Shown: piece by piece, positions 1-42,689 of the stretch
Position numbering within the stretch: the first letter of the stretch is position 1
How the letters are laid out: each line of letters starts with the position of its first letter
Virus record (IMG/VR): IMGVR_UViG_3300037963_004553
Span: 10,794-53,482 of that record
Length of the DNA stretch: 42,689 nt
Reading direction: 5' to 3' (one strand)
DNA from: a virus
Translations under genes and position numbers: made by a program
Notes under the pieces: model-generated
The model's input: only the letters and a program-made list of their open reading frames with translations
What the model was told of the DNA's origin: nothing
Databases searched by the model: none

Positions 1-1998
1 GCCTCTAAACGGATTGTTAAAAGGAATAGTTAAACGACGACGAGCCAAACCAGATGTAGGGTCAGTAGTTTGAATCGGTTCATTGGCAGTAATCATACAA
101 AGACCATCAAATTTAAATGGTTTTTGTTTACCAACTTGATACTTGTGCTCATTACGTAGCAGGTCACGACCTGTCAACGCCTTAAGAATAGAAACACTAC
201 CGCCATAACGTTCAACATCATTAAAGAGTAAGAGTTTCTTTTTAAATAAATTTGCAGTTTCAAATCTATTTTTTTCTAGATGTTCTAATGTTGAAATCGT
301 TGTGTTCTCATCACCCACCAGAGCATTACAAAGATTGGCATAAGTAGATTTACCTGACTTACCAGGACCAACAATCTCTACAAATTTTTGAATATCGGAA
401 GCACCTAAAAGAACAGCACGTAACCAAGCACGTAAGACTTGGACACGACCCCAATCACCATCTTGTGTAAATTTTAACCATTTAATAATTGTTTCGCACT
501 CAGCGTGTGGATTGTAGTCATAAGGCAAGAGTTGAATTAAATAAAACTCTCGCTGGAAAGGCATCAAACTTAAAGAGTTGACATCTAGAACACCGTTTTT
601 AAATAACAATAGATTTTTATTTTCATTCCAGCCATCAAAAGCAAGTTGAATTTTCAACATGGAATACATGTCGTTGATTAAACGAGGACCAAATCCTCTT
701 GGTAAATGTTCTTCTTTAATAATTTCAAGTTTGTTATAAATATCTGCCTTGGCTTCTAGTTCATTTAAAGGTGCCCAGAGCCCAGGTGATTTTGCACCAT
801 ACATAAAGAATTCATCATGGCCTTGAGAAAAAAGAAAGTTTCCTTCATACATAGTGAGCAACATGCTCACAAGAAAATCATCTGGTTTATTTCGTTTTGC
901 TTTTCTATCTTCTTTAGCTTCTTGTCTAGTGCTTATACGATGCTTGCGTACAGGGGTTTCAACTTCATTAGAGGAAGGCATAAAATTGTTTTCGAATTGT
1001 TCAAATTGTTGTACAGCGTATTCCAATAAAGTATCGTCAACGCTAAGACCTTTATAACTTTGATCTGCTTGCCAGCCATTTTCTTTTGCAAGATGGAATA
1101 AAGATCCAATACCTCTACCACCTGATTTTGAAAAAGATAACCAACGACGATGGCATTCACCCTCTTTATATTTACTAGATTGTTTAGACCACTCATCCCA
1201 GGAATCAAGTAATGTATCGTCTACAGAATGAAGGGATTGTCCAATAGTAATCCAGTGATCATAATCATCGGCAGTTTCTGGAGGCAAAGCCCACATAGCT
1301 TCTACTGCCTCTTGCATTGTGCGTTCGATTGAAATAAAAGAATTAATTGCAAAATTAGGACCAAAAACTCTAGTGGTTTCTTCTTTAGGCGTACCTTGCT
1401 TTTTATTTTTAATTACAATTTCAGTTAAAAGCCAGGAAGGTAGGTCAGGAATTTTATCTATAAATGTAAAGTCTTCGTTTTCTTTTGTGTAATACCCATC
1501 AGTATTTGGGTGCGCACCCATTAAAACTCCTTGGTGACGCTTCCAAAGAACTTCTAATTTTTCATGGTTGCCTTCGGCATGCCAGCAATATTTATTACGA
1601 ATAAATTTATCCCATATTTTTTTAGGTGCTTTATATAGTTTTCGTTCACGGCCTTCTCGGCCTGAACAGATTGTTAAAGTAGGAGGGAGTGCCTCATTAA
1701 CTGTTGTATTTGATAGTTCTTTAATTTTTTCGTAGACAGTAGGACCATCAATATCAACCCAAACAAAACCATAGGGCTCGTTGTAAACAGGACCACCTAG
1801 CAGACCAACAGCTTTACAAACATTCTCTTCAATTTCACGAGAAATATCTTTTACAGTAAAAGGTTTATTTTGCCAGCCAGCTTTGTATGGATTTTTATTT
1901 TCTCCCAAAGGTGTTAACGGCCAATCAACAGGAATTAAAGAAAGATTAATTTCTCCTGGCTTAAGAGCACTAAAGTTTTGATTTGACATTAAATTCAT
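1..1998 (-). CDS. Prim-pol / PriCT / SF3 (D5-like) helicase, 3' end outside window
   Basis: Replication initiator: an archaeo-eukaryotic-type primase-polymerase fused to a superfamily 3 helicase. I read 666 codons without a stop, so the C-terminus lies beyond the window. The N-terminal prim-pol domain has the metal-binding motif VWVDIDG (D82, D84) and a GAHPNTDGYY segment with H163. A PriCT-2-like linker follows at about 245-310, with the typical pattern ending GIGSLFHLAKENGW. The helicase has Walker A GPGKSGKST (544-552), Walker B LLLFNDVE (D594, E596) and a motif C asparagine in MITANEP (N639). ATG at 1998 is preferred because it overlaps the stop of the upstream small gene (ATGA); a second ATG lies three codons in. 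The enzyme would both prime and unwind, partnering the polymerase at 14262-16130 and SSB at 13356-14207. Confidence 0.9.
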   Translation of the reverse strand, partial: MNLMSNQNFSALKPGEINLSLIPVDWPLTPLGENKNPYKAGWQNKPFTVKDISREIEENVCKAVGLLGGPVYNEPYGFVWVDIDGPTVYEKIKELSNTTVNEALPPTLTICSGREGRERKLYKAPKKIWDKFIRNKYCWHAEGNHEKLEVLWKRHQGVLMGAHPNTDGYYTKENEDFTFIDKIPDLPSWLLTEIVIKNKKQGTPKEETTRVFGPNFAINSFISIERTMQEAVEAMWALPPETADDYDHWITIGQSLHSVDDTLLDSWDEWSKQSSKYKEGECHRRWLSFSKSGGRGIGSLFHLAKENGWQADQSYKGLSVDDTLLEYAVQQFEQFENNFMPSSNEVETPVRKHRISTRQEAKEDRKAKRNKPDDFLVSMLLTMYEGNFLFSQGHDEFFMYGAKSPGLWAPLNELEAKADIYNKLEIIKEEHLPRGFGPRLINDMYSMLKIQLAFDGWNENKNLLLFKNGVLDVNSLSLMPFQREFYLIQLLPYDYNPHAECETIIKWLKFTQDGDWGRVQVLRAWLRAVLLGASDIQKFVEIVGPGKSGKSTYANLCNALVGDENTTISTLEHLEKNRFETANLFKKKLLLFNDVERYGGSVSILKALTGRDLLRNEHKYQVGKQKPFKFDGLCMITANEPIQTTDPTSGLARRRLTIPFNNPFRG

Positions 1999-2168
1999 TG
2001 TTCGACTTTTACTTTAAAACATTTCGAGATAGCTGCAGTGTTTTTTGCTATTTCATAAGCATGTAGATGAGCTTTGGTTGGCAGCAGAAAACAATCACCG
2101 TCAGCAGCCGCAGCCATGACGCACGTGATATGAGCAATCCACTGGCCCGACAGGATCTTGTGGTCCAT
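1995..2168 (-). CDS. 57-residue hypothetical protein coupled to prim-pol
   Basis: A short reading frame of 57 residues beginning MDHKILSGQWIAHITC. Its TGA stop overlaps the ATG of the prim-pol gene as ATGA, the arrangement of a translationally coupled pair, which is the main reason to believe it. No domain is recognised. It has an Ala-rich stretch in the middle and a basic C-terminus. It is locally more GC-rich than the neighbouring genes. No clear ribosome binding site is visible upstream of ATG 2168. Confidence 0.6.
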   Translation of the reverse strand: MDHKILSGQWIAHITCVMAAAADGDCFLLPTKAHLHAYEIAKNTAAISKCFKVKVEQ

Positions 2169-2277
2169 GGAGCCGGTTTTTTTGTGTCTCTTTATCTTAA
2201 TTGAATTAAACCTGGATTGAATAGAGTATTAATAATCAAAATATTTTGTCTTAAAATAAGAAGAAAGCGTAGACATC
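2169..2277. promoter_or_regulatory. Divergent intergenic region
   Basis: An AT-rich 109-base gap between the leftward prim-pol pair and the rightward gene at 2278. A TTGAAT hexamer 17 bases from AATATT (about 2217-2245) could be a sigma70-type promoter for the plus-strand gene, but the match is weak. No hairpin or gene is seen here. Confidence 0.35.
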
Positions 2278-3417
2278 ATGGTGTACAACCCTAATCCTCC
2301 TAACACGCCCTCTGAATATGGGACACGTCCAGGGGGATTGGACTATGAACGTCTAAAACAAAGTAAACAAGATGTACGAGATACAATTGCTGAATTAGGA
2401 AATAATCCTATAACTTCTACAGCACAATCTAGTGTTGCTGAATTATTAGCTAGACAACCAGCAGATCATTCAGTAGCTATAGGAAATCATATGGGAGATT
2501 ACAGTAGAGAGCCTTTTAAAGCTCCTGAAAGTTCTCAAGCATATTTTGATCAGAATCAAGAATTTGTTAATACGTTTAGGCAAAGCATGCAAGCTTTACC
2601 TGAAGAGTATATGTCAGAACCTCCAAAGGATTCAGACAAACCTAAAAAAGATAAAGATAAAGACAAAGACAAAGACAAAGACAAAGATAAAGAAAAAGAT
2701 AAATTAAAACTTCCAGACTTAGATAAAAATAAAAAAGTAACAGAAACAACTGAAGGAAGTTTTACAGGAGAACCAGCTTCTTGGGATGGAAGAGATTTTG
2801 ATTATTTTTTACAACGTGCCCAATCAGTTAGTGCAAATGTAGATCCTGATGATGATGAAGGCGGAACTACAAATTATGCAAGCATTGCAGATTTAACACC
2901 AGAGCAACGTTTAGGTAATGAATATACTTACAATGATCCGTTTAAAGCAGATATTTATAACCAACTGTCTGCAGCTGGATTAAGTGAACAAGACATGCAA
3001 GATGCTGCTCAATCATTAGGCATTACAAATGTAGGAGGAGATGGAACTCAACAAGAAATTCAAGATATGATTAAAGCTTTCCAAACAGGAAACATAAGTC
3101 CTGAGCCAGTTACAACAACAACAAAAGTAAACGTTGGTATGGATAATGCACAAGATGCATTTGGAAAGAAATTTTCTATGAGTGACTACAATGCAGCATT
3201 AGGCTATAAAAATCAAGACGCAGAATATATTTCAAATTATTTAAAAGATTATATGGAAAGAGGAGGCAAAGTGGGTAGTCAAGTACAAGCGTTGATTGCA
3301 GATGATAAAAATACTCAAACCCCTGCAACAACAGTTTATCCAGGATTTGAATCTTTATTACAACAACCTTTGGTAGGACCTACACAAGGTCCTTTATCTA
3401 CGGGGTATGTTTTTTAA
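2278..3417 (+). CDS. Hypothetical protein with Lys-Asp repeat, possible virion protein
   Basis: A 379-residue hydrophilic protein of unknown function. It has no signal peptide or membrane segment. Residues about 122-145 are a lysine/aspartate repeat encoded by hexanucleotide repeats. Residues about 185-260 (Asp-rich, then EQRLGNEYTYNDPFKADIYNQ) look folded, and the C-terminus is Pro/Thr/Gln-rich. The composition resembles the Gln/Gly/Pro-rich proteins of the late block at 27-41 kb, so a structural role is possible but unproven. Its stop overlaps the stop of the convergent nuclease gene by four bases. Confidence 0.75.
   Translation: MVYNPNPPNTPSEYGTRPGGLDYERLKQSKQDVRDTIAELGNNPITSTAQSSVAELLARQPADHSVAIGNHMGDYSREPFKAPESSQAYFDQNQEFVNTFRQSMQALPEEYMSEPPKDSDKPKKDKDKDKDKDKDKDKEKDKLKLPDLDKNKKVTETTEGSFTGEPASWDGRDFDYFLQRAQSVSANVDPDDDEGGTTNYASIADLTPEQRLGNEYTYNDPFKADIYNQLSAAGLSEQDMQDAAQSLGITNVGGDGTQQEIQDMIKAFQTGNISPEPVTTTTKVNVGMDNAQDAFGKKFSMSDYNAALGYKNQDAEYISNYLKDYMERGGKVGSQVQALIADDKNTQTPATTVYPGFESLLQQPLVGPTQGPLSTGYVF
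2650..2703 (+). repeat. Nine tandem GAYAAA hexamers (KD repeat)
   Basis: Nine in-frame copies of GATAAA/GACAAA (one is GAAAAA) encode an alternating Asp-Lys tract. Synonymous GAT/GAC variation shows it is not a very recent pure expansion, but copy number could change by slippage. Confidence 0.9.
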
Positions 3418-4262
3418 ATAGTATCTAAATCATAAACAACACAATTGCTAATCTGGTTGTAGTATTCTGCTACAACCTTTAGCCATTTTTCTTGGCACAC
3501 ATCTAAGTGATGACGAGAAATTTTAAACAGTTGCGTATCTTCGGGTGTCGAGACAATGATAGCGGCTTGTTGCACTTTCATATTAAGTGTTTGCTCAATT
3601 CCGAGAGCGTAAGCACCGAGTTGAAGACAGCACTTTTTGAACTTCATATAGCCACCAAGTCTGGTCCTCCATTCGGGGCAACCCTTTTCTAAATCTTTAG
3701 GCCACCAACGACAATATGGTTTGGCACTAGTCTTTAGATCAGCAAGCGTCAGCTTGCCGTTGGCAATACCAATGATGTCTGGGCTACCTACCCATGGTCT
3801 CTCTTCCTCGTCCCTGCCCCAAACGCGTCCAATCCCGTCTTCGGATAAAGAGAACTGATGGTCCTCCTTCAAGGGTGTTTCTGCCCAAAGGACTTCTTCA
3901 AATTGTTCAAGAATCTCAGGCATACCAGTCCAAAATTCTTGATACACCTCAGGAACGTCAACGGCTTCTTGCTTCAGGAACATCTCCATACAGCTATGTA
4001 TCGCAGTACCACGTTCTGCTGCAGCTTCTTTCACACCAGGGTTCGCTTTTGCCCACATTTCTAACTTCTTCTTATTGGCTTCAGAAGCAGTCTCATTAAT
4101 AATTGTAGTTACAGAAGCAGCTGGTCCAGTTTGAAAAGGTGTTTCGTAATGGCGTTTGCCATTGATAATAACTCGTGCAGGTTTTGAATTTAATTCTAAA
4201 AATGATTCAGGGTCTTCGTTAAATAGTTCGTAAACAGTTGGAGATTTATCCGTATCAACCAC
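3414..4262 (-). CDS. RecB/Cas4-type PD-(D/E)XK exonuclease
   Basis: A stand-alone nuclease of the RecB/Cas4 family, 282 residues. The catalytic signature is complete: RGTAIHSCME (H89) in the first helix, GSPDIIG (D162), LADLKTS (D175, K177) and CLQLGAYA (Q214, Y218). Such proteins process DNA ends in phage replication and recombination. The conserved-cysteine pattern of an iron-sulfur Cas4 is not clear. No cas1/cas2 or repeat array is nearby, so a CRISPR role is not suggested. The only suitable start is GTG 4262, with no obvious Shine-Dalgarno. It is transcribed away from the glycan cassette and ends tail-to-tail with the 2278-3417 gene. Confidence 0.85.
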   Translation of the reverse strand: MVDTDKSPTVYELFNEDPESFLELNSKPARVIINGKRHYETPFQTGPAASVTTIINETASEANKKKLEMWAKANPGVKEAAAERGTAIHSCMEMFLKQEAVDVPEVYQEFWTGMPEILEQFEEVLWAETPLKEDHQFSLSEDGIGRVWGRDEEERPWVGSPDIIGIANGKLTLADLKTSAKPYCRWWPKDLEKGCPEWRTRLGGYMKFKKCCLQLGAYALGIEQTLNMKVQQAAIIVSTPEDTQLFKISRHHLDVCQEKWLKVVAEYYNQISNCVVYDLDTI

Positions 4263-4302
4263 GGTAAGTTGTGTATATTAAATTTATTGTAGCTTGAAAA
4301 CC
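4263..4302. promoter_or_regulatory. 40-base divergent promoter region
   Basis: The short gap between the leftward nuclease (GTG 4262) and the rightward glycosyltransferase (ATG 4303) holds an AT-rich core, TATATTAAATTTA. Both promoters would have to overlap here or lie within the opposing genes. Boxes cannot be assigned with confidence. Confidence 0.35.
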
Positions 4303-5028
4303 ATGGAGTGCTTAGATCTCATTGCTGTACCAGTCATGGTACAAGGTGAGAAATTAGTACGCCATTTTAAATCGATTGATGTTCCCATAAAACGCTATTA
4401 CGTTTTAGATAATTCAATGGGTATCAATCCTTCAGTAGACGAGGCTATTGATTGGATTTGCGATAACAAACCAGAACATATTCAAGAGATTGTTGTTGTC
4501 AGTAACAACCAAAACTCAGGCTACCCTGGGGCAGTGAATCAAATTATACGTGACAATACTGATTGTGACCACTGGATTGTGACTGGTTTTGATTGGTGGG
4601 TAGCTAAAAACCAGTACAAAAAATTATTAAATAAAGATTTAAAAGAAGGTGCATTTCTTGGTCAAGGTATGGACGACATGTGTGGTTTTATTTTTACACC
4701 AAGTCTTATTGAGAAAGTAGGATTACTAGATGAGAATTTTTTTCCTGGATATTTTGAAGACAACGACTATAAACGTCGTATTTTATTAGCAAATGCTGAT
4801 GTAATTCATTGCCCTTTAGCTAATACACATGATAGATCCAGCACATTAAATAGCTCAAGTCGCTTTAAAAAGAAAAATCAGTATACATTTCAGCAAAATT
4901 ATATGTATTATGTAGAAAAATGGGGCGGAAAACCCGGCCAAGAAAAGTATGCAACTCCGTTCAATAAAGGATTCCCCGTCAACTACTGGTTGTTCAATCC
5001 CACACGTCGAGAAGAATTACGTTGGTGA
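4303..5028 (+). CDS. Family 2-like glycosyltransferase
   Basis: A GT-A fold glycosyltransferase of about 241 residues, which transfers a sugar from a nucleotide-sugar donor. Seen: an N-terminal nucleotide-binding strand ending VLDNSMG (34-40), NSGYPGAVNQ (71-80, the usual N-x-G-x-x-x-x-N motif of rhamnosyltransferase-like GT2 enzymes), a degenerate DxD site TGFDWW (D97), and the acceptor-side motif LLDENFFPGYFEDNDY (141-156) with the catalytic acidic cluster. ATG 4303 is chosen over the in-frame TTG at 4294. It is first in a tight three-gene operon; the next ATG begins one base after its stop. The acceptor is unknown: host surface glycan, virion protein or another sugar. Confidence 0.85.
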   Translation: MECLDLIAVPVMVQGEKLVRHFKSIDVPIKRYYVLDNSMGINPSVDEAIDWICDNKPEHIQEIVVVSNNQNSGYPGAVNQIIRDNTDCDHWIVTGFDWWVAKNQYKKLLNKDLKEGAFLGQGMDDMCGFIFTPSLIEKVGLLDENFFPGYFEDNDYKRRILLANADVIHCPLANTHDRSSTLNSSSRFKKKNQYTFQQNYMYYVEKWGGKPGQEKYATPFNKGFPVNYWLFNPTRREELRW

Positions 5029-5029
5029 A

Positions 5030-6172
5030 ATGATCTTGTTGAACTTAGGTGTTCAACCTTTAGTAAATAATCTATGTCTTTCAAAACAAGCAGCATTAAA
5101 TGCTAAGCAGTATCAATTGTGCGCCACTATTGATAATGATTTATTAATTAAATTAGATACTGCAGTACCTAGTGACGAATTATACAAAAATTATTTGTAT
5201 CATTCCGGCATCAATATGCCTTACATCTATCACTGTAGAGAGATGTGGCATTCAATTAAACATCTACGACATAACACGATTATTGATATCGGAGGAAATG
5301 ACGGTACGTTGTTAGCTGCATTTCAATCTCAAAGCAAGAAAGATTTAAATTTATACAATGTTGATGCAAGTAAGTCTTTTAAAAAAGAAAATAAAAAGAA
5401 AGGAATTAAATATGTCAACGATTATTTTAATAAAGATACCAAGGTACCTAAAGCAGATTTGATTACTTCAACAAATGTTTTTCAGCACACACCAAATGCT
5501 GAACGGTTTGTAGAAGGCGTTGCAGCAAAACTAGACGGCACTTGGATTTTAGAATTTCCTTATACATTACGTACAATTCAAACATTACAGTTTGATCAGT
5601 TTTATCACGAACATTATTACTATTGGCTTGTTAAACCCCTGAAAAAATTATTATCCAAATACGGTTTAAAAATCTACCATGCAGAAGAAGTAGCTATTCA
5701 TGGAGGCTCAATGCGCCTATGGATTACAAATAAAGATTTTTATGCAGATACAGAAGCAGCAGAAAAGTTTATCGCACAAGAAGAAGCCTATGACTATAGA
5801 AGTTTTTATAGTCAGTGTTATAAAAAAATTGTTGAAGACTCTGTCTTTTTAAATAAGTTAGAAGGAAAGACAGTCTTTTTTGGAGCAGCAGCAAAGGGTT
5901 GTGTTTACCTTAATGCATTGCAAATGAATACAGATAAAGGACAATATGTTGTAGATGACACACCAAGTAAACAAGGTTTGTTTGTACCAGGTACAGGAAT
6001 GAAGGTTCAAAGTCGTCAGTTTATGTTGGACGATGAGCCAGATAATGTGGTGATTTTGGCACACAATTATGCCGGTTACATTACAACAAAGTTACGGCAT
6101 GATGGGTATAAAGGAAAGATTATTACAATGATGCCAGACATTTATATAGACGAAGCGCAGGATCATCAATGA
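5030..6172 (+). CDS. SAM-dependent sugar C-methyltransferase
   Basis: A class I methyltransferase of 380 residues resembling the NDP-sugar C-methyltransferase family (TylC3/NovU type). Motif I is IDIGGNDGT (85-93), followed by YNVDAS. The family hallmarks YHEH (192-195), HGGSMR (224-229) and FFGAAAKG (283-290, start of the C-terminal Rossmann-like domain) are all present. The N-terminus keeps the LGVQPLVN and YLYHSG segments of the usual zinc-binding domain but lacks its cysteine pairs, so this domain looks truncated. Start ATG 5030 follows the previous stop by one base; an upstream in-frame ATG at 4949 would overlap the glycosyltransferase. Its end overlaps the next gene as ATGA. Confidence 0.85.
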   Translation: MILLNLGVQPLVNNLCLSKQAALNAKQYQLCATIDNDLLIKLDTAVPSDELYKNYLYHSGINMPYIYHCREMWHSIKHLRHNTIIDIGGNDGTLLAAFQSQSKKDLNLYNVDASKSFKKENKKKGIKYVNDYFNKDTKVPKADLITSTNVFQHTPNAERFVEGVAAKLDGTWILEFPYTLRTIQTLQFDQFYHEHYYYWLVKPLKKLLSKYGLKIYHAEEVAIHGGSMRLWITNKDFYADTEAAEKFIAQEEAYDYRSFYSQCYKKIVEDSVFLNKLEGKTVFFGAAAKGCVYLNALQMNTDKGQYVVDDTPSKQGLFVPGTGMKVQSRQFMLDDEPDNVVILAHNYAGYITTKLRHDGYKGKIITMMPDIYIDEAQDHQ

Positions 6173-7467
6173 AATATGCAGTGTTTTATCACGTCTTCCC
6201 AGGAGATAACTGGGAAGATATGTATTTAGAACAACTAGGAGCACTTTTAGCAAGTAAACTGTATGAACAACTGGACCATTTGCACATTGGGTTTAACGGC
6301 AGCCTTAACTTATTGTCTGTTCCAGATAAAGCTTTTGCGAGCGAGAATAAGAATAAACAGGAGGAAACTGACACGTTAAAAGCTTTACATGCTTGGTGTA
6401 AAGATAATCCTGATGCAGCAGTGCTTTATATGCACACTAAAGGTGTATCAAGGCGAACACAATACACAGATGACTGGCGTCATTTGATGGAGTTTTTCTG
6501 TATTCATCAATGGGAAAAATGTATTAATCATTTAACTCTTGGTGCAGATGAAACAACACCACCATCAGATCTTGTTGGTGTGAACTGGCAAGAACAAACA
6601 TCAATGGGATATCATCCTCACTTTTCAGGTGGATTTTGGTGGGCCAACTCTAGTTATGTAGCAGAGCTTTCAGATGAATATTTAAATCACCCCAATCGAT
6701 ATTGGCGGGAGTTTTGGATTGGTACAGGTCAACCAGTAGTAACTAATTTTTGGGAAAGCCATCTAAATCGTACAGATAAAGCTATGCATTACACGCAACC
6801 CTATGCTAGAAGTTTATATAGTACTAGGTATTTAAACGAGCAAGTAATGAAAACACAAGATGAATGGCAAGAACCAGACAAAGAACTAGCATTGTTACTA
6901 GAAAATTTAAATGTTAATGGTTTTGAAGTACCTGGTGGAACAGATAAAAATACAATCCATAACTACACAGGAATTTATGCCAGCTTGTTAAAAAAATATC
7001 GCAATAACCGTGGCACCTTATTAGAAATTGGTGTGCAACACGGGGGCTCATCTTTGCTTTGGCATGAGTACTTAAGAAACTTTAGATTGTTTCTTTCTGA
7101 TATTCAGGACATTGTTCCTGATATTATCTGGGATCAAATGGACCCTGATCGTTATGACTTCTACCAAGGTGATGCTTACAACGGAGGTAGTGTTAGTTTA
7201 TTTTGTAATGAATGTGCAGAAGGTTTTGATGTAATTATTGATGATGGTCCTCATACATTGCAGTCACAGTTATTTGCTGTTGAGCACTACTATCCAATGG
7301 TTAAAATGGGAGGAATCTTAATAATTGAAGACGTACAAGACATAAATTACTTAGAAATATTAACGGAAAAATTACCCAAAGAAGATCAAAAGAACGTGCA
7401 AATTTTTGATAACCGACCCAGTCGTGGACGGTACGATGATCTTGTCTGGGCTATTATCAAGAAGTAG
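6169..7467 (+). CDS. Two-domain protein: glycosyltransferase-like N-terminus plus O-methyltransferase-like C-terminus
   Basis: A 432-residue fusion. The N-terminal half (about 1-260) has VLYMHTKGVSRR (H89, K91), FSGGFWWAN and YWREFWIG, resembling uncharacterised glycosyltransferase-like domains that carry an hTKG motif. The C-terminal half is a SAM methyltransferase of the Methyltransf_24/MycF-like type: LLEIGVQHGGSS (284-295), then FDVIIDDGPHTLQSQ (353-367) with the acidic DD pair that usually binds metal, and GGILIIEDVQ. The ATG overlaps the upstream stop (ATGA). With its two neighbours it makes a glycan modification cassette of one sugar transfer, one C-methylation and a further transfer or O-methylation. 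The N-terminal assignment is less sure than the C-terminal one. Confidence 0.75.
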   Translation: MKYAVFYHVFPGDNWEDMYLEQLGALLASKLYEQLDHLHIGFNGSLNLLSVPDKAFASENKNKQEETDTLKALHAWCKDNPDAAVLYMHTKGVSRRTQYTDDWRHLMEFFCIHQWEKCINHLTLGADETTPPSDLVGVNWQEQTSMGYHPHFSGGFWWANSSYVAELSDEYLNHPNRYWREFWIGTGQPVVTNFWESHLNRTDKAMHYTQPYARSLYSTRYLNEQVMKTQDEWQEPDKELALLLENLNVNGFEVPGGTDKNTIHNYTGIYASLLKKYRNNRGTLLEIGVQHGGSSLLWHEYLRNFRLFLSDIQDIVPDIIWDQMDPDRYDFYQGDAYNGGSVSLFCNECAEGFDVIIDDGPHTLQSQLFAVEHYYPMVKMGGILIIEDVQDINYLEILTEKLPKEDQKNVQIFDNRPSRGRYDDLVWAIIKK

Positions 7468-7484
7468 GTTAGTCGGACCTACTT
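7462..7484 (+). other. Hairpin overlapping the stop of the glycan cassette
   Basis: An eight-base-pair inverted repeat AAGTAGGT / ACCTACTT with a seven-base loop starts in the last codons of the 6169-7467 gene. It is followed by only a short T run, so it may protect the 3' end or assist termination with the stronger terminator about 50 bases downstream. Confidence 0.5.
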
Positions 7485-7535
7485 TACATACTGTTTACAA
7501 GTGTTCCTAGAACGGGACGGTTGAGGGAGATATTA

Positions 7536-7559
7536 GGAGGCCAATTGGTCTCCTTTTTT
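7536..7559 (+). terminator. Rho-independent terminator after the glycan cassette
   Basis: Stem GGAGGCC / GGTCTCC (seven pairs including one G-U), loop AATT, then six T residues. This is the clearest intrinsic terminator in the window and separates the glycan operon from the endonuclease VII gene. Confidence 0.85.
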
Positions 7560-7582
7560 GTTATTATTTAGAAAAGTAAATA

Positions 7583-7849
7583 GTGTTAGTGGCTAGCCGT
7601 AAACACAATCTTAAACATAGATATGGCATTACAGAAGAAGACTATAACCAAATGGCAGAAGAACAAAAACATTGTTGTCAAATATGCAACAACAAACCAG
7701 TTAAACCTTTATATGTAGATCATTGCCACAGTACGAATAAAATACGTGGCTTGTTATGTCACAAATGTAATGTTGCTTTAGGTCATATGAATGATGACCC
7801 AAAGCAATTATTAAAAGCAGTTGAATATATCACCAAATACCAGGAATAA
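7583..7849 (+). CDS. Recombination endonuclease VII-like (HNH family) protein
   Basis: An 88-residue small nuclease of the endonuclease VII/HNH superfamily. Typical layout: RYGITEEDYNQM at the N-terminus, zinc knuckle CQIC (C32, C35), active-site DHCH (46-49), then LLCHKCNVALG (C59, C62) and a final helix. It may resolve branched DNA before packaging, or act as a free-standing homing-type nuclease. GTG starts are available at 7583 and 7589; no good Shine-Dalgarno decides between them. Its last 20 bases overlap, antisense, the end of the hli gene. Confidence 0.8.
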   Translation: MLVASRKHNLKHRYGITEEDYNQMAEEQKHCCQICNNKPVKPLYVDHCHSTNKIRGLLCHKCNVALGHMNDDPKQLLKAVEYITKYQE

Positions 7850-7961
7850 CTTGACCAGTTAAAGTATACGCACCAAGAGCAGCGACAATACCCAACATGG
7901 CAAGTCTTCCATTTAAAAGTTCACCTTGTTGTCTTTTACACTCGTTGTTTTCGCAAGACAT
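7830..7961 (-). CDS. hli: High-light-inducible protein (Hli / small CAB-like protein)
   Basis: A 43-residue cyanobacterial/cyanophage Hli. It carries the chlorophyll-binding signature E-x-x-N-G-R-x-A-M-x-G (E14, N17, R19, M22, G24) in one membrane helix, followed by TGQVIPGIW, the standard C-terminus of phage and marine cyanobacterial Hlis. Hlis sit in the thylakoid membrane, bind chlorophyll and carotenoid, and protect photosystem II during stress; phages carry them to keep photosynthesis running during infection. Two N-terminal cysteines (C3, C8) are unusual. The gene lies directly downstream of the Dps-like gene in the same direction, so the two may be co-transcribed. Its 3' end overlaps the endonuclease VII gene on the other strand. 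Confidence 0.93.
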   Translation of the reverse strand: MSCENNECKRQQGELLNGRLAMLGIVAALGAYTLTGQVIPGIW

Positions 7962-8000
7962 AATTAATACTTAATTAATGTTTTATTTTAAACGTTGTTA

Positions 8001-8540
8001 TTAATTTTTACGCAGCATAGCTTTAATCATCCAAGAAGATTTAAAAGCATCTTCGATAAGTTCACTGCAGTAATTTTCAATATCATATGCTTCTTGTTTA
8101 GCAGCCAACTTAATTACTTTTTTACAATTCATTCCAAAATTTTCAAGGTTCTTATAATAGACATAAAGCATAGAGTTACCGCTATAAGACTCCACATGAT
8201 CAAATTTTTTATACGTGCCAATCAAACCTTTAGCACACATTGGCATCATGAAATCAAGAGAGCGCACCAGTTCTCCGAGTCGATCAAATTGTTCTTGGTG
8301 TTTTTGATATTGTTTCTTGGTGAACTTATGTACACCAAAAAAATTAGATTCTTCGTAATTGAAATGAATCAAGTGCGATTGCAACATCAATTGAGCTGTC
8401 TCACTAGACAAGCAGATCAATTCATTGGCCAATCGACTTACGGGTTCACGCTTACTCTTGGGCTGTGGATCATTACTTACTGGCTCCTCTTGCCGCTCAG
8501 GAACCTGGTTAGGTTGTTCCAAAGAGATTCCACTATACAT
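8001..8540 (-). CDS. Dps-like ferritin-family protein
   Basis: A 179-residue protein with a predicted four-helix Dps/ferritin-like core after a charged 45-residue N-terminal extension. The ferroxidase-site spacing of E. coli Dps is reproduced exactly: H59 and H71 twelve apart, D86 fifteen after the second His, E90 four further on (equivalent to H51, H63, D78, E82). The block HFNYEESNFFGVH aligns with the conserved Dps helix. The position of the fifth ligand (D67 in E. coli) is Lys75, so the site may be altered or inactive. The C-terminal SSWMIKAML matches the final Dps helix. Dps proteins oxidise and store iron and shield DNA from peroxide. The neighbouring hli gene supports a photo-oxidative stress role. 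ATG 8540 is the first good start. Confidence 0.75.
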   Translation of the reverse strand: MYSGISLEQPNQVPERQEEPVSNDPQPKSKREPVSRLANELICLSSETAQLMLQSHLIHFNYEESNFFGVHKFTKKQYQKHQEQFDRLGELVRSLDFMMPMCAKGLIGTYKKFDHVESYSGNSMLYVYYKNLENFGMNCKKVIKLAAKQEAYDIENYCSELIEDAFKSSWMIKAMLRKN

Positions 8541-8584
8541 AGCCCGATTAGTTTATTATTAGTTTCTATTCTACTGAAATAGAT
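8541..8584. promoter_or_regulatory. Short divergent promoter region (dps-like / 8585 gene)
   Basis: A 44-base AT-rich gap separates the leftward dps-like gene from the rightward small-gene cluster. No clear -35/-10 pair can be assigned. No Shine-Dalgarno precedes GTG 8585. Confidence 0.3.
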
Positions 8585-8773
8585 GTGGAAGAACTAATTC
8601 AATTACTAATCAACAATGAAGATGACTACTTTATGTTGCCACATTATGGTATGGTACCTGACTGGTATAAAAGATACTGGCAACTACACAAAGCTGTAGC
8701 CGAATATACTGGGTATACAGATTACTTTACACCAAAAAATAGCGAAGAAAATGAATCCATTAAAACAACATAA
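8585..8773 (+). CDS. Small hypothetical protein (62 aa)
   Basis: An acidic, tyrosine-rich protein, starting at GTG: VEELIQLLINNEDDYFML at the N-terminus, then HYGMVPDWYKRYWQLHKAVAEY. No family is recognised. First of three overlapping plus-strand genes; its end overlaps the next gene by 23 bases. Confidence 0.6.
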   Translation: MEELIQLLINNEDDYFMLPHYGMVPDWYKRYWQLHKAVAEYTGYTDYFTPKNSEENESIKTT

Positions 8774-8909
8774 AAAATTACAAGCACTTAATGTAAGAGC
8801 TGAACAATGTTTATCTCGCGAAGAAGCACAAGAAGTTATTCGCAAGGCAGACAAAGCTCATTGTAAACTTGCATTTGCTTTTTATTATGGATCAACGCAC
8901 AAAATCTAA
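8751..8909 (+). CDS. Small hypothetical protein (52 aa)
   Basis: A 52-residue basic helical protein beginning MNPLKQHKKLQALNVRAEQ, with no recognised domain. It overlaps the genes on both sides (23 bases at each end), a compact arrangement typical of phage small-gene clusters and suggestive of coupled translation. Confidence 0.55.
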   Translation: MNPLKQHKKLQALNVRAEQCLSREEAQEVIRKADKAHCKLAFAFYYGSTHKI

Positions 8910-9054
8910 CTGGGAAAAAATTAAAGCCCACCTCGAAGAAGTGGGCCAAACAGATAACATGTTTTACAGACGGGCAACAGCAATCACTGCTAATCAGAAT
9001 GATCCTCTGGAGAAGCACCCGTCACTAACCACTGAAGTTCCAGAAGAGCTTTAG
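8887..9054 (+). CDS. Small hypothetical cyanophage-type protein (55 aa)
   Basis: MDQRTKSNWEKIKAHLEEVG followed by TDNMFYRRATAI and NDPLEK. The pattern NWEKIK..LE...TD..FYRRA.AI..N..DP resembles a short conserved protein seen in many cyanophages, of unknown function. ATG 8887 is chosen because it lies in the overlap with the previous gene; an upstream in-frame ATG at 8869 is possible. The 3' end overlaps the convergent gene at 8990-9187 by 65 bases. Confidence 0.65.
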   Translation: MDQRTKSNWEKIKAHLEEVGQTDNMFYRRATAITANQNDPLEKHPSLTTEVPEEL

Positions 9055-9187
9055 CCTCTGAGTTATGCCAGGCAAGTTGTTTACAAATTGCTTCATTTAA
9101 AGCATCATAAATTTCTTGCCCACTGAATAATTCAGTAGCACCACAGATGGTGTCTTCAAATTCACTTACAAGATCGTTATTAATCAT
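8990..9187 (-). CDS. Small hypothetical protein (65 aa)
   Basis: An acidic helical protein: MINNDLVSEFEDTICGATEL then ALNEAICKQLAWHNSEAKALLE. No domain is recognised. The start at 9187 lies within the end of the upstream gene, typical coupling in this operon; the longer start at 9202 is less likely. Last gene of this stretch of the leftward block, ending convergently with 8887-9054. Confidence 0.6.
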   Translation of the reverse strand: MINNDLVSEFEDTICGATELFSGQEIYDALNEAICKQLAWHNSEAKALLELQWLVTGASPEDHSD

Positions 9188-9431
9188 GGAGAGTAGGAAC
9201 AAATTCAGGTGCTGTTTTTTGTTCTTCTAATTCTATAAACTTTTTAATTGCTTCTTGTCTATCAAAAAACATTTGACGACAGGTAGGACCTGCTTCATTA
9301 AGACAAAAGTCTTGCCAAAGCCCAGTAAACAAACCATTAGAGCGACCAGAGCATTGATACATATGCTCCATAAACTCTGCTTTTTGTTGCTCGGCTTTAG
9401 CGTCCCAGCCACTCAAGTAATCTGTGTTCAT
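9180..9431 (-). CDS. Hypothetical protein (83 aa)
   Basis: Unrecognised. It has four cysteines or more, and a segment GLWQDFCLNEAGPTCRQMFFDRQEAIKKF that looks folded and helical. Its ATG overlaps the upstream stop as ATGA (9428-9431), and it overlaps the downstream gene by eight bases, so it belongs to a coupled gene string. Confidence 0.65.
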   Translation of the reverse strand: MNTDYLSGWDAKAEQQKAEFMEHMYQCSGRSNGLFTGLWQDFCLNEAGPTCRQMFFDRQEAIKKFIELEEQKTAPEFVPTLHD

Positions 9432-9625
9432 TCTTTTTGATTAACTTCAACAGATTTTACATCGGTAAACAATCCCTGCACAGAGCCGTTACGCATTTCC
9501 CATAAAGAATCAATTAAATCATCATGAACAACTTCAGCAAATTGTTCAGGTGTACGTCCTTGAAATGGATCGTATTCAATTTCAAGTTCAACTGAAAATT
9601 TAATCTGAGCAAGAGGCTTGGTCAC
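9428..9625 (-). CDS. Small hypothetical protein (65 aa)
   Basis: MTKPLAQIKFSVELEIEYDP begins with a predicted beta strand pair, then GRTPEQFAEVVHDDLIDSLWEM forms a helix. This is a compact alpha/beta protein of unknown function. Coupled to 9180-9431 by an ATGA overlap. Confidence 0.65.
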   Translation of the reverse strand: MTKPLAQIKFSVELEIEYDPFQGRTPEQFAEVVHDDLIDSLWEMRNGSVQGLFTDVKSVEVNQKE

Positions 9626-9657
9626 TAGAACCTTGGAAACTTTTAAAAGTATAACCT

Positions 9658-9933
9658 TTAATTTTTATCTAATAAACCTTCAAGAGTATTAATTTTTGAC
9701 TCTTGATAATGTCCTAGACGTTGTTGAATAATATTGACGTAATTAATAGCAGCATCTACGATCTGTTCTGCTTCAAGTCCTGTTGATACATGTTCATTAG
9801 CAAGCAGGCCAGCTACTAAGGTAGTGACCTGCCATTCAAGCTTGTTACCAATTAAAGCTGGGAGAGGAGTGCCACCTTTCGTGAAATGATCGAGGATATA
9901 GTAAATATGTTCCTCGTAGTTTCGTGAATTCAT
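9658..9933 (-). CDS. Hypothetical protein (91 aa)
   Basis: An all-helical acidic protein: NYEEHIYYILDHFTKGGTPL, then LVAGLLANEHVSTGLEAEQIVDAAI. No family is recognised. The 32-base gap downstream and 15-base gap upstream fit an operon member. Confidence 0.65.
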   Translation of the reverse strand: MNSRNYEEHIYYILDHFTKGGTPLPALIGNKLEWQVTTLVAGLLANEHVSTGLEAEQIVDAAINYVNIIQQRLGHYQESKINTLEGLLDKN

Positions 9934-9948
9934 GGCACTCTTTTTCCA

Positions 9949-10269
9949 CTATCCTACCGCAAGCTGCAGGTAATACCAGTAAGCATTAGCTGCATTATTG
10001 TGATAGCGTTTTGCTTTCATTAGCTTAAGCTTTTGTTCTTTACAATCATCAAGTTTGTTCTCGTTGTAGGGAACTTCTTGATTATTTTCTAACTCAATCT
10101 CTTGATCCACAATTGCTAGCTGAAGATTAATATCTTCAACAGCTTGACGTGAGCATTGCATACGCAGCTCAGCATCTTTAATGTTTTTAGGAACATCAAG
10201 ACTGTTATAGAAATTAGGTTGTAAATTAGGATGATGTTTGATCCAAGAGGATTCTAGATTTGATTGCAT
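9949..10269 (-). CDS. Hypothetical coiled-coil-type protein (106 aa)
   Basis: Start MQSNLESSW at 10269 is chosen; a longer frame opens at 10401 but would overlap the upstream gene far more. Residues about 30-90 are a charged helical stretch (AELRMQCSRQAVEDINLQL, then ENKLDDCKEQKLKLMKAKR). Function unknown. It overlaps the end of the Gp157-like gene by 44 bases. Confidence 0.6.
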   Translation of the reverse strand: MQSNLESSWIKHHPNLQPNFYNSLDVPKNIKDAELRMQCSRQAVEDINLQLAIVDQEIELENNQEVPYNENKLDDCKEQKLKLMKAKRYHNNAANAYWYYLQLAVG

Positions 10270-10867
10270 AGTTGGGTACGATTTTGACTCCCGAGGGAAG
10301 TAGTTCACCTTTTTCGTGGGCAGTGGAGATGGCATCAGGGTTGGGTATGGTTTCTGATTTAACCTTTTCATCTGTGCATAAAATCTTTCCGTTAAGATCA
10401 ATGCACTGTGTAGAGGTGGTGGTCTTTTTAACCATAGCGTATTTTAGACGTTCGTCATCAGTCCATTCGTCAGGAGAACTAGAAATTTCTAGCTTGTTTT
10501 TAATAGGTGAAATTGTAAATTCATAATCTTTACCGGTTATTTTATTTTCTTTTGCATGACCTCGACGACGTAACTCTATAAGCATTGAACGCATGGAATT
10601 TATTTGTGCTTGATGATGCTTGATTGCATCAACAATTTCTTCTTTGATTTGTTTACCTCGTTCTACTGCTGCTTCATTTTTTTTGATTTGATAGTAAACA
10701 CCATCAATTTTTCTAGAACGAAGCTTAGAACAAGCCTCAAGTTCAGCAAGAACAAGTTCTTTTGAGTTTGTATCAACTAAATCAAGACTACTATTTAATG
10801 CAGCATGATGTTGATACAGCTCAAATGTATTGAGTGTATTTAGTTTTGTTGGTGTGATTTGGTTCAT
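10226..10867 (-). CDS. Gp157-like siphovirus-type protein
   Basis: A 213-residue protein resembling the phage Gp157 family, which in streptococcal phages was linked to resistance or recombination functions but has no settled activity. Seen: an N-terminal helix LYQHH-type segment (17-30), a long central charged helix (about 45-100) with IDGVYYQIKKNEAAVERGKQIKEE-like pattern and RSMLIELRRRGHAKENK, then a beta region KDYEFTISPIKNKLEIS and a C-terminal LPSGVKIVPNYAI. This helix-then-strand order fits Gp157. Its ATG overlaps the stop of a 37-residue membrane peptide. Confidence 0.6.
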   Translation of the reverse strand: MNQITPTKLNTLNTFELYQHHAALNSSLDLVDTNSKELVLAELEACSKLRSRKIDGVYYQIKKNEAAVERGKQIKEEIVDAIKHHQAQINSMRSMLIELRRRGHAKENKITGKDYEFTISPIKNKLEISSSPDEWTDDERLKYAMVKKTTTSTQCIDLNGKILCTDEKVKSETIPNPDAISTAHEKGELLPSGVKIVPNYAIKSRILLDQTSS

Positions 10868-10977
10868 GAGAAGAAAGAGGTAGCGTAGTTGATAGCAAAA
10901 GCGCAGACTGCACCCATGGCTGCAAAAGCAACTTCACGGATTAGATCTGAAGCAACACCGAGAATAAAACTAAACAT
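10864..10977 (-). CDS. 37-residue membrane peptide
   Basis: MFSFILGVASDLIREVAFAA continues into a Gly/Ala/Phe-rich stretch and ends before the ATGA overlap with the Gp157-like gene. The overlap and the element upstream (11005-11029) support a real gene despite its size. One hydrophobic amphipathic helix suggests membrane insertion; function unknown. Confidence 0.55.
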   Translation of the reverse strand: MFSFILGVASDLIREVAFAAMGAVCAFAINYATSFFS

Positions 10978-11004
10978 TGAATAAGATAAAAGTAGAAGTG
11001 AACG

Positions 11005-11029
11005 CTAGGACTTACGCAAAGCTGCCTAG
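11005..11029 (-). ncRNA. Intercistronic structured element, copy A
   Basis: Read on the minus strand: CTAGG-CA, mini-hairpin GC-TTT-GC, GTAAGT, CCTAG. The smallest copy of the nine-member family. It overlaps the TAG stop of the 11026-11958 gene and lies 27 bases before the ATG of the 37-residue peptide, with a C/A/U-rich leader between. Confidence 0.75.
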
Positions 11030-11958
11030 TTTTTCTTATTAAAAAAAGGTTTAAGTTGAGTCAAAGCAGGAGCAGGAAAAGGAACAAAATCATTTTCTAA
11101 CATGGCATCAAATAGATTCCATGCATCATGCTGGCTGTAATGGATGTCTTTGTTGTAAATACGCCATTTGTTAATGGGAGCCATCTTACCTGCTTTGGTA
11201 TATAGGATTTGTAATTGACCAAGCGTTTCCCCTGATGCTGGAGGAGCATATGACCAGGCTGTAGCTTTTTCAATCATCCCTGGTTTGGAATTGATTAAAG
11301 CTGATCGTTTGGAAAGAAACTCTCGATAACGATTAATCCAAGCAAGATGTTTACACATAGGTTCATAACCTGGTATCTCTTCTTGAATTTCTTTTAGTAT
11401 TTGTTTTTGTTGAACAAAAGAACCACAAGAACAATAAGGAGATAAGTCAGGTTCTTTTGCAATCTCATCAGAGTCATCAATAGACAAAGGAGGAGCTGGT
11501 AAACGCACACCATCAGGTGCAATTAAGTAACCGAAGTTGTAATCAGGATTGCCTAAAAAAGCTTTCATGCCTTCTTCATTTTGTATTAACTGAAGCTTGT
11601 CTCCCCATTTTTGTTGCATGATTGCTTGAGGTAAACGATAAGAACCTTGGAATTGATAGTTCCAACCTTTGTATAAGACATAACAATTGTTACGCCAGAA
11701 GCTGGGACCTTTTAGATCTGGACCAAGGTAAGCAAAGAAGTCAGGACAACGAGAACGAAAGTCTTTGAAAGCCTCTTTGATAGGATGTGTATCAAATTCT
11801 TTCTCTGTTCCATCGTTGTAAACAACTACAAGATCATCAGGGTTTAAATACATCCCTGATATATCTGTATCATCAAAGTTTGGATAAGCTCTGCGTATAT
11901 TTGATCGAGAATATATAACTTGCTGGCCTGAATTTAATTGTTCAATTGTTGTAGTCAT
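11026..11958 (-). CDS. SWIM-type zinc-finger protein
   Basis: A 310-residue protein. The recognisable part is a SWIM-like zinc site CSC (C176, C178) followed by MCKH (C202, H204), the CxC...CxH pattern that binds zinc in DNA- or protein-binding modules. The rest (N-terminal alpha/beta 1-160 and C-terminal 210-310 with APPASGETLGQL) is unassigned. In a replication block a nucleic-acid or protein contact role is likely. It starts ATG 11958 without a Shine-Dalgarno, behind an AT-rich leader, and follows a gene on the opposite strand. Confidence 0.7.
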   Translation of the reverse strand: MTTTIEQLNSGQQVIYSRSNIRRAYPNFDDTDISGMYLNPDDLVVVYNDGTEKEFDTHPIKEAFKDFRSRCPDFFAYLGPDLKGPSFWRNNCYVLYKGWNYQFQGSYRLPQAIMQQKWGDKLQLIQNEEGMKAFLGNPDYNFGYLIAPDGVRLPAPPLSIDDSDEIAKEPDLSPYCSCGSFVQQKQILKEIQEEIPGYEPMCKHLAWINRYREFLSKRSALINSKPGMIEKATAWSYAPPASGETLGQLQILYTKAGKMAPINKWRIYNKDIHYSQHDAWNLFDAMLENDFVPFPAPALTQLKPFFNKKN

Positions 11959-11987
11959 GAGTAGAATGAAGAATAAAATTGAATGAA

Positions 11988-12194
11988 ATGCTGAGTTTTG
12001 AATCGAGCCCAGAAGAAGAATTCTGGAAGGTCAAGATGGACCGTTACATCGAGGAATGCAACTCAGTGTATGAATTAAAACAGATCGCAACTATGCTTGT
12101 CAAGCTAGCTGCGACCCGTCAGTGTGTGATTAAAGGTCTAGTAAAGGATTCACTAGACCGTATGGAATCAGAACTTAGAGTCAGCTCCGAATGA
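11988..12194 (+). CDS. Small hypothetical protein on the opposite strand (68 aa)
   Basis: MLSFESSPEEEFWKVKMDRY, then ATMLVKLAATRQCVIKGLVKD: a helical, charged protein resembling small conserved cyanophage proteins. It is one of only two plus-strand genes inside the leftward replication block and therefore needs its own promoter; the gap before it (11959-11987) is the only space. Its end overlaps the DUF5895-like gene by 27 bases. A TTG at 11979 is an alternative start. Confidence 0.6.
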   Translation: MLSFESSPEEEFWKVKMDRYIEECNSVYELKQIATMLVKLAATRQCVIKGLVKDSLDRMESELRVSSE

Positions 12195-13286
12195 ATCACG
12201 AGCAGATGCAAGCATCTTGTCTGGGATAGAACTTTCTAAAACATTATTAGAAGATTCAGACATCATGGGAGGCATGATTCCCAGAGGTGTAATCTGTACA
12301 CCATCTGCAATGTTGATGAAACTATTGCCGTCTGTGTAACGACTCATCATTCCAATTGCATATTCATCTTGACGTTCTTCTTTAGTGCGTTCCATTAGAT
12401 CGTCAGGAATAATATGACTGTCTAAAGAAACTTGGGCAGCTTCTTGTCCTTGGTCATACAGAGGACGCTCATAATCAAAAGCAGTAACTGCTGTTGACTG
12501 ATTGTTACCCTGACCTACATCTTTCAACTCAAGGTGAGGTTGGAAAATGTATTGAGCAAATGCGTCATAGTTAGCAGGACGCTTCGGAGTTTTTGTAGCA
12601 GCTGCAAGTGCAGAGCCGACGTCATCTCTAAATGCTTTTAACTGATCGCGGAAAGATGCACCCACTGCACCTTTGATACTAAGAATCAAAGGAAGATCGT
12701 GACAACGTTGACCATAACCACTCATGAAATATACATAGTACCAAGTACGAATGGTGTGATCTTTTTTATTTTCGTTGTAAAGATCCCACAGCATATTAAC
12801 TCTACCTGGATCAGATTGATTATCTGCAGGATTAAATGAACCAATGATAACTGCTTTGTTAGCACCAGTCTTTTCATCTACTACATTCTTTTCAAGTAGA
12901 CCAGCGGTTTCAAATACAATTTGAAATCTTGGTTTAGTAAAAAGAATTCCTGCATTTGGTTCATCATTACCACCAAACTTTTGATTGTAAGGTTGAATAA
13001 AAGATGCAGGTTCAAGATCAGAAGCAGATGCTTTCCAAGCACACTTGATTAGATCTTCTTGCTTAATAAACAAACCACCAGCATCGCGTGAGTGAGCACG
13101 ATCATTTGGCTTGTTGAGAGCAATGATTTGTCCTGGAGATGGAGCAGCACCTACAAATTCTGGTTGTGTGAGATGTAAAAAAGAATCGAGTGAACGTTGT
13201 TTAGGTGCTTTTTGAACAGTGATCGATGATGTTTCTGGAAACAAGCTGATCGCTGTAGACTTTGTTGCTGTTTTTGTTGGAGTCAT
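12168..13286 (-). CDS. DUF5895-like cyanobacterial-type protein
   Basis: A 372-residue protein of unknown function. The order of motifs GGLFIKQEDLIKCAW (about 70-85), AGILFTKPRFQIV (about 112-125) and CHDLPLILSIKGAVGASF (about 195-213) resembles the DUF5895 proteins of cyanobacteria, a match made from memory. The low-complexity N-terminus and Met/Ser-rich C-terminus look disordered. It sits directly behind ssb and the polymerase, so a role in DNA metabolism is possible. Structured element B lies between ssb and this gene. Confidence 0.6.
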   Translation of the reverse strand: MTPTKTATKSTAISLFPETSSITVQKAPKQRSLDSFLHLTQPEFVGAAPSPGQIIALNKPNDRAHSRDAGGLFIKQEDLIKCAWKASASDLEPASFIQPYNQKFGGNDEPNAGILFTKPRFQIVFETAGLLEKNVVDEKTGANKAVIIGSFNPADNQSDPGRVNMLWDLYNENKKDHTIRTWYYVYFMSGYGQRCHDLPLILSIKGAVGASFRDQLKAFRDDVGSALAAATKTPKRPANYDAFAQYIFQPHLELKDVGQGNNQSTAVTAFDYERPLYDQGQEAAQVSLDSHIIPDDLMERTKEERQDEYAIGMMSRYTDGNSFINIADGVQITPLGIMPPMMSESSNNVLESSIPDKMLASARDSFGADSKF

Positions 13287-13309
13287 GTCCGTCGGACTAG
13301 TGTGAATAC

Positions 13310-13339
13310 CTAGGTCTTACGTCGTAAATGACTGCCTAG
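13310..13339 (-). ncRNA. Intercistronic structured element, copy B
   Basis: Minus strand: CTAGG-CA, hairpin GTC-ATTTAC-GAC, GTAAGA, CCTAG. It lies between the ssb stop and ATG 13286, 23 bases upstream of the start codon. The base after GTAAG is A instead of T, one of the variable positions. Confidence 0.75.
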
Positions 13340-13355
13340 ATGGTGGTAGCTTAGC

Positions 13356-14207
13356 TCAGAATGGTTCCTTTGAACTGTCTGAATCATTATCAGGTAATGA
13401 AGGTAAACCATTGGTTGATTCACCCCAAGGTTCTGCAATGGCCATAGGCTTTACAAGTTCAGGAACAGATGGTTCTACTGGATCTGATTCAGCAGTACGC
13501 CCACCCCAAAGTGATTTAGGCTGAGTATCAGTAGCTATTGTTGTTGTTGGTTTGATTGTGTTAGACGTTAACTCTGTTTTGGGAGCCAATGTCATTTGTT
13601 TCATTTGAATTTTAGTGTTATACCTTTGCTGTTTTATATTGTGATCAAACCAACTATCAGTAATTAACTGACCTTGAATAGTAATACCAGTTCCTTTTTT
13701 ACAAAGATTAACTAAAAGTTCTGCAGGTCTAAAAGCATCGTTGAGTTTGTTCATAGAAGTAAAATTAAAAAGATCAGCTGATGCTTTTCCTTTACTTACA
13801 GTCATGCTCATATTGGCAATCATTAAACCACTTTCTGTAGTTTTAAATGTCATTGGATTAGTTTGATCAGGATCTTTTGCAATACGACCCGTTAAAATAA
13901 CTGAGTTGTAAATAGGAAAAGAATCATCAACAATTGCAGGAATACCACCGTGAATAGAGTGTTCACGTGCTTCTAAATCATGATGAAGTTTGGCACCATG
14001 AATAAACAAACAAGTACCTTCTTGAATCAATGAACGCCAACGTTCTTGATCTTGAAAGATGTGATAGTACACTTCTGTTGGTGCTTTGTTAACACTAATA
14101 GGAGGTAATTGTACTTTTACCTTGAGTGCTGTCCTAGAAGAATTCACTTCTACATGAATTGTTTTTGGAGCTTCTGTAGCTTGAGCACAAACGAATACTT
14201 GATTCAT
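13356..14207 (-). CDS. ssb: Single-stranded DNA-binding protein
   Basis: A 283-residue SSB that coats ssDNA at the fork. The OB-fold core begins at YNSVILTGRIAKDP (100-113), continues through a weakly conserved central strand region and KKGTGITIQGQLITDSW to about 205. It is followed by a Pro/Thr/Glu-rich linker and an acidic tail ending DSDSSKEPF, equivalent to the partner-binding DDDIPF tip. The first 95 residues may be a second, diverged OB fold, making it longer than the usual SSB (about 170). It lies behind the polymerase gene, from which structured element C separates it. Confidence 0.85.
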   Translation of the reverse strand: MNQVFVCAQATEAPKTIHVEVNSSRTALKVKVQLPPISVNKAPTEVYYHIFQDQERWRSLIQEGTCLFIHGAKLHHDLEAREHSIHGGIPAIVDDSFPIYNSVILTGRIAKDPDQTNPMTFKTTESGLMIANMSMTVSKGKASADLFNFTSMNKLNDAFRPAELLVNLCKKGTGITIQGQLITDSWFDHNIKQQRYNTKIQMKQMTLAPKTELTSNTIKPTTTIATDTQPKSLWGGRTAESDPVEPSVPELVKPMAIAEPWGESTNGLPSLPDNDSDSSKEPF

Positions 14208-14230
14208 GAGTTTAAAGTTGGATCAGAAAT

Positions 14231-14258
14231 CTGGGACTTACATTCTAAGAATGCCCAG
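14231..14258 (-). ncRNA. Intercistronic structured element, copy C
   Basis: Minus strand: CTGGG-CA, hairpin TTC-TTA-GAA flanked by A/T, GTAAGT, CCCAG. The outer stem has G-C where A, B and G have A-T, a compensatory change. It fills the gap between the polymerase stop and the ssb start. Confidence 0.8.
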
Positions 14259-14261
14259 TAA

Positions 14262-16130
14262 TCAATGCGTATCGTACCAAGTGTATCCAGTTTTGGCATC
14301 GCCTTCAATCTTACATTGAAAGTTAAATGTTTCACCAGCCATTGGAAAAGCTGATAGGACTAAACGAATAATTTCATCTTCAAGTCCTGGCCTACAACTT
14401 AATTGGATTTCATCATGGATCATTCCATGTTGCTGCCAGTCCTGACCGTAAACAAAACAAGCATTGTTTAAGTTTTTATGAATGTTAACTACAACTTGCT
14501 TCATTAAAATTGCACCACAAGATTGTAATAAAACATTTAAAGCCTTGAAATCAGAACGACAATACAAAGGTCGTCGATCTAAACCTAATAAGTAACCACG
14601 AGCAACTAAGTTTTCTGCTAATTTATTTTTAAGTTTTTGTAAAGCTGGAACCCCTGTCATAAAAGAGTTGATAGCAGTTTTACCTAGTTGTTTAAGAACA
14701 TCAGGATCTTTTTCATCAGGATCTACAATGCTACCTGCTTTTAAAAATCCAGCACCATAAAGAACTGCATAAAGAAGTCGTTTGCTTATGTCTCGTGTCT
14801 CAACACCAAACTTTTCTTGATTGTATGTATGAATATCAACTGCATCATCAGTAACCATTTGTCCATATTCACCTTTATCCCAGAATGCTAAATAGCCAGC
14901 AAGACAACGTAGTTCTAAAGCTTTAGCATCAGAACCGATAAGGATCCAATCATCAGGAGCATGAAATAAAGAACGACATTCTTTTCCATATGGGCTATAA
15001 GCTGCTGGAATCTGCGCTGTATTTGGATTACGATGGCTACAACGCCCAGTAATACAGCCATTAGTAATGACGTCACCGTGAATATAACCGTCAGGAGATA
15101 CAAGTTTGATCCATGCATTGTTTCCATCTTTGATTTGGCCTAATCTTTTTTTGAGTAGCATGTATTCAGCTAAAGGTTTAGCTTCTGGGTATGGAAGTTT
15201 TTCTAAGACATCATCGTTAAGAACTGGATTTCCTTTTTCAGTTTTGGTTTCAGGAATCCAGTTATACTTTTTCTTTAAACGTTCTACGATTTGTTGACGT
15301 GAACCAGGATTAAAGACTTCAATACGTTTCTTACAAAACGGTTGACCTTTTACATAACCACGAGAAGCATTGTTTACTTTAGGAGTAAACCATTCTTCAT
15401 GTTCAACAGGAGGAAATAAATCAACTAATTCTTTTTCTAATATTTGTTTTTTGCATTCAAGTTCATCCACAAAATTAAGAGCTGCATCAATATCAAAAGG
15501 AAAGCCTGATCTAATTTGTCTTTCAATACAGGATGCAAAGGTATGTTCCAACTCAAGGGCACTTGATGCAACTGTTTGTTTTTGGATGTGCTCAAAGAGC
15601 TTGGTTGTGACATTGACGTCTTGTACACAATAGGACAACATGTCTTCAGAAAAAGACGAGAAATCTTTAAACTCAATCTTGTAGTCGGATAACCTATGAC
15701 CCCAAGCTTTGAGTGAAGCCGACCCTTTGAGTCCACCTGGCACACGTGTGTATGAAGTTGTATCCGATTCGAGTAACTTTTCTTTCGGCCAGATGAGTCG
15801 TGTGCAAATGAGTGTGTCGATGACATGTTGTTTGTTTAAAACAAAAGATGGTTTTAATTTTTGTAATACTGGTATGTCGTAGAAGATTATGTTATGACCG
15901 ATAAGTACATCAGCGCCGTTGAGAGCATCAATAGCACCATCAATAGAGTCAGGCCCGTAAGTAATAGTTTGTTGTCGCGTGACATCGTAGATAACGATGC
16001 AGAAGATCTCGTTAACATCATCATAAAGTCCGTTAGTTTCTATATCAAAAACATACCATTTTTCAGCTGAAGAATTTGGCTTCAGGTTGAACAGAGAGAT
16101 CTTTTGAGGCAAGCTTTTTGTCATTGTCAT
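14262..16130 (-). CDS. polA: T7-type family A DNA polymerase with 3'-5' exonuclease
   Basis: A replicative polymerase of 622 residues. Exonuclease motifs: FDIETNG (D29, E31), GHNIIFYD and YCVQD. Polymerase motif A is SDAKALELR (D401, E406, R408), motif B RDISKRLLYAVLYG (R446, K450, Y454) and motif C MIHDE (H572, D573, E574). Tyr454 corresponds to position 762 of E. coli Pol I and Tyr526 of T7, the residue used to group marine phage polymerases. No 5'-nuclease domain is present. The start ATG 16130 (or 16124) lies inside the upstream gene, a 68-base overlap. Expected partners are the prim-pol/helicase (1-1998) and SSB. Confidence 0.95.
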   Translation of the reverse strand: MTMTKSLPQKISLFNLKPNSSAEKWYVFDIETNGLYDDVNEIFCIVIYDVTRQQTITYGPDSIDGAIDALNGADVLIGHNIIFYDIPVLQKLKPSFVLNKQHVIDTLICTRLIWPKEKLLESDTTSYTRVPGGLKGSASLKAWGHRLSDYKIEFKDFSSFSEDMLSYCVQDVNVTTKLFEHIQKQTVASSALELEHTFASCIERQIRSGFPFDIDAALNFVDELECKKQILEKELVDLFPPVEHEEWFTPKVNNASRGYVKGQPFCKKRIEVFNPGSRQQIVERLKKKYNWIPETKTEKGNPVLNDDVLEKLPYPEAKPLAEYMLLKKRLGQIKDGNNAWIKLVSPDGYIHGDVITNGCITGRCSHRNPNTAQIPAAYSPYGKECRSLFHAPDDWILIGSDAKALELRCLAGYLAFWDKGEYGQMVTDDAVDIHTYNQEKFGVETRDISKRLLYAVLYGAGFLKAGSIVDPDEKDPDVLKQLGKTAINSFMTGVPALQKLKNKLAENLVARGYLLGLDRRPLYCRSDFKALNVLLQSCGAILMKQVVVNIHKNLNNACFVYGQDWQQHGMIHDEIQLSCRPGLEDEIIRLVLSAFPMAGETFNFQCKIEGDAKTGYTWYDTH

Positions 16131-16296
16131 TAATCCAATTAAGTATACTCATAGCACCTGTTTTGTTAGGAGAACAAAATGCTTTTGAAACATGGGAGTC
16201 TTTTACAATAGGAATCAATTCAAAACGGTTGGCATCAGGGTTGGGAGTAATGGCATGAGGTATTCCTTTTATATAAGTAGCAATTAAGTAAGCCAT
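16063..16296 (-). CDS. Hypothetical protein overlapping the polymerase start (77 aa)
   Basis: MAYLIATYIKGIPHAITPNP then RFELIPIVKDSHVSKAF and NKTGAMSILNWINDNDKKL: it looks like a small alpha/beta domain, function unknown. Start ATG 16296 is preferred; 16338 is possible. The last 68 bases overlap the polymerase gene in another frame, an unusually long overlap for this operon. Confidence 0.6.
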   Translation of the reverse strand: MAYLIATYIKGIPHAITPNPDANRFELIPIVKDSHVSKAFCSPNKTGAMSILNWINDNDKKLASKDLSVQPEAKFFS

Positions 16297-16350
16297 AAAA
16301 TAAGTGCAGAACACATAGATACTATCTGTCCTGCACAATTATGCAACTCA

Positions 16351-17121
16351 TTATTTGCTATATCCTGTCCAAGAACCCTGACGTTTACGCTCACTTAATG
16401 CTTTAGATGCATCAGAACCTTTCCGTTGAACACTGTGAACTAGTAATGCAAAAGGTTTATCACCAAAACAATGGCTATCGTCATGATCAATTTCTAATCC
16501 CATATCTTTTGCTTCTTGTTCTGTATAAACTACATAAGCAATTCGTTTAAAAATATGTCTATATTTATTTAATAAAGGGTCGAGATTCCCACCAGCTGAA
16601 GCAGTGAGAAAAAAGTTAGAAGGAACAGCATCTTGATTGTTGAGCCAGTACTGAAGTTGTTTGGTGTAGGCATAGAATTTAATCTTTGGATGTTGTCTTG
16701 CAACTTCAAGCCATGCTTTGAAATAAATTTCAGACCAGAAATCACCTGATTCATGAATACGAAAGAGATCGTATATAAACTTCTTGTTATTATGTTTCCA
16801 TATTGCATAAGCAATTGTATCTTCTATTGCACCTTGAGGATCTCTTACGTCTGGACTATACAATAATTCTTTAAGAATATCCCAGTTGTACCAACGTGCA
16901 TCACGACAATTTTTACTACGTGCCTCAGACATTGCAGCAAAACATCTGTATTCAGGACCACTGGCATTAGCTGCCATTGGTAAGTCTGAAATTGTACCTG
17001 TGACTCTATCTGCAAATGTTTTGCAATGGCCAGCATTAGGACAAGTATATCCAGCTGGTAATGAAAAGATTAAACGTTTACCAAGTTTGGCATTACCTTT
17101 GGAAAGTTTTAGTGTGTGCAT
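16351..17121 (-). CDS. GP88-domain phage protein
   Basis: A 256-residue protein resembling the phage 'gene product 88' family. Seen: KLSKGNAKLGK (5-15), SLPAGYTCPNAGHCKTFA with C27 and C33, FAAMSEARSKNC, IHESGDFWSEIYFKAW and FYAYTKQLQYW, in the usual family order. The cysteines suggest a metal site. The activity of the family is not known. It is the first gene behind structured element D, with a leader made of TTAACTCAACTC-like repeats and no Shine-Dalgarno. Confidence 0.8.
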   Translation of the reverse strand: MHTLKLSKGNAKLGKRLIFSLPAGYTCPNAGHCKTFADRVTGTISDLPMAANASGPEYRCFAAMSEARSKNCRDARWYNWDILKELLYSPDVRDPQGAIEDTIAYAIWKHNNKKFIYDLFRIHESGDFWSEIYFKAWLEVARQHPKIKFYAYTKQLQYWLNNQDAVPSNFFLTASAGGNLDPLLNKYRHIFKRIAYVVYTEQEAKDMGLEIDHDDSHCFGDKPFALLVHSVQRKGSDASKALSERKRQGSWTGYSK

Positions 17122-17150
17122 GAGTTGAGTTAAGTTAGTTTGAGTTAAGT

Positions 17151-17179
17151 CTAGGACTTACACCACTAGGGCTGCCCAG
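17151..17179 (-). ncRNA. Intercistronic structured element, copy D
   Basis: Minus strand: CTGGG-CA, short hairpin GCC-GGT, GTAAGT, CCTAG. The outer stem contains a G-U pair on the minus strand, which would be an A-C mismatch if read on the plus strand; this sets the functional strand as minus. It lies 29 bases upstream of the GP88 start and overlaps the promoter region of the divergent riboswitch gene. Confidence 0.75.
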
Positions 17180-17188
17180 GACTATAAT
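17158..17188 (+). promoter_or_regulatory. Promoter of the riboswitch transcript
   Basis: A perfect -10 box TATAAT at 17183-17188, with TTACAC at 17158-17163 as a weak -35 (19-base spacer). Transcription would start at about 17195, exactly where the riboswitch begins. Host sigma70-type polymerase should use it. Confidence 0.65.
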
Positions 17189-17194
17189 GAAAGG

Positions 17195-17255
17195 ACGTTC
17201 ACCCCATTGGGGCGCAATTCACCAGGTAAGGAACGGGACCTGGGTTTAGCGGAGG
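17195..17255 (+). promoter_or_regulatory. Glutamine riboswitch, Downstream-peptide type
   Basis: The leader folds as expected for the Downstream-peptide RNA of marine picocyanobacteria. P1 is CGTTC (17196-17200) with GAACG (17231-17235). P2 is CCCC (17202-17205) with GGGG (17209-17212). A second helix, CCAGGT (17222-17227) with ACCTGG (17238-17243), interleaves with P1 to form a pseudoknot. The conserved GTTCACC start and GGAACGGG segment fit my memory of the family. The Shine-Dalgarno GGAGG (17251-17255) follows at once, so glutamine probably controls translation or elongation of the downstream peptide gene. Confidence 0.75.
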
Positions 17256-17260
17256 ACATT

Positions 17261-17413
17261 ATGTCTACCAAGACACTGACCTATCGAGGTGTTAAGTACA
17301 TTCGTACTAACCCGACATTGAATTCGATCCATTCAGTTTGGGTTTCAAGGGATGAAAATAAAAAGGAACGTGAACAGTTCCAAGCAAAATTAGAACGTGA
17401 ACGACTTAAGTAA
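17261..17413 (+). CDS. Small YRG-motif protein under riboswitch control (50 aa)
   Basis: A 50-residue protein: an N-terminal beta-like segment STKTLTYRGVKYIR, then a very charged helical C-terminus rich in Lys, Glu and Arg. The LTYRGVxY motif resembles DUF4278-type small cyanobacterial proteins, a group that I recall includes the PII-interacting regulator PirA; this link is from memory and needs a profile search. ATG 17261 has an ideal Shine-Dalgarno (GGAGG, five-base spacer). The gene stands alone on the plus strand and ends one base before the convergent gene. A likely job is to tune host nitrogen or glutamine metabolism during infection. Confidence 0.75.
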   Translation: MSTKTLTYRGVKYIRTNPTLNSIHSVWVSRDENKKEREQFQAKLERERLK

Positions 17414-17602
17414 TTAAGCCCACGGCCAGCTTGGTTCTACATCAGCTTGCCATACGTCTGGATCAATAGGACGTTGACTTACATAAAAATTAAATAGGCG
17501 TTTCATTTCATCTAGTGAGACGCCTACTTTTTTTGCCATGATAGCTACATTAGTTTGACCTTTGTAGATAAGATCAAGAGCATCTTCTAATTCAAGCGAC
17601 AT
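17414..17602 (-). CDS. Small helix-turn-helix-like protein (62 aa)
   Basis: MSLELEDALDLIYKGQTNVA continues IMAKKVGVSLDEMKRLFNFYV, a pattern compatible with a helix-turn-helix (AIMAKKVGVSLDEMKRLF), then a Trp/Pro-rich tail. It could bind DNA. It overlaps the upstream zinc-finger gene by 11 bases and is convergent with the riboswitch-controlled gene. Confidence 0.6.
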   Translation of the reverse strand: MSLELEDALDLIYKGQTNVAIMAKKVGVSLDEMKRLFNFYVSQRPIDPDVWQADVEPSWPWA

Positions 17603-17927
17603 AATCTTCTATATGTTTCCATGTTTTTCTATGTTGAATTGAACGAATACAATTTTCAGACATACCAGTAAGCATCATTATGTTTTTAACTGGCACACCA
17701 TATTTAAGTTGCCTACGTATTTTTCTAACATCATCCTCTGTAAGAATAGAGTTTGGATTGTTTTTACCAGAAGCACGATCATAAACTCCTTTGCTTTTAG
17801 AAGCACAGCTTTTGCTGCAATAAGGACCTGCATGTCTGTGCGTAATACGATACTCTTCGCGTTTTCTTTCACGTTCAAATTTTGTTCCACAATAGGAACA
17901 AATTAATTTGACTGTTGGACGTGCCAC
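17592..17927 (-). CDS. Zinc-finger plus helix-turn-helix protein, homing-nuclease-like without nuclease core
   Basis: A 111-residue protein. The N-terminal zinc ribbon has CSYC (C10, C13) and YCSKSC (C37, C41). The C-terminal region GKNNPNSILTEDDVRKIRRQ, then GMSENCIRSIQHRKTWKHI, resembles the DNA-recognition repeats found at the ends of HNH homing endonucleases. No HNH catalytic core is seen, so it may be a regulator or a decayed mobile nuclease. GTG 17927 is chosen because GGAGG lies four bases upstream; the frame is open to ATG 17975. It overlaps the end of thyX by 25 bases. Confidence 0.7.
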   Translation of the reverse strand: MARPTVKLICSYCGTKFERERKREEYRITHRHAGPYCSKSCASKSKGVYDRASGKNNPNSILTEDDVRKIRRQLKYGVPVKNIMMLTGMSENCIRSIQHRKTWKHIEDYVA

Positions 17928-18568
17928 ATTGCCTCCGAAATAATAGGGAATTGTTCTTGAAAGATAGCCTTGCATTGCTCAGCAATCTCTTTGTGTTCTT
18001 GTTGCGTACCATTGGCAGTACGCAAATCTATGTAATGGAGCCATGACCTAAGTGTTCCGCACATAAATAATTTTGTGGGAGCAGACAAAGGTAATACAAA
18101 CCTAGCTGATTCTTTTGCTACACCATCAGACAACAATTCTTGATAAAGATGTTCAGCATCTTCATACATAATTGCTATTCGTCTGTAGTAGTCAGCAAGC
18201 TTTGGCTTGCCTAACTTCTGTTGCAAATCATCAGTGCTGTTTTGTCTGTTCTTATGATCTTGTGCTCTGAGATGTGGTAACTCAGGTCTACCAATAGTGT
18301 TGTTGTTTGCATAGCGTTGTGAGAATTCTTGGAAACCAAATGATGAATGGCGCAAGATCTGTGGACTGATTGCCCTGGTTGTACGTATCTCTACGCACAT
18401 TGATGCCATTTGAAATGGTGACCAGTGTTTATGTTTAATAAGATACTTTAATAATTTAGGACCTGTAGAAACATTCTTTGCATTAGCTGGAGCACTAACG
18501 CGGGCCATTTCTACAATGAGAGGCTCAGCTTCTTGTGTAGCCCAGATGAGTGACACATTGTCTTGCAT
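17903..18568 (-). CDS. thyX: FAD-dependent thymidylate synthase
   Basis: ThyX makes dTMP from dUMP using methylene-tetrahydrofolate, NADPH and FAD, and supplies thymidine for an AT-rich genome. Length 221 residues is normal. The signature region reads ILRHSSFGFQEFSQRYA (71-87): the ThyX motif RHR(x)7S is present except that the third residue is Ser75 instead of Arg. The C-terminal LFMCGTLRSWLHYIDLR and QQEH segments match the dUMP-binding end of the family (ordinarily Q-x-E-I-R). The gene follows tRNA-Leu in the same transcript direction. Confidence 0.9.
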   Translation of the reverse strand: MQDNVSLIWATQEAEPLIVEMARVSAPANAKNVSTGPKLLKYLIKHKHWSPFQMASMCVEIRTTRAISPQILRHSSFGFQEFSQRYANNNTIGRPELPHLRAQDHKNRQNSTDDLQQKLGKPKLADYYRRIAIMYEDAEHLYQELLSDGVAKESARFVLPLSAPTKLFMCGTLRSWLHYIDLRTANGTQQEHKEIAEQCKAIFQEQFPIISEAMWHVQQSN

Positions 18569-18602
18569 TGAAAAATGAAATTAGTAATGAATACTAAGTG
18601 TT

Positions 18603-18690
18603 TGGTAGGAGTGGCGAGACTTGAACTCGCACGACTGTAACAGTCCACAGATTTTAAGTCTGATGCGTCTACCAATTCCGCCACACTCCC
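18603..18690 (-). tRNA. tRNA-Leu (anticodon UAA)
   Basis: An 88-base class II tRNA. Acceptor GGGAGTG pairs with CACTCCT (the first pair is G-U), the anticodon loop is CTTAAAA with TAA at 18656-18654, a long variable arm follows, the T loop is TTCAAGT, and CCA is encoded. It reads UUA, a common Leu codon in these AT-rich genes. Element E ends seven bases before its 5' end. Confidence 0.95.
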
Positions 18691-18696
18691 GGTGAT

Positions 18697-18743
18697 GTAG
18701 GACTTACGCCTAGCCGCGACAAGAATGTCACTCGGCTGCCTAG
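18697..18743 (-). ncRNA. Intercistronic structured element, copy E
   Basis: Minus strand: TAGG-CA, a long inner hairpin (GTGACA / TGTCGC around TTCT, with an outer GCC / GGC), a TAGGC insert, GTAAGT, CCTA. One outer pair is lost compared with the other copies. It sits between the PcfJ-like gene and tRNA-Leu. Confidence 0.7.
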
Positions 18744-18753
18744 GTTGGTGCGA

Positions 18754-20562
18754 TCAGTTTAACTGTTGCGTACGTTTTTGCAACGCATAACTAAAAGCTT
18801 CTTGAACATCATCACGTTCAATATCGTCAAGCCTGCGGTTACCTATATCTGCAATTTGATTAACATTCATAATGCCATTGTCAACAGTGAGTTGCACTGT
18901 GTATCTTGGCTTGTTGTCAACCATTGCAAGAACAATCAGATGTTTCATCTTCTTAACACCTTCTGCATAACCATGGCCACCACCAACACAGTTACGTACA
19001 GCTCGACCCCAGGCTGCGAGTTGGTGTGTGTCTTTAGGCTGGAAGAAACTAATCTTTGTTTCTAATTCAAGTTCTTGTTCTTCTTCTGGAAGCATATCAA
19101 AACAATCATCCCAGGTTAGGTCAACATACTTACGTACTTGTATTGGTTCAGGAAATAACTTCTGTGGTAAATCAACATTAGGATTGTGAAGCTTCCAGGA
19201 TTCTGCCATGAGATGATCATGCCAGTCTTGTAAACGCCAACGTTTTGGCTTGAGATTATCAGTGCGTTGACCAGCAATGCATTGAGTTAACATCTGGTAA
19301 GTGTCACGATAAAGATGCATGTATATGAGAATATATCCAGTCTTATTATCTGGTGTGCGATAAGTATCTTCTTTAATTTCTCTGTCGTAATAACTTTGGA
19401 ACATATTAATAAACGATTCAACGGGTAAGTTTTCACGAATCCAGGCATTACCTGTGTCACTATGAACACCAGGCATGTTTAGTCTTTTTAATAAATCATA
19501 TCTGGAATGTATAAGATTAAGATCTATATTTTTATAGATAGATTTGATATCATTTACTGTTTCAATAAATTGATACAGCTCTGCATATGGTTGTATTAGT
19601 GCTTCTCGATTGTATTGCATGCTTGATGTTTGTTTTTCATGAATGGAATAGGTATTAGCCATTGCTTTTGCAACTAGAGATCTAAACCATTTAGCTTCAA
19701 AAAAGTCACTCATGCAATGATCACGAAAGCGCCGACGTAATGTATTTATGATTGTATCTAAATCATGTACATAATCTGTATCATGAGGGTGCCATTTTGG
19801 TCGTGAATAATATTCACTCATTATTTTTTCAAACTTGCAGTTAGCAGGATTCATGCGTGCAAAATATGTATGATCAGAGCCACCAATAAATGTTGGTATA
19901 CCTTTAATTAATTCTTGTTCCCAGCTACGAATAGTTTTACTCATCTGATAAGTGTTACCATACGTACGAACATCGTGGTTTGATGTCACACTTTTCCAGT
20001 AGTTACCTGTGTATCCATCAACAAGTTCATCTTTGGTAAAAAAGATTGACTTGCGATACCAATATGAACGACCATCTTTGATACGTGGAAGCATGTCTTC
20101 TTCTTTTCCTGTATGATCAAACATACTTTTGCCAAGATGATTTGGACATAAAAAATATCTTTCAGTACATTGATTGCGTGCAGCTTTAGTGTCTCTAAAT
20201 GCAATAGTAATCCCGTAGATATAGCCGTCATCTTTACGCCTGGGTAACCAACAAGCAACCCATAATTGCCTAATAAAATAAACAACTGCAAATGGTTTGG
20301 GGTCTTCTCCAAGCACAGGCCTAGTTAAGAGATGACACTTCTCTTTAGATGTTCGTGCATTAATAACATCTACAACTTCAGACCAGGTACGGTCATTAAC
20401 AATGTCAGTAGGAAACATATTAGATGGTCTGCCATTGGGATAAGTTTGTTTCTTCTTACCCATAGCTTTATCTTCTGCTGCCATAGCAGCCGCTAGTCTT
20501 TTACGTGTTTTGTCATAGCTTGCTACTTCAAGTGCAAGCTGATCAGGAAGATTGAAATGCAT
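18754..20562 (-). CDS. PcfJ-like protein
   Basis: A 602-residue protein; the C-terminal 90 residues resemble the PcfJ family: HQLAAWGRAVRNCVGGGHGY (513-532, with C525), then KMKHLIVLAM, PRYTVQL and NVNQIADIGNRRL. PcfJ-like proteins occur on plasmids and phages and have no settled activity. The first 500 residues are rich in Tyr, Trp, His and Arg and contain an early KKKQTYPNGRPSNMFPTD segment; no catalytic motif is clear. Start ATG 20562 sits behind element F and a TTCATTCAAC-type leader. Largest unexplained protein of the leftward block. Confidence 0.7.
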   Translation of the reverse strand: MHFNLPDQLALEVASYDKTRKRLAAAMAAEDKAMGKKKQTYPNGRPSNMFPTDIVNDRTWSEVVDVINARTSKEKCHLLTRPVLGEDPKPFAVVYFIRQLWVACWLPRRKDDGYIYGITIAFRDTKAARNQCTERYFLCPNHLGKSMFDHTGKEEDMLPRIKDGRSYWYRKSIFFTKDELVDGYTGNYWKSVTSNHDVRTYGNTYQMSKTIRSWEQELIKGIPTFIGGSDHTYFARMNPANCKFEKIMSEYYSRPKWHPHDTDYVHDLDTIINTLRRRFRDHCMSDFFEAKWFRSLVAKAMANTYSIHEKQTSSMQYNREALIQPYAELYQFIETVNDIKSIYKNIDLNLIHSRYDLLKRLNMPGVHSDTGNAWIRENLPVESFINMFQSYYDREIKEDTYRTPDNKTGYILIYMHLYRDTYQMLTQCIAGQRTDNLKPKRWRLQDWHDHLMAESWKLHNPNVDLPQKLFPEPIQVRKYVDLTWDDCFDMLPEEEQELELETKISFFQPKDTHQLAAWGRAVRNCVGGGHGYAEGVKKMKHLIVLAMVDNKPRYTVQLTVDNGIMNVNQIADIGNRRLDDIERDDVQEAFSYALQKRTQQLN

Positions 20563-20593
20563 GATGTTGAATGAAATAATGTGGAATGAAAAA

Positions 20594-20630
20594 ATGGGAC
20601 TTACGTAGTTCGTCTCTTACTACTGCCCAT
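20594..20630 (-). ncRNA. Intercistronic structured element, copy F
   Basis: Minus strand: ATGGG-CA, hairpin GTAGT / ACTAC, GTAAGT, CCCAT, followed by a run of six T. The outermost pair is A-T instead of C-G, a compensatory change. The T run could add terminator activity to this copy. Confidence 0.75.
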
Positions 20631-20634
20631 AATG

Positions 20635-20916
20635 TTAGTCGTCTTCGTCTAGTTGCCAATCAAGATCTAGATCTTGAATGTAATTAAGAAGATCTACAGG
20701 ACTGCCCAGGGTTGGCGGAGGATCGTCGCCAAACAGAACTTCAAACCCTGCTGAGCAAACACCAGGGCCATATTCTTCAGGCGAAGCCACATCTGCTGGG
20801 TGATAGACAGCAGGCTTGGTAAGAAGTTTGTCTTCAACCAGTGCAGTGACAATGTAATGAATTGATTCATAAGTAACTAGATCTTCTTCAAGATTAATGA
20901 TGTTGATAATAGACAT
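20635..20916 (-). CDS. Acidic hypothetical protein (93 aa)
   Basis: MSIINIINLEEDLVTYESIH then a Pro/Gly-rich middle and a strongly acidic tail (LDLDWQLDEDD). No family is recognised. Starts two bases after the upstream stop, so the pair 20919-21164 and this gene are probably translated together. Confidence 0.65.
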   Translation of the reverse strand: MSIINIINLEEDLVTYESIHYIVTALVEDKLLTKPAVYHPADVASPEEYGPGVCSAGFEVLFGDDPPPTLGSPVDLLNYIQDLDLDWQLDEDD

Positions 20917-20918
20917 AA

Positions 20919-21164
20919 TTACTTACGTATAGTGAGATGTTTAACCATGGCATAGCCCATAGAACTAACAGATGTTTCTTTGGAAGCAAAGACACTGTTA
21001 GGACCATGCGATTCAAATAGTTCTGGGAAAGCTTCAATAATTCGCTGCTTGTTATCTGGATCAGCAATCCTGAAAGCAGTCATAAGAGCTGCGCCAAAAC
21101 CACCTGCATAAACTTCTATGCGTTCAATGGTGTCATGGATAGATGGATCGTTGTACTTGAGCAT
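20919..21164 (-). CDS. Hypothetical protein (81 aa)
   Basis: MLKYNDPSIHDTIERIEVYA, then FGAALMTAFRIADPDNKQRIIEAFPELF: a compact helical protein resembling short phage proteins that begin with a DNKxxI...FPELF pattern. Function unknown. Element G lies upstream. Confidence 0.65.
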   Translation of the reverse strand: MLKYNDPSIHDTIERIEVYAGGFGAALMTAFRIADPDNKQRIIEAFPELFESHGPNSVFASKETSVSSMGYAMVKHLTIRK

Positions 21165-21191
21165 GAGATGAGGTTAAATGAACAACAGAAG

Positions 21192-21226
21192 TCTAGGACT
21201 TACATGTTGGGGACACAATGCCTAGA
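21192..21226 (-). ncRNA. Intercistronic structured element, copy G
   Basis: Minus strand: TCTAGG-CA, hairpin with TTG / CAA, GTAAGT, CCTAGA; the outer stem has six pairs. The distance to ATG 21164 is 27 bases, filled by a C/U-rich leader. Confidence 0.75.
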
Positions 21227-21265
21227 TAAAAGTATTTACTTAAAGGTATATAAGTATTCTTGGTG

Positions 21266-21287
21266 GTCCCTGCGGGGGTGCAGGGGG
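21266..21287 (-). terminator. GC-rich hairpin downstream of 21306 gene
   Basis: A six-pair stem CCCTGC / GCAGGG in an otherwise AT-rich 140-base gap. No T run follows on the minus strand, so it is a pause or protection hairpin rather than a full intrinsic terminator. A TATATA sequence lies between it and element G (21247-21252) and might restart transcription. Confidence 0.4.
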
Positions 21288-21305
21288 CTTTACTATTTCT
21301 TAACA

Positions 21306-21491
21306 TTACATGAGTTGATTATCTAACCACTCAGTAAACTTACCTTTCCTTGGATTAAATGAACGTCGCCTTGGTGCCCTTTCTTTGAGAATGTAAACAC
21401 GTTTACCATTGCGAAAGAAGTAAGTTCCTCCTTTGGGACCTTTAAAGATTTCAGCATCTTCTGGGACTAGCTCCTTGGGCACATACGTCAT
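21306..21491 (-). CDS. Small basic hypothetical protein (61 aa)
   Basis: MTYVPKELVPEDAEIFKGPK then GGTYFFRNGKRVYILKERAP: the GPKGGTYFFRNGKRVYI segment looks like a small beta-hairpin module seen in many phage and viral short proteins ('GPRGGRYYINSKGRKVYI' type). The C-terminus is basic. It overlaps the DUF4236-like gene by ATGA. Confidence 0.65.
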   Translation of the reverse strand: MTYVPKELVPEDAEIFKGPKGGTYFFRNGKRVYILKERAPRRRSFNPRKGKFTEWLDNQLM

Positions 21492-21760
21492 TCGTTGTCA
21501 GACCACATGTCGGGTTTACTGTTGTGTTCAGGTAGATCAGGTGTGTTGAAGTCTGGCAGGTCAGCCAGTTTGATTCTGCGTTTGCTGATACCAGTTCCAG
21601 GTATTGCAACAGAGCCAAGGATACCTGAACGTCCGATGTTACCAGAGAATTGGATAGGACCAATCTTTACAGATTTACCGAAAGATTGTACACCATTCTC
21701 TGTGATTTCAATTCCGAAGATTGTTTTGCGGAAGTTGATAAGGCTGCGTTTGCGTGTCAT
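21488..21760 (-). CDS. DUF4236-like protein (90 aa)
   Basis: LINFRKTIFGIEITENGVQS, SVKIGPIQFSGNIGRSG and SVAIPGTGISKRRI follow the DUF4236 pattern (FRKxIxxG...SKSGVS...G..G...VxxPGTGxS). The family is widespread in bacteria and phages and its role is unknown. Coupled on both sides by ATGA overlaps. Confidence 0.65.
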   Translation of the reverse strand: MTRKRSLINFRKTIFGIEITENGVQSFGKSVKIGPIQFSGNIGRSGILGSVAIPGTGISKRRIKLADLPDFNTPDLPEHNSKPDMWSDNE

Positions 21761-21987
21761 GAGTTTGAGTTGAAATGGTTTTCAATAATCATTATGAGGT
21801 AATCACCAATAGGTGTTGTACCTCTTGCTTCATTAAGACGTTCTTTCATTTCCTTTGGAATCCTAATATTAAATTGAACCCTGTCACCTTTCCATTCTGG
21901 ATGTTTCTTTTGATTTAAATAAAATGGAGATTTAATTTGTATTACTTTGTTCCATTTGAGTCTTTCGTTTGGGATTGAGTTCGTCAT
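21757..21987 (-). CDS. Ribbon-helix-helix protein (76 aa)
   Basis: The segment DRVQFNIRIPKEMKERLNEA (about 38-57) then TTPIGDYLIMIIENHF fits a MetJ/Arc-type ribbon-helix-helix DNA-binding fold: a beta strand followed by two helices. It is likely a dimeric repressor or plasmid/phage regulator. Start MTNSIPNERLKW at 21987 overlaps the upstream gene by 56 bases; the open frame reaches 22050. Ends with an ATGA overlap. Confidence 0.7.
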   Translation of the reverse strand: MTNSIPNERLKWNKVIQIKSPFYLNQKKHPEWKGDRVQFNIRIPKEMKERLNEARGTTPIGDYLIMIIENHFNSNS

Positions 21988-22168
21988 GAATCTGTTGTGC
22001 ATTGCGATGTAGTGAATTGATACGCATGAAGTTAGCTTCAAGCCATTCATGCAGAGCAGTTTCTATAACCTGGTGAGGCATGACCTCAAGTATTTTAGCA
22101 AGTGACTCGACCATGCTTTGATCAACACCAGTTATAGGTTCAATTAGATATTTCTGAGGGTTACTCAT
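21932..22168 (-). CDS. Hypothetical helical protein (78 aa)
   Basis: MSNPQKYLIEPITGVDQSMV followed by SLAKILEVMPHQVIETALHEWLEANFMR. The middle looks like a short ribbon-helix-helix-like or antitoxin-like region (AKILEVMPHQVIETALHEWL), less clear than in its neighbour. Function unknown. Confidence 0.6.
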   Translation of the reverse strand: MSNPQKYLIEPITGVDQSMVESLAKILEVMPHQVIETALHEWLEANFMRINSLHRNAQQIHDELNPKRKTQMEQSNTN

Positions 22169-22322
22169 CTTTAAGTGTGTGTAAAATGGTTAGATTTGAT
22201 TTGGATTTAGATCTTAAACGATCTTTAGTTTTCCATGGGCGTTTGTTGCCCACTGTCATAACAGGACCATGACCACCACGGTCTTTCTGAGACGGTGGTG
22301 GTATGTATTTAGATTGATCCAT
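22161..22322 (-). CDS. Small basic hypothetical protein (53 aa)
   Basis: MDQSKYIPPPSQKDRGGHGP then a Lys/Arg/Ser-rich C-terminus (KTKDRLRSKSKSN). Probably disordered and nucleic-acid binding. Start 22322 leaves a five-base gap after the upstream stop; the frame also opens at 22349. Confidence 0.55.
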   Translation of the reverse strand: MDQSKYIPPPSQKDRGGHGPVMTVGNKRPWKTKDRLRSKSKSNLTILHTLKDE

Positions 22323-22327
22323 TGGAT

Positions 22328-22552
22328 TCAGTAGTAGATTTTGCGACAAGAGATAATAATTCTATGGACCATTTTTCCATCAGGCCTTTTGAGTGGAAAG
22401 TTCTTTAGGATCTGGTGCCGTGCATCATCAATGTCATGAGCATAAATATTGGCAGACCAAGTACCTACACCAAGAAGATAATCTTGACCAGGTACAGGAT
22501 CTGCTGGTGGTTCATGTCTGTACTTGACACGATAGCGATTGCGTCCAGTCAT
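22328..22552 (-). CDS. Hypothetical protein (74 aa)
   Basis: MTGRNRYRVKYRHEPPADPV, then LLGVGTWSANIYAHDIDDAR and a beta-rich end (VHRIIISCRKIYY). This pattern of an initial strand, W-containing strand and helix DIDDARHQIL resembles small phage proteins of about 70 residues with unknown role. Confidence 0.6.
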   Translation of the reverse strand: MTGRNRYRVKYRHEPPADPVPGQDYLLGVGTWSANIYAHDIDDARHQILKNFPLKRPDGKMVHRIIISCRKIYY

Positions 22553-22556
22553 AAGA

Positions 22557-22793
22557 TTAAGAATTGGTAGAACGTTGGTTGTAGATGTCCGTTAAGTCTT
22601 CAAACTTAGGGACATCTTCTGTTGTAATGATTGGGCCTTCCTCTGGATAACAATTTTCAATAGCAGCCATAAGTAATGAACGTGCTACATCAATACGATT
22701 GCGACCTGTGCGTTCTGCAAGGTTATCGAGTTTATCAACATACCAACGTTGAATTAATCTGATGTTGAGTTGTTGAGGTTGAGTCTTGTTCAT
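22557..22793 (-). CDS. Ribbon-helix-helix (CopG-like) protein (78 aa)
   Basis: QLNIRLIQRWYVDKLDNLAE then RTGRNRIDVARSLLMAAIEN is a CopG/ribbon-helix-helix arrangement: strand, helix, G-R-N-R turn and second helix. A second putative DNA-binding regulator in this cluster. Start MNKTQPQ at 22793 forms an ATGA overlap with the upstream stop. Confidence 0.7.
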   Translation of the reverse strand: MNKTQPQQLNIRLIQRWYVDKLDNLAERTGRNRIDVARSLLMAAIENCYPEEGPIITTEDVPKFEDLTDIYNQRSTNS

Positions 22794-23041
22794 TTGTAGT
22801 GTGTTTGAAGTTGACGGTACCAAAGACTCTGTTGAGTCCAGGTGTTAGATGAATCATCAACAATCTGTTGGAACAGATCATCAACGAGTTGTTCGGGACC
22901 ACCGTGATTGATCATGTCAATAGTGGCATGGTCTAGTCCTTGCAGCAACTTAGCTGCAGGATCTTTGGGTAGCTTGTGCAGTTGAATAGGATCGCGACCT
23001 TTAGATTCGCGATACTCATTGATCTCAGAGATTGATAGCAT
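22790..23041 (-). CDS. Hypothetical protein (83 aa)
   Basis: MLSISEINEYRESKGRDPIQ then LQGLDHATIDMINHGGPEQLVDDLFQQIV: a helical acidic protein, unrecognised. Element H lies just upstream, and the leader lacks a Shine-Dalgarno. Confidence 0.6.
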   Translation of the reverse strand: MLSISEINEYRESKGRDPIQLHKLPKDPAAKLLQGLDHATIDMINHGGPEQLVDDLFQQIVDDSSNTWTQQSLWYRQLQTHYK

Positions 23042-23064
23042 TGAGTGATAAGATTTGCTTATAT

Positions 23065-23097
23065 GTCTGGGGCTTACACCATAAAGGATGCCCAGAC
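23065..23097 (-). ncRNA. Intercistronic structured element, copy H
   Basis: Minus strand: GTCTGGG-CA, hairpin with CC / GG pairs around TTTAT, GTAAGC, CCCAGAC. The outer stem is seven pairs, two of them beyond the family core. The variable base after GTAAG is C here. Confidence 0.75.
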
Positions 23098-23102
23098 TTA
23101 GG

Positions 23103-23447
23103 TCAAATTAAACAAAGAAGATTCAGCCAAGAATCAGGATGATCTGGCTCAACTTCCTGGTCACCTGGTGTAAAAGCTAGTGAACCGAGGACATAGTCTT
23201 CGATGTCTTCTTTGCACGGGACTTCGTACCAGCCTTCGATGTCTTTGTCGTCGTGGACTGGGATCCAATAGCACCAGAGTTTGCCTTCTTTGTCCTTGCT
23301 GATGCTGCCGTTGAGCGGCGGTTTGTTGCAAGGCTTGGCTCTGTCGTAGGTAACTTCTGCTTCCCATTGTTCGAGGTACTCTTCTTCACTGAACTTTTCG
23401 TAGCCAGTGAGAGCTTGGGCGATTGCGTAGGTTTCTGGATGAAGCAT
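23103..23447 (-). CDS. Hypothetical protein (114 aa)
   Basis: MLHPETYAIAQALTGYEKFS, then a charged helix and a beta-rich part (GKLWCYWIPVHDDKDIEGWY). Acidic overall, unrecognised. A 23-codon hydrophobic stretch is readable in another frame across its start (see findings). Confidence 0.6.
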   Translation of the reverse strand: MLHPETYAIAQALTGYEKFSEEEYLEQWEAEVTYDRAKPCNKPPLNGSISKDKEGKLWCYWIPVHDDKDIEGWYEVPCKEDIEDYVLGSLAFTPGDQEVEPDHPDSWLNLLCLI

Positions 23448-23501
23448 GAGATTAACTCTGTGATGATAATTGAAACAATAACAATGATGTGCAGGATGAC
23501 A

Positions 23502-23705
23502 TCATCCTTTGTGGTAGTCGGCATCTCCTGCCACCTCCTCTGACATAAGTTCTTGCATAAGTTGTTCTTGTTCGTTTGCAATATCGTTAAGAACGAATTG
23601 CTGATCTTGTGTGTATTCAGTTGTTTGCTTAGCTTTGTATTCAGCTTGGCCAGCTTCAAATTCGCGGCGTTGCTGCTCAAGCAGCCAGGTTTTGATGAGA
23701 GACAT
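23502..23705 (-). CDS. Small hypothetical protein (67 aa)
   Basis: MSLIKTWLLEQQRREFEAGQ continues as a Gln/Glu-rich helix, probable coiled coil, ending ...VAGDADYHKG. Start 23705 is set by element I (23742-23804) immediately upstream; the open frame extends to 23795 but would run through the element. Confidence 0.6.
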   Translation of the reverse strand: MSLIKTWLLEQQRREFEAGQAEYKAKQTTEYTQDQQFVLNDIANEQEQLMQELMSEEVAGDADYHKG

Positions 23706-23741
23706 AGTGTTAGGAATGTTGAATTGAATGAAATGTGTAGT

Positions 23742-23804
23742 CTGGGACTTACATAGTCTCGGCGTCCCTGGAATAGGACGCAAGTAATGAGACATAAAGC
23801 CCAG
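23742..23804 (-). ncRNA. Intercistronic structured element, copy I
   Basis: Minus strand: CTGGG-CT, a long inner hairpin (GTCTC / GAGAC, then GCGTCC / GGGACGC), GTAAGT, CCCAG. The longest copy; the left dinucleotide is CT instead of CA. It precedes the 23502-23705 gene. Confidence 0.75.
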
Positions 23805-23818
23805 TTAGATTTACTACA

Positions 23819-24079
23819 TTAGTAGCCAATACTTGGAACAGTTAGATCCAAGTTGTAATCATTAGTAAGAATTGATTCAAAAGCAGTCAAGACTTTAAGT
23901 TTTGATCCTTTCAAACCAAACTCTTTCTTAATAATGGAGTAGGCAGTGGGACGATGAGAAGACATACGGAGACCTTTCAGTTCCATCTTCAATGTGTGGC
24001 GCAGCATTAACAAACGATAAGTTGGAATGCTGTCACCTGTAACGATGTAACCACCGTTGTCAAATGTTTCGATAGTCAT
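23819..24079 (-). CDS. Hypothetical protein (86 aa)
   Basis: MTIETFDNGGYIVTGDSIPT, then YRLLMLRHTLKMELKGLRMSSHRPTAYSIIKKEFGLKG, a helical segment conserved in many short cyanophage proteins (RLKGLKM.R..SAY.ivK.efglkG type). Function unknown. Confidence 0.65.
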   Translation of the reverse strand: MTIETFDNGGYIVTGDSIPTYRLLMLRHTLKMELKGLRMSSHRPTAYSIIKKEFGLKGSKLKVLTAFESILTNDYNLDLTVPSIGY

Positions 24080-24105
24080 AGTGAATTGAAATGAAATAAG
24101 TAATG

Positions 24106-24291
24106 TTATTCAATATCTTCATCATTGATAGCTTCAAGATAAGTACATATCATATCAATTGACACATTGTTTTGATAACAAAGATTGATATTCTTGTACC
24201 AAAAATCAATGTGATCTTCAAGGTTTAAGTCAACAGTATTCCATGGAGGTTGTAACAAGGAATAATAGATAGTAGGGCAACAAACAACCAT
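24106..24291 (-). CDS. Small hypothetical protein (61 aa)
   Basis: MVVCCPTIYYSLLQPPWNTV then an acidic helical end (VSIDMICTYLEAINDEDIE). Start 24291 lies two bases after the upstream stop (24294). Unrecognised. Confidence 0.55.
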   Translation of the reverse strand: MVVCCPTIYYSLLQPPWNTVDLNLEDHIDFWYKNINLCYQNNVSIDMICTYLEAINDEDIE

Positions 24292-24293
24292 AG

Positions 24294-24488
24294 TTAACAA
24301 GCAGGTCCGTGGTATTCAGTGCGCCCTGGTGGGCACACAGGTTCTTGATACGTCAATGCATATGTAGCAGCACCTGCAAGAAGCAAGATAGTAACAATAG
24401 CTGTGACGATAGTGGGGACAGGGGATTTAGCATAAGAATCAAGTCTTATGTATTTTCCCTGTTCGTTACGAACAGTGTGATAAGCCAT
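24294..24488 (-). CDS. Small single-pass membrane protein (64 aa)
   Basis: A hydrophilic N-terminus, one transmembrane segment at about 26-47 (PTIVTAIVTILLLAGAATYA) and a short Cys-containing tail (CPPGRTEYHGPAC). The ATG overlaps the upstream stop as TAATG. Role unknown. Confidence 0.6.
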   Translation of the reverse strand: MAYHTVRNEQGKYIRLDSYAKSPVPTIVTAIVTILLLAGAATYALTYQEPVCPPGRTEYHGPAC

Positions 24489-24862
24489 TAGAAATTAACG
24501 TTGAGTTTAAAAAGTTTAAGTCGTTTAGAAACATAGCCAGAACCCATTACTGTTGCATTAGCATCTTGATAATAGTGAGTCATCTTAACAGTTTCAGTTT
24601 GAGCTATGCCATCAATGATGGTCATGACTCTGCACCAGTTAGTCGCTAAACCATTCTCTGTTCCAGGTGCTTTGCTCCAGGCAATAACACAGGCTGAGTA
24701 ATCATTGCCTTCAGTACAAACCATCCACTCTTTCTTGCGAGCAGCTCGGATAGCTTGGTCTTGTAGCTCTTTAGTTGTGGGAGGAGGAGAGATTACAACA
24801 TCTGTGTCATCATCTTTAATTGATGGCCAGGTTGTTGGATCATCTGTGTAAATTTCAGTCAT
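24488..24862 (-). CDS. Hypothetical protein (124 aa)
   Basis: Start MTEIYTDDPTTWPSIKDDD at 24862 is preferred because hairpins lie directly upstream (24883-24924). An acidic, disordered N-terminus (TTWPSIKDDDTD...SPPPTT) is followed by a helix and a beta-rich C-terminus with three cysteines. Unrecognised. Confidence 0.6.
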   Translation of the reverse strand: MTEIYTDDPTTWPSIKDDDTDVVISPPPTTKELQDQAIRAARKKEWMVCTEGNDYSACVIAWSKAPGTENGLATNWCRVMTIIDGIAQTETVKMTHYYQDANATVMGSGYVSKRLKLFKLNVNF

Positions 24863-24882
24863 GTGAAATGAATAAAGATTGA

Positions 24883-24924
24883 GCAGGATATAGAGTCCTG
24901 CAGAAAAGGGCCATAGCCCTTTAG
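24883..24924 (-). terminator. Terminator-like double hairpin
   Basis: On the minus strand an AAAGGGC / GCCCTTT stem followed by TTTT (about 24924-24904), then a second hairpin GCAGGA / TCCTGC (24901-24883). The first follows the 24936-25082 stop by 12 bases and could end that transcript; the second may block the ribosome site of the next gene. Confidence 0.55.
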
Positions 24925-24935
24925 TGCAGAAGTCA

Positions 24936-25082
24936 TTACTTCCTTCTGGATTGATAGATCTTAAATGCAAGGTAAGCACATGCGGCACCTACTGGCAAGC
25001 CAACTAAAGCAGCCATGCCAATAAGGCCAGCACTTGCTCCATAAGATACAAGATCATCGTTACGTTTAATAGGTTTGGTCAT
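24936..25082 (-). CDS. Small membrane protein (48 aa)
   Basis: MTKPIKRNDDLVSYGASAGL then GMAALVGLPVGAACAYLAF, one Gly/Ala-rich transmembrane helix, and a basic end. Start 25082 chosen; the frame extends to 25121. Overlaps the upstream gene by 17 bases. Too short for a classical holin, though a membrane-active role fits. Confidence 0.5.
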   Translation of the reverse strand: MTKPIKRNDDLVSYGASAGLIGMAALVGLPVGAACAYLAFKIYQSRRK

Positions 25083-25272
25083 TGTTGAGATAGCGAATGT
25101 GTACGCAATGCTTAGCATCACCTACCCACGATGTTAACGTGAGTAGTCGATGATAGTCAGGTTGTGCGTTGCACGTTTGTACTGCGCGATGGTTTAGATG
25201 CTTCTGGCCAAAGGCACAGATAAGACCTCCTAAACCTATGCCCAGAATTACAGCAAGGTACGACTTAGCCAT
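25066..25272 (-). CDS. Small membrane-anchored protein (68 aa)
   Basis: MAKSYLAVILGIGLGGLICA is a hydrophobic N-terminal helix, then a His/Cys-rich soluble part (KHLNHRAVQTC, DYHRLL, KHCVHI). The pattern suggests an anchored periplasmic peptide. Function unknown. Confidence 0.55.
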   Translation of the reverse strand: MAKSYLAVILGIGLGGLICAFGQKHLNHRAVQTCNAQPDYHRLLTLTSWVGDAKHCVHIRYLNNDQTY

Positions 25273-25292
25273 GGTTACAAATAAGAATAAAG

Positions 25293-25315
25293 AAAAAAGG
25301 GGACTTTACAGCCCC
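25293..25315 (-). terminator. Rho-independent terminator
   Basis: Minus strand GGGG, loop CTGTAAAGT, CCCC, followed by TTTTTT. It lies just after the 25325-25690 stop. The GTAAAGTCCCC part looks like the right half of the nine-copy element, but the conserved CA and split stem are missing. Confidence 0.75.
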
Positions 25316-25324
25316 CTGATTTGG

Positions 25325-25690
25325 TCAGGAAACAACAGTGGCTTCAACCACTACTGCGTCAACATCTGGAGCACCATGATGGCGTGTATGTGCTTGTTGG
25401 TACTTGACTTCACGCTCATCACGTGAGCGCTTGTAAGTTTCACCCTGCTCTGCTGAACAGGTATGCACATTACCTCTGGCACTGACATAGATGTAACAGT
25501 TGTTGTCTTCTGACCACTGACCTTGATGATAGGCAAGGGCTTCATCGTTGTACTCGTAGCCGAACTTGACGGTGTGAGTTTTCTTGAAGCCATCCTCATC
25601 TGTCCAACAGGCTGAGAGCCTGGTGAGACGATCAGCTTCTTCTTCGATCATCTGGATGGAAGGAACCATCAGTCGCAATGCGTTAAGCAT
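25325..25690 (-). CDS. Hypothetical protein (121 aa)
   Basis: MLNALRLMVPSIQMIEEEAD, then a beta-rich core FKKTHTVKFGYEYNDEALAY and a His/Val-rich end. Start 25690 is the first ATG after the duplicated element (25704-25778); the frame could extend to 25819 only by running through that element. Unrecognised. Confidence 0.6.
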   Translation of the reverse strand: MLNALRLMVPSIQMIEEEADRLTRLSACWTDEDGFKKTHTVKFGYEYNDEALAYHQGQWSEDNNCYIYVSARGNVHTCSAEQGETYKRSRDEREVKYQQAHTRHHGAPDVDAVVVEATVVS

Positions 25691-25703
25691 GAGTTGCGTT
25701 GAG

Positions 25704-25778
25704 TTGTGTGGTGCCCATCTCCACTGAGGGCAATAACTGGACCAGGGTTTGCACCTGGTCACCCGCTTTAACGGATCA
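25704..25778 (-). ncRNA. UGA-overlapping structured element, copy 2
   Basis: A 75-base element that begins with the TGA stop of the 25776-26060 gene. Minus strand: TGATCCGTTAA then GCGGG, a stem CCAGG / CCTGG around TGCAAA, and 3' stem GTGG / CCAC. It aligns without gaps to copy 1 at 26074-26148. It ends 13 bases before ATG 25690. Confidence 0.6.
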
Positions 25779-26060
25779 GCTAAGCAGCTTGATTGCATAC
25801 TTGGCAATTTCTGCTGCATGTTCCCTGGTTAGTACTTGGGAGTATCCGTCCTCCATCAGATTTCTAATCTGTTGGAAGACAAACTCGCCAGACTCTGCAC
25901 GAGTTGGCAGTCCGGCTTCAATGTCAATTAAATCCTGTTCGCATTCAATGACAGTGTCACCCCCGTAGACGTACGGAGGCTGACCATCTTTCTCAGCCAT
26001 CTCATTGAGAGTGGTTGGAAAGGTAAGGTCATAACCGGGAACCTTGTTGGTGGTGCTCAC
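25776..26060 (-). CDS. Hypothetical protein (94 aa)
   Basis: A GTG start at 26060 with AGGAG upstream, one of the clear Shine-Dalgarno starts in the leftward block. Acidic protein: TFPTTLNEMAEKDGQPPYVY, GDTVIECEQDLIDIEAGLPT, then helices to LLS. Unrecognised. Its stop opens the element at 25704-25778. Confidence 0.6.
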   Translation of the reverse strand: MSTTNKVPGYDLTFPTTLNEMAEKDGQPPYVYGGDTVIECEQDLIDIEAGLPTRAESGEFVFQQIRNLMEDGYSQVLTREHAAEIAKYAIKLLS

Positions 26061-26073
26061 AGGTAACTCCTGC

Positions 26074-26148
26074 GTGTGCGGTACCTATCTCCGCTGTAGG
26101 TAAGAAGTGCCAGGGGGATTGCACCCCTGGTCCCGCGTTAACGGATCA
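26074..26148 (-). ncRNA. UGA-overlapping structured element, copy 1
   Basis: Begins with the TGA of the 26146-26313 gene. Minus strand: TGATCCGTTAA, GCGGG, a longer stem CCAGGGG / CCCCTGG around TGCAATC, and 3' stem GCGG / CCGC. Against copy 2, GCGG/CCGC becomes GTGG/CCAC, a compensated pair. It ends before the AGGAG and GTG of the next gene. Confidence 0.6.
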
Positions 26149-26313
26149 CTTGTTAAGCAGTTGCTGGTACCAACGGCGAGCCATAGCAACACTGCAACGT
26201 GCTTGTTGATCTCTTCCTTGCTGTCCTTTACGGACAAGCTTGGATACAAGTGCTTGATCTCCTTTGATCTCAAAGAAGTAAACAGCTTGCTTAGTCTCAA
26301 GTGCGTAAGACAT
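26146..26313 (-). CDS. Small hypothetical protein, first gene of the leftward block (55 aa)
   Basis: MSYALETKQAVYFFEIKGDQ then a basic stretch VSKLVRKGQQGRDQQARCSV and WYQQLLNK. The start follows a CTTCAACATCATG-type leader without a Shine-Dalgarno. As the first gene left of the origin hub it is probably among the earliest expressed. Confidence 0.65.
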   Translation of the reverse strand: MSYALETKQAVYFFEIKGDQALVSKLVRKGQQGRDQQARCSVAMARRWYQQLLNK

Positions 26314-26451
26314 GATGTTGAAGTGAATGGAACGTTGCTACGTTTAACGTCCAGCTTGACGGTTGTTGATCGCTACAATCTTTCTTGGACTTCAGCGCTA
26401 GAGAGCGCGAAATAACAAGTAAAAGGTGGCAAACAACAGATGGAAAGACTG

Positions 26452-26491
26452 TTTTCCACAGGATTGTGGATTAATTACTGAGTTTTCCACA
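26452..26491 (+). promoter_or_regulatory. Cluster of DnaA boxes
   Basis: Two perfect TTTTCCACA boxes (26452-26460 and 26483-26491), the cyanobacterial DnaA-box form, flank an inverted relative TAATCCACA (26465-26473, minus strand, 7 of 9). Three sites within 40 bases are unlikely by chance in this AT-rich sequence. Confidence 0.7.
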
Positions 26492-26727
26492 TGACAATTG
26501 AATTATTGTCTGTGAAATTCACACTGTCCTCCTGACTTCCCACCCAATTCATTCCTTTCATATATACAAAGGCCCACCCTTATTTTTTTTCTATACGCAT
26601 TCGCAGTCGGACAACGTGTGTGAGGAGTGTTAGGTAATTATTAACCCATTTCGGGTAAAAAGTTGGCGTTTTAAACAAAAAATAGGTTGCACAAAAAGTC
26701 GTCGTTTAGGTATCCCCCTGGTAATAA

Positions 26728-26849
26728 TTAGCCCAAACTTTTGTTATTAAAAACTATTGTTTTAATTTACTAATATAACTTTTCATATAAAATTTTGTAG
26801 CCCAAAACGTCGTCAAAACTGACGTTTACCCCAAACAATTACCCCAAAG
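26728..26849 (+). repeat. Iteron-like CCCAAA repeats
   Basis: Four copies of a TA(G/C)CCCAAA(C/G)-type motif at about 26729, 26799, 26827 and 26840, all in the same orientation, with AT-rich spacers of unequal length. They could bind an initiator or regulator. Confidence 0.45.
26805..26827 (-). terminator. Hairpin with T run downstream of 26857 gene
   Basis: AAACGTC / GACGTTT seven-pair inverted repeat, with a competing CGTCA / TGACG stem inside. On the minus strand it ends in TTTT and lies 30 bases after the 26857-27096 stop, so it would keep that transcript out of the origin hub. Confidence 0.5.
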
Positions 26850-26856
26850 TTGCGGG

Positions 26857-27096
26857 TTACTTCTGTGCTAAATCTTTATATGCTTTAGCTGCTTTAGCTG
26901 CTTCTCCCATTTTTCCGGTATCACCAATTTCACGGGCTAATTCACGCTTAGCACCCTGGGCGAAAGTCTGTACTTCTAGGGGTGTAGCCCCTTTATCAGC
27001 CATATCCTGCGCTGCAGTAGCAATACCTTCCAGTGCAACACCGCGTTGTAGGTTTTGTTCTTTTGTAAGCGGGGCTTCTAACATGTTATCTGCCAC
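26857..27096 (-). CDS. Hypothetical protein (79 aa)
   Basis: MADNMLEAPLTKEQNLQRGV then an Ala/Lys/Glu-rich helical chain (ATAAQDMADKGATPLEVQTF...KAAKAYKDLAQK). Lone leftward gene between origin and late block. The GTG at 27096 is only two bases behind the -10 box, so ATG 27084 is a likely true start. Composition resembles the virion-type proteins to its right, and it may be expressed late. Confidence 0.6.
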   Translation of the reverse strand: MADNMLEAPLTKEQNLQRGVALEGIATAAQDMADKGATPLEVQTFAQGAKRELAREIGDTGKMGEAAKAAKAYKDLAQK

Positions 27097-27098
27097 TT

Positions 27099-27127
27099 TT
27101 TATAGATATAGTCTATCTTAAGTACAA
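27099..27127 (-). promoter_or_regulatory. Promoter for the 26857-27096 gene
   Basis: Minus strand TTGTAC (-35, 27127-27122), a 17-base spacer, TATAAA (-10, 27104-27099). Predicted start of transcription near 27092, which would leave a leader of only a few bases before ATG 27084. Confidence 0.5.
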
Positions 27128-27188
27128 TTTTCTAAATTTTTCGGCTTAAAATAAGTTTATTAGTCAATAATTAGTTGATATTAAGTAA
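27128..27188. promoter_or_regulatory. AT-rich start region of the rightward late block
   Basis: This 61-base stretch carries the divergent starts. The sequence before ATG 27189 is nearly all A/T, with no clear Shine-Dalgarno and no assignable host-type -35/-10 pair. Confidence 0.35.
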
Positions 27189-29354
27189 ATGGCTCTTTCT
27201 CCTGCTGATTTTGCCGCATATAGCCGTGCAACCGGTACTTCTTACCCTGAATCACCGGAAGAACGGGCTCAATTAGTTCCTGAAGTCCGTGCATTCCGTC
27301 AAAGGCAACTTCAACCGCCTGAAAAACAGGAATCAAACTCTCTTGCCTTAGGTCTTGGCATTGGATTAGGTCTTGCAGGGGTTGGTGGAGGTTTAATGAC
27401 CCTGCGTGGACGGGCTAAGAAAGGAATTAAAGCAGATACTGCTGGCAAAAGTAGTGTAAAGATGACTGATCTTAGTGATCAGCAAGTACCAAAGTCTAAA
27501 ACGCAAGTATATAAAGATGTAGCAGCTAAAGCTGAAGAAGATTTACCGCAAGTAACTCGTCCTTCTGGTGGCGTAGATGAATCAATGTTAGTTACTGATC
27601 CTGAAACGGGAGAAATATATCGTCGTGGTGGAGATGCTTCGATTCGATCAAAACAAGCACAAGAAAATTTAAGTGATCGTGTTGATGAGCTTTTAGCAGA
27701 AGTCAGTGTTGGTGAAGCAGGTCAAATGCTTGCCGGACGTGAAGTAGCAGCAGAAGCTGGTCAAATGATGGGGACTGAATCAAGTCGTCAGTCAAACGTT
27801 GTCCGTCGCTTAGAAAAGGAAGAAGAAAGACAGGCAAAAAATATATTATCCGAATTGGCCCAAGAAACTCCAACCCTTACAGAAACGTATGAAGCTTTTG
27901 GTGAACCTGCAGCACAAGTACAAAACATTGAAGCTCTAAATACTGCTTCTGATCAAGCTGCTGCACCTATTGAACGTGCGGTACAAAGAAATGAAGATAT
28001 TGATGTTAGTGCTGCTCAGTCTTTCTTAAATCAACAACGTGATAAGTTGCAAGCTAAAGGTTTATCTCCTACACGTGTTGAACGTGTTCTTGCTTCTAAC
28101 CCTGAATTAATTGAAGCGGCAGAGTTATATGCAAGTACAGGTGATGAAGCAGTGTTATCTCGTTTTTCAGAACAACCTGCATCTCCTGTAACAGTTAAAC
28201 CTAAGTCTGTACTGTCTTTAGATTCAGACGAACTAGCAACAGGTTCTTTGTTTAAATCAGGAACTTTTGGTGAATTTGTAGATGACCTTGAAGGTAAAGA
28301 CGTAGATTTAACAAATCGTATTTCTTCTCTTGGTGCAGAGCAGCAACAGCTTGCCGGACGCCGTAAACAATTAGAAGAAGATTCATTAATGATTAAATCT
28401 GCAATGGATCGTGAGCCTATTGATAAAGATGATTACAGCCGTATGTATGGTCAGATGCAATATGAAATGCAGAATATGCCTGATCCCGCAAGTTTAAATG
28501 TAGACATTGGTGATGCAATGGCAGAACGAGATAATGTACGCGCTCAATTAAAAGGTTTAAAAGAACTAGGTGCCCAACAATTTTTAATTGATCAAACAGA
28601 AGGATCACGTGCATTTTATGAAGTTAATCCAGCCACTAATGAAATTATTCCTGAAACATTAGAAATTCGCCCTGGTCGTAAATCAATTGAACTAACTAAA
28701 GGCGGCGGTGGTCGCAATGTTTCCGAATTTACTGCAGGACTGCGTGAATCGGATTTAAAAGGACGTACTGTATTTGTTCCAGTAGATGAAAGTGCAATAG
28801 AAAGTAAACGCCCGGGAGCAGCTTTTGGTCCGTGGCCTAAAGAGTCTCTTCCGCCTTCTAGTTCTGTTACAACTAAAACAAGAGCGTCTGATGATGTAGG
28901 TAATCAATTAACAGGTTTTGAAGGAGACCGCACACAAACCGGTGGTCGTATGGGTTTATATGGTCCAGAACGTACCGATCGCAAAGGAGAACGTGCTACT
29001 GCAGGTCAACGTCCTACGCAAGTAACAGAAGATGAATTAATTAATCAAGCATTAATGGATTCAAGAGCTGACGAACTAGGAATTCCCACTCCACCAGATC
29101 GCGATTTAGTTTTTGTTGATGAACAAAAATATCAAAAGCCTGACAGACAGAACCGTTTGTTAGATTCTGAAATTCTGCGTCGGACTGCTATTGAAGGTCG
29201 TAATCCACAATCTTCATTAGCAGGAAGAGCACAACGGCAAAGTCGTCCTAGAATTGCAGCATTACGTCAGGAAGCAACACGCAGAAAAGCTGCTGGTGAG
29301 CCTTTAATGTCTAAAGCAGAAGCTTTTAATTTCCTTAGTAACTACGCTAAATAA
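27189..29354 (+). CDS. Putative virion protein (721 aa)
   Basis: The largest protein of the late block. Residues about 50-72 form a hydrophobic glycine-rich segment (SLALGLGIGLGLAGVGGGLM), which could insert into a membrane. The rest is a long hydrophilic, Glu/Gln/Ala/Arg-rich, mostly helical chain with coiled-coil potential (about 380-470) and a disordered Pro/Ser/Thr region (about 540-640). Such features occur in internal virion or ejection proteins, but no family match is claimed. First gene of the rightward operon, expected to be transcribed late. Confidence 0.7.
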   Translation: MALSPADFAAYSRATGTSYPESPEERAQLVPEVRAFRQRQLQPPEKQESNSLALGLGIGLGLAGVGGGLMTLRGRAKKGIKADTAGKSSVKMTDLSDQQVPKSKTQVYKDVAAKAEEDLPQVTRPSGGVDESMLVTDPETGEIYRRGGDASIRSKQAQENLSDRVDELLAEVSVGEAGQMLAGREVAAEAGQMMGTESSRQSNVVRRLEKEEERQAKNILSELAQETPTLTETYEAFGEPAAQVQNIEALNTASDQAAAPIERAVQRNEDIDVSAAQSFLNQQRDKLQAKGLSPTRVERVLASNPELIEAAELYASTGDEAVLSRFSEQPASPVTVKPKSVLSLDSDELATGSLFKSGTFGEFVDDLEGKDVDLTNRISSLGAEQQQLAGRRKQLEEDSLMIKSAMDREPIDKDDYSRMYGQMQYEMQNMPDPASLNVDIGDAMAERDNVRAQLKGLKELGAQQFLIDQTEGSRAFYEVNPATNEIIPETLEIRPGRKSIELTKGGGGRNVSEFTAGLRESDLKGRTVFVPVDESAIESKRPGAAFGPWPKESLPPSSSVTTKTRASDDVGNQLTGFEGDRTQTGGRMGLYGPERTDRKGERATAGQRPTQVTEDELINQALMDSRADELGIPTPPDRDLVFVDEQKYQKPDRQNRLLDSEILRRTAIEGRNPQSSLAGRAQRQSRPRIAALRQEATRRKAAGEPLMSKAEAFNFLSNYAK

Positions 29355-29356
29355 TC

Positions 29357-29584
29357 ATGACTGAAAAGAAAAAGAAAACCAAGAAAGATAAGAAGTGGAT
29401 TCAATCCGCAATCAAACGCCCTGGAACGTTTACCGCTAAAGCAAAGAAGAAAGGAATTACTTCTGCACAGCTTCAAGCGAATGTGGAAAAGAATCCTGAT
29501 GATTATGATGAGAAGACACGGAAGCAAGCACAGCTTCGTGAAACTCTTGTAAAATTAAACAAGAAGAAAAAAACTAAAAAATAG
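29357..29584 (+). CDS. Small Lys-rich basic protein (75 aa)
   Basis: MTEKKKKTKKDKKWIQSAIK then RPGTFTAKAKKKGITSAQLQ: a K/R-rich protein whose middle (PGTFTAKAKKKGITSAQLQANV) resembles a short motif found in viruses of plankton. Four small basic proteins of this kind occur in the late block. Likely DNA- or membrane-binding virion component. Confidence 0.7.
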   Translation: MTEKKKKTKKDKKWIQSAIKRPGTFTAKAKKKGITSAQLQANVEKNPDDYDEKTRKQAQLRETLVKLNKKKKTKK

Positions 29585-29586
29585 TT

Positions 29587-30189
29587 ATGCCATACGATAG
29601 TCGCTTAACTCGTCCTGAAAATTATTTAGACGAAGTTTCTCTTTTCTTTCGTAAAGGAAGAAGAGGACCACGTAAGATTGATTATGAAGAATCTTTTCGT
29701 GCTAAATCAGATAAACCTCCTTTTGCTTTTAATCGTTTTGGTGTAGACGAGCTTAGAAATAAATTAGTTAGTAAGAAACCAATTCTTAATGCACGACTAG
29801 ATTTTGTAAATGAAAATCCTGCTAACTTTGAATTGTTTACAGGCTTGGGTCGTTTTGATGTAGGACGAACTAATAAAGAAGATCCTGCAGCTAGTCTTTA
29901 TAGTTTTGATGAAGGCCGTGGTAATACAAAGTTAGATTTTAGACAATCACCAGAGTTTCAAGCAATTGGTGAGATGTGGCGTGAAAGATATAACTTAAGT
30001 CCTACTATTTCTCCTGGTGATCGAATTAAAAACCCGATGCCACGTGCAACTAATCCTGACCCTAAAGGTTATTTGATGGCAACAGCAGAACAACGTGCAG
30101 AAAACGAAATGGAAGGCAACATGAATATTGCGCAGTTGTTATCTGCATCTAAAGGAGAGATCGCAGAAGCTGAAAGTAAAGGGGCTTAG
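29587..30189 (+). CDS. Hypothetical protein (200 aa)
   Basis: MPYDSRLTRPENYLDEVSLF, FRKGRRGPRKIDYEESFRAK, then NRFGVDELRNKLVSKKPILNARLDFV: a soluble Arg/Asp-rich protein. No family is recognised. Starts two bases after the previous stop. Probably structural, by location. Confidence 0.6.
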   Translation: MPYDSRLTRPENYLDEVSLFFRKGRRGPRKIDYEESFRAKSDKPPFAFNRFGVDELRNKLVSKKPILNARLDFVNENPANFELFTGLGRFDVGRTNKEDPAASLYSFDEGRGNTKLDFRQSPEFQAIGEMWRERYNLSPTISPGDRIKNPMPRATNPDPKGYLMATAEQRAENEMEGNMNIAQLLSASKGEIAEAESKGA

Positions 30190-30214
30190 AATTAGAAATA
30201 ATAGTTATGAGTAG

Positions 30215-30772
30215 ATGGCAGGCGGATTACTAAAATTAGCAGGAAGTCTTTTAAAAAACAAAGGCTTAATGAAAGGTATTCGTAATGAAGCTTTAGTGAG
30301 TGGAGGACTTAATACTGGCGTTAATCTTTTAACAGGTGCAGATCCTCTTACAGCATTAGCTTATGGTTTGTCTGACACGGTTCTTTCAGGAACAGCACAA
30401 GGAGCAGTACGTGGTTTAAGAGGAAAAAAATCACGTTTAGAGTTACCAGCTAACGTTGCAGGTTCTGTTTTATCTGGGATACCTGTAGCAGCTATTGATC
30501 CTCGTATGAAACAAGAAGTAGGTACGCCACCGCCCCCTATGGCTCCTGCTGACGCAGTCATTAACGATAATCAGGCTGCACAAATTGAACAACAAAATAT
30601 TCAAAGAATGTTGTTAAATAATGATTTGCTAGCAGGACAATATATGCCTGGGACAATGTTTCAGCAAATGGGTGGAAGCAATACGAGAGCAACTTTACAA
30701 CAGTATTTAAATGATAAAGGGCCAACTATAGAAATGGATCCTAGAGCAATGGCATCAATCGTGGGGCTTTAA
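30215..30772 (+). CDS. Gly/Ala-rich putative virion protein (185 aa)
   Basis: Residues 1-75 are hydrophobic and Gly/Ala/Leu-rich (MAGGLLKLAGSLLKNKGLMK; VLSGTAQGAVRGLRGKKSRL), suggesting membrane interaction, followed by a Pro-rich loop (TPPPPMAPADAVI) and a helical Gln-rich end. Looks like a pore-forming or ejection-type virion protein; unproven. Confidence 0.6.
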   Translation: MAGGLLKLAGSLLKNKGLMKGIRNEALVSGGLNTGVNLLTGADPLTALAYGLSDTVLSGTAQGAVRGLRGKKSRLELPANVAGSVLSGIPVAAIDPRMKQEVGTPPPPMAPADAVINDNQAAQIEQQNIQRMLLNNDLLAGQYMPGTMFQQMGGSNTRATLQQYLNDKGPTIEMDPRAMASIVGL

Positions 30773-30774
30773 TT

Positions 30775-31854
30775 ATGGGACTCCGTACAGACTATTTAAA
30801 AGGCTGGCAGAAAGCTGTCAGTGAAATGGGGACAAGAGGAGATCGCGGTCATAGTGTTCTACCTATTACACAAGGAGCAAGAAAGTTTTACAAAGGTTTA
30901 GCTGATCAAGGGGTAACAACAGAAACACCTGTTCAGCTTGCTGGTGCAATGGGTGCAAGGTTATTAACTGATGTTGGAGAAGATGCAACAAGGCATTTAT
31001 ATTGGCGATACAATCACCCAATGGCGATTGCAGATAAATTAGCAGAACAAGCAATAGGCGATCGTCTTCTCAATTACACACCAACACAACGAGCAGCAAT
31101 TTCTTTAGCTGCAGTTGGTGTTCCTGTTAGTGCTTCTTTAGGAACGTTTGATGCAACTAATATTGGTGAGTTAGGTCGTCCTAAAGGTTTTGCACAGACT
31201 TATGCAGAGCAAGGTTCAGAAGATCGACGACAAACAGGACAAATTGCACCAGAACTGTTAGATCGTTTTGTTTTAGGTCGTCAAGGTCGTCCTTTAAAGT
31301 TTGAAACAGCTAAAGAAGATATTCCAGATTTAACAAAACAACGGTATGCAAATTATATGGATTTCTTGTATAACGAAAAAGGACCTTTAGGTGTTGGCGT
31401 TATTAAAGGTACGATGGAAAATTTACAGGGAGAACCTGAAGCACGTATTGTTGGTTTTCCCGTTGGTCTTCAAGCTGTAGGAGCTTTAACGGGTGGAGCA
31501 CTTGCTACCGGCGCTGCACTAAGGCAACAGACTCCAGAAACAGTCCCTGGGGGAATTGGGCCTAAACAACCAAGAACAATCAAAACCGAAGATACTTCTG
31601 AATCAGTTCCAGGTAAAAAATATGTAGATAAACAAGTGTATAGAGAAGGAGATACAAAAGTAAAAAGAGGCAAGAGTGTTACGAACAGAATGGGAAGCCG
31701 AACTGATTACATTGGTCCCAAGACACGTACTCTTGCTCTTATGGGAGGAGCAGGAGCCCTTACAGGTGCTTTAGCCGGTAAGTTAGCCAATACTTTATTA
31801 GCTTCAACTGGTCAATCTGATTTACCAACAACACAAGAGTATGGTATTAGTTGA
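30775..31854 (+). CDS. Putative virion protein with two hydrophobic segments (359 aa)
   Basis: It starts MGLRTDYLKGWQKAVSEMG. Hydrophobic glycine/alanine segments occur at about 105-122 (RAAISLAAVGVPVSASLG) and 320-342 (ALMGGAGALTGALAGKLA), with a further one at about 230-246. The middle is charged and soluble (DIPDLTKQRYANYMDFLYNE). Two bases separate it from the previous gene. Membrane-active internal virion protein is the best guess. Confidence 0.6.
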   Translation: MGLRTDYLKGWQKAVSEMGTRGDRGHSVLPITQGARKFYKGLADQGVTTETPVQLAGAMGARLLTDVGEDATRHLYWRYNHPMAIADKLAEQAIGDRLLNYTPTQRAAISLAAVGVPVSASLGTFDATNIGELGRPKGFAQTYAEQGSEDRRQTGQIAPELLDRFVLGRQGRPLKFETAKEDIPDLTKQRYANYMDFLYNEKGPLGVGVIKGTMENLQGEPEARIVGFPVGLQAVGALTGGALATGAALRQQTPETVPGGIGPKQPRTIKTEDTSESVPGKKYVDKQVYREGDTKVKRGKSVTNRMGSRTDYIGPKTRTLALMGGAGALTGALAGKLANTLLASTGQSDLPTTQEYGIS

Positions 31855-31891
31855 GATAGAATTTAAGTAATAAAGATATTTGTTATTAAAG

Positions 31892-32740
31892 ATGGTTGCC
31901 GGTAGAACAGATCCCAATCGTATCGCACAAGGAATGCCTTTAGCCATCGATGATCCGATGCTGCGTTTGCAAGGTGCATTTCGTAATCCGCAACAGTTTG
32001 CTGATTATTATCGGAACACTGTTCAAAATGTAATGGAGCCTACTGCTAAACGGGCTCAAGTTATTCAAAATAGTCTTGTCAATAATCCTGGCCGTTATGG
32101 TGTAATGGCAGGAGCACTGCTCCCTGGTGTTGGCACTGCTATTGGTGAACTACAAGCTGAACGTCCTGTAGGAGCTGCAGGCGCTGTTGTTGGTGGTGGA
32201 GTCGGTGCTGGTATTGGTTATGGTATTGCCAGCATGTTGCCAGGTGGTTATGGAAAAGTAGCCAAAGCAGCGTTACCTGTAATTGGTGGTCTAATTGGAG
32301 CCCCTTCTGGTGCGCAGGGAGCCGAATATGCTAAGCGTAAAATTACAAATCAACCAACCAAAGGTAAAGAAACTGAATTAGGCAGTCAACTTGCAGCGCG
32401 AGAACAAATTTTTGGTCAAAATCTCAGTCAACTTGAGCGTACTTTAGGTGTTAATACTTCCAGTCTTAAAGACTTAACTCAGTTCTATATGCAAGCAGAA
32501 CTAGAGCAGTTGCAAAAAATGAATCCAACGATTCAGAAGATGAAGAATGCTGAGATGATTCGTCAACAGGCGTTGATGAATACTCAAGCTAGTAACTACG
32601 CAATGCTGGGCACAGTAGCTACAGCAGGCCGTCTAGCAACTGGCGCACAGGCAGAAGCAGGTGCAAATCTACGCACTGCGTTAACTGCCGCTCCTTATGC
32701 TGGCAGTGTGCTGCAAGCACCCAACATTAGCTTTGGTTGA
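31892..32740 (+). CDS. Gly/Ala-rich putative membrane-active virion protein (282 aa)
   Basis: Residues about 72-140 are a run of glycine-zipper hydrophobic segments (MAGALLPGVGTAIGEL; GAVVGGGVGAGIGYGIASML; ALPVIGGLIGAPSG), then a long helical Gln/Met-rich region (about 165-230, likely coiled coil) and an Ala-rich end. This composition is typical of proteins that form a DNA-delivery pore in podoviruses. ATG 31892 is chosen instead of the in-frame TTG at 31880. Confidence 0.65.
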   Translation: MVAGRTDPNRIAQGMPLAIDDPMLRLQGAFRNPQQFADYYRNTVQNVMEPTAKRAQVIQNSLVNNPGRYGVMAGALLPGVGTAIGELQAERPVGAAGAVVGGGVGAGIGYGIASMLPGGYGKVAKAALPVIGGLIGAPSGAQGAEYAKRKITNQPTKGKETELGSQLAAREQIFGQNLSQLERTLGVNTSSLKDLTQFYMQAELEQLQKMNPTIQKMKNAEMIRQQALMNTQASNYAMLGTVATAGRLATGAQAEAGANLRTALTAAPYAGSVLQAPNISFG

Positions 32741-32748
32741 GGTTAACA

Positions 32749-33258
32749 ATGACAAAATCAAGTTCTAGTTTTTACAACCCGTCAATGCTTGCAAACCCTT
32801 TATTTGAAGGGATTGATATGAACTTGGGTCTTCCTCAATTAGCAGGACAATATATAGATTTTCCTTTTAACAGTGAAGAAGATGATGACGATGATAATGA
32901 AAAAACTACAAATAAACAACGAACTCCAATGGAAGAGCTTCTCTATAAAATGTATGGAGATGCCCAAGAGGAAAAAAAATACTATCGTTCTCCAGAATAC
33001 TTAGATGATATGTATAAACGAGCAGATGATTTGAACGCAAAGCAAATGGCCCGTGCTCAAAAGTACGGTAAAGAATCTGCTTTCTATGGCTTTATGTACC
33101 AGGGTCTACCTAAGTTAATGGCTCAAGCAGCCTTCTCAAAATATGCGTTTGCACCAGAAATGGTCAAAGGTGTACGGGATGCTTATAGTCGTATCCAAGC
33201 AACTCCTGCTGGATCCACTCAATACATGGCAGTTAATCCAATGGGAGGTATTGGATAA
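32749..33258 (+). CDS. Hypothetical protein (169 aa)
   Basis: A short acidic block (EEDDDDDNE at about 46-54), then a helical region with ARAQKYGKESAFYGFMYQGLPKL. Unrecognised, probably structural by location. ATG 32749 is preferred over an upstream TTG. The last codon overlaps the next ATG as TAATG. Confidence 0.6.
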   Translation: MTKSSSSFYNPSMLANPLFEGIDMNLGLPQLAGQYIDFPFNSEEDDDDDNEKTTNKQRTPMEELLYKMYGDAQEEKKYYRSPEYLDDMYKRADDLNAKQMARAQKYGKESAFYGFMYQGLPKLMAQAAFSKYAFAPEMVKGVRDAYSRIQATPAGSTQYMAVNPMGGIG

Positions 33259-33752
33259 TGAATTTAAATCTTGATGCTATTGGCAGCTATTCGGGCATTG
33301 GTGCTGATACACCAATGACTGGTTTTGGAGGTACGTCTGGCTTTGGTTCAGCTAACCCCAATACAAGTGGAGGCGGAGGCTTTTTAGGAGGTTTTGGTAA
33401 CTTCTTAAATAGTAACTTCATGTCTAACGTAGGCGGCCCTTTGCTATCTGCAGGCTTAAGTGGTTTATTTACTAATCAAGCAGCTAGAGGATATAGAGAA
33501 AGTGCATATCAAGCAACAGGGATAGGAGCATTAGCAGGTAAGAATGCAGCCCTCATGGACTTTGCCTTTGGCAATAAAAATGCAGATCTTGCACAACAAC
33601 GTCGTTACGATGATTCTATGTTCCAACTTAATTTGCAAAAAAGTAAGCCATTCCAAGATTTAGTTACTAAAGGAATAGCAATGAATATAGCCTCAAGAGA
33701 TGCCCCTGGATCTGAGATGCGTTCAGCCCGTTTCCAGACCATGTTTGGTTGA
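33258..33752 (+). CDS. Gly/Ser-rich putative virion protein (164 aa)
   Basis: The first 75 residues are glycine/asparagine/phenylalanine-rich (SGIGADTPMTGFGGTSGFGS), low complexity, then a soluble helical part (LMDFAFGNKNADLAQQRRYD). Resembles glycine-rich parts of tail or internal proteins. Coupled to the previous gene by TAATG. Confidence 0.6.
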   Translation: MNLNLDAIGSYSGIGADTPMTGFGGTSGFGSANPNTSGGGGFLGGFGNFLNSNFMSNVGGPLLSAGLSGLFTNQAARGYRESAYQATGIGALAGKNAALMDFAFGNKNADLAQQRRYDDSMFQLNLQKSKPFQDLVTKGIAMNIASRDAPGSEMRSARFQTMFG

Positions 33753-33792
33753 CTTGGGTCTGCGATAATTAGTAAATAAAGGATGTAAAAAA

Positions 33793-34494
33793 ATGGTTGC
33801 AATTTTACCGGCGTTAGCTACAGGAGCTTTATCAGCAGCTGGTGGTTTCGCTGCAAGCAACATTTTAGGCGGTTTGTTTGGTGGTGGTGGTGGTTCGTCA
33901 GGCGGCGGAGGAGGAGGAATTGATTTTGATGCTCTTCAAGACATCATTGCTCCCCCTGATTTTCTTTCTTCTTATGCGGAAAATCAATTTAATGTTAAGC
34001 CTAGGCTTGGTCCAAAAGATCTGGAGAAATATGAAAAGGCAATGGATAAGGGAAAGATAGATAAATATTCGCTTTTAGGTTTGTATGATAGCGGCGGTTT
34101 AGACCCAAGTGATAAAGCTTATCGTAATATATTGACAAGCACAATTGGTAGGCCCCGTGGTGAAGAATTAGCAGATGTTATTGGTAAGTCTATGTTTGGA
34201 GGAGGGACACCTTCTCGCGAACAAGTAAAAGACGCTTACAAGTATGCTTTAGTAACAGGTTCTACTGGTAGTCCAAAAGATGCGCAACAAGCTTTTGCAT
34301 CTTACTTTGCACAAACACCTGAAGGTATGAAAAACAGAATGCCATCTTCTCAAGAACTTCTTGCTGGAATGAGGTACGGTCCTCTTGTCGGGACCGAAAG
34401 TGGAGTTAAGTTATTTGCAGGAACGCCAGGTATGGATAGAATGTTTGATAGACAAGAATCAGCGCGAAGGTTCCGTGCTAATTCTTTCGCTTAA
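33793..34494 (+). CDS. Gly-rich putative virion protein (233 aa)
   Basis: A hydrophobic N-terminal segment (VAILPALATGALSAAGGFAA) and a glycine/serine linker (GGGGGSSGGGGGG at about 29-42) precede a soluble domain (IAPPDFLSSYAENQFNVKPR and onwards). The anchored-linker-domain layout fits a virion protein contacting membranes. A GGATG-like purine stretch lies 9-12 bases before ATG. Confidence 0.6.
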   Translation: MVAILPALATGALSAAGGFAASNILGGLFGGGGGSSGGGGGGIDFDALQDIIAPPDFLSSYAENQFNVKPRLGPKDLEKYEKAMDKGKIDKYSLLGLYDSGGLDPSDKAYRNILTSTIGRPRGEELADVIGKSMFGGGTPSREQVKDAYKYALVTGSTGSPKDAQQAFASYFAQTPEGMKNRMPSSQELLAGMRYGPLVGTESGVKLFAGTPGMDRMFDRQESARRFRANSFA

Positions 34495-34512
34495 CACTCA
34501 AGGTAAGTAACA

Positions 34513-35232
34513 ATGAAGTTTCAAGATTTTATGGATAAATATGGTGGTAAAGGAGGAACCAAAATCACCAGTAAAAGCATTAACAAAGCTAAAAAAGATG
34601 GTATTTCTGCTAATAAATTAAATAAATTTATTAATAAAGCAGAAAATAAAAACATCAAAACAAGTGTTCCCAAAGGACACAGTGGTGCGTATCTCACAGG
34701 AGGTGGAAGCTCTTCTTCTAGTGATGCTCAAGGGCGTACTGCTACAGAGATTGATTTAGGTGTTTATGAAGCAATGGCAGGTATTGATACTGCCAATGAC
34801 CACTTTTTAGCTCAAGGTGCCTATAACAATGCTCAAATTATTGCTGGCATTCGTTCAGATGCGGATAAATATGTAGCTGATGCTCAAGCGGGTGCATCAA
34901 TGTATGCATCAGACGCCAGTGTTGATATTGCAGGAATTACGTCATCAGCAGAAGAACGTTGGCGTAAGTATTTAGCTGACCAACAGCGACTTGGTGCAGA
35001 AAATGTAGCGACAATTCAAGGTGAATATAGTCTTTCTTTGCAGAATATTGTTACTGCAGGATTAAAAGACGTTGAAAAAATCCGTGGTGAGTTTGGTTTA
35101 GAAAGCGATAAAGTCCGTGGTGAATATGCTCTTGAAGGAGAACGCATCAAAGGTGATGCTGCACGTGATGTTGCATCAAGACAAAAAGATGCACAGATCT
35201 TCGGTTCTTTAATGTCAGGCTTCTGGTCTTGA
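34513..35232 (+). CDS. Helical putative structural protein (239 aa)
   Basis: Basic N-terminus with a recurring short motif (TKITSKSINKAKKDGISANK), a Gly/Ser spacer, then a helical region rich in Ala/Asp/Gly with repeating RGEFGLESDKVRGEYALEGE and GDAARDVASRQKD near the C-terminus, which looks like a coiled-coil repeat. Possibly a fibre or connector protein. An AGGTAAGTAAC leader precedes ATG. Confidence 0.6.
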   Translation: MKFQDFMDKYGGKGGTKITSKSINKAKKDGISANKLNKFINKAENKNIKTSVPKGHSGAYLTGGGSSSSSDAQGRTATEIDLGVYEAMAGIDTANDHFLAQGAYNNAQIIAGIRSDADKYVADAQAGASMYASDASVDIAGITSSAEERWRKYLADQQRLGAENVATIQGEYSLSLQNIVTAGLKDVEKIRGEFGLESDKVRGEYALEGERIKGDAARDVASRQKDAQIFGSLMSGFWS

Positions 35233-35281
35233 TAGTATTGAGCTATATTATAATTTTTATAGTTAACTAAAGACTTTTACA
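35233..35281 (+). promoter_or_regulatory. Possible internal late promoter
   Basis: An AT-rich gap with TATAAT at 35249-35254. The nearest -35-like hexamer, TTGATA (35229-35234), is only 14 bases upstream, shorter than the optimum. A weak internal promoter is possible. Confidence 0.3.
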
Positions 35282-35464
35282 ATGGCAAACGATCCGGGCG
35301 ACTCAGGTTCCAATACACAGGATGCAGCGGTAGACCTGGAAACGTTCCAGCAACTGCTTGACAAACTGGAAGGCTCTAAAAAGCGTCAACAACGTCAAAA
35401 GTCTGTTGAAGGACGCCGTGATATTTATTCACAGGGCTTAGCTTCAATGATGTCTAATTTCTGA
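35282..35464 (+). CDS. Small hypothetical protein (60 aa)
   Basis: MANDPGDSGSNTQDAAVDLE then TFQQLLDKLEGSKKRQQRQK: an acidic N-terminus, a short helix, and a basic end. Unrecognised. Likely a minor late-block component. Confidence 0.6.
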   Translation: MANDPGDSGSNTQDAAVDLETFQQLLDKLEGSKKRQQRQKSVEGRRDIYSQGLASMMSNF

Positions 35465-35486
35465 TCTACACTCATAGGTTATTTCA

Positions 35487-35729
35487 ATGGCTGCTGTCGA
35501 TAGTACTTACGCAGAAGATGATTACTTTGATCTTGACAAATATCGTCAAGCTGCAGGAGTAGCCTATGAATTTAGTAAGAAAAAAATGGAAGATGCTGGT
35601 GAGCAAGAACGTGCGACAATAGGTAAAGGAGCACAAGAAAAGCGCACGACTAATGAGCAAATGCAAGAGTTCTCAGAAAAGGACGAAGCAAGAGATTACA
35701 ACCAAGCACAGAAAGCTTACCGATTCTGA
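35487..35729 (+). CDS. Small hypothetical protein (80 aa)
   Basis: MAAVDSTYAEDDYFDLDKYR, then a strongly charged helical chain (KKKMEDAGEQERATIGKGAQ...). Could be a coiled-coil virion or scaffold component. Its C-terminal part overlaps the next frame by 77 bases (see findings). Confidence 0.6.
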   Translation: MAAVDSTYAEDDYFDLDKYRQAAGVAYEFSKKKMEDAGEQERATIGKGAQEKRTTNEQMQEFSEKDEARDYNQAQKAYRF

Positions 35730-36228
35730 TATCGACATTGAAGTTTTTCAGTGTTGGGTTGACAATTTAGATAGCGCAACGAAAGAGTCTTTCTGTTCTT
35801 TTGCAGAAGAGACTTTTTCTGCTATTCAGGTTTATTTGTATGCAAAATTTTTAGGGTATAACAGCAGTATTGTTGCTGTTGATTTGTGGTTAAAAGATAA
35901 CTTTTCCAAACCCGATCACTTAAAAGTTTTGTTAAACGAAATTGAAGAAATGCAAGACGATATTAGAAAATTAAGAATTGATATTGAAAATTTTGTTATT
36001 AAAAGGGATGTTGGTGTAGCCCGAATTGCTGCAATGCAAAAAGAACTCCGTGGAACTATTTCCCAAGTTGATTCTTTTGTTTCCTCTCGTGACCGCAAAG
36101 GTTTATTAATGGCAGGAGCTGATCGTGCATTAAGAGAATTAGCTTCTATTTTTAAAGATGATCCTATTGAAGGTCCATTACAAGAAGCTTCAATGAGTGT
36201 GTGGGCTAGAATGCAGTTTGAAGATTAA
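35653..36228 (+). CDS. Helical hypothetical protein, start uncertain
   Basis: The well-folded part is IDIEVFQCWVDNLDSATKES (about 27-46) followed by a long helical region with heptad character (LNEIEEMQDDIRKLRIDIEN) and a C-terminal helix. The first 22 residues from ATG 35653 (SKCKSSQKRTKQ...) overlap the preceding gene and look like another frame rather than a real N-terminus. A non-ATG start near 35730 or a +1 frameshift from the 35487 gene are alternatives. Role unknown, probably structural. Confidence 0.6.
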   Translation: MSKCKSSQKRTKQEITTKHRKLTDSDIDIEVFQCWVDNLDSATKESFCSFAEETFSAIQVYLYAKFLGYNSSIVAVDLWLKDNFSKPDHLKVLLNEIEEMQDDIRKLRIDIENFVIKRDVGVARIAAMQKELRGTISQVDSFVSSRDRKGLLMAGADRALRELASIFKDDPIEGPLQEASMSVWARMQFED

Positions 36229-36232
36229 TATT

Positions 36233-36475
36233 ATGGAAGTAAACGCGCCCCCTTTTGATAAACAATCCGTCAACAATATGTTGGCTGAGATTGCTAAAAA
36301 CAGGAGGTATAGTCCTGAGCTACCTTCTGTTCCCCCTCGGCAAGCAGATCAAGAGGCTTTTCAGGATTTAATGAATAACTCTCCTGAGCAAACAGAAGGT
36401 CCTGGACCACAACCGTTTCAGAATTTATTAAACGAACAACCACCTACACCTGAACAAGAAGAAGACGATGTCTAA
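36233..36475 (+). CDS. Acidic Pro/Gln-rich small protein (80 aa)
   Basis: MEVNAPPFDKQSVNNMLAEI and two similar short segments, AFQDLMNNSPEQ and PFQNLLNEQPPTP, so an internal duplication of (A/P)FQ(D/N)L(M/L)N is visible. Acidic, Pro-rich and disordered, resembling scaffold-like or small late proteins. Start 36233 lies just behind the previous stop. Confidence 0.6.
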   Translation: MEVNAPPFDKQSVNNMLAEIAKNRRYSPELPSVPPRQADQEAFQDLMNNSPEQTEGPGPQPFQNLLNEQPPTPEQEEDDV

Positions 36476-36629
36476 AAAGAAAATGCCTCCACAATTACTG
36501 GAGCACTTTAAGAAAAAGAATGAATCAAAAGAAGGGAAAAAAGCAGAGGAATCTGCTGAGAAAGGATTGAAAGCAGCTAAAGCAGCTAAGAAATACAAAG
36601 ACAAAGATAAAGACGAAGATAAAAAATAA
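36468..36629 (+). CDS. Small Lys-rich protein (53 aa)
   Basis: MSKKKMPPQLLEHFKKKNES then a Lys/Ala/Glu-rich tail ending in a KDKDKDEDKK repeat. Overlaps the previous gene by eight bases. DNA-binding or virion-associated by composition. Confidence 0.6.
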   Translation: MSKKKMPPQLLEHFKKKNESKEGKKAEESAEKGLKAAKAAKKYKDKDKDEDKK

Positions 36630-36634
36630 GGTAG

Positions 36635-36659
36635 TATTTAAACAGTAATAGTTTAAATA
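36635..36659 (+). repeat. Palindrome ending at the TerL start codon
   Basis: A perfect nine-base inverted repeat, TATTTAAAC / GTTTAAATA with loop AGTAATA, whose last base directly precedes the GTG of the terminase gene. It could sequester the start region of the mRNA or bind a protein. Confidence 0.7.
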
Positions 36660-38186
36660 GTGCCTTCTCATCGTCACCTTGCTTATAGACGTAATGCTCA
36701 AGCTGCTGCTAAAAAGCATAAAGTACGCAAGAGTGACAAAGAACAATTATTTGAAAAAGCTAGAGATGATTTTGGTTTCTTTTGTGAATATGTAGCGGAT
36801 AAACCTCCAGCAGAACACCACAAAGAATGGCATCGTCAACTAGTAACAAATAACGATAGTTCGTGTCTTCTTAAGATTGCAGGACCGAACATTGACCTAT
36901 TAGGCCCTAGAGGGTCTGCTAAATCGACTGTACTTGGCTTGTTTACTGCCTGGGCAATAGGTATTCATACGCAAGCCAAGAAGCCCTTACAGATCCTTTA
37001 TCTAAGCTATACAGTTGATATCGCACGTTCTAAATCAGCAACCATTAAACGTATTATTGAATCAAAAAAATATCAAGAAGTTTTCCCTACAGTTAAGTTG
37101 CTCAAAAATGTTACGAGTAATGAGTACTGGTCAATCGACCATAAATTTGCTGGTATTGATGTTACAGGTGAAGAACAATTTACTTTATGTGCAGCAGGAC
37201 TTAAAGGATCGGTGACTTCCAAACGTTCTCAACTTGTGGTAATTGATGACCCGATAAAATCTGCTTCAGATATTGGCAACCCAGACATCCGAAAGATGAT
37301 GCAGGATAACTGGAATGCTGTGATTGCTCCAACAATGTTTGAGGGTGGTCGTGCAATTTGTCTTGGTACTCGCTTCCGTCATGATGACATTCATTCGACC
37401 ACGTTCTGTCAGCAAAATAATTGGATGCAGATTGTTCTTTCTGCCATTTTAAATAACGAGGTGACCGGCGAGGAAGAGTCATATTGGCCTGAGATGTGGT
37501 CCCTAGACTATCTAAAAGAGAAGAAAAGGCAAGCCCCTATTGCTTTTTCTTTTCAATATATGAATCAAATTGTTAGGCAAAACGAACTTTCACTGGCACC
37601 AGAGCTTTTAGTTAAAGCAGAAATTGCCACTGAATTTGACACTCTTGGAATTGGTGTTGACCTTTCTGCTGGCACTAAAGAAAAAAATGACTACACCGTA
37701 ATGGTTCTCGGTGGTCGAATTGGCGATAAAATACATATTATTGATTACCGTAGGTTACGTGTAATGGGTAACCTAGAAAAATTAGATGCATTAAAAGAGC
37801 TTTTAAATGATTGGTCTGTGATCGGTCAACAACAAGATGGTGTTTACTTTCCTACATATTCAACTTGTGATATTTGGTCAGAAGCTGTGCAGTATCAAGC
37901 TTCTTTAGAAGCTGACTTTAAACGTATTTGCTTAAATAATGAGGGGCTTTATAATTTAATCTGGCATCCTGTTAAAGGTTTCCGTGCAGATAAATTAGCC
38001 AGGTTTAGAGGCATCATGGGAATGTTTGAGGATCGTAAAATAGTTTTTAACAGGTACCGTAACTTTACGACAATGTTTGAAGAGCTAACTAATTTTGGTG
38101 TTAGCAGTCACGATGATTGTGTTGATGCTTTAGTTTGGCTTGTAACAGGCTTAACACGCAAAGGAAAATTGCAATTGGATTACTGA
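36660..38186 (+). CDS. terL: Terminase large subunit
   Basis: The packaging motor, 508 residues: ATPase plus nuclease that cuts concatemeric DNA and pumps it into the prohead. Walker A is LLGPRGSAKST (80-90, K88), Walker B LVVIDDP (D196, D197 region). The nuclease end has GVDLSAG (metal Asp) and HDDCVDALVWL near 484-494. GTG 36660 is the first possible start in frame, directly behind a nine-base palindrome and without a Shine-Dalgarno. No small-terminase gene is recognised upstream. The next gene overlaps the stop as TGATG. Confidence 0.93.
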   Translation: MPSHRHLAYRRNAQAAAKKHKVRKSDKEQLFEKARDDFGFFCEYVADKPPAEHHKEWHRQLVTNNDSSCLLKIAGPNIDLLGPRGSAKSTVLGLFTAWAIGIHTQAKKPLQILYLSYTVDIARSKSATIKRIIESKKYQEVFPTVKLLKNVTSNEYWSIDHKFAGIDVTGEEQFTLCAAGLKGSVTSKRSQLVVIDDPIKSASDIGNPDIRKMMQDNWNAVIAPTMFEGGRAICLGTRFRHDDIHSTTFCQQNNWMQIVLSAILNNEVTGEEESYWPEMWSLDYLKEKKRQAPIAFSFQYMNQIVRQNELSLAPELLVKAEIATEFDTLGIGVDLSAGTKEKNDYTVMVLGGRIGDKIHIIDYRRLRVMGNLEKLDALKELLNDWSVIGQQQDGVYFPTYSTCDIWSEAVQYQASLEADFKRICLNNEGLYNLIWHPVKGFRADKLARFRGIMGMFEDRKIVFNRYRNFTTMFEELTNFGVSSHDDCVDALVWLVTGLTRKGKLQLDY

Positions 38187-38410
38187 TGGAACAACTTATA
38201 GCACTAGGCATTGCAGCCGTATCAGGCGGCGGTTGGTTTGTGGGAAAAGTCTTTAGCAGAATGCGATCACTAGAAGATCGTATCGACCGTTTACCTCTTG
38301 AATATGTTTTAAAACAAGATTATATTCGAGAGATGGAAAGAATGAATGATGAATTCAGTGAAATCAACACTAAGCTTGATAAACTTGTGGAAAAGATTCT
38401 TTCCAAATGA
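38186..38410 (+). CDS. Membrane-anchored coiled-coil protein (74 aa)
   Basis: MEQLIALGIAAVSGGGWFVG is a single hydrophobic helix, followed by charged heptad-like helix MRSLEDRIDRLPLEYVLKQD and MNDEFSEINTKLDKLVEKIL. Similar small phage proteins lie next to terminases and may be holin-like or tail/capsid accessory factors. Overlaps terL by one base. Confidence 0.7.
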   Translation: MEQLIALGIAAVSGGGWFVGKVFSRMRSLEDRIDRLPLEYVLKQDYIREMERMNDEFSEINTKLDKLVEKILSK

Positions 38411-38586
38411 GTTACTTTATTGAGGTTGAAGAACTGGAAAATGGTGATTTATATATCCAAATTCCTGAAGAAGTTATTGAAACTTTAGGCTGGGAGCCTG
38501 AAACACTATTGTCTTGGGACATTAAAGGTGACGGGATTATTGTTCAACGTTTGAATGGGGAATCAGGTTACGAACAGGTAGAATAA
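38407..38586 (+). CDS. AbrB/SpoVT-like small protein (59 aa)
   Basis: MSYFIEVEELENGDLYIQIP then EEVIETLGWEPETLLSWDIK and DGIIVQRL: the swapped-hairpin AbrB/MazE-type pattern (DLxIxIPEEVIExLGWEPxxLxxWxxxGDGIxVxR), common in cyanophages. It may bind DNA. ATGA overlap with the previous gene. No toxin partner is seen. Confidence 0.7.
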   Translation: MSYFIEVEELENGDLYIQIPEEVIETLGWEPETLLSWDIKGDGIIVQRLNGESGYEQVE

Positions 38587-38604
38587 TTAAAAAGTTCTTA
38601 GCCA

Positions 38605-38796
38605 ATGGAATTAGCTTATAAATATATGAGTCAAATTCCCCCTAGAGGAAAGAAGAAGTTTGACGAAGAATTTATGTACACCTCAGAAGGTAACATCAGT
38701 TCTCCCCGTCCTTCTCGTAATGTCGCACCTGCGTCTTTTTTAGGACCAGGAAGTAAAGGTGCTGGCTTTGGTAATGTTTCTACCAGAGGTATCTAA
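38605..38796 (+). CDS. Small hypothetical protein (63 aa)
   Basis: MELAYKYMSQIPPRGKKKFD then GNISSPRPSRNVAPASFLGP and a Gly-rich end. Disordered, unrecognised. Its stop shares a base with the next ATG (TAATG). Confidence 0.6.
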   Translation: MELAYKYMSQIPPRGKKKFDEEFMYTSEGNISSPRPSRNVAPASFLGPGSKGAGFGNVSTRGI

Positions 38797-39236
38797 TGAA
38801 TAGCTTAGTAGCGCAGCAGCAAGGATACACTTTTCCGATGGATGAAATTCCTAGAACGTATTATCCTGGGCGAGGCTTTTTAAGTGATCAAGAAGCTTAT
38901 CCAGAAAATCCTTTTTATCGACCACCCACGTATGGTGGCGGAATGAATGTTCCTGGTGCCCCTGGTAATGTTGCAGGAACAGGTGGGTTTACAAAGCTTC
39001 CTTATTATGGCGGCCCTACTAATCCAATGCTAATGCCTTATTATCCAGGGCAAGATTATGGTGGTGTACAACAGTTAACAGCCGATCCTAGTTATGCAAT
39101 TCCGGGAGGACAAACGCCTTATAGAAGAGGGCCTTATCTTCCCTTTGAAGACATTCCAGAAGATAATGCACCTTTTATTCCAATCCCCAGGGCGCAAGGA
39201 CTTCCTATGGGATTTCAAAATAAATTTGTAAGCTAA
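38796..39236 (+). CDS. Gly/Pro/Tyr-rich putative virion protein (146 aa)
   Basis: A low-complexity protein with YYPGRGFLS, YGGGMNVPGAPGNVAGTG, LPYYGGPTNPM and YYPGQDYGG, resembling disordered virion or adhesive proteins rich in Tyr, Pro and Gly. The last base of its TAA begins the next ATG. Confidence 0.6.
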   Translation: MNSLVAQQQGYTFPMDEIPRTYYPGRGFLSDQEAYPENPFYRPPTYGGGMNVPGAPGNVAGTGGFTKLPYYGGPTNPMLMPYYPGQDYGGVQQLTADPSYAIPGGQTPYRRGPYLPFEDIPEDNAPFIPIPRAQGLPMGFQNKFVS

Positions 39237-39529
39237 TGGCACAAGACGACTCTAAATATACAAAGCCAGGACTGCGTGAATCCATCAAGAAACGCATTAC
39301 GGCTGGCAGTAAAGGCGGTAAGCCTGGTCAGTGGTCTGCTCGGAAAGCACAAATGGTTGCTGCTGAGTACAAGAAGAAAGGAGGTGGATATAAAGGTGGT
39401 GAAGGTAAGAAACAAAAAGATCTAAAGAAGTGGGGCAAAGAAGATTGGCAGACTAAAGATCAATACGAAAAAAGTAAAGCAAAAAAAGCAGCCACAGCAG
39501 CTAAAAAAGCTAAGGATAAAAAGTCATGA
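39236..39529 (+). CDS. DUF5872-like basic protein (97 aa)
   Basis: KPGLRESIKKRITAGSKGGK then GQWSARKAQMVAAEYKKKGG and WGKEDWQTKDQYE: the GxWSARKAQ...YKKKGGGYKG...LKKWxxEDWxT pattern of the DUF5872 family, shared by large DNA viruses of plankton and marine phages. Lys-rich and likely a DNA-associated virion protein. Function unknown. Confidence 0.75.
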   Translation: MAQDDSKYTKPGLRESIKKRITAGSKGGKPGQWSARKAQMVAAEYKKKGGGYKGGEGKKQKDLKKWGKEDWQTKDQYEKSKAKKAATAAKKAKDKKS

Positions 39530-39657
39530 AAAAACAAATAAAGGATTTAAAAAAAATTAAAAAACAGTTGCATGGTAGCGCTAAAATGCATAAAGCACAA
39601 GCCAATAAGATTGACAGCGTTATTAAAGTCGCTGGCAAGTACATGGAGAAAAACTAA
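39526..39657 (+). CDS. Small basic protein (43 aa)
   Basis: MKKQIKDLKKIKKQLHGSAK then MHKAQANKIDSVIKVAGKYM: strongly basic amphipathic helices. ATGA overlap upstream, TAATG overlap downstream, so it is tightly coupled. Too short for many callers. Confidence 0.7.
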   Translation: MKKQIKDLKKIKKQLHGSAKMHKAQANKIDSVIKVAGKYMEKN

Positions 39658-40370
39658 TGTCTTACTTATCTGAACTAGAGAAAATTTCTAAAATTCAAGA
39701 CAAATTAAAAGACAACAAGAAAACAGCAGATGACTATTTGTTCGCTGCTGGTGTTGTTAAACAACTGAAACCAACAAAAGAAAATATCAAAAACGAGAAG
39801 GAAGCAAAAAATCTTTATAAAGATATTGATAATGCTCTTAACGATTTAAAAGATACAAAAAAAGGTATTAAAAAAGCACAAAGAGGAGGAAAAGAGTCAA
39901 AGAAGTTAGCGAAACGTTTTGAAGGATTTTTAAAATCAGGGAAATTAGATAGAGCTGAAAATCTTCTAGGGTACATTGATAACAAACAAGGTGTTGATAT
40001 TTCTCCTTACTTATCTAAAAACTTTGGCAAGATTGCAGGCAAATCAGGCATTGATTTAAAAATGAATTTTGATATGCCGCAAGAACAGCTAATTGCACAA
40101 GCAGATTTAAGCAACCCGCAAAAAAATTATTTTGACGCTCTTTCAAACCCTGTCAAATTTATTGACGACGTTAGGGGTTTAGTTGATAAGTTAAACCAAC
40201 AAACTAGAGATAAAGAACAATTCATTCAAGATACTCTTGGACCAGGCAAGAAAGATCAATCGGCAGCTTTTGGCGATTTGTTAGCAGGAGGCAGCTTTAA
40301 TAATTTTTCTACTCCTACAGTAGATCCATCTTCCTTGGCAGGAATTAACTTTGATTTCTCTTATGCATAA
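39657..40370 (+). CDS. Helical hypothetical protein (237 aa)
   Basis: MSYLSELEKISKIQDKLKDN and a Lys-rich helical N-terminal half (coiled-coil candidate 1-95), then GKLDRAENLLGYIDNKQGVD and a Gly/Phe-rich C-terminus. Probably structural; no family is recognised. Confidence 0.65.
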   Translation: MSYLSELEKISKIQDKLKDNKKTADDYLFAAGVVKQLKPTKENIKNEKEAKNLYKDIDNALNDLKDTKKGIKKAQRGGKESKKLAKRFEGFLKSGKLDRAENLLGYIDNKQGVDISPYLSKNFGKIAGKSGIDLKMNFDMPQEQLIAQADLSNPQKNYFDALSNPVKFIDDVRGLVDKLNQQTRDKEQFIQDTLGPGKKDQSAAFGDLLAGGSFNNFSTPTVDPSSLAGINFDFSYA

Positions 40371-40382
40371 CGGAGACGTAAC

Positions 40383-41084
40383 ATGGATTTAGCAGGACGT
40401 TTAATGAGTGGTATTAAATCTGCTGCAGGAGCAGGTTTTAATTTGTTGCCAGATAGGATGAATTTATTTGCACGTTACCTTACAGGAGTTGGTAATACCA
40501 ATTTGCAATTAGATCCATCAACTGAAAGGTCTTTAATTCAGGCAACTGAGATACCACCTATGGCTACTCAGTTAATGCCTACTTTCCCTAATAAAGAATC
40601 AGCATTTACTGGAGATTTTTCACAAAGGGAAATGATCCCTCTACCTGTTCCTGCTGCAGGACCAGGAATTGCAACATCAGGACCTACAATGTATGGACAA
40701 GATAATCAAGCAGCCTCTCAAACACTAGGTCGTTTTAATGCACAAGTAACACCAACTACTGTGCGTGTTACAGATACATATGACATGGTAAATAATGCAG
40801 AAGATCCTGATTTAGTTAGTGGTAAATTTCAACCAGGGAAAGCATATAGAACTTTAAGAGCTGCTTTTGATCCAACACAACTGTATGACCCCAAAACAGA
40901 TAAACTTAGAAATATCGGTCATTTGTTAACACCTGAACAAAAAAACTTCGGAAACTATATGACTCATGAAGGTAAGAATCAATTTTTTAGTCCTATGACA
41001 AGTGTTGGTAGGGCTGCTATGTACGCATTGCCTATTAAGTTCCAGCCTTATGAAATTGACTATACAATTCAACGTCCCCAATAA
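40383..41084 (+). CDS. Hypothetical late protein (233 aa)
   Basis: MDLAGRLMSGIKSAAGAGFN at the start, a Pro-rich stretch (MIPLPVPAAGPGIATSGPTM) and a soluble beta-rich C-terminal half (TPTTVRVTDTYDMVNNAEDP onwards to YEIDYTIQRPQ). GGAG at 40373-40376 is a proper Shine-Dalgarno. Likely virion component. Confidence 0.65.
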   Translation: MDLAGRLMSGIKSAAGAGFNLLPDRMNLFARYLTGVGNTNLQLDPSTERSLIQATEIPPMATQLMPTFPNKESAFTGDFSQREMIPLPVPAAGPGIATSGPTMYGQDNQAASQTLGRFNAQVTPTTVRVTDTYDMVNNAEDPDLVSGKFQPGKAYRTLRAAFDPTQLYDPKTDKLRNIGHLLTPEQKNFGNYMTHEGKNQFFSPMTSVGRAAMYALPIKFQPYEIDYTIQRPQ

Positions 41085-41086
41085 TC

Positions 41087-41296
41087 ATGGCAGATAAAGC
41101 AATTCAAAAAGACGGTACGACCAAACGCTATCTCCCTAAGAAAGCATGGGCCAAGCTTTCCAAAGAAGAAAGAGAAGATACTGATCGCAAGAAACGAGCC
41201 GGTTCTCGTAAAGGAAAACAGTTTATTCCTAACACAGATAAAGCTAAAAAAGCAGGCAGAGCTGCTAGGATGTATAAACAAAAGGGCAGTAAATAG
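41087..41296 (+). CDS. Small basic RYLPKKAW-type protein (69 aa)
   Basis: TKRYLPKKAWAKLSKEERED then TDRKKRAGSRKGKQFIPNTD: the RYLPkkaW..Ls.eE...t.rkK..gs..gkQFxpNT pattern that I recognise from large plankton viruses and marine phages, function unknown. Lys/Arg-rich, probably nucleic-acid associated. Confidence 0.75.
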   Translation: MADKAIQKDGTTKRYLPKKAWAKLSKEEREDTDRKKRAGSRKGKQFIPNTDKAKKAGRAARMYKQKGSK

Positions 41297-41300
41297 TTAA

Positions 41301-42689
41301 ATGGCTGACGCTAAAGCTCGTCTTAAAGAAATCATTGATGCTTATGTAGAGCGTGATGGTGGAGCTGGTATCGATACCGGTATTGTTGCGTCACATATTG
41401 CCCAGATGAAACTTTTTGGTATCCGCCAAGGAGTTGAGTTTTTTCCGTCACAAGATAACTTTGGTAATCAACGCAAAGACTTTATCGATAAAGTTGTCAA
41501 ATATAACAAATTAGATACTCGTCTTGATTCAATATGGGATTATTTCCTGTGTGATGGAAAAGGACTTTTTTATATCCGGCCTACTGAGAATAATTATCGT
41601 CTCTATTATTTTCGTAGTCATGAGTATCGTTCTTATTACAACGTCGATGGTGAACTAGAAGAAGTTGTAATTATCTACAGTTATAAAGTCAAGAAACCAA
41701 ACTCTGGTTTCCAAGATATTGGTACTTATAACTTAACTGGGGATCCAAACCAAACCCCTGGTCAGAAACGTTATATTCGTTTGTCAATTAAAGCAAATAC
41801 AATTGAAGAGACACACTCAGAAGGCGAGATGTCTTTTGATAATGTCAATATTCAAATGCCAGGCAAGACAGAAAAGTTTCCTAATACCTTGCGTTTTATT
41901 CCTTGTGTAGAAATCTTTAATAACCCGAAAGGGTTTTCTATGGAAGGCAGTGGAGAGTTTGATGCGTTAGCTAATCATATTGTTATTCACGATAGTCTTG
42001 TTCATAACATGCGAAAGAACTTACAGTTCTTTGGTAATCCAACATTACTATCTTCCCGTCCTAAAACTGACTTAATGGAGTCAGGTGGTGACGGTGCAGT
42101 ACAGCGACCTTCTATTGCAGCAAACTCAGGCTTTACTAGTCCTGCAAATCTAAGTCGTTCTACCTTTAAACAAGATCCAATTAATCGTGGTGTAGATGGA
42201 CAGATCCGTGTTCCACGGGTAATCGCCAACCTAGAACCGAATGACCGTGTTGGTTATATTGTTCCTGATGCGATTTCTGGAGACCAGAATGCATTTGTAC
42301 GCCAATACAGAGAAGAGATAAGAACATCACTAGGCGGAGTTGATGAGCTGTCAATTTCAGCAGGTGTAACGGCAACAGAGTATAAGTCTCTTTTCGGTCG
42401 TGTGTCAGCAACTTCTAAAAAGAAAGCAAACGCAATTTATACCCATGGTTTATGCCGTTGTCTTGAATTAATTATTTATCAAGAGGAACAACTTTTTAAA
42501 GATACTCTTGCAGCAGCAGCAAAATTTGAAAAGCCTATTCCTCCACAAGAAGGAGCTTCTGCAGAAGAACTGCAAATGTATAACCAAGCATTAGCAGAAT
42601 TTGACGCCCGCATGAAACAACTTATGATGGCGTGTGTACAAGCACAAATGATTCCCCCTGGTGTTAAAGGTTTAATTCCAGATGGTGAT
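41301..42689 (+). CDS. Portal-like protein, 3' end outside window
   Basis: At least 463 residues, open to the window end. The portal ring joins capsid and tail and is the channel for DNA packaging. Support: location soon after TerL, size, and a portal-type arrangement with an N-terminal helical/beta region, VEIFNNPKGFSMEGSGEFDA followed by the helix LVHNMRKNLQFFGNP, and a long helical stem region after about residue 330 (DELSISAGVTATEYKSLFGR onwards). The call is by pattern, not by a diagnostic motif. ATG 41301 begins four bases after the previous stop. Confidence 0.7.
   Translation, partial: MADAKARLKEIIDAYVERDGGAGIDTGIVASHIAQMKLFGIRQGVEFFPSQDNFGNQRKDFIDKVVKYNKLDTRLDSIWDYFLCDGKGLFYIRPTENNYRLYYFRSHEYRSYYNVDGELEEVVIIYSYKVKKPNSGFQDIGTYNLTGDPNQTPGQKRYIRLSIKANTIEETHSEGEMSFDNVNIQMPGKTEKFPNTLRFIPCVEIFNNPKGFSMEGSGEFDALANHIVIHDSLVHNMRKNLQFFGNPTLLSSRPKTDLMESGGDGAVQRPSIAANSGFTSPANLSRSTFKQDPINRGVDGQIRVPRVIANLEPNDRVGYIVPDAISGDQNAFVRQYREEIRTSLGGVDELSISAGVTATEYKSLFGRVSATSKKKANAIYTHGLCRCLELIIYQEEQLFKDTLAAAAKFEKPIPPQEGASAEELQMYNQALAEFDARMKQLMMACVQAQMIPPGVKGLIPDGD

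Follow-up and report, generated by a model that had tools for sequence, protein, structure and literature searches.

A Dps-family mini-ferritin with an altered ferroxidase site in cyanophages related to Synechococcus phage S-EIV1

Introduction

Proteins of the Dps family form twelve-subunit cages with active sites lying between the subunits, and they oxidise and store Fe(II); to our knowledge, DNA binding is not universal among them. The bacterial members, such as Dps, MrgA and HP-NAP (Pfam PF00210), have an Asp or Glu at position 67 (E. coli numbering), which reaches the site-B metal only by way of a water (PMC6675082). NpDps4, a cyanobacterial protein of the His type, has Asn at this position; it takes up two iron ions and uses O2 to oxidise Fe(II) (PMC6675082). 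Dgeo_0257, a Deinococcus Dps that lacks the ferroxidase motif, binds DNA tightly (PMC9820295).

Dps is also encoded by phages. It has been published from Lactobacillus phages and gut phages (PMC8008677), ten phage proteins – from the lineage of Synechococcus phage S-EIV1 and from other lineages – match PHROG 3636, and a search with one phage Dps-like protein finds 86 phage records at E<=0.01, some of the matches being weak and partial or to short unannotated fragments. These records include phages of Salmonella, Proteus, Aeromonas, Streptomyces and Synechococcus, so that the view taken in a sequence-only reading of the DNA described here, that Dps is unusual as a phage gene, has to be given up. 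Phage Dps genes as such are already known; the gene described here encodes a conserved variant whose active site is altered across its whole lineage.

Here, we describe the dps gene of a cyanophage contig and its viral and cellular relatives. We refer to the whole stretch of DNA analysed – 42,689 nucleotides, positions 10,794 to 53,482 of IMG/VR record IMGVR_UViG_3300037963_004553 – as the window. It appears that an entire lineage of cyanophages has retained a cage of its own for oxidising or binding iron, and that the active site of this cage has been rebuilt. This would make iron and reactive oxygen in the photosynthetic host matter for the fitness of the phage. The family also constitutes a natural experiment in which ferroxidase ligands a Dps protein truly needs, and the rebuilt site B is its most interesting point.

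Results and Discussion

A Dps-type protein encoded by a cyanophage lineage

The proposed cyanophage origin of the window is borne out by its TerL and PolA (family-A DNA polymerase) proteins, which are 82% and 66% identical, respectively, to those of S-EIV1; a DNA megablast of window positions 27000-39000 returned no match. The dps gene lies on the minus strand at 8001-8540, begins with ATG and encodes 179 amino acids. Its product matches PF00210 (Ferritin) at E=1.9e-12, with 47.7 bits against a curated cut-off of 24.5, and matches PHROG 3636 at E=6.5e-24 over the whole domain (residues 34-177 aligned to 5-148 of 149). The best PDB sequence matches are solved Dps proteins, down to E=5.9e-8. The NCBIfam model for DpsA of cyanobacteria (NF052461) gave 18.2 bits over residues 44-95, below its curated cut-off of 300 bits.

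Structure prediction and comparison with Dps, which the sequence-only reading had named as the check on its Dps assignment, yielded a four-helix bundle. The AlphaFold model (a monomer, built on 31 sequences; mean pLDDT 86.9) has four long helices – A, residues 32-61; B, 67-94; C, 121-148; and D, 152-177 – and a short helix in the BC loop (103-109), and the N-terminal tail (1-31) is of low confidence and probably disordered. Among the Foldseek matches listed, the best are Dps-family entries, and VIA-align superimposes the model on Bacillus subtilis MrgA, the best PDB match, with Z 21.9 and an rmsd of 1.6 A over 148 residues. The BC-helix fold and the helix lengths are thus those of bacterial Dps, MrgA and HP-NAP. 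Comparison with three close relatives (82-87% nucleotide identity) gives dN/dS values of 0.12-0.14, and the reading frame is therefore under purifying selection. Profile match, structure and dN/dS together rule out a chance motif or a non-coding ORF, and from the profiles and the modelled fold we take the product to be a true Dps-family mini-ferritin.

The gene is not peculiar to this contig. S-EIV1 itself carries dps, annotated as 'DNA-binding ferritin-like protein' (AHV82153.1), and this protein is a member of the same family, 46% identical to that of the window. Twelve contigs selected by their terminase were searched for the gene: it is present in all five of 74-85 kb and in one of 64.6 kb, and absent from the six shorter ones (36-62 kb), which are probably fragments. 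Because S-EIV1 and all five of the long contigs tested carry dps, it probably belongs to the core genes of the lineage.

The ferroxidase site is altered throughout the family

The translation of the window gene contains the motif His59-x11-His71-x3-Lys75-x10-Asp86-x3-Glu90. Counting codons back from the ORF end at 8540, and all on the minus strand, the two ferroxidase histidines are encoded at 8364-8366 (His59) and 8328-8330 (His71), and the ligands Asp86 and Glu90 at 8283-8285 and 8271-8273. These four residues have the spacing of bacterial Dps, as had been noticed from the sequence, and so had the altered fifth ligand, Lys75 (8316-8318), a change that proves to extend to the whole viral family. 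We collected 53 loci in viral contigs, of which 52 belong to the same family and one, L059, encodes a distant Dps, and counted ligands over 46 distinct full-length viral relatives. His59, His71, Asp86 and Glu90 are invariant in 46/46. Position 75 is Lys in 33, Gly in 11, Arg in one and Gln in one, and is never Asp or Glu (0/46); each of the sequences has a basic residue at 75, at 76 or at both. Six proteins from terminase-selected records, two of which were already in the set, have an identical ligand pattern. With Lys in 33 of the 46 distinct relatives, a quirk or sequencing error of the window contig is ruled out as the source of Lys75. The S-EIV1 protein differs from that of the window in having Gly at this position.

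For comparison we used 82 cellular proteins with a Dps motif that lie outside the family, drawn from gammaproteobacterial genomes and from the phyla of two metagenome-assembled genomes (MAGs), L060 and L062, discussed below. The equivalent of position 75 (position 67 of E. coli) is Glu or Asp in 73 of these, Gln in five, Met in three and Asn in one, and is never Lys, Gly or Arg. Since an acidic residue is missing in nine of the 82 and in NpDps4, it does not define the Dps family. The two groups are also distinguished by the residue following the first His, which is Trp in 82/82 cellular proteins and Phe, Leu or Ala in the phage family. Half of the iron-oxidising site is thus, as judged from the aligned residues, rebuilt across a virus lineage, and the other half is strictly kept.

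A candidate for the missing carboxylate is Glu63, four residues past His59 (8352-8354, minus strand), which is present in all 46 distinct viral relatives and in seven of the 82 cellular proteins. Three of those seven cellular proteins lack the acidic fifth ligand, as do six of the other 75, an association that gives a weak p-value (Fisher p=0.026) among sequences related by descent. The distant phage protein L059 likewise combines Glu four residues past the first His with Gly at position 75, and L161, a MAG-derived relative, has Cys in place of Glu63. These patterns hint, but do not prove, that the lost carboxylate can be replaced by that of Glu63. An extended form of this idea, in which the Dps of the S-EIV1 lineage would be a new class of ferroxidase centre, with the site-B carboxylate moved from helix B (E. 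coli position 67) to just past the end of helix A and with iron or oxidant chemistry altered to suit infection of an oxygen-producing cell, seems to us possible yet rather doubtful.

Lys75 alone need not imply an inactive enzyme: the canonical residue contacts its metal through a water, and NpDps4 is active with Asn, so the loss of the acidic residue need not abolish activity. The likeness to NpDps4 lies in the absence of an acidic residue at position 67; the His-type proteins NpDps4 and TeDpsA differ in having His78 in place of the site-A Asp and an added His164, whereas the phage protein keeps Asp86 (46/46 family members), and the His substitution characteristic of that type is not present. 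Two features count against a ferroxidase: a lysine at or close to site B might keep iron away, and the conserved Trp beside the first His has been lost. The site could even have turned to something else, with Lys75 and Glu63 taking the place of the second metal, either for some new chemistry or for structure alone. The changes do cluster around site B (75, 63 and 60), and three further residues, His81, Cys102 and Arg93, do not vary within the family, but all four other ligands are kept, and the variation at residue 75 (K, G, R, Q) means that no single new catalytic residue has been fixed there; we consider such a conversion very improbable.

Proposed function

The reading we favour, with moderate confidence, is that the phage protein is a mini-ferritin cage in which Fe(II) binding and oxidation are dominated by site A, with a rebuilt site B, and which limits radical damage to replicating phage DNA. 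Twelve subunits would assemble into the usual cage, with the ferroxidase sites lying where subunits meet; Fe(II) would be held mainly at site A, by His59 of one subunit and Asp86 and Glu90 of the other. At the rebuilt site B, His71 and possibly Glu63 would serve for the missing carboxylate. Oxidation and storage of Fe(II) in such a cage would probably be slower than in canonical Dps or favour a different oxidant. With Fe(II) removed, Fenton chemistry would be limited, and with it the damage that hydroxyl radicals do to phage DNA as it replicates in a host that is illuminated and produces oxygen.

Any binding of DNA would be secondary. The converse – a cage without ferroxidase activity that binds, compacts or shields DNA, either the host nucleoid or the phage genome, in the manner of Dgeo_0257 – accords with the loss of one conserved ligand and of the Trp, and with an N-terminal tail that is net positive in 26 of the 46 family members. 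However, the net charge of the tail varies across the family between -6 and +7, with -1 in the window protein, which argues against a conserved DNA-compacting role for the tail, and site-A ligands invariant in 46/46 would be needless in a purely DNA-binding protein. The kept site A argues for a pattern of activity like that of NpDps4 rather than that of Dgeo_0257, and we regard the DNA-shielding alternative as unlikely.

Relationship to other phage and cellular Dps proteins

In a tree of 83 proteins, which leaves out cyanobacterial cellular Dps, a branch supported at 100/100 sets the cyanophage family apart; its stem is very long, at 4.24 changes per column, and the other phage Dps lie elsewhere. 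The proteins of PHROG 3636 from Salmonella phage 7-11, Proteus phage Privateer, Streptomyces phage Comrade and S-SRM01 share a phage-encoded Dps motif with the family, but fall outside the cyanophage clade, keep the His-Trp pair and mostly have Asp or Glu at the fifth position. Among these more distant proteins, that of cyanophage S-SRM01 (L063) and that of the viral contig L059 have Gly at the fifth ligand and no acidic residue; the two join at 93/81, outside the S-EIV1-lineage clade. A profile of the family scores 82 bits against Pseudomonas aeruginosa PA0962 and about 31-35 bits against the solved cyanobacterial Dps proteins that it matched. These scores make a recent acquisition from a cyanobacterial host look unlikely, and a host origin of the phage gene improbable.

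A genome scan found phage-type dps in only three contigs, all from MAGs, which are labelled Puniceicoccaceae (L060), Gammaproteobacteria (L061) and Euryarchaeota (L062); these are probably misbinned phage DNA. As the top matches in the first Pfam searches of genomes mostly lacked the Dps motif, searches with the A3 profile were used instead. Those of gammaproteobacterial genomes and of the phyla of the L060 and L062 genomes yielded no phage-type gene beyond the same MAGs, and the other proteins found had far lower scores and kept the Trp. A nearby cellular sister family is accordingly rejected for the genomes searched. Three BFVD entries annotated as 'prohead proteases' of uncultured phages (A0A6J7WPK9, A0A6J7XDU5 and A0A6J7WIS1) contain a region matching the Dps model, and Dps domains may thus be fused to capsid-maturation proteins.

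Gene neighbourhood

On the minus strand of the window, dps runs together with genes for a primase, an exonuclease, SSB, DNA polymerase and thymidylate synthase; the plus strand carries the terminase gene. From this arrangement we infer that dps is expressed together with the replication genes. Upstream of dps, the neighbouring genes, mostly of unknown function, recur in 23-36 of 55 loci; 26 of the loci have an exonuclease gene on the opposite side. In S-EIV1, the gene adjoins an annotated sulfate adenylyltransferase.

The shared strand with DNA polymerase and thymidylate synthase would also suit a metal cage that supplies or buffers iron (or zinc or manganese) for phage nucleotide synthesis, with no part in defence against oxidants. 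In unrelated phages, namely Salmonella 7-11, PKM.Hi.22.6, Proteus Privateer, Aeromonas LAh_8 and Escherichia EK010 (L064, L067, L068, L069 and L070), dps lies beside or near thyX, dCTP deaminase, thioredoxin or ribonucleotide reductase genes. The immediate neighbours in the window and its relatives are nevertheless mostly of unknown function and not nucleotide-synthesis genes, and we think a supply role quite unlikely.

Directly downstream of dps in the window is a gene for a short high-light-inducible protein (hli; 7830-7961, minus strand; 43 amino acids; PHROG 178, E=2e-16). The sequence-only reading had seen in the two genes a stress pair. The hli gene is real and does adjoin dps here, but the adjacency is confined to the window and one close relative (L014); no hli match was obtained in seven of ten phage records tested, including that of S-EIV1, and another record has its hli about 27 kb from dps. 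A conserved dps-hli pair is thus ruled out.

Endonuclease ORFs also occur in these regions. A small Endonuclease VII-like ORF lies beside dps in the window (7583-7849, plus strand), and similar ORFs, possibly free-standing homing endonucleases, occur near dps in 21 of the 55 loci. Elsewhere in the window, an HNH endonuclease ORF (17592-17975, minus strand) overlaps the end of the thymidylate synthase ORF (17903-18568, minus strand), and may be a homing endonuclease sited at a gene of nucleotide metabolism.

Follow-up and report, generated by a model that had tools for sequence, protein, structure and literature searches.

In phage T7, one transcript carries several RNase III sites between cistrons, each a hairpin whose internal loop is asymmetric, and the known put RNAs occur as few copies per genome. 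In Cluster K mycobacteriophages, the SAS/ESAS repeats consist of a 13-base word at the start codon, for which no covariation is reported (PMC3203893). They are present in many copies per genome, nearly all in one orientation, and are confined to the non-structural half, where they precede some of the genes; few or none occur in the host, and about half have inverted repeats with a variable spacer (PMC3203893). In these respects they resemble the elements reported here. In chloroplasts, which are of cyanobacterial descent, intercistronic barriers such as the PPR10 sites are described as places where endonuclease cuts and exonuclease trimming leave the 5' and 3' ends of neighbouring transcripts overlapping (PMC5897788). 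The structured RNAs manA, wcaG and PhotoRC-II are known from cyanophages and marine samples, the first two being located in what may be 5' UTRs; unlike the elements below, these motifs are tied to particular metabolic genes and not repeated along an operon (PMC2864571).

Here we analysed a 42,689-nucleotide stretch of a viral record (the window), in which a preliminary description had reported nine copies of an unrecognised structured RNA element, all in minus orientation, each after a gene end and before the next gene or tRNA. We refer to this element as type A, and to a second element, which shares phages and gaps with it, as type B. The nine type A copies span 12.8 kb and lie where they had been reported, all on the minus (transcribed) strand; the single type B copy of the window, which lies close to where the leftward block begins, is absent from that description.

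11005..11029, minus strand: type A; overlaps the stop codon of gene 11026-11958; 30.0 bits
13308..13341, minus strand: type A; gap between the SSB gene and the DUF5895 gene, ATG 21 nt on
14231..14258, minus strand: type A; gap between polA and SSB
17151..17179, minus strand: type A; GP88-family gene starts 29 nt on; one outer-stem G-U pair
18697..18744, minus strand: type A; few nt before tRNA-Leu(taa); weakest score
20594..20630, minus strand: type A; 602-aa PcfJ-like gene 31 nt on
21192..21226, minus strand: type A; 81-aa gene 27 nt on
23065..23097, minus strand: type A; 83-aa gene 23 nt on; outer stem of 7 bp
23742..23804, minus strand: type A; CT replaces CA; long apical hairpin; 67-aa ORF 36 nt on
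26337..26361, minus strand: diverged type B, CGTC-AA-GCTG-GACG-TTAAACGT-AGC; 55-aa gene 23 nt on

All nine type A copies lie in gaps and precede a gene or, once, a tRNA. The reported position after a gene end needs one correction: the copy at 17151 is separated by 235 bases from the end of its same-strand upstream neighbour, and a glutamine-II riboswitch on the plus strand (Rfam scan of the window) occupies part of that distance. A strict, pairing-checked pattern matched eight times on the minus strand of the window and never on the plus strand, compared with a mean of 0.01 and a maximum of 1 in 200 dinucleotide shuffles, and the expression YRGGCAN{5,34}GTAAGNCCYR gave 8 reverse and 0 forward matches in the whole 53,482-base record and 0 in a reversed control. 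On these comparisons, chance repeats were rejected. A lax scan, accepting any arms of 5 pairs, gave 2.35 chance matches per shuffled strand and was therefore dropped, so that the statistics are based on the strict form.

Comparative sequence evidence indicates that type A is a structured RNA in which two helices flank a C-A / G-U-A-A-G internal loop. A covariance model (R1), whose 28 source copies have an inner part of ten bases and include the window copy at 14231, finds all nine window copies with E values from 6e-9 to 0.019 (search in 282,778 bases), the lowest score being 19.3 bits for the copy at 18697. Both helices covary in 97 copies lying outside the scan patterns, where outer pairs 6-8 and inner pair 1 do not stand out, and in 55 candidates from 110 loci retrieved via type B alone, where outer pairs 4 and 8 and inner pairs 1 and 6 do not; a set of 14 copies, from polymerase-fetched loci and the window, was too small and gave little covariation signal. 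The fold with a conserved internal loop that had been proposed is supported by covariation among copies from relatives, including copies not selected for pairing. In the model alignment the helices covary and slid registers pair worse. Inner pair 1 is mostly U facing U, and inner parts of ~7 to 60 nt keep their pairing. Two particulars of the proposal need amendment: the CA called constant is present in eight of the nine copies (CT at 23742), and the outer pairs said to change in step do covary, with a G-U pair (CTGGG/CCTAG) in the copy at 17151. Loop variants also occur, in which the A of the CA step is G, U or C, or the first G of GUAAG is A. Energy folding of single copies returned the proposed internal loop in only some of them, exactly so for 13308 and 20594, and a shifted register in others, with a moderate predicted hairpin stability of -7 to -9 kcal/mol in six of the nine.

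Type B, judged by the same kind of evidence, is an H-type pseudoknot: covariation supports both of its crossing helices, with pairs 1 and 6 in the second stem not standing out. Its x:y pseudoknot pair occurs as C-G, A-U, U-A and G-C, and is paired in 32 of 37 cases versus 22 when shuffled. In eight families of downstream genes, certain phages carry A where others carry B. At the gap of the 14231..14258 copy, the arms of type A change in step in close relatives, and type B is found instead in the cultured cyanophage S-EIV1 and in one further locus (L246).

Type A is found in many viral contigs and in S-EIV1, which infects Synechococcus sp. PCCC-A2c and has two copies, one a CG variant and one an ATAAG variant, alongside six copies of type B, so that the expectation of copies in related phages was borne out. 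R1 found no match at E up to 0.1 in 6 of 44 records, and at most 9 matches in any one record; of 12 loci fetched by their polymerase, 10 were searched, with a match in six and none in four. S-SRM01 has one A (E 4.8e-4); neither a B nor any A below E 0.2 is present in P-SSM2, S-CBWM1, B23, Sf-FR1, S-H25 or two marine virus records from single cells. The matches listed by the 17-base pattern scans of IMG/VR must include chance ones, by our estimate ~100 or more per scan; our conclusions are based on multi-copy loci, on model scores and on loci obtained without these scans. Many of the loci overlap one another or are almost identical, so element counts are not independent events, and exact duplicates alone were removed for the strand and placement statistics. 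In 84,980 cellular genomes, a 20-base type A pattern matched 3 times, roughly the chance expectation, and a cellular origin was rejected. One of these cellular matches (L252) looks intron-like by eye; a group II intron was also rejected, since Rfam models do not match there and no reverse transcriptase ORF is evident within the locus.

Both elements mark cistron borders on the leftward replication and metabolism transcript of S-EIV1-like cyanophages. All copies share one strand in 52 of 52 loci with at least three A and in 62 of 62 loci with at least three A or B. With duplicates removed, type A lies at medians of 6 nt past the stop codon and 28 nt before the next ATG, and type B at 6 and 22.5 nt. 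Elements track the downstream gene (1535/2605 pairs) more than the upstream one (304/1171 pairs). By rough gene calls that include the 3 kb margins, A or B is present in 136 of 379 gaps of 50-120 nt and in 87 of 315 longer ones. Some copies have other neighbours: type A is directly 5' of tRNA-Leu in 17 of the 21 tRNA loci examined (window included), lies between the psbA stop codon and the psbA terminator in P-SSM2-like contigs, is followed by a separate terminator in locus L089, and in array phages sits in non-coding arrays far from the next ATG.

The term "unrecognised" proved apt, as no Rfam 15 family covers type A. At the gathering threshold, the window and six relative loci matched tRNA and glutamine-II models and no others, always outside A and B, and the manA, wcaG and PhotoRC-II models had no match in the same sequences; in two 1,151-base stretches searched up to E = 5 nothing fell on A or B. 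Likenesses to twister-sister, pistol, kink-turn and tetraloop-receptor motifs received no support from Rfam. The literature searches listed no description of either element; a large list of candidate phage RNAs by Fremin and colleagues (~2023) reportedly exists and may contain them.

As with the T7 sites, several structured intercistronic elements are present on one phage transcript. Unlike those sites, type A has short stems, apparently too short for RNase III, and a type B pseudoknot would be an unusual RNase III substrate. The chloroplast barriers likewise lie between cistrons; the barrier there is a bound protein or a stem-loop, whereas here a conserved RNA fold is the putative barrier (PMC5897788). 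The 13-base word of SAS/ESAS at the translation start is not found with A and B, whose leaders up to the ATG are variable and G-poor; in contrast to those repeats (PMC3203893), A and B are folded elements whose stems vary, located 22-28 nt upstream and mostly lacking a Shine-Dalgarno sequence.

We give about even chances to A and B being modules at cistron boundaries that can replace one another and serve to process the phage transcript or to protect it. What was observed here is conservation at the RNA level, the orientation, the placement and the replacement of A by B at the same gene; RNA-end definition is what we infer. A role common to two folds, and to mRNA as well as tRNA neighbours, makes us prefer it over a single protein operator. 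The main alternative, which we regard as rather unlikely, is translational control, with A and B as operators or standby sites through which RNA-binding proteins of the phage or the host adjust how the downstream gene is translated, behind an unstructured leader usually lacking a Shine-Dalgarno sequence. The tight ATG spacing, the G-poor leaders and the bond to the downstream gene fit it, as does an apical loop of A complementary to the start region of related genes in S-SRM01 (13 nt) and L188 (11 nt), with different sequences; however, loop-leader complementarity over 89 A copies is at the shuffled level (4.07 vs 3.99), copies lie 5' of tRNA, in non-coding arrays and before a terminator, and such control would require either a separate protein for each fold or a feature common to both. 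That A and B are two small self-cleaving RNAs cutting the transcript, a special case of RNA-end definition, would account for conserved unpaired bases amid variable stems, for one role shared by two folds and for the cistron-border placement; it is unlikely, given that the conserved loop bases are few, that substitutions occur at the A of the CA step and at the leading G of GUAAG, and that no Rfam ribozyme matches.

Of the three roles proposed initially, a putative operon-wide processing site fits the placement best; put-like antitermination and a regulatory aptamer fared worse, and both are less likely than processing or protection modules. We hold it quite unlikely that the elements act in transcription, as antitermination, pausing or termination sites. 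They are on the strand of the genes and repeated along the operon, with a modest T enrichment behind A at positions 2-4 (53, 49, 39 %), but the base composition at each position behind A (249 copies) and B (42 copies) reveals no T-run of an intrinsic terminator, and the many copies and the exchange with a pseudoknot speak against such sites. One or a few sites near the operon start would typify put or nut; nine A are spread over 12.8 kb here, up to 9 occur per record, and an unrelated fold occupies the same gaps. Copies right before tRNA, and between the psbA stop codon and terminator, also disfavour the put-like reading. Two aptamer classes for one ligand would explain why the folds are compact, why their loops are conserved and why they precede genes; we consider such riboswitches improbable, as no expression platform is seen in the ordinary G-poor leader, a Shine-Dalgarno-like word is present in 25 of 197 leaders, and elements also sit before tRNA and terminator. 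Most improbable is a DNA-level feature, either an inverted repeat bound by a protein or a joint at which gene modules recombine: the location at gene boundaries and the presence of several copies suit it, but compensatory changes in both helices, pairing across widely different inner lengths, the x:y exchange of type B and the strict orientation do not.

Under RNA-end definition, a nuclease, or the RNA itself, would cut inside or beside the module, or exonucleases travelling along the transcript would halt at it. The downstream cistron would then begin with a short G-poor leader, and a tRNA with almost none, while the end of the upstream cistron would fall close behind its own stop codon. Our working analogy is the protein-bound barrier of chloroplasts or the T7 RNase III site, with the barrier here lying within the RNA. 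The setting fits such a model: host RNase E is raised by cyanophage P-SSP7, whose own transcripts are shielded (PMC9692554). Speaking against the model are the moderate hairpin stability, the many gaps without an element, which are the majority, and the distance of A from the ATG in array phages; the bond to the downstream gene is also predicted by a translational role. A bolder version, which we put forward tentatively, is that two unrelated, self-sufficient folds, one of them an H-type pseudoknot, are interchangeable makers of RNA ends at cyanophage cistron borders, turning a long transcript into stable single-gene messages and setting off the tRNA, as prokaryotic equivalents of the viral RNAs that resist exonucleases or as a new pair of minimal self-cleaving RNAs.

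Overall, these data describe two RNA families that are unmatched in Rfam 15, widespread in viral contigs and carried by a cultured phage. The replacement of one by the other at orthologous gaps amounts to a natural experiment, in which the fold changes and the role stays. If catalytic or exonuclease-resistant, A and B would be very small new examples of such RNAs. Cyanophage control of RNase E already raises the question of message survival (PMC9692554); if A and B define RNA ends, they would reveal how the messages of lytic cyanophages stay usable when host nucleases attack host RNA.

The type A element, a two-helix RNA with the internal loop C-A/G-U-A-A-G, has a consensus of a 5' arm ending in GG, C-A, an inner helix, G-U-A-A-G-N, CC and a 3' arm. 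All nine copies that the preliminary description had placed on the gene (minus) strand of the window are present there, and R1, a covariance model built from 28 copies with a ten-base inner part, recovers nine out of nine. A pairing-checked pattern matches eight times on the minus strand of the window and never on the plus strand (a mean of 0.01 matches per shuffled sequence). The CA that had been called constant is so in these eight strict-pattern copies but not in the ninth, where CT replaces it. When both helices were required and loop changes permitted, 145 candidates carried the exact loop and 33 a single change; as the only repeated changes are ATAAG (10), CG (7) and CT (5), the C and UAAG are kept in credible copies.

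The RNA fold with a conserved internal loop that had been proposed from the window is borne out, with both helices covarying in three tests, including one on copies outside the scan patterns. Covariation scored 0.279 on the model alignment, whose 110 distinct rows had been fitted to the structure, versus 0.124 when shuffled and at most 0.144 in slid registers; at the first position of the inner part U mostly faces U, and 94 of the 110 rows are non-standard there. Of the 97 copies lying beyond those patterns, 80% formed outer pair 3, versus 38% when shuffled, and 79, 70 and 75% formed inner pairs 2, 3 and 5, versus 53, 42 and 42%; outer pairs 6-8 and inner pair 1 showed no clear excess in this set. 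The third test drew on 110 loci reached solely by way of a second element, type B; their 55 candidates gave 78% versus 43% for outer pair 3 and 80% versus 58% for inner pair 2, with no clear excess at outer pairs 4 and 8 and inner pairs 1 and 6. Among close relatives, the arms in the orthologous polA/SSB gap switch in step, being CTGGG/CCCAG in the window and L241 and CTAGG/CCTAG in L110 and L240.

The leftward block of the window (10,794-53,482 of an IMG/VR virus record totalling 53,482 bases) carries genes of replication and metabolism, namely those for a family A DNA polymerase, SSB and ThyX, a GP88-family gene and one with weak PcfJ likeness, as well as one tRNA-Leu(taa). The closest named relative of the virus is S-EIV1, an Arctic freshwater Synechococcus phage (polymerase identity 66.3%). 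Two further features lie nearby, the second probably an intrinsic terminator:
17193-17244 (+), Glutamine-II riboswitch (42.3 bits; gathering threshold 33) followed by a short ORF on the plus strand, the pair opposing the leftward block and adjoining the type A element at 17151
25273-25324 (-), GC hairpin with a T-run behind it (GGGGGCTGTAAAGTCCCCTTTTTT), in a leftward-block gap holding neither A nor B

In the polA/SSB gap of S-EIV1 and L246, type B stands in place of type A. Its consensus is xGTCCYRRGYA-U-GACy-UUAAA-C-UGCYY, where base x pairs with y, and C-G, U-A, A-U and G-C all occur at x:y among 49 loop-selected copies. In copies from loci fetched through type A, x and y are paired in 32 of 37, versus 22 when shuffled (maximum 29), and pairs 3 and 4 of stem two covary (34/37 and 36/37, versus 28 and 25). 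This pairing and covariation make type B an H-type pseudoknot. In 118 IMG/VR stretches it takes one exact form, of whose 26 bases 25 are fixed and one is free; a shorter pattern with one mismatch permitted matches 6 of 19 records, on a single strand in each, and its reversed control gave zero. The window has one diverged copy:
26337-26361, diverged type B element
The two elements occur together in one operon, for example in L170, and the 110 loci fetched through B contain 35 A candidates with at least five outer pairs, in 22 loci, 34 of the 35 on the B strand. Both consensus sequences have GCAU at the helix junction, though the topologies differ, and share a six-base linker NUAARY (GUAAGU in A, UUAAAC in B), a likeness that could be chance or reflect a common core.

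Type A is also found in related phages, with R1 matches in 38 of 44 whole viral records (E up to 0.1) and, among the matches listed, a single weak one on the opposite strand in one record (G015). In IMG/VR pattern scans, only one strand is used in 52/52 loci with at least three A copies and in 62/62 with at least three A or B copies, among the matches listed and in loci that partly overlap each other. Among loci fetched by polymerase, without regard to the element, 6 of the 10 searched have A on the same strand as the polymerase. A 20-base version occurs in at least 120 IMG/VR stretches and has 3 matches in genomes of 84,980 species. No Rfam 15 family matches A or B at gathering threshold, nor, in two stretches, up to E = 5, and neither RNA family was found in the literature searched. 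T7 RNase III sites are among the nearest precedents in behaviour. So are the SAS/ESAS of Cluster K mycobacteriophages (PMC3203893) and chloroplast intercistronic barriers (PMC5897788). None of these three is a family in which a test places A or B.

Placement was scored on 260 A and 58 B copies after exact-duplicate removal, with mechanical ORF calls. A stop codon lies within 150 nt upstream in 222/260 A and 52/58 B (median 6 nt for both), and an ATG within 80 nt downstream in 196/260 A (median 28 nt) and 54/58 B (median 22.5 nt). Of the called gaps, 136 of 379 in the 50-120 nt range and 87 of 315 above it contain A or B. In eight downstream gene families, including PcfJ-like, GP88 and SSB, some phages carry A and others B. 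Of 21 tRNA-Leu genes (39 sources examined), 17 are preceded by the A loop and CC, which end 6-9 nt upstream. In contigs related to S-CBWM1, type A precedes the major capsid gene, a placement not found in S-CBWM1 itself. Contigs resembling P-SSM2 carry a single copy directly after psbA and directly before the psbA terminator hairpin, a placement not found in P-SSM2 itself, and another phage group has type A in tandem non-coding arrays:
L089 4092-4121, type A at the psbA terminator; also in relatives L062, L079, L104, L106, L109, L111 and L127
L069 2917-3645, tandem type A array; similar in L015, L076, L101, L105, L112 and L121
The array unit, repeated between two genes, comprises type A, a T-rich spacer of ~75 nt and a hairpin of the form GTTTGCCTGTACTTAACAGGCACA. 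No tRNA was found in arrays of the L069 type, which may represent small RNAs or gene gaps that have been emptied. Paired elements only 6-8 nt apart occur in L036 (1520-1595) and L091, and L222 is grouped with them.

We propose, as the likeliest reading and at about even odds, that A and B act in RNA ends, through processing or protection at cistron borders. This would explain why copies lie close to an ATG, close to a tRNA or at the psbA terminator, and why two folds exchange. The main rival is a purely translational role, as it suits the link between element and downstream gene. When the other neighbour differs, the element stays with the downstream gene in 1535/2605 pairs; with the upstream gene it stays in 304/1171 (pairs not independent). 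This rival is the less likely of the two and fails for the tRNA, array and terminator cases. The leaders have a G content of 9% (A) and 6% (B), and a Shine-Dalgarno-like word occurs in 25 of 197 A leaders.

A direct regulatory use of type A is suggested in one side branch, where it precedes related genes in S-SRM01 (L263 1500-1610) and L188 (574-680). Its apical loop is complementary to the gene start region over 13 nt in one and 11 nt in the other, with differing sequences, and between element and gene lies a TATAAATA-like word, which we take to be of the T4 late promoter type. This looks like an arrangement that would hide the start codon in read-through transcripts. The downstream genes appear by eye to be homing-endonuclease-like; a NUMOD3 domain match was obtained in L188 and not in S-SRM01.

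Repeated intercistronic phage elements are a known kind; this one is composed of two RNA families that did not turn up in the literature searched. On the RNA-end reading, A and B would be cistron-border modules at which the transcript is processed or protected, with either fold able to serve.
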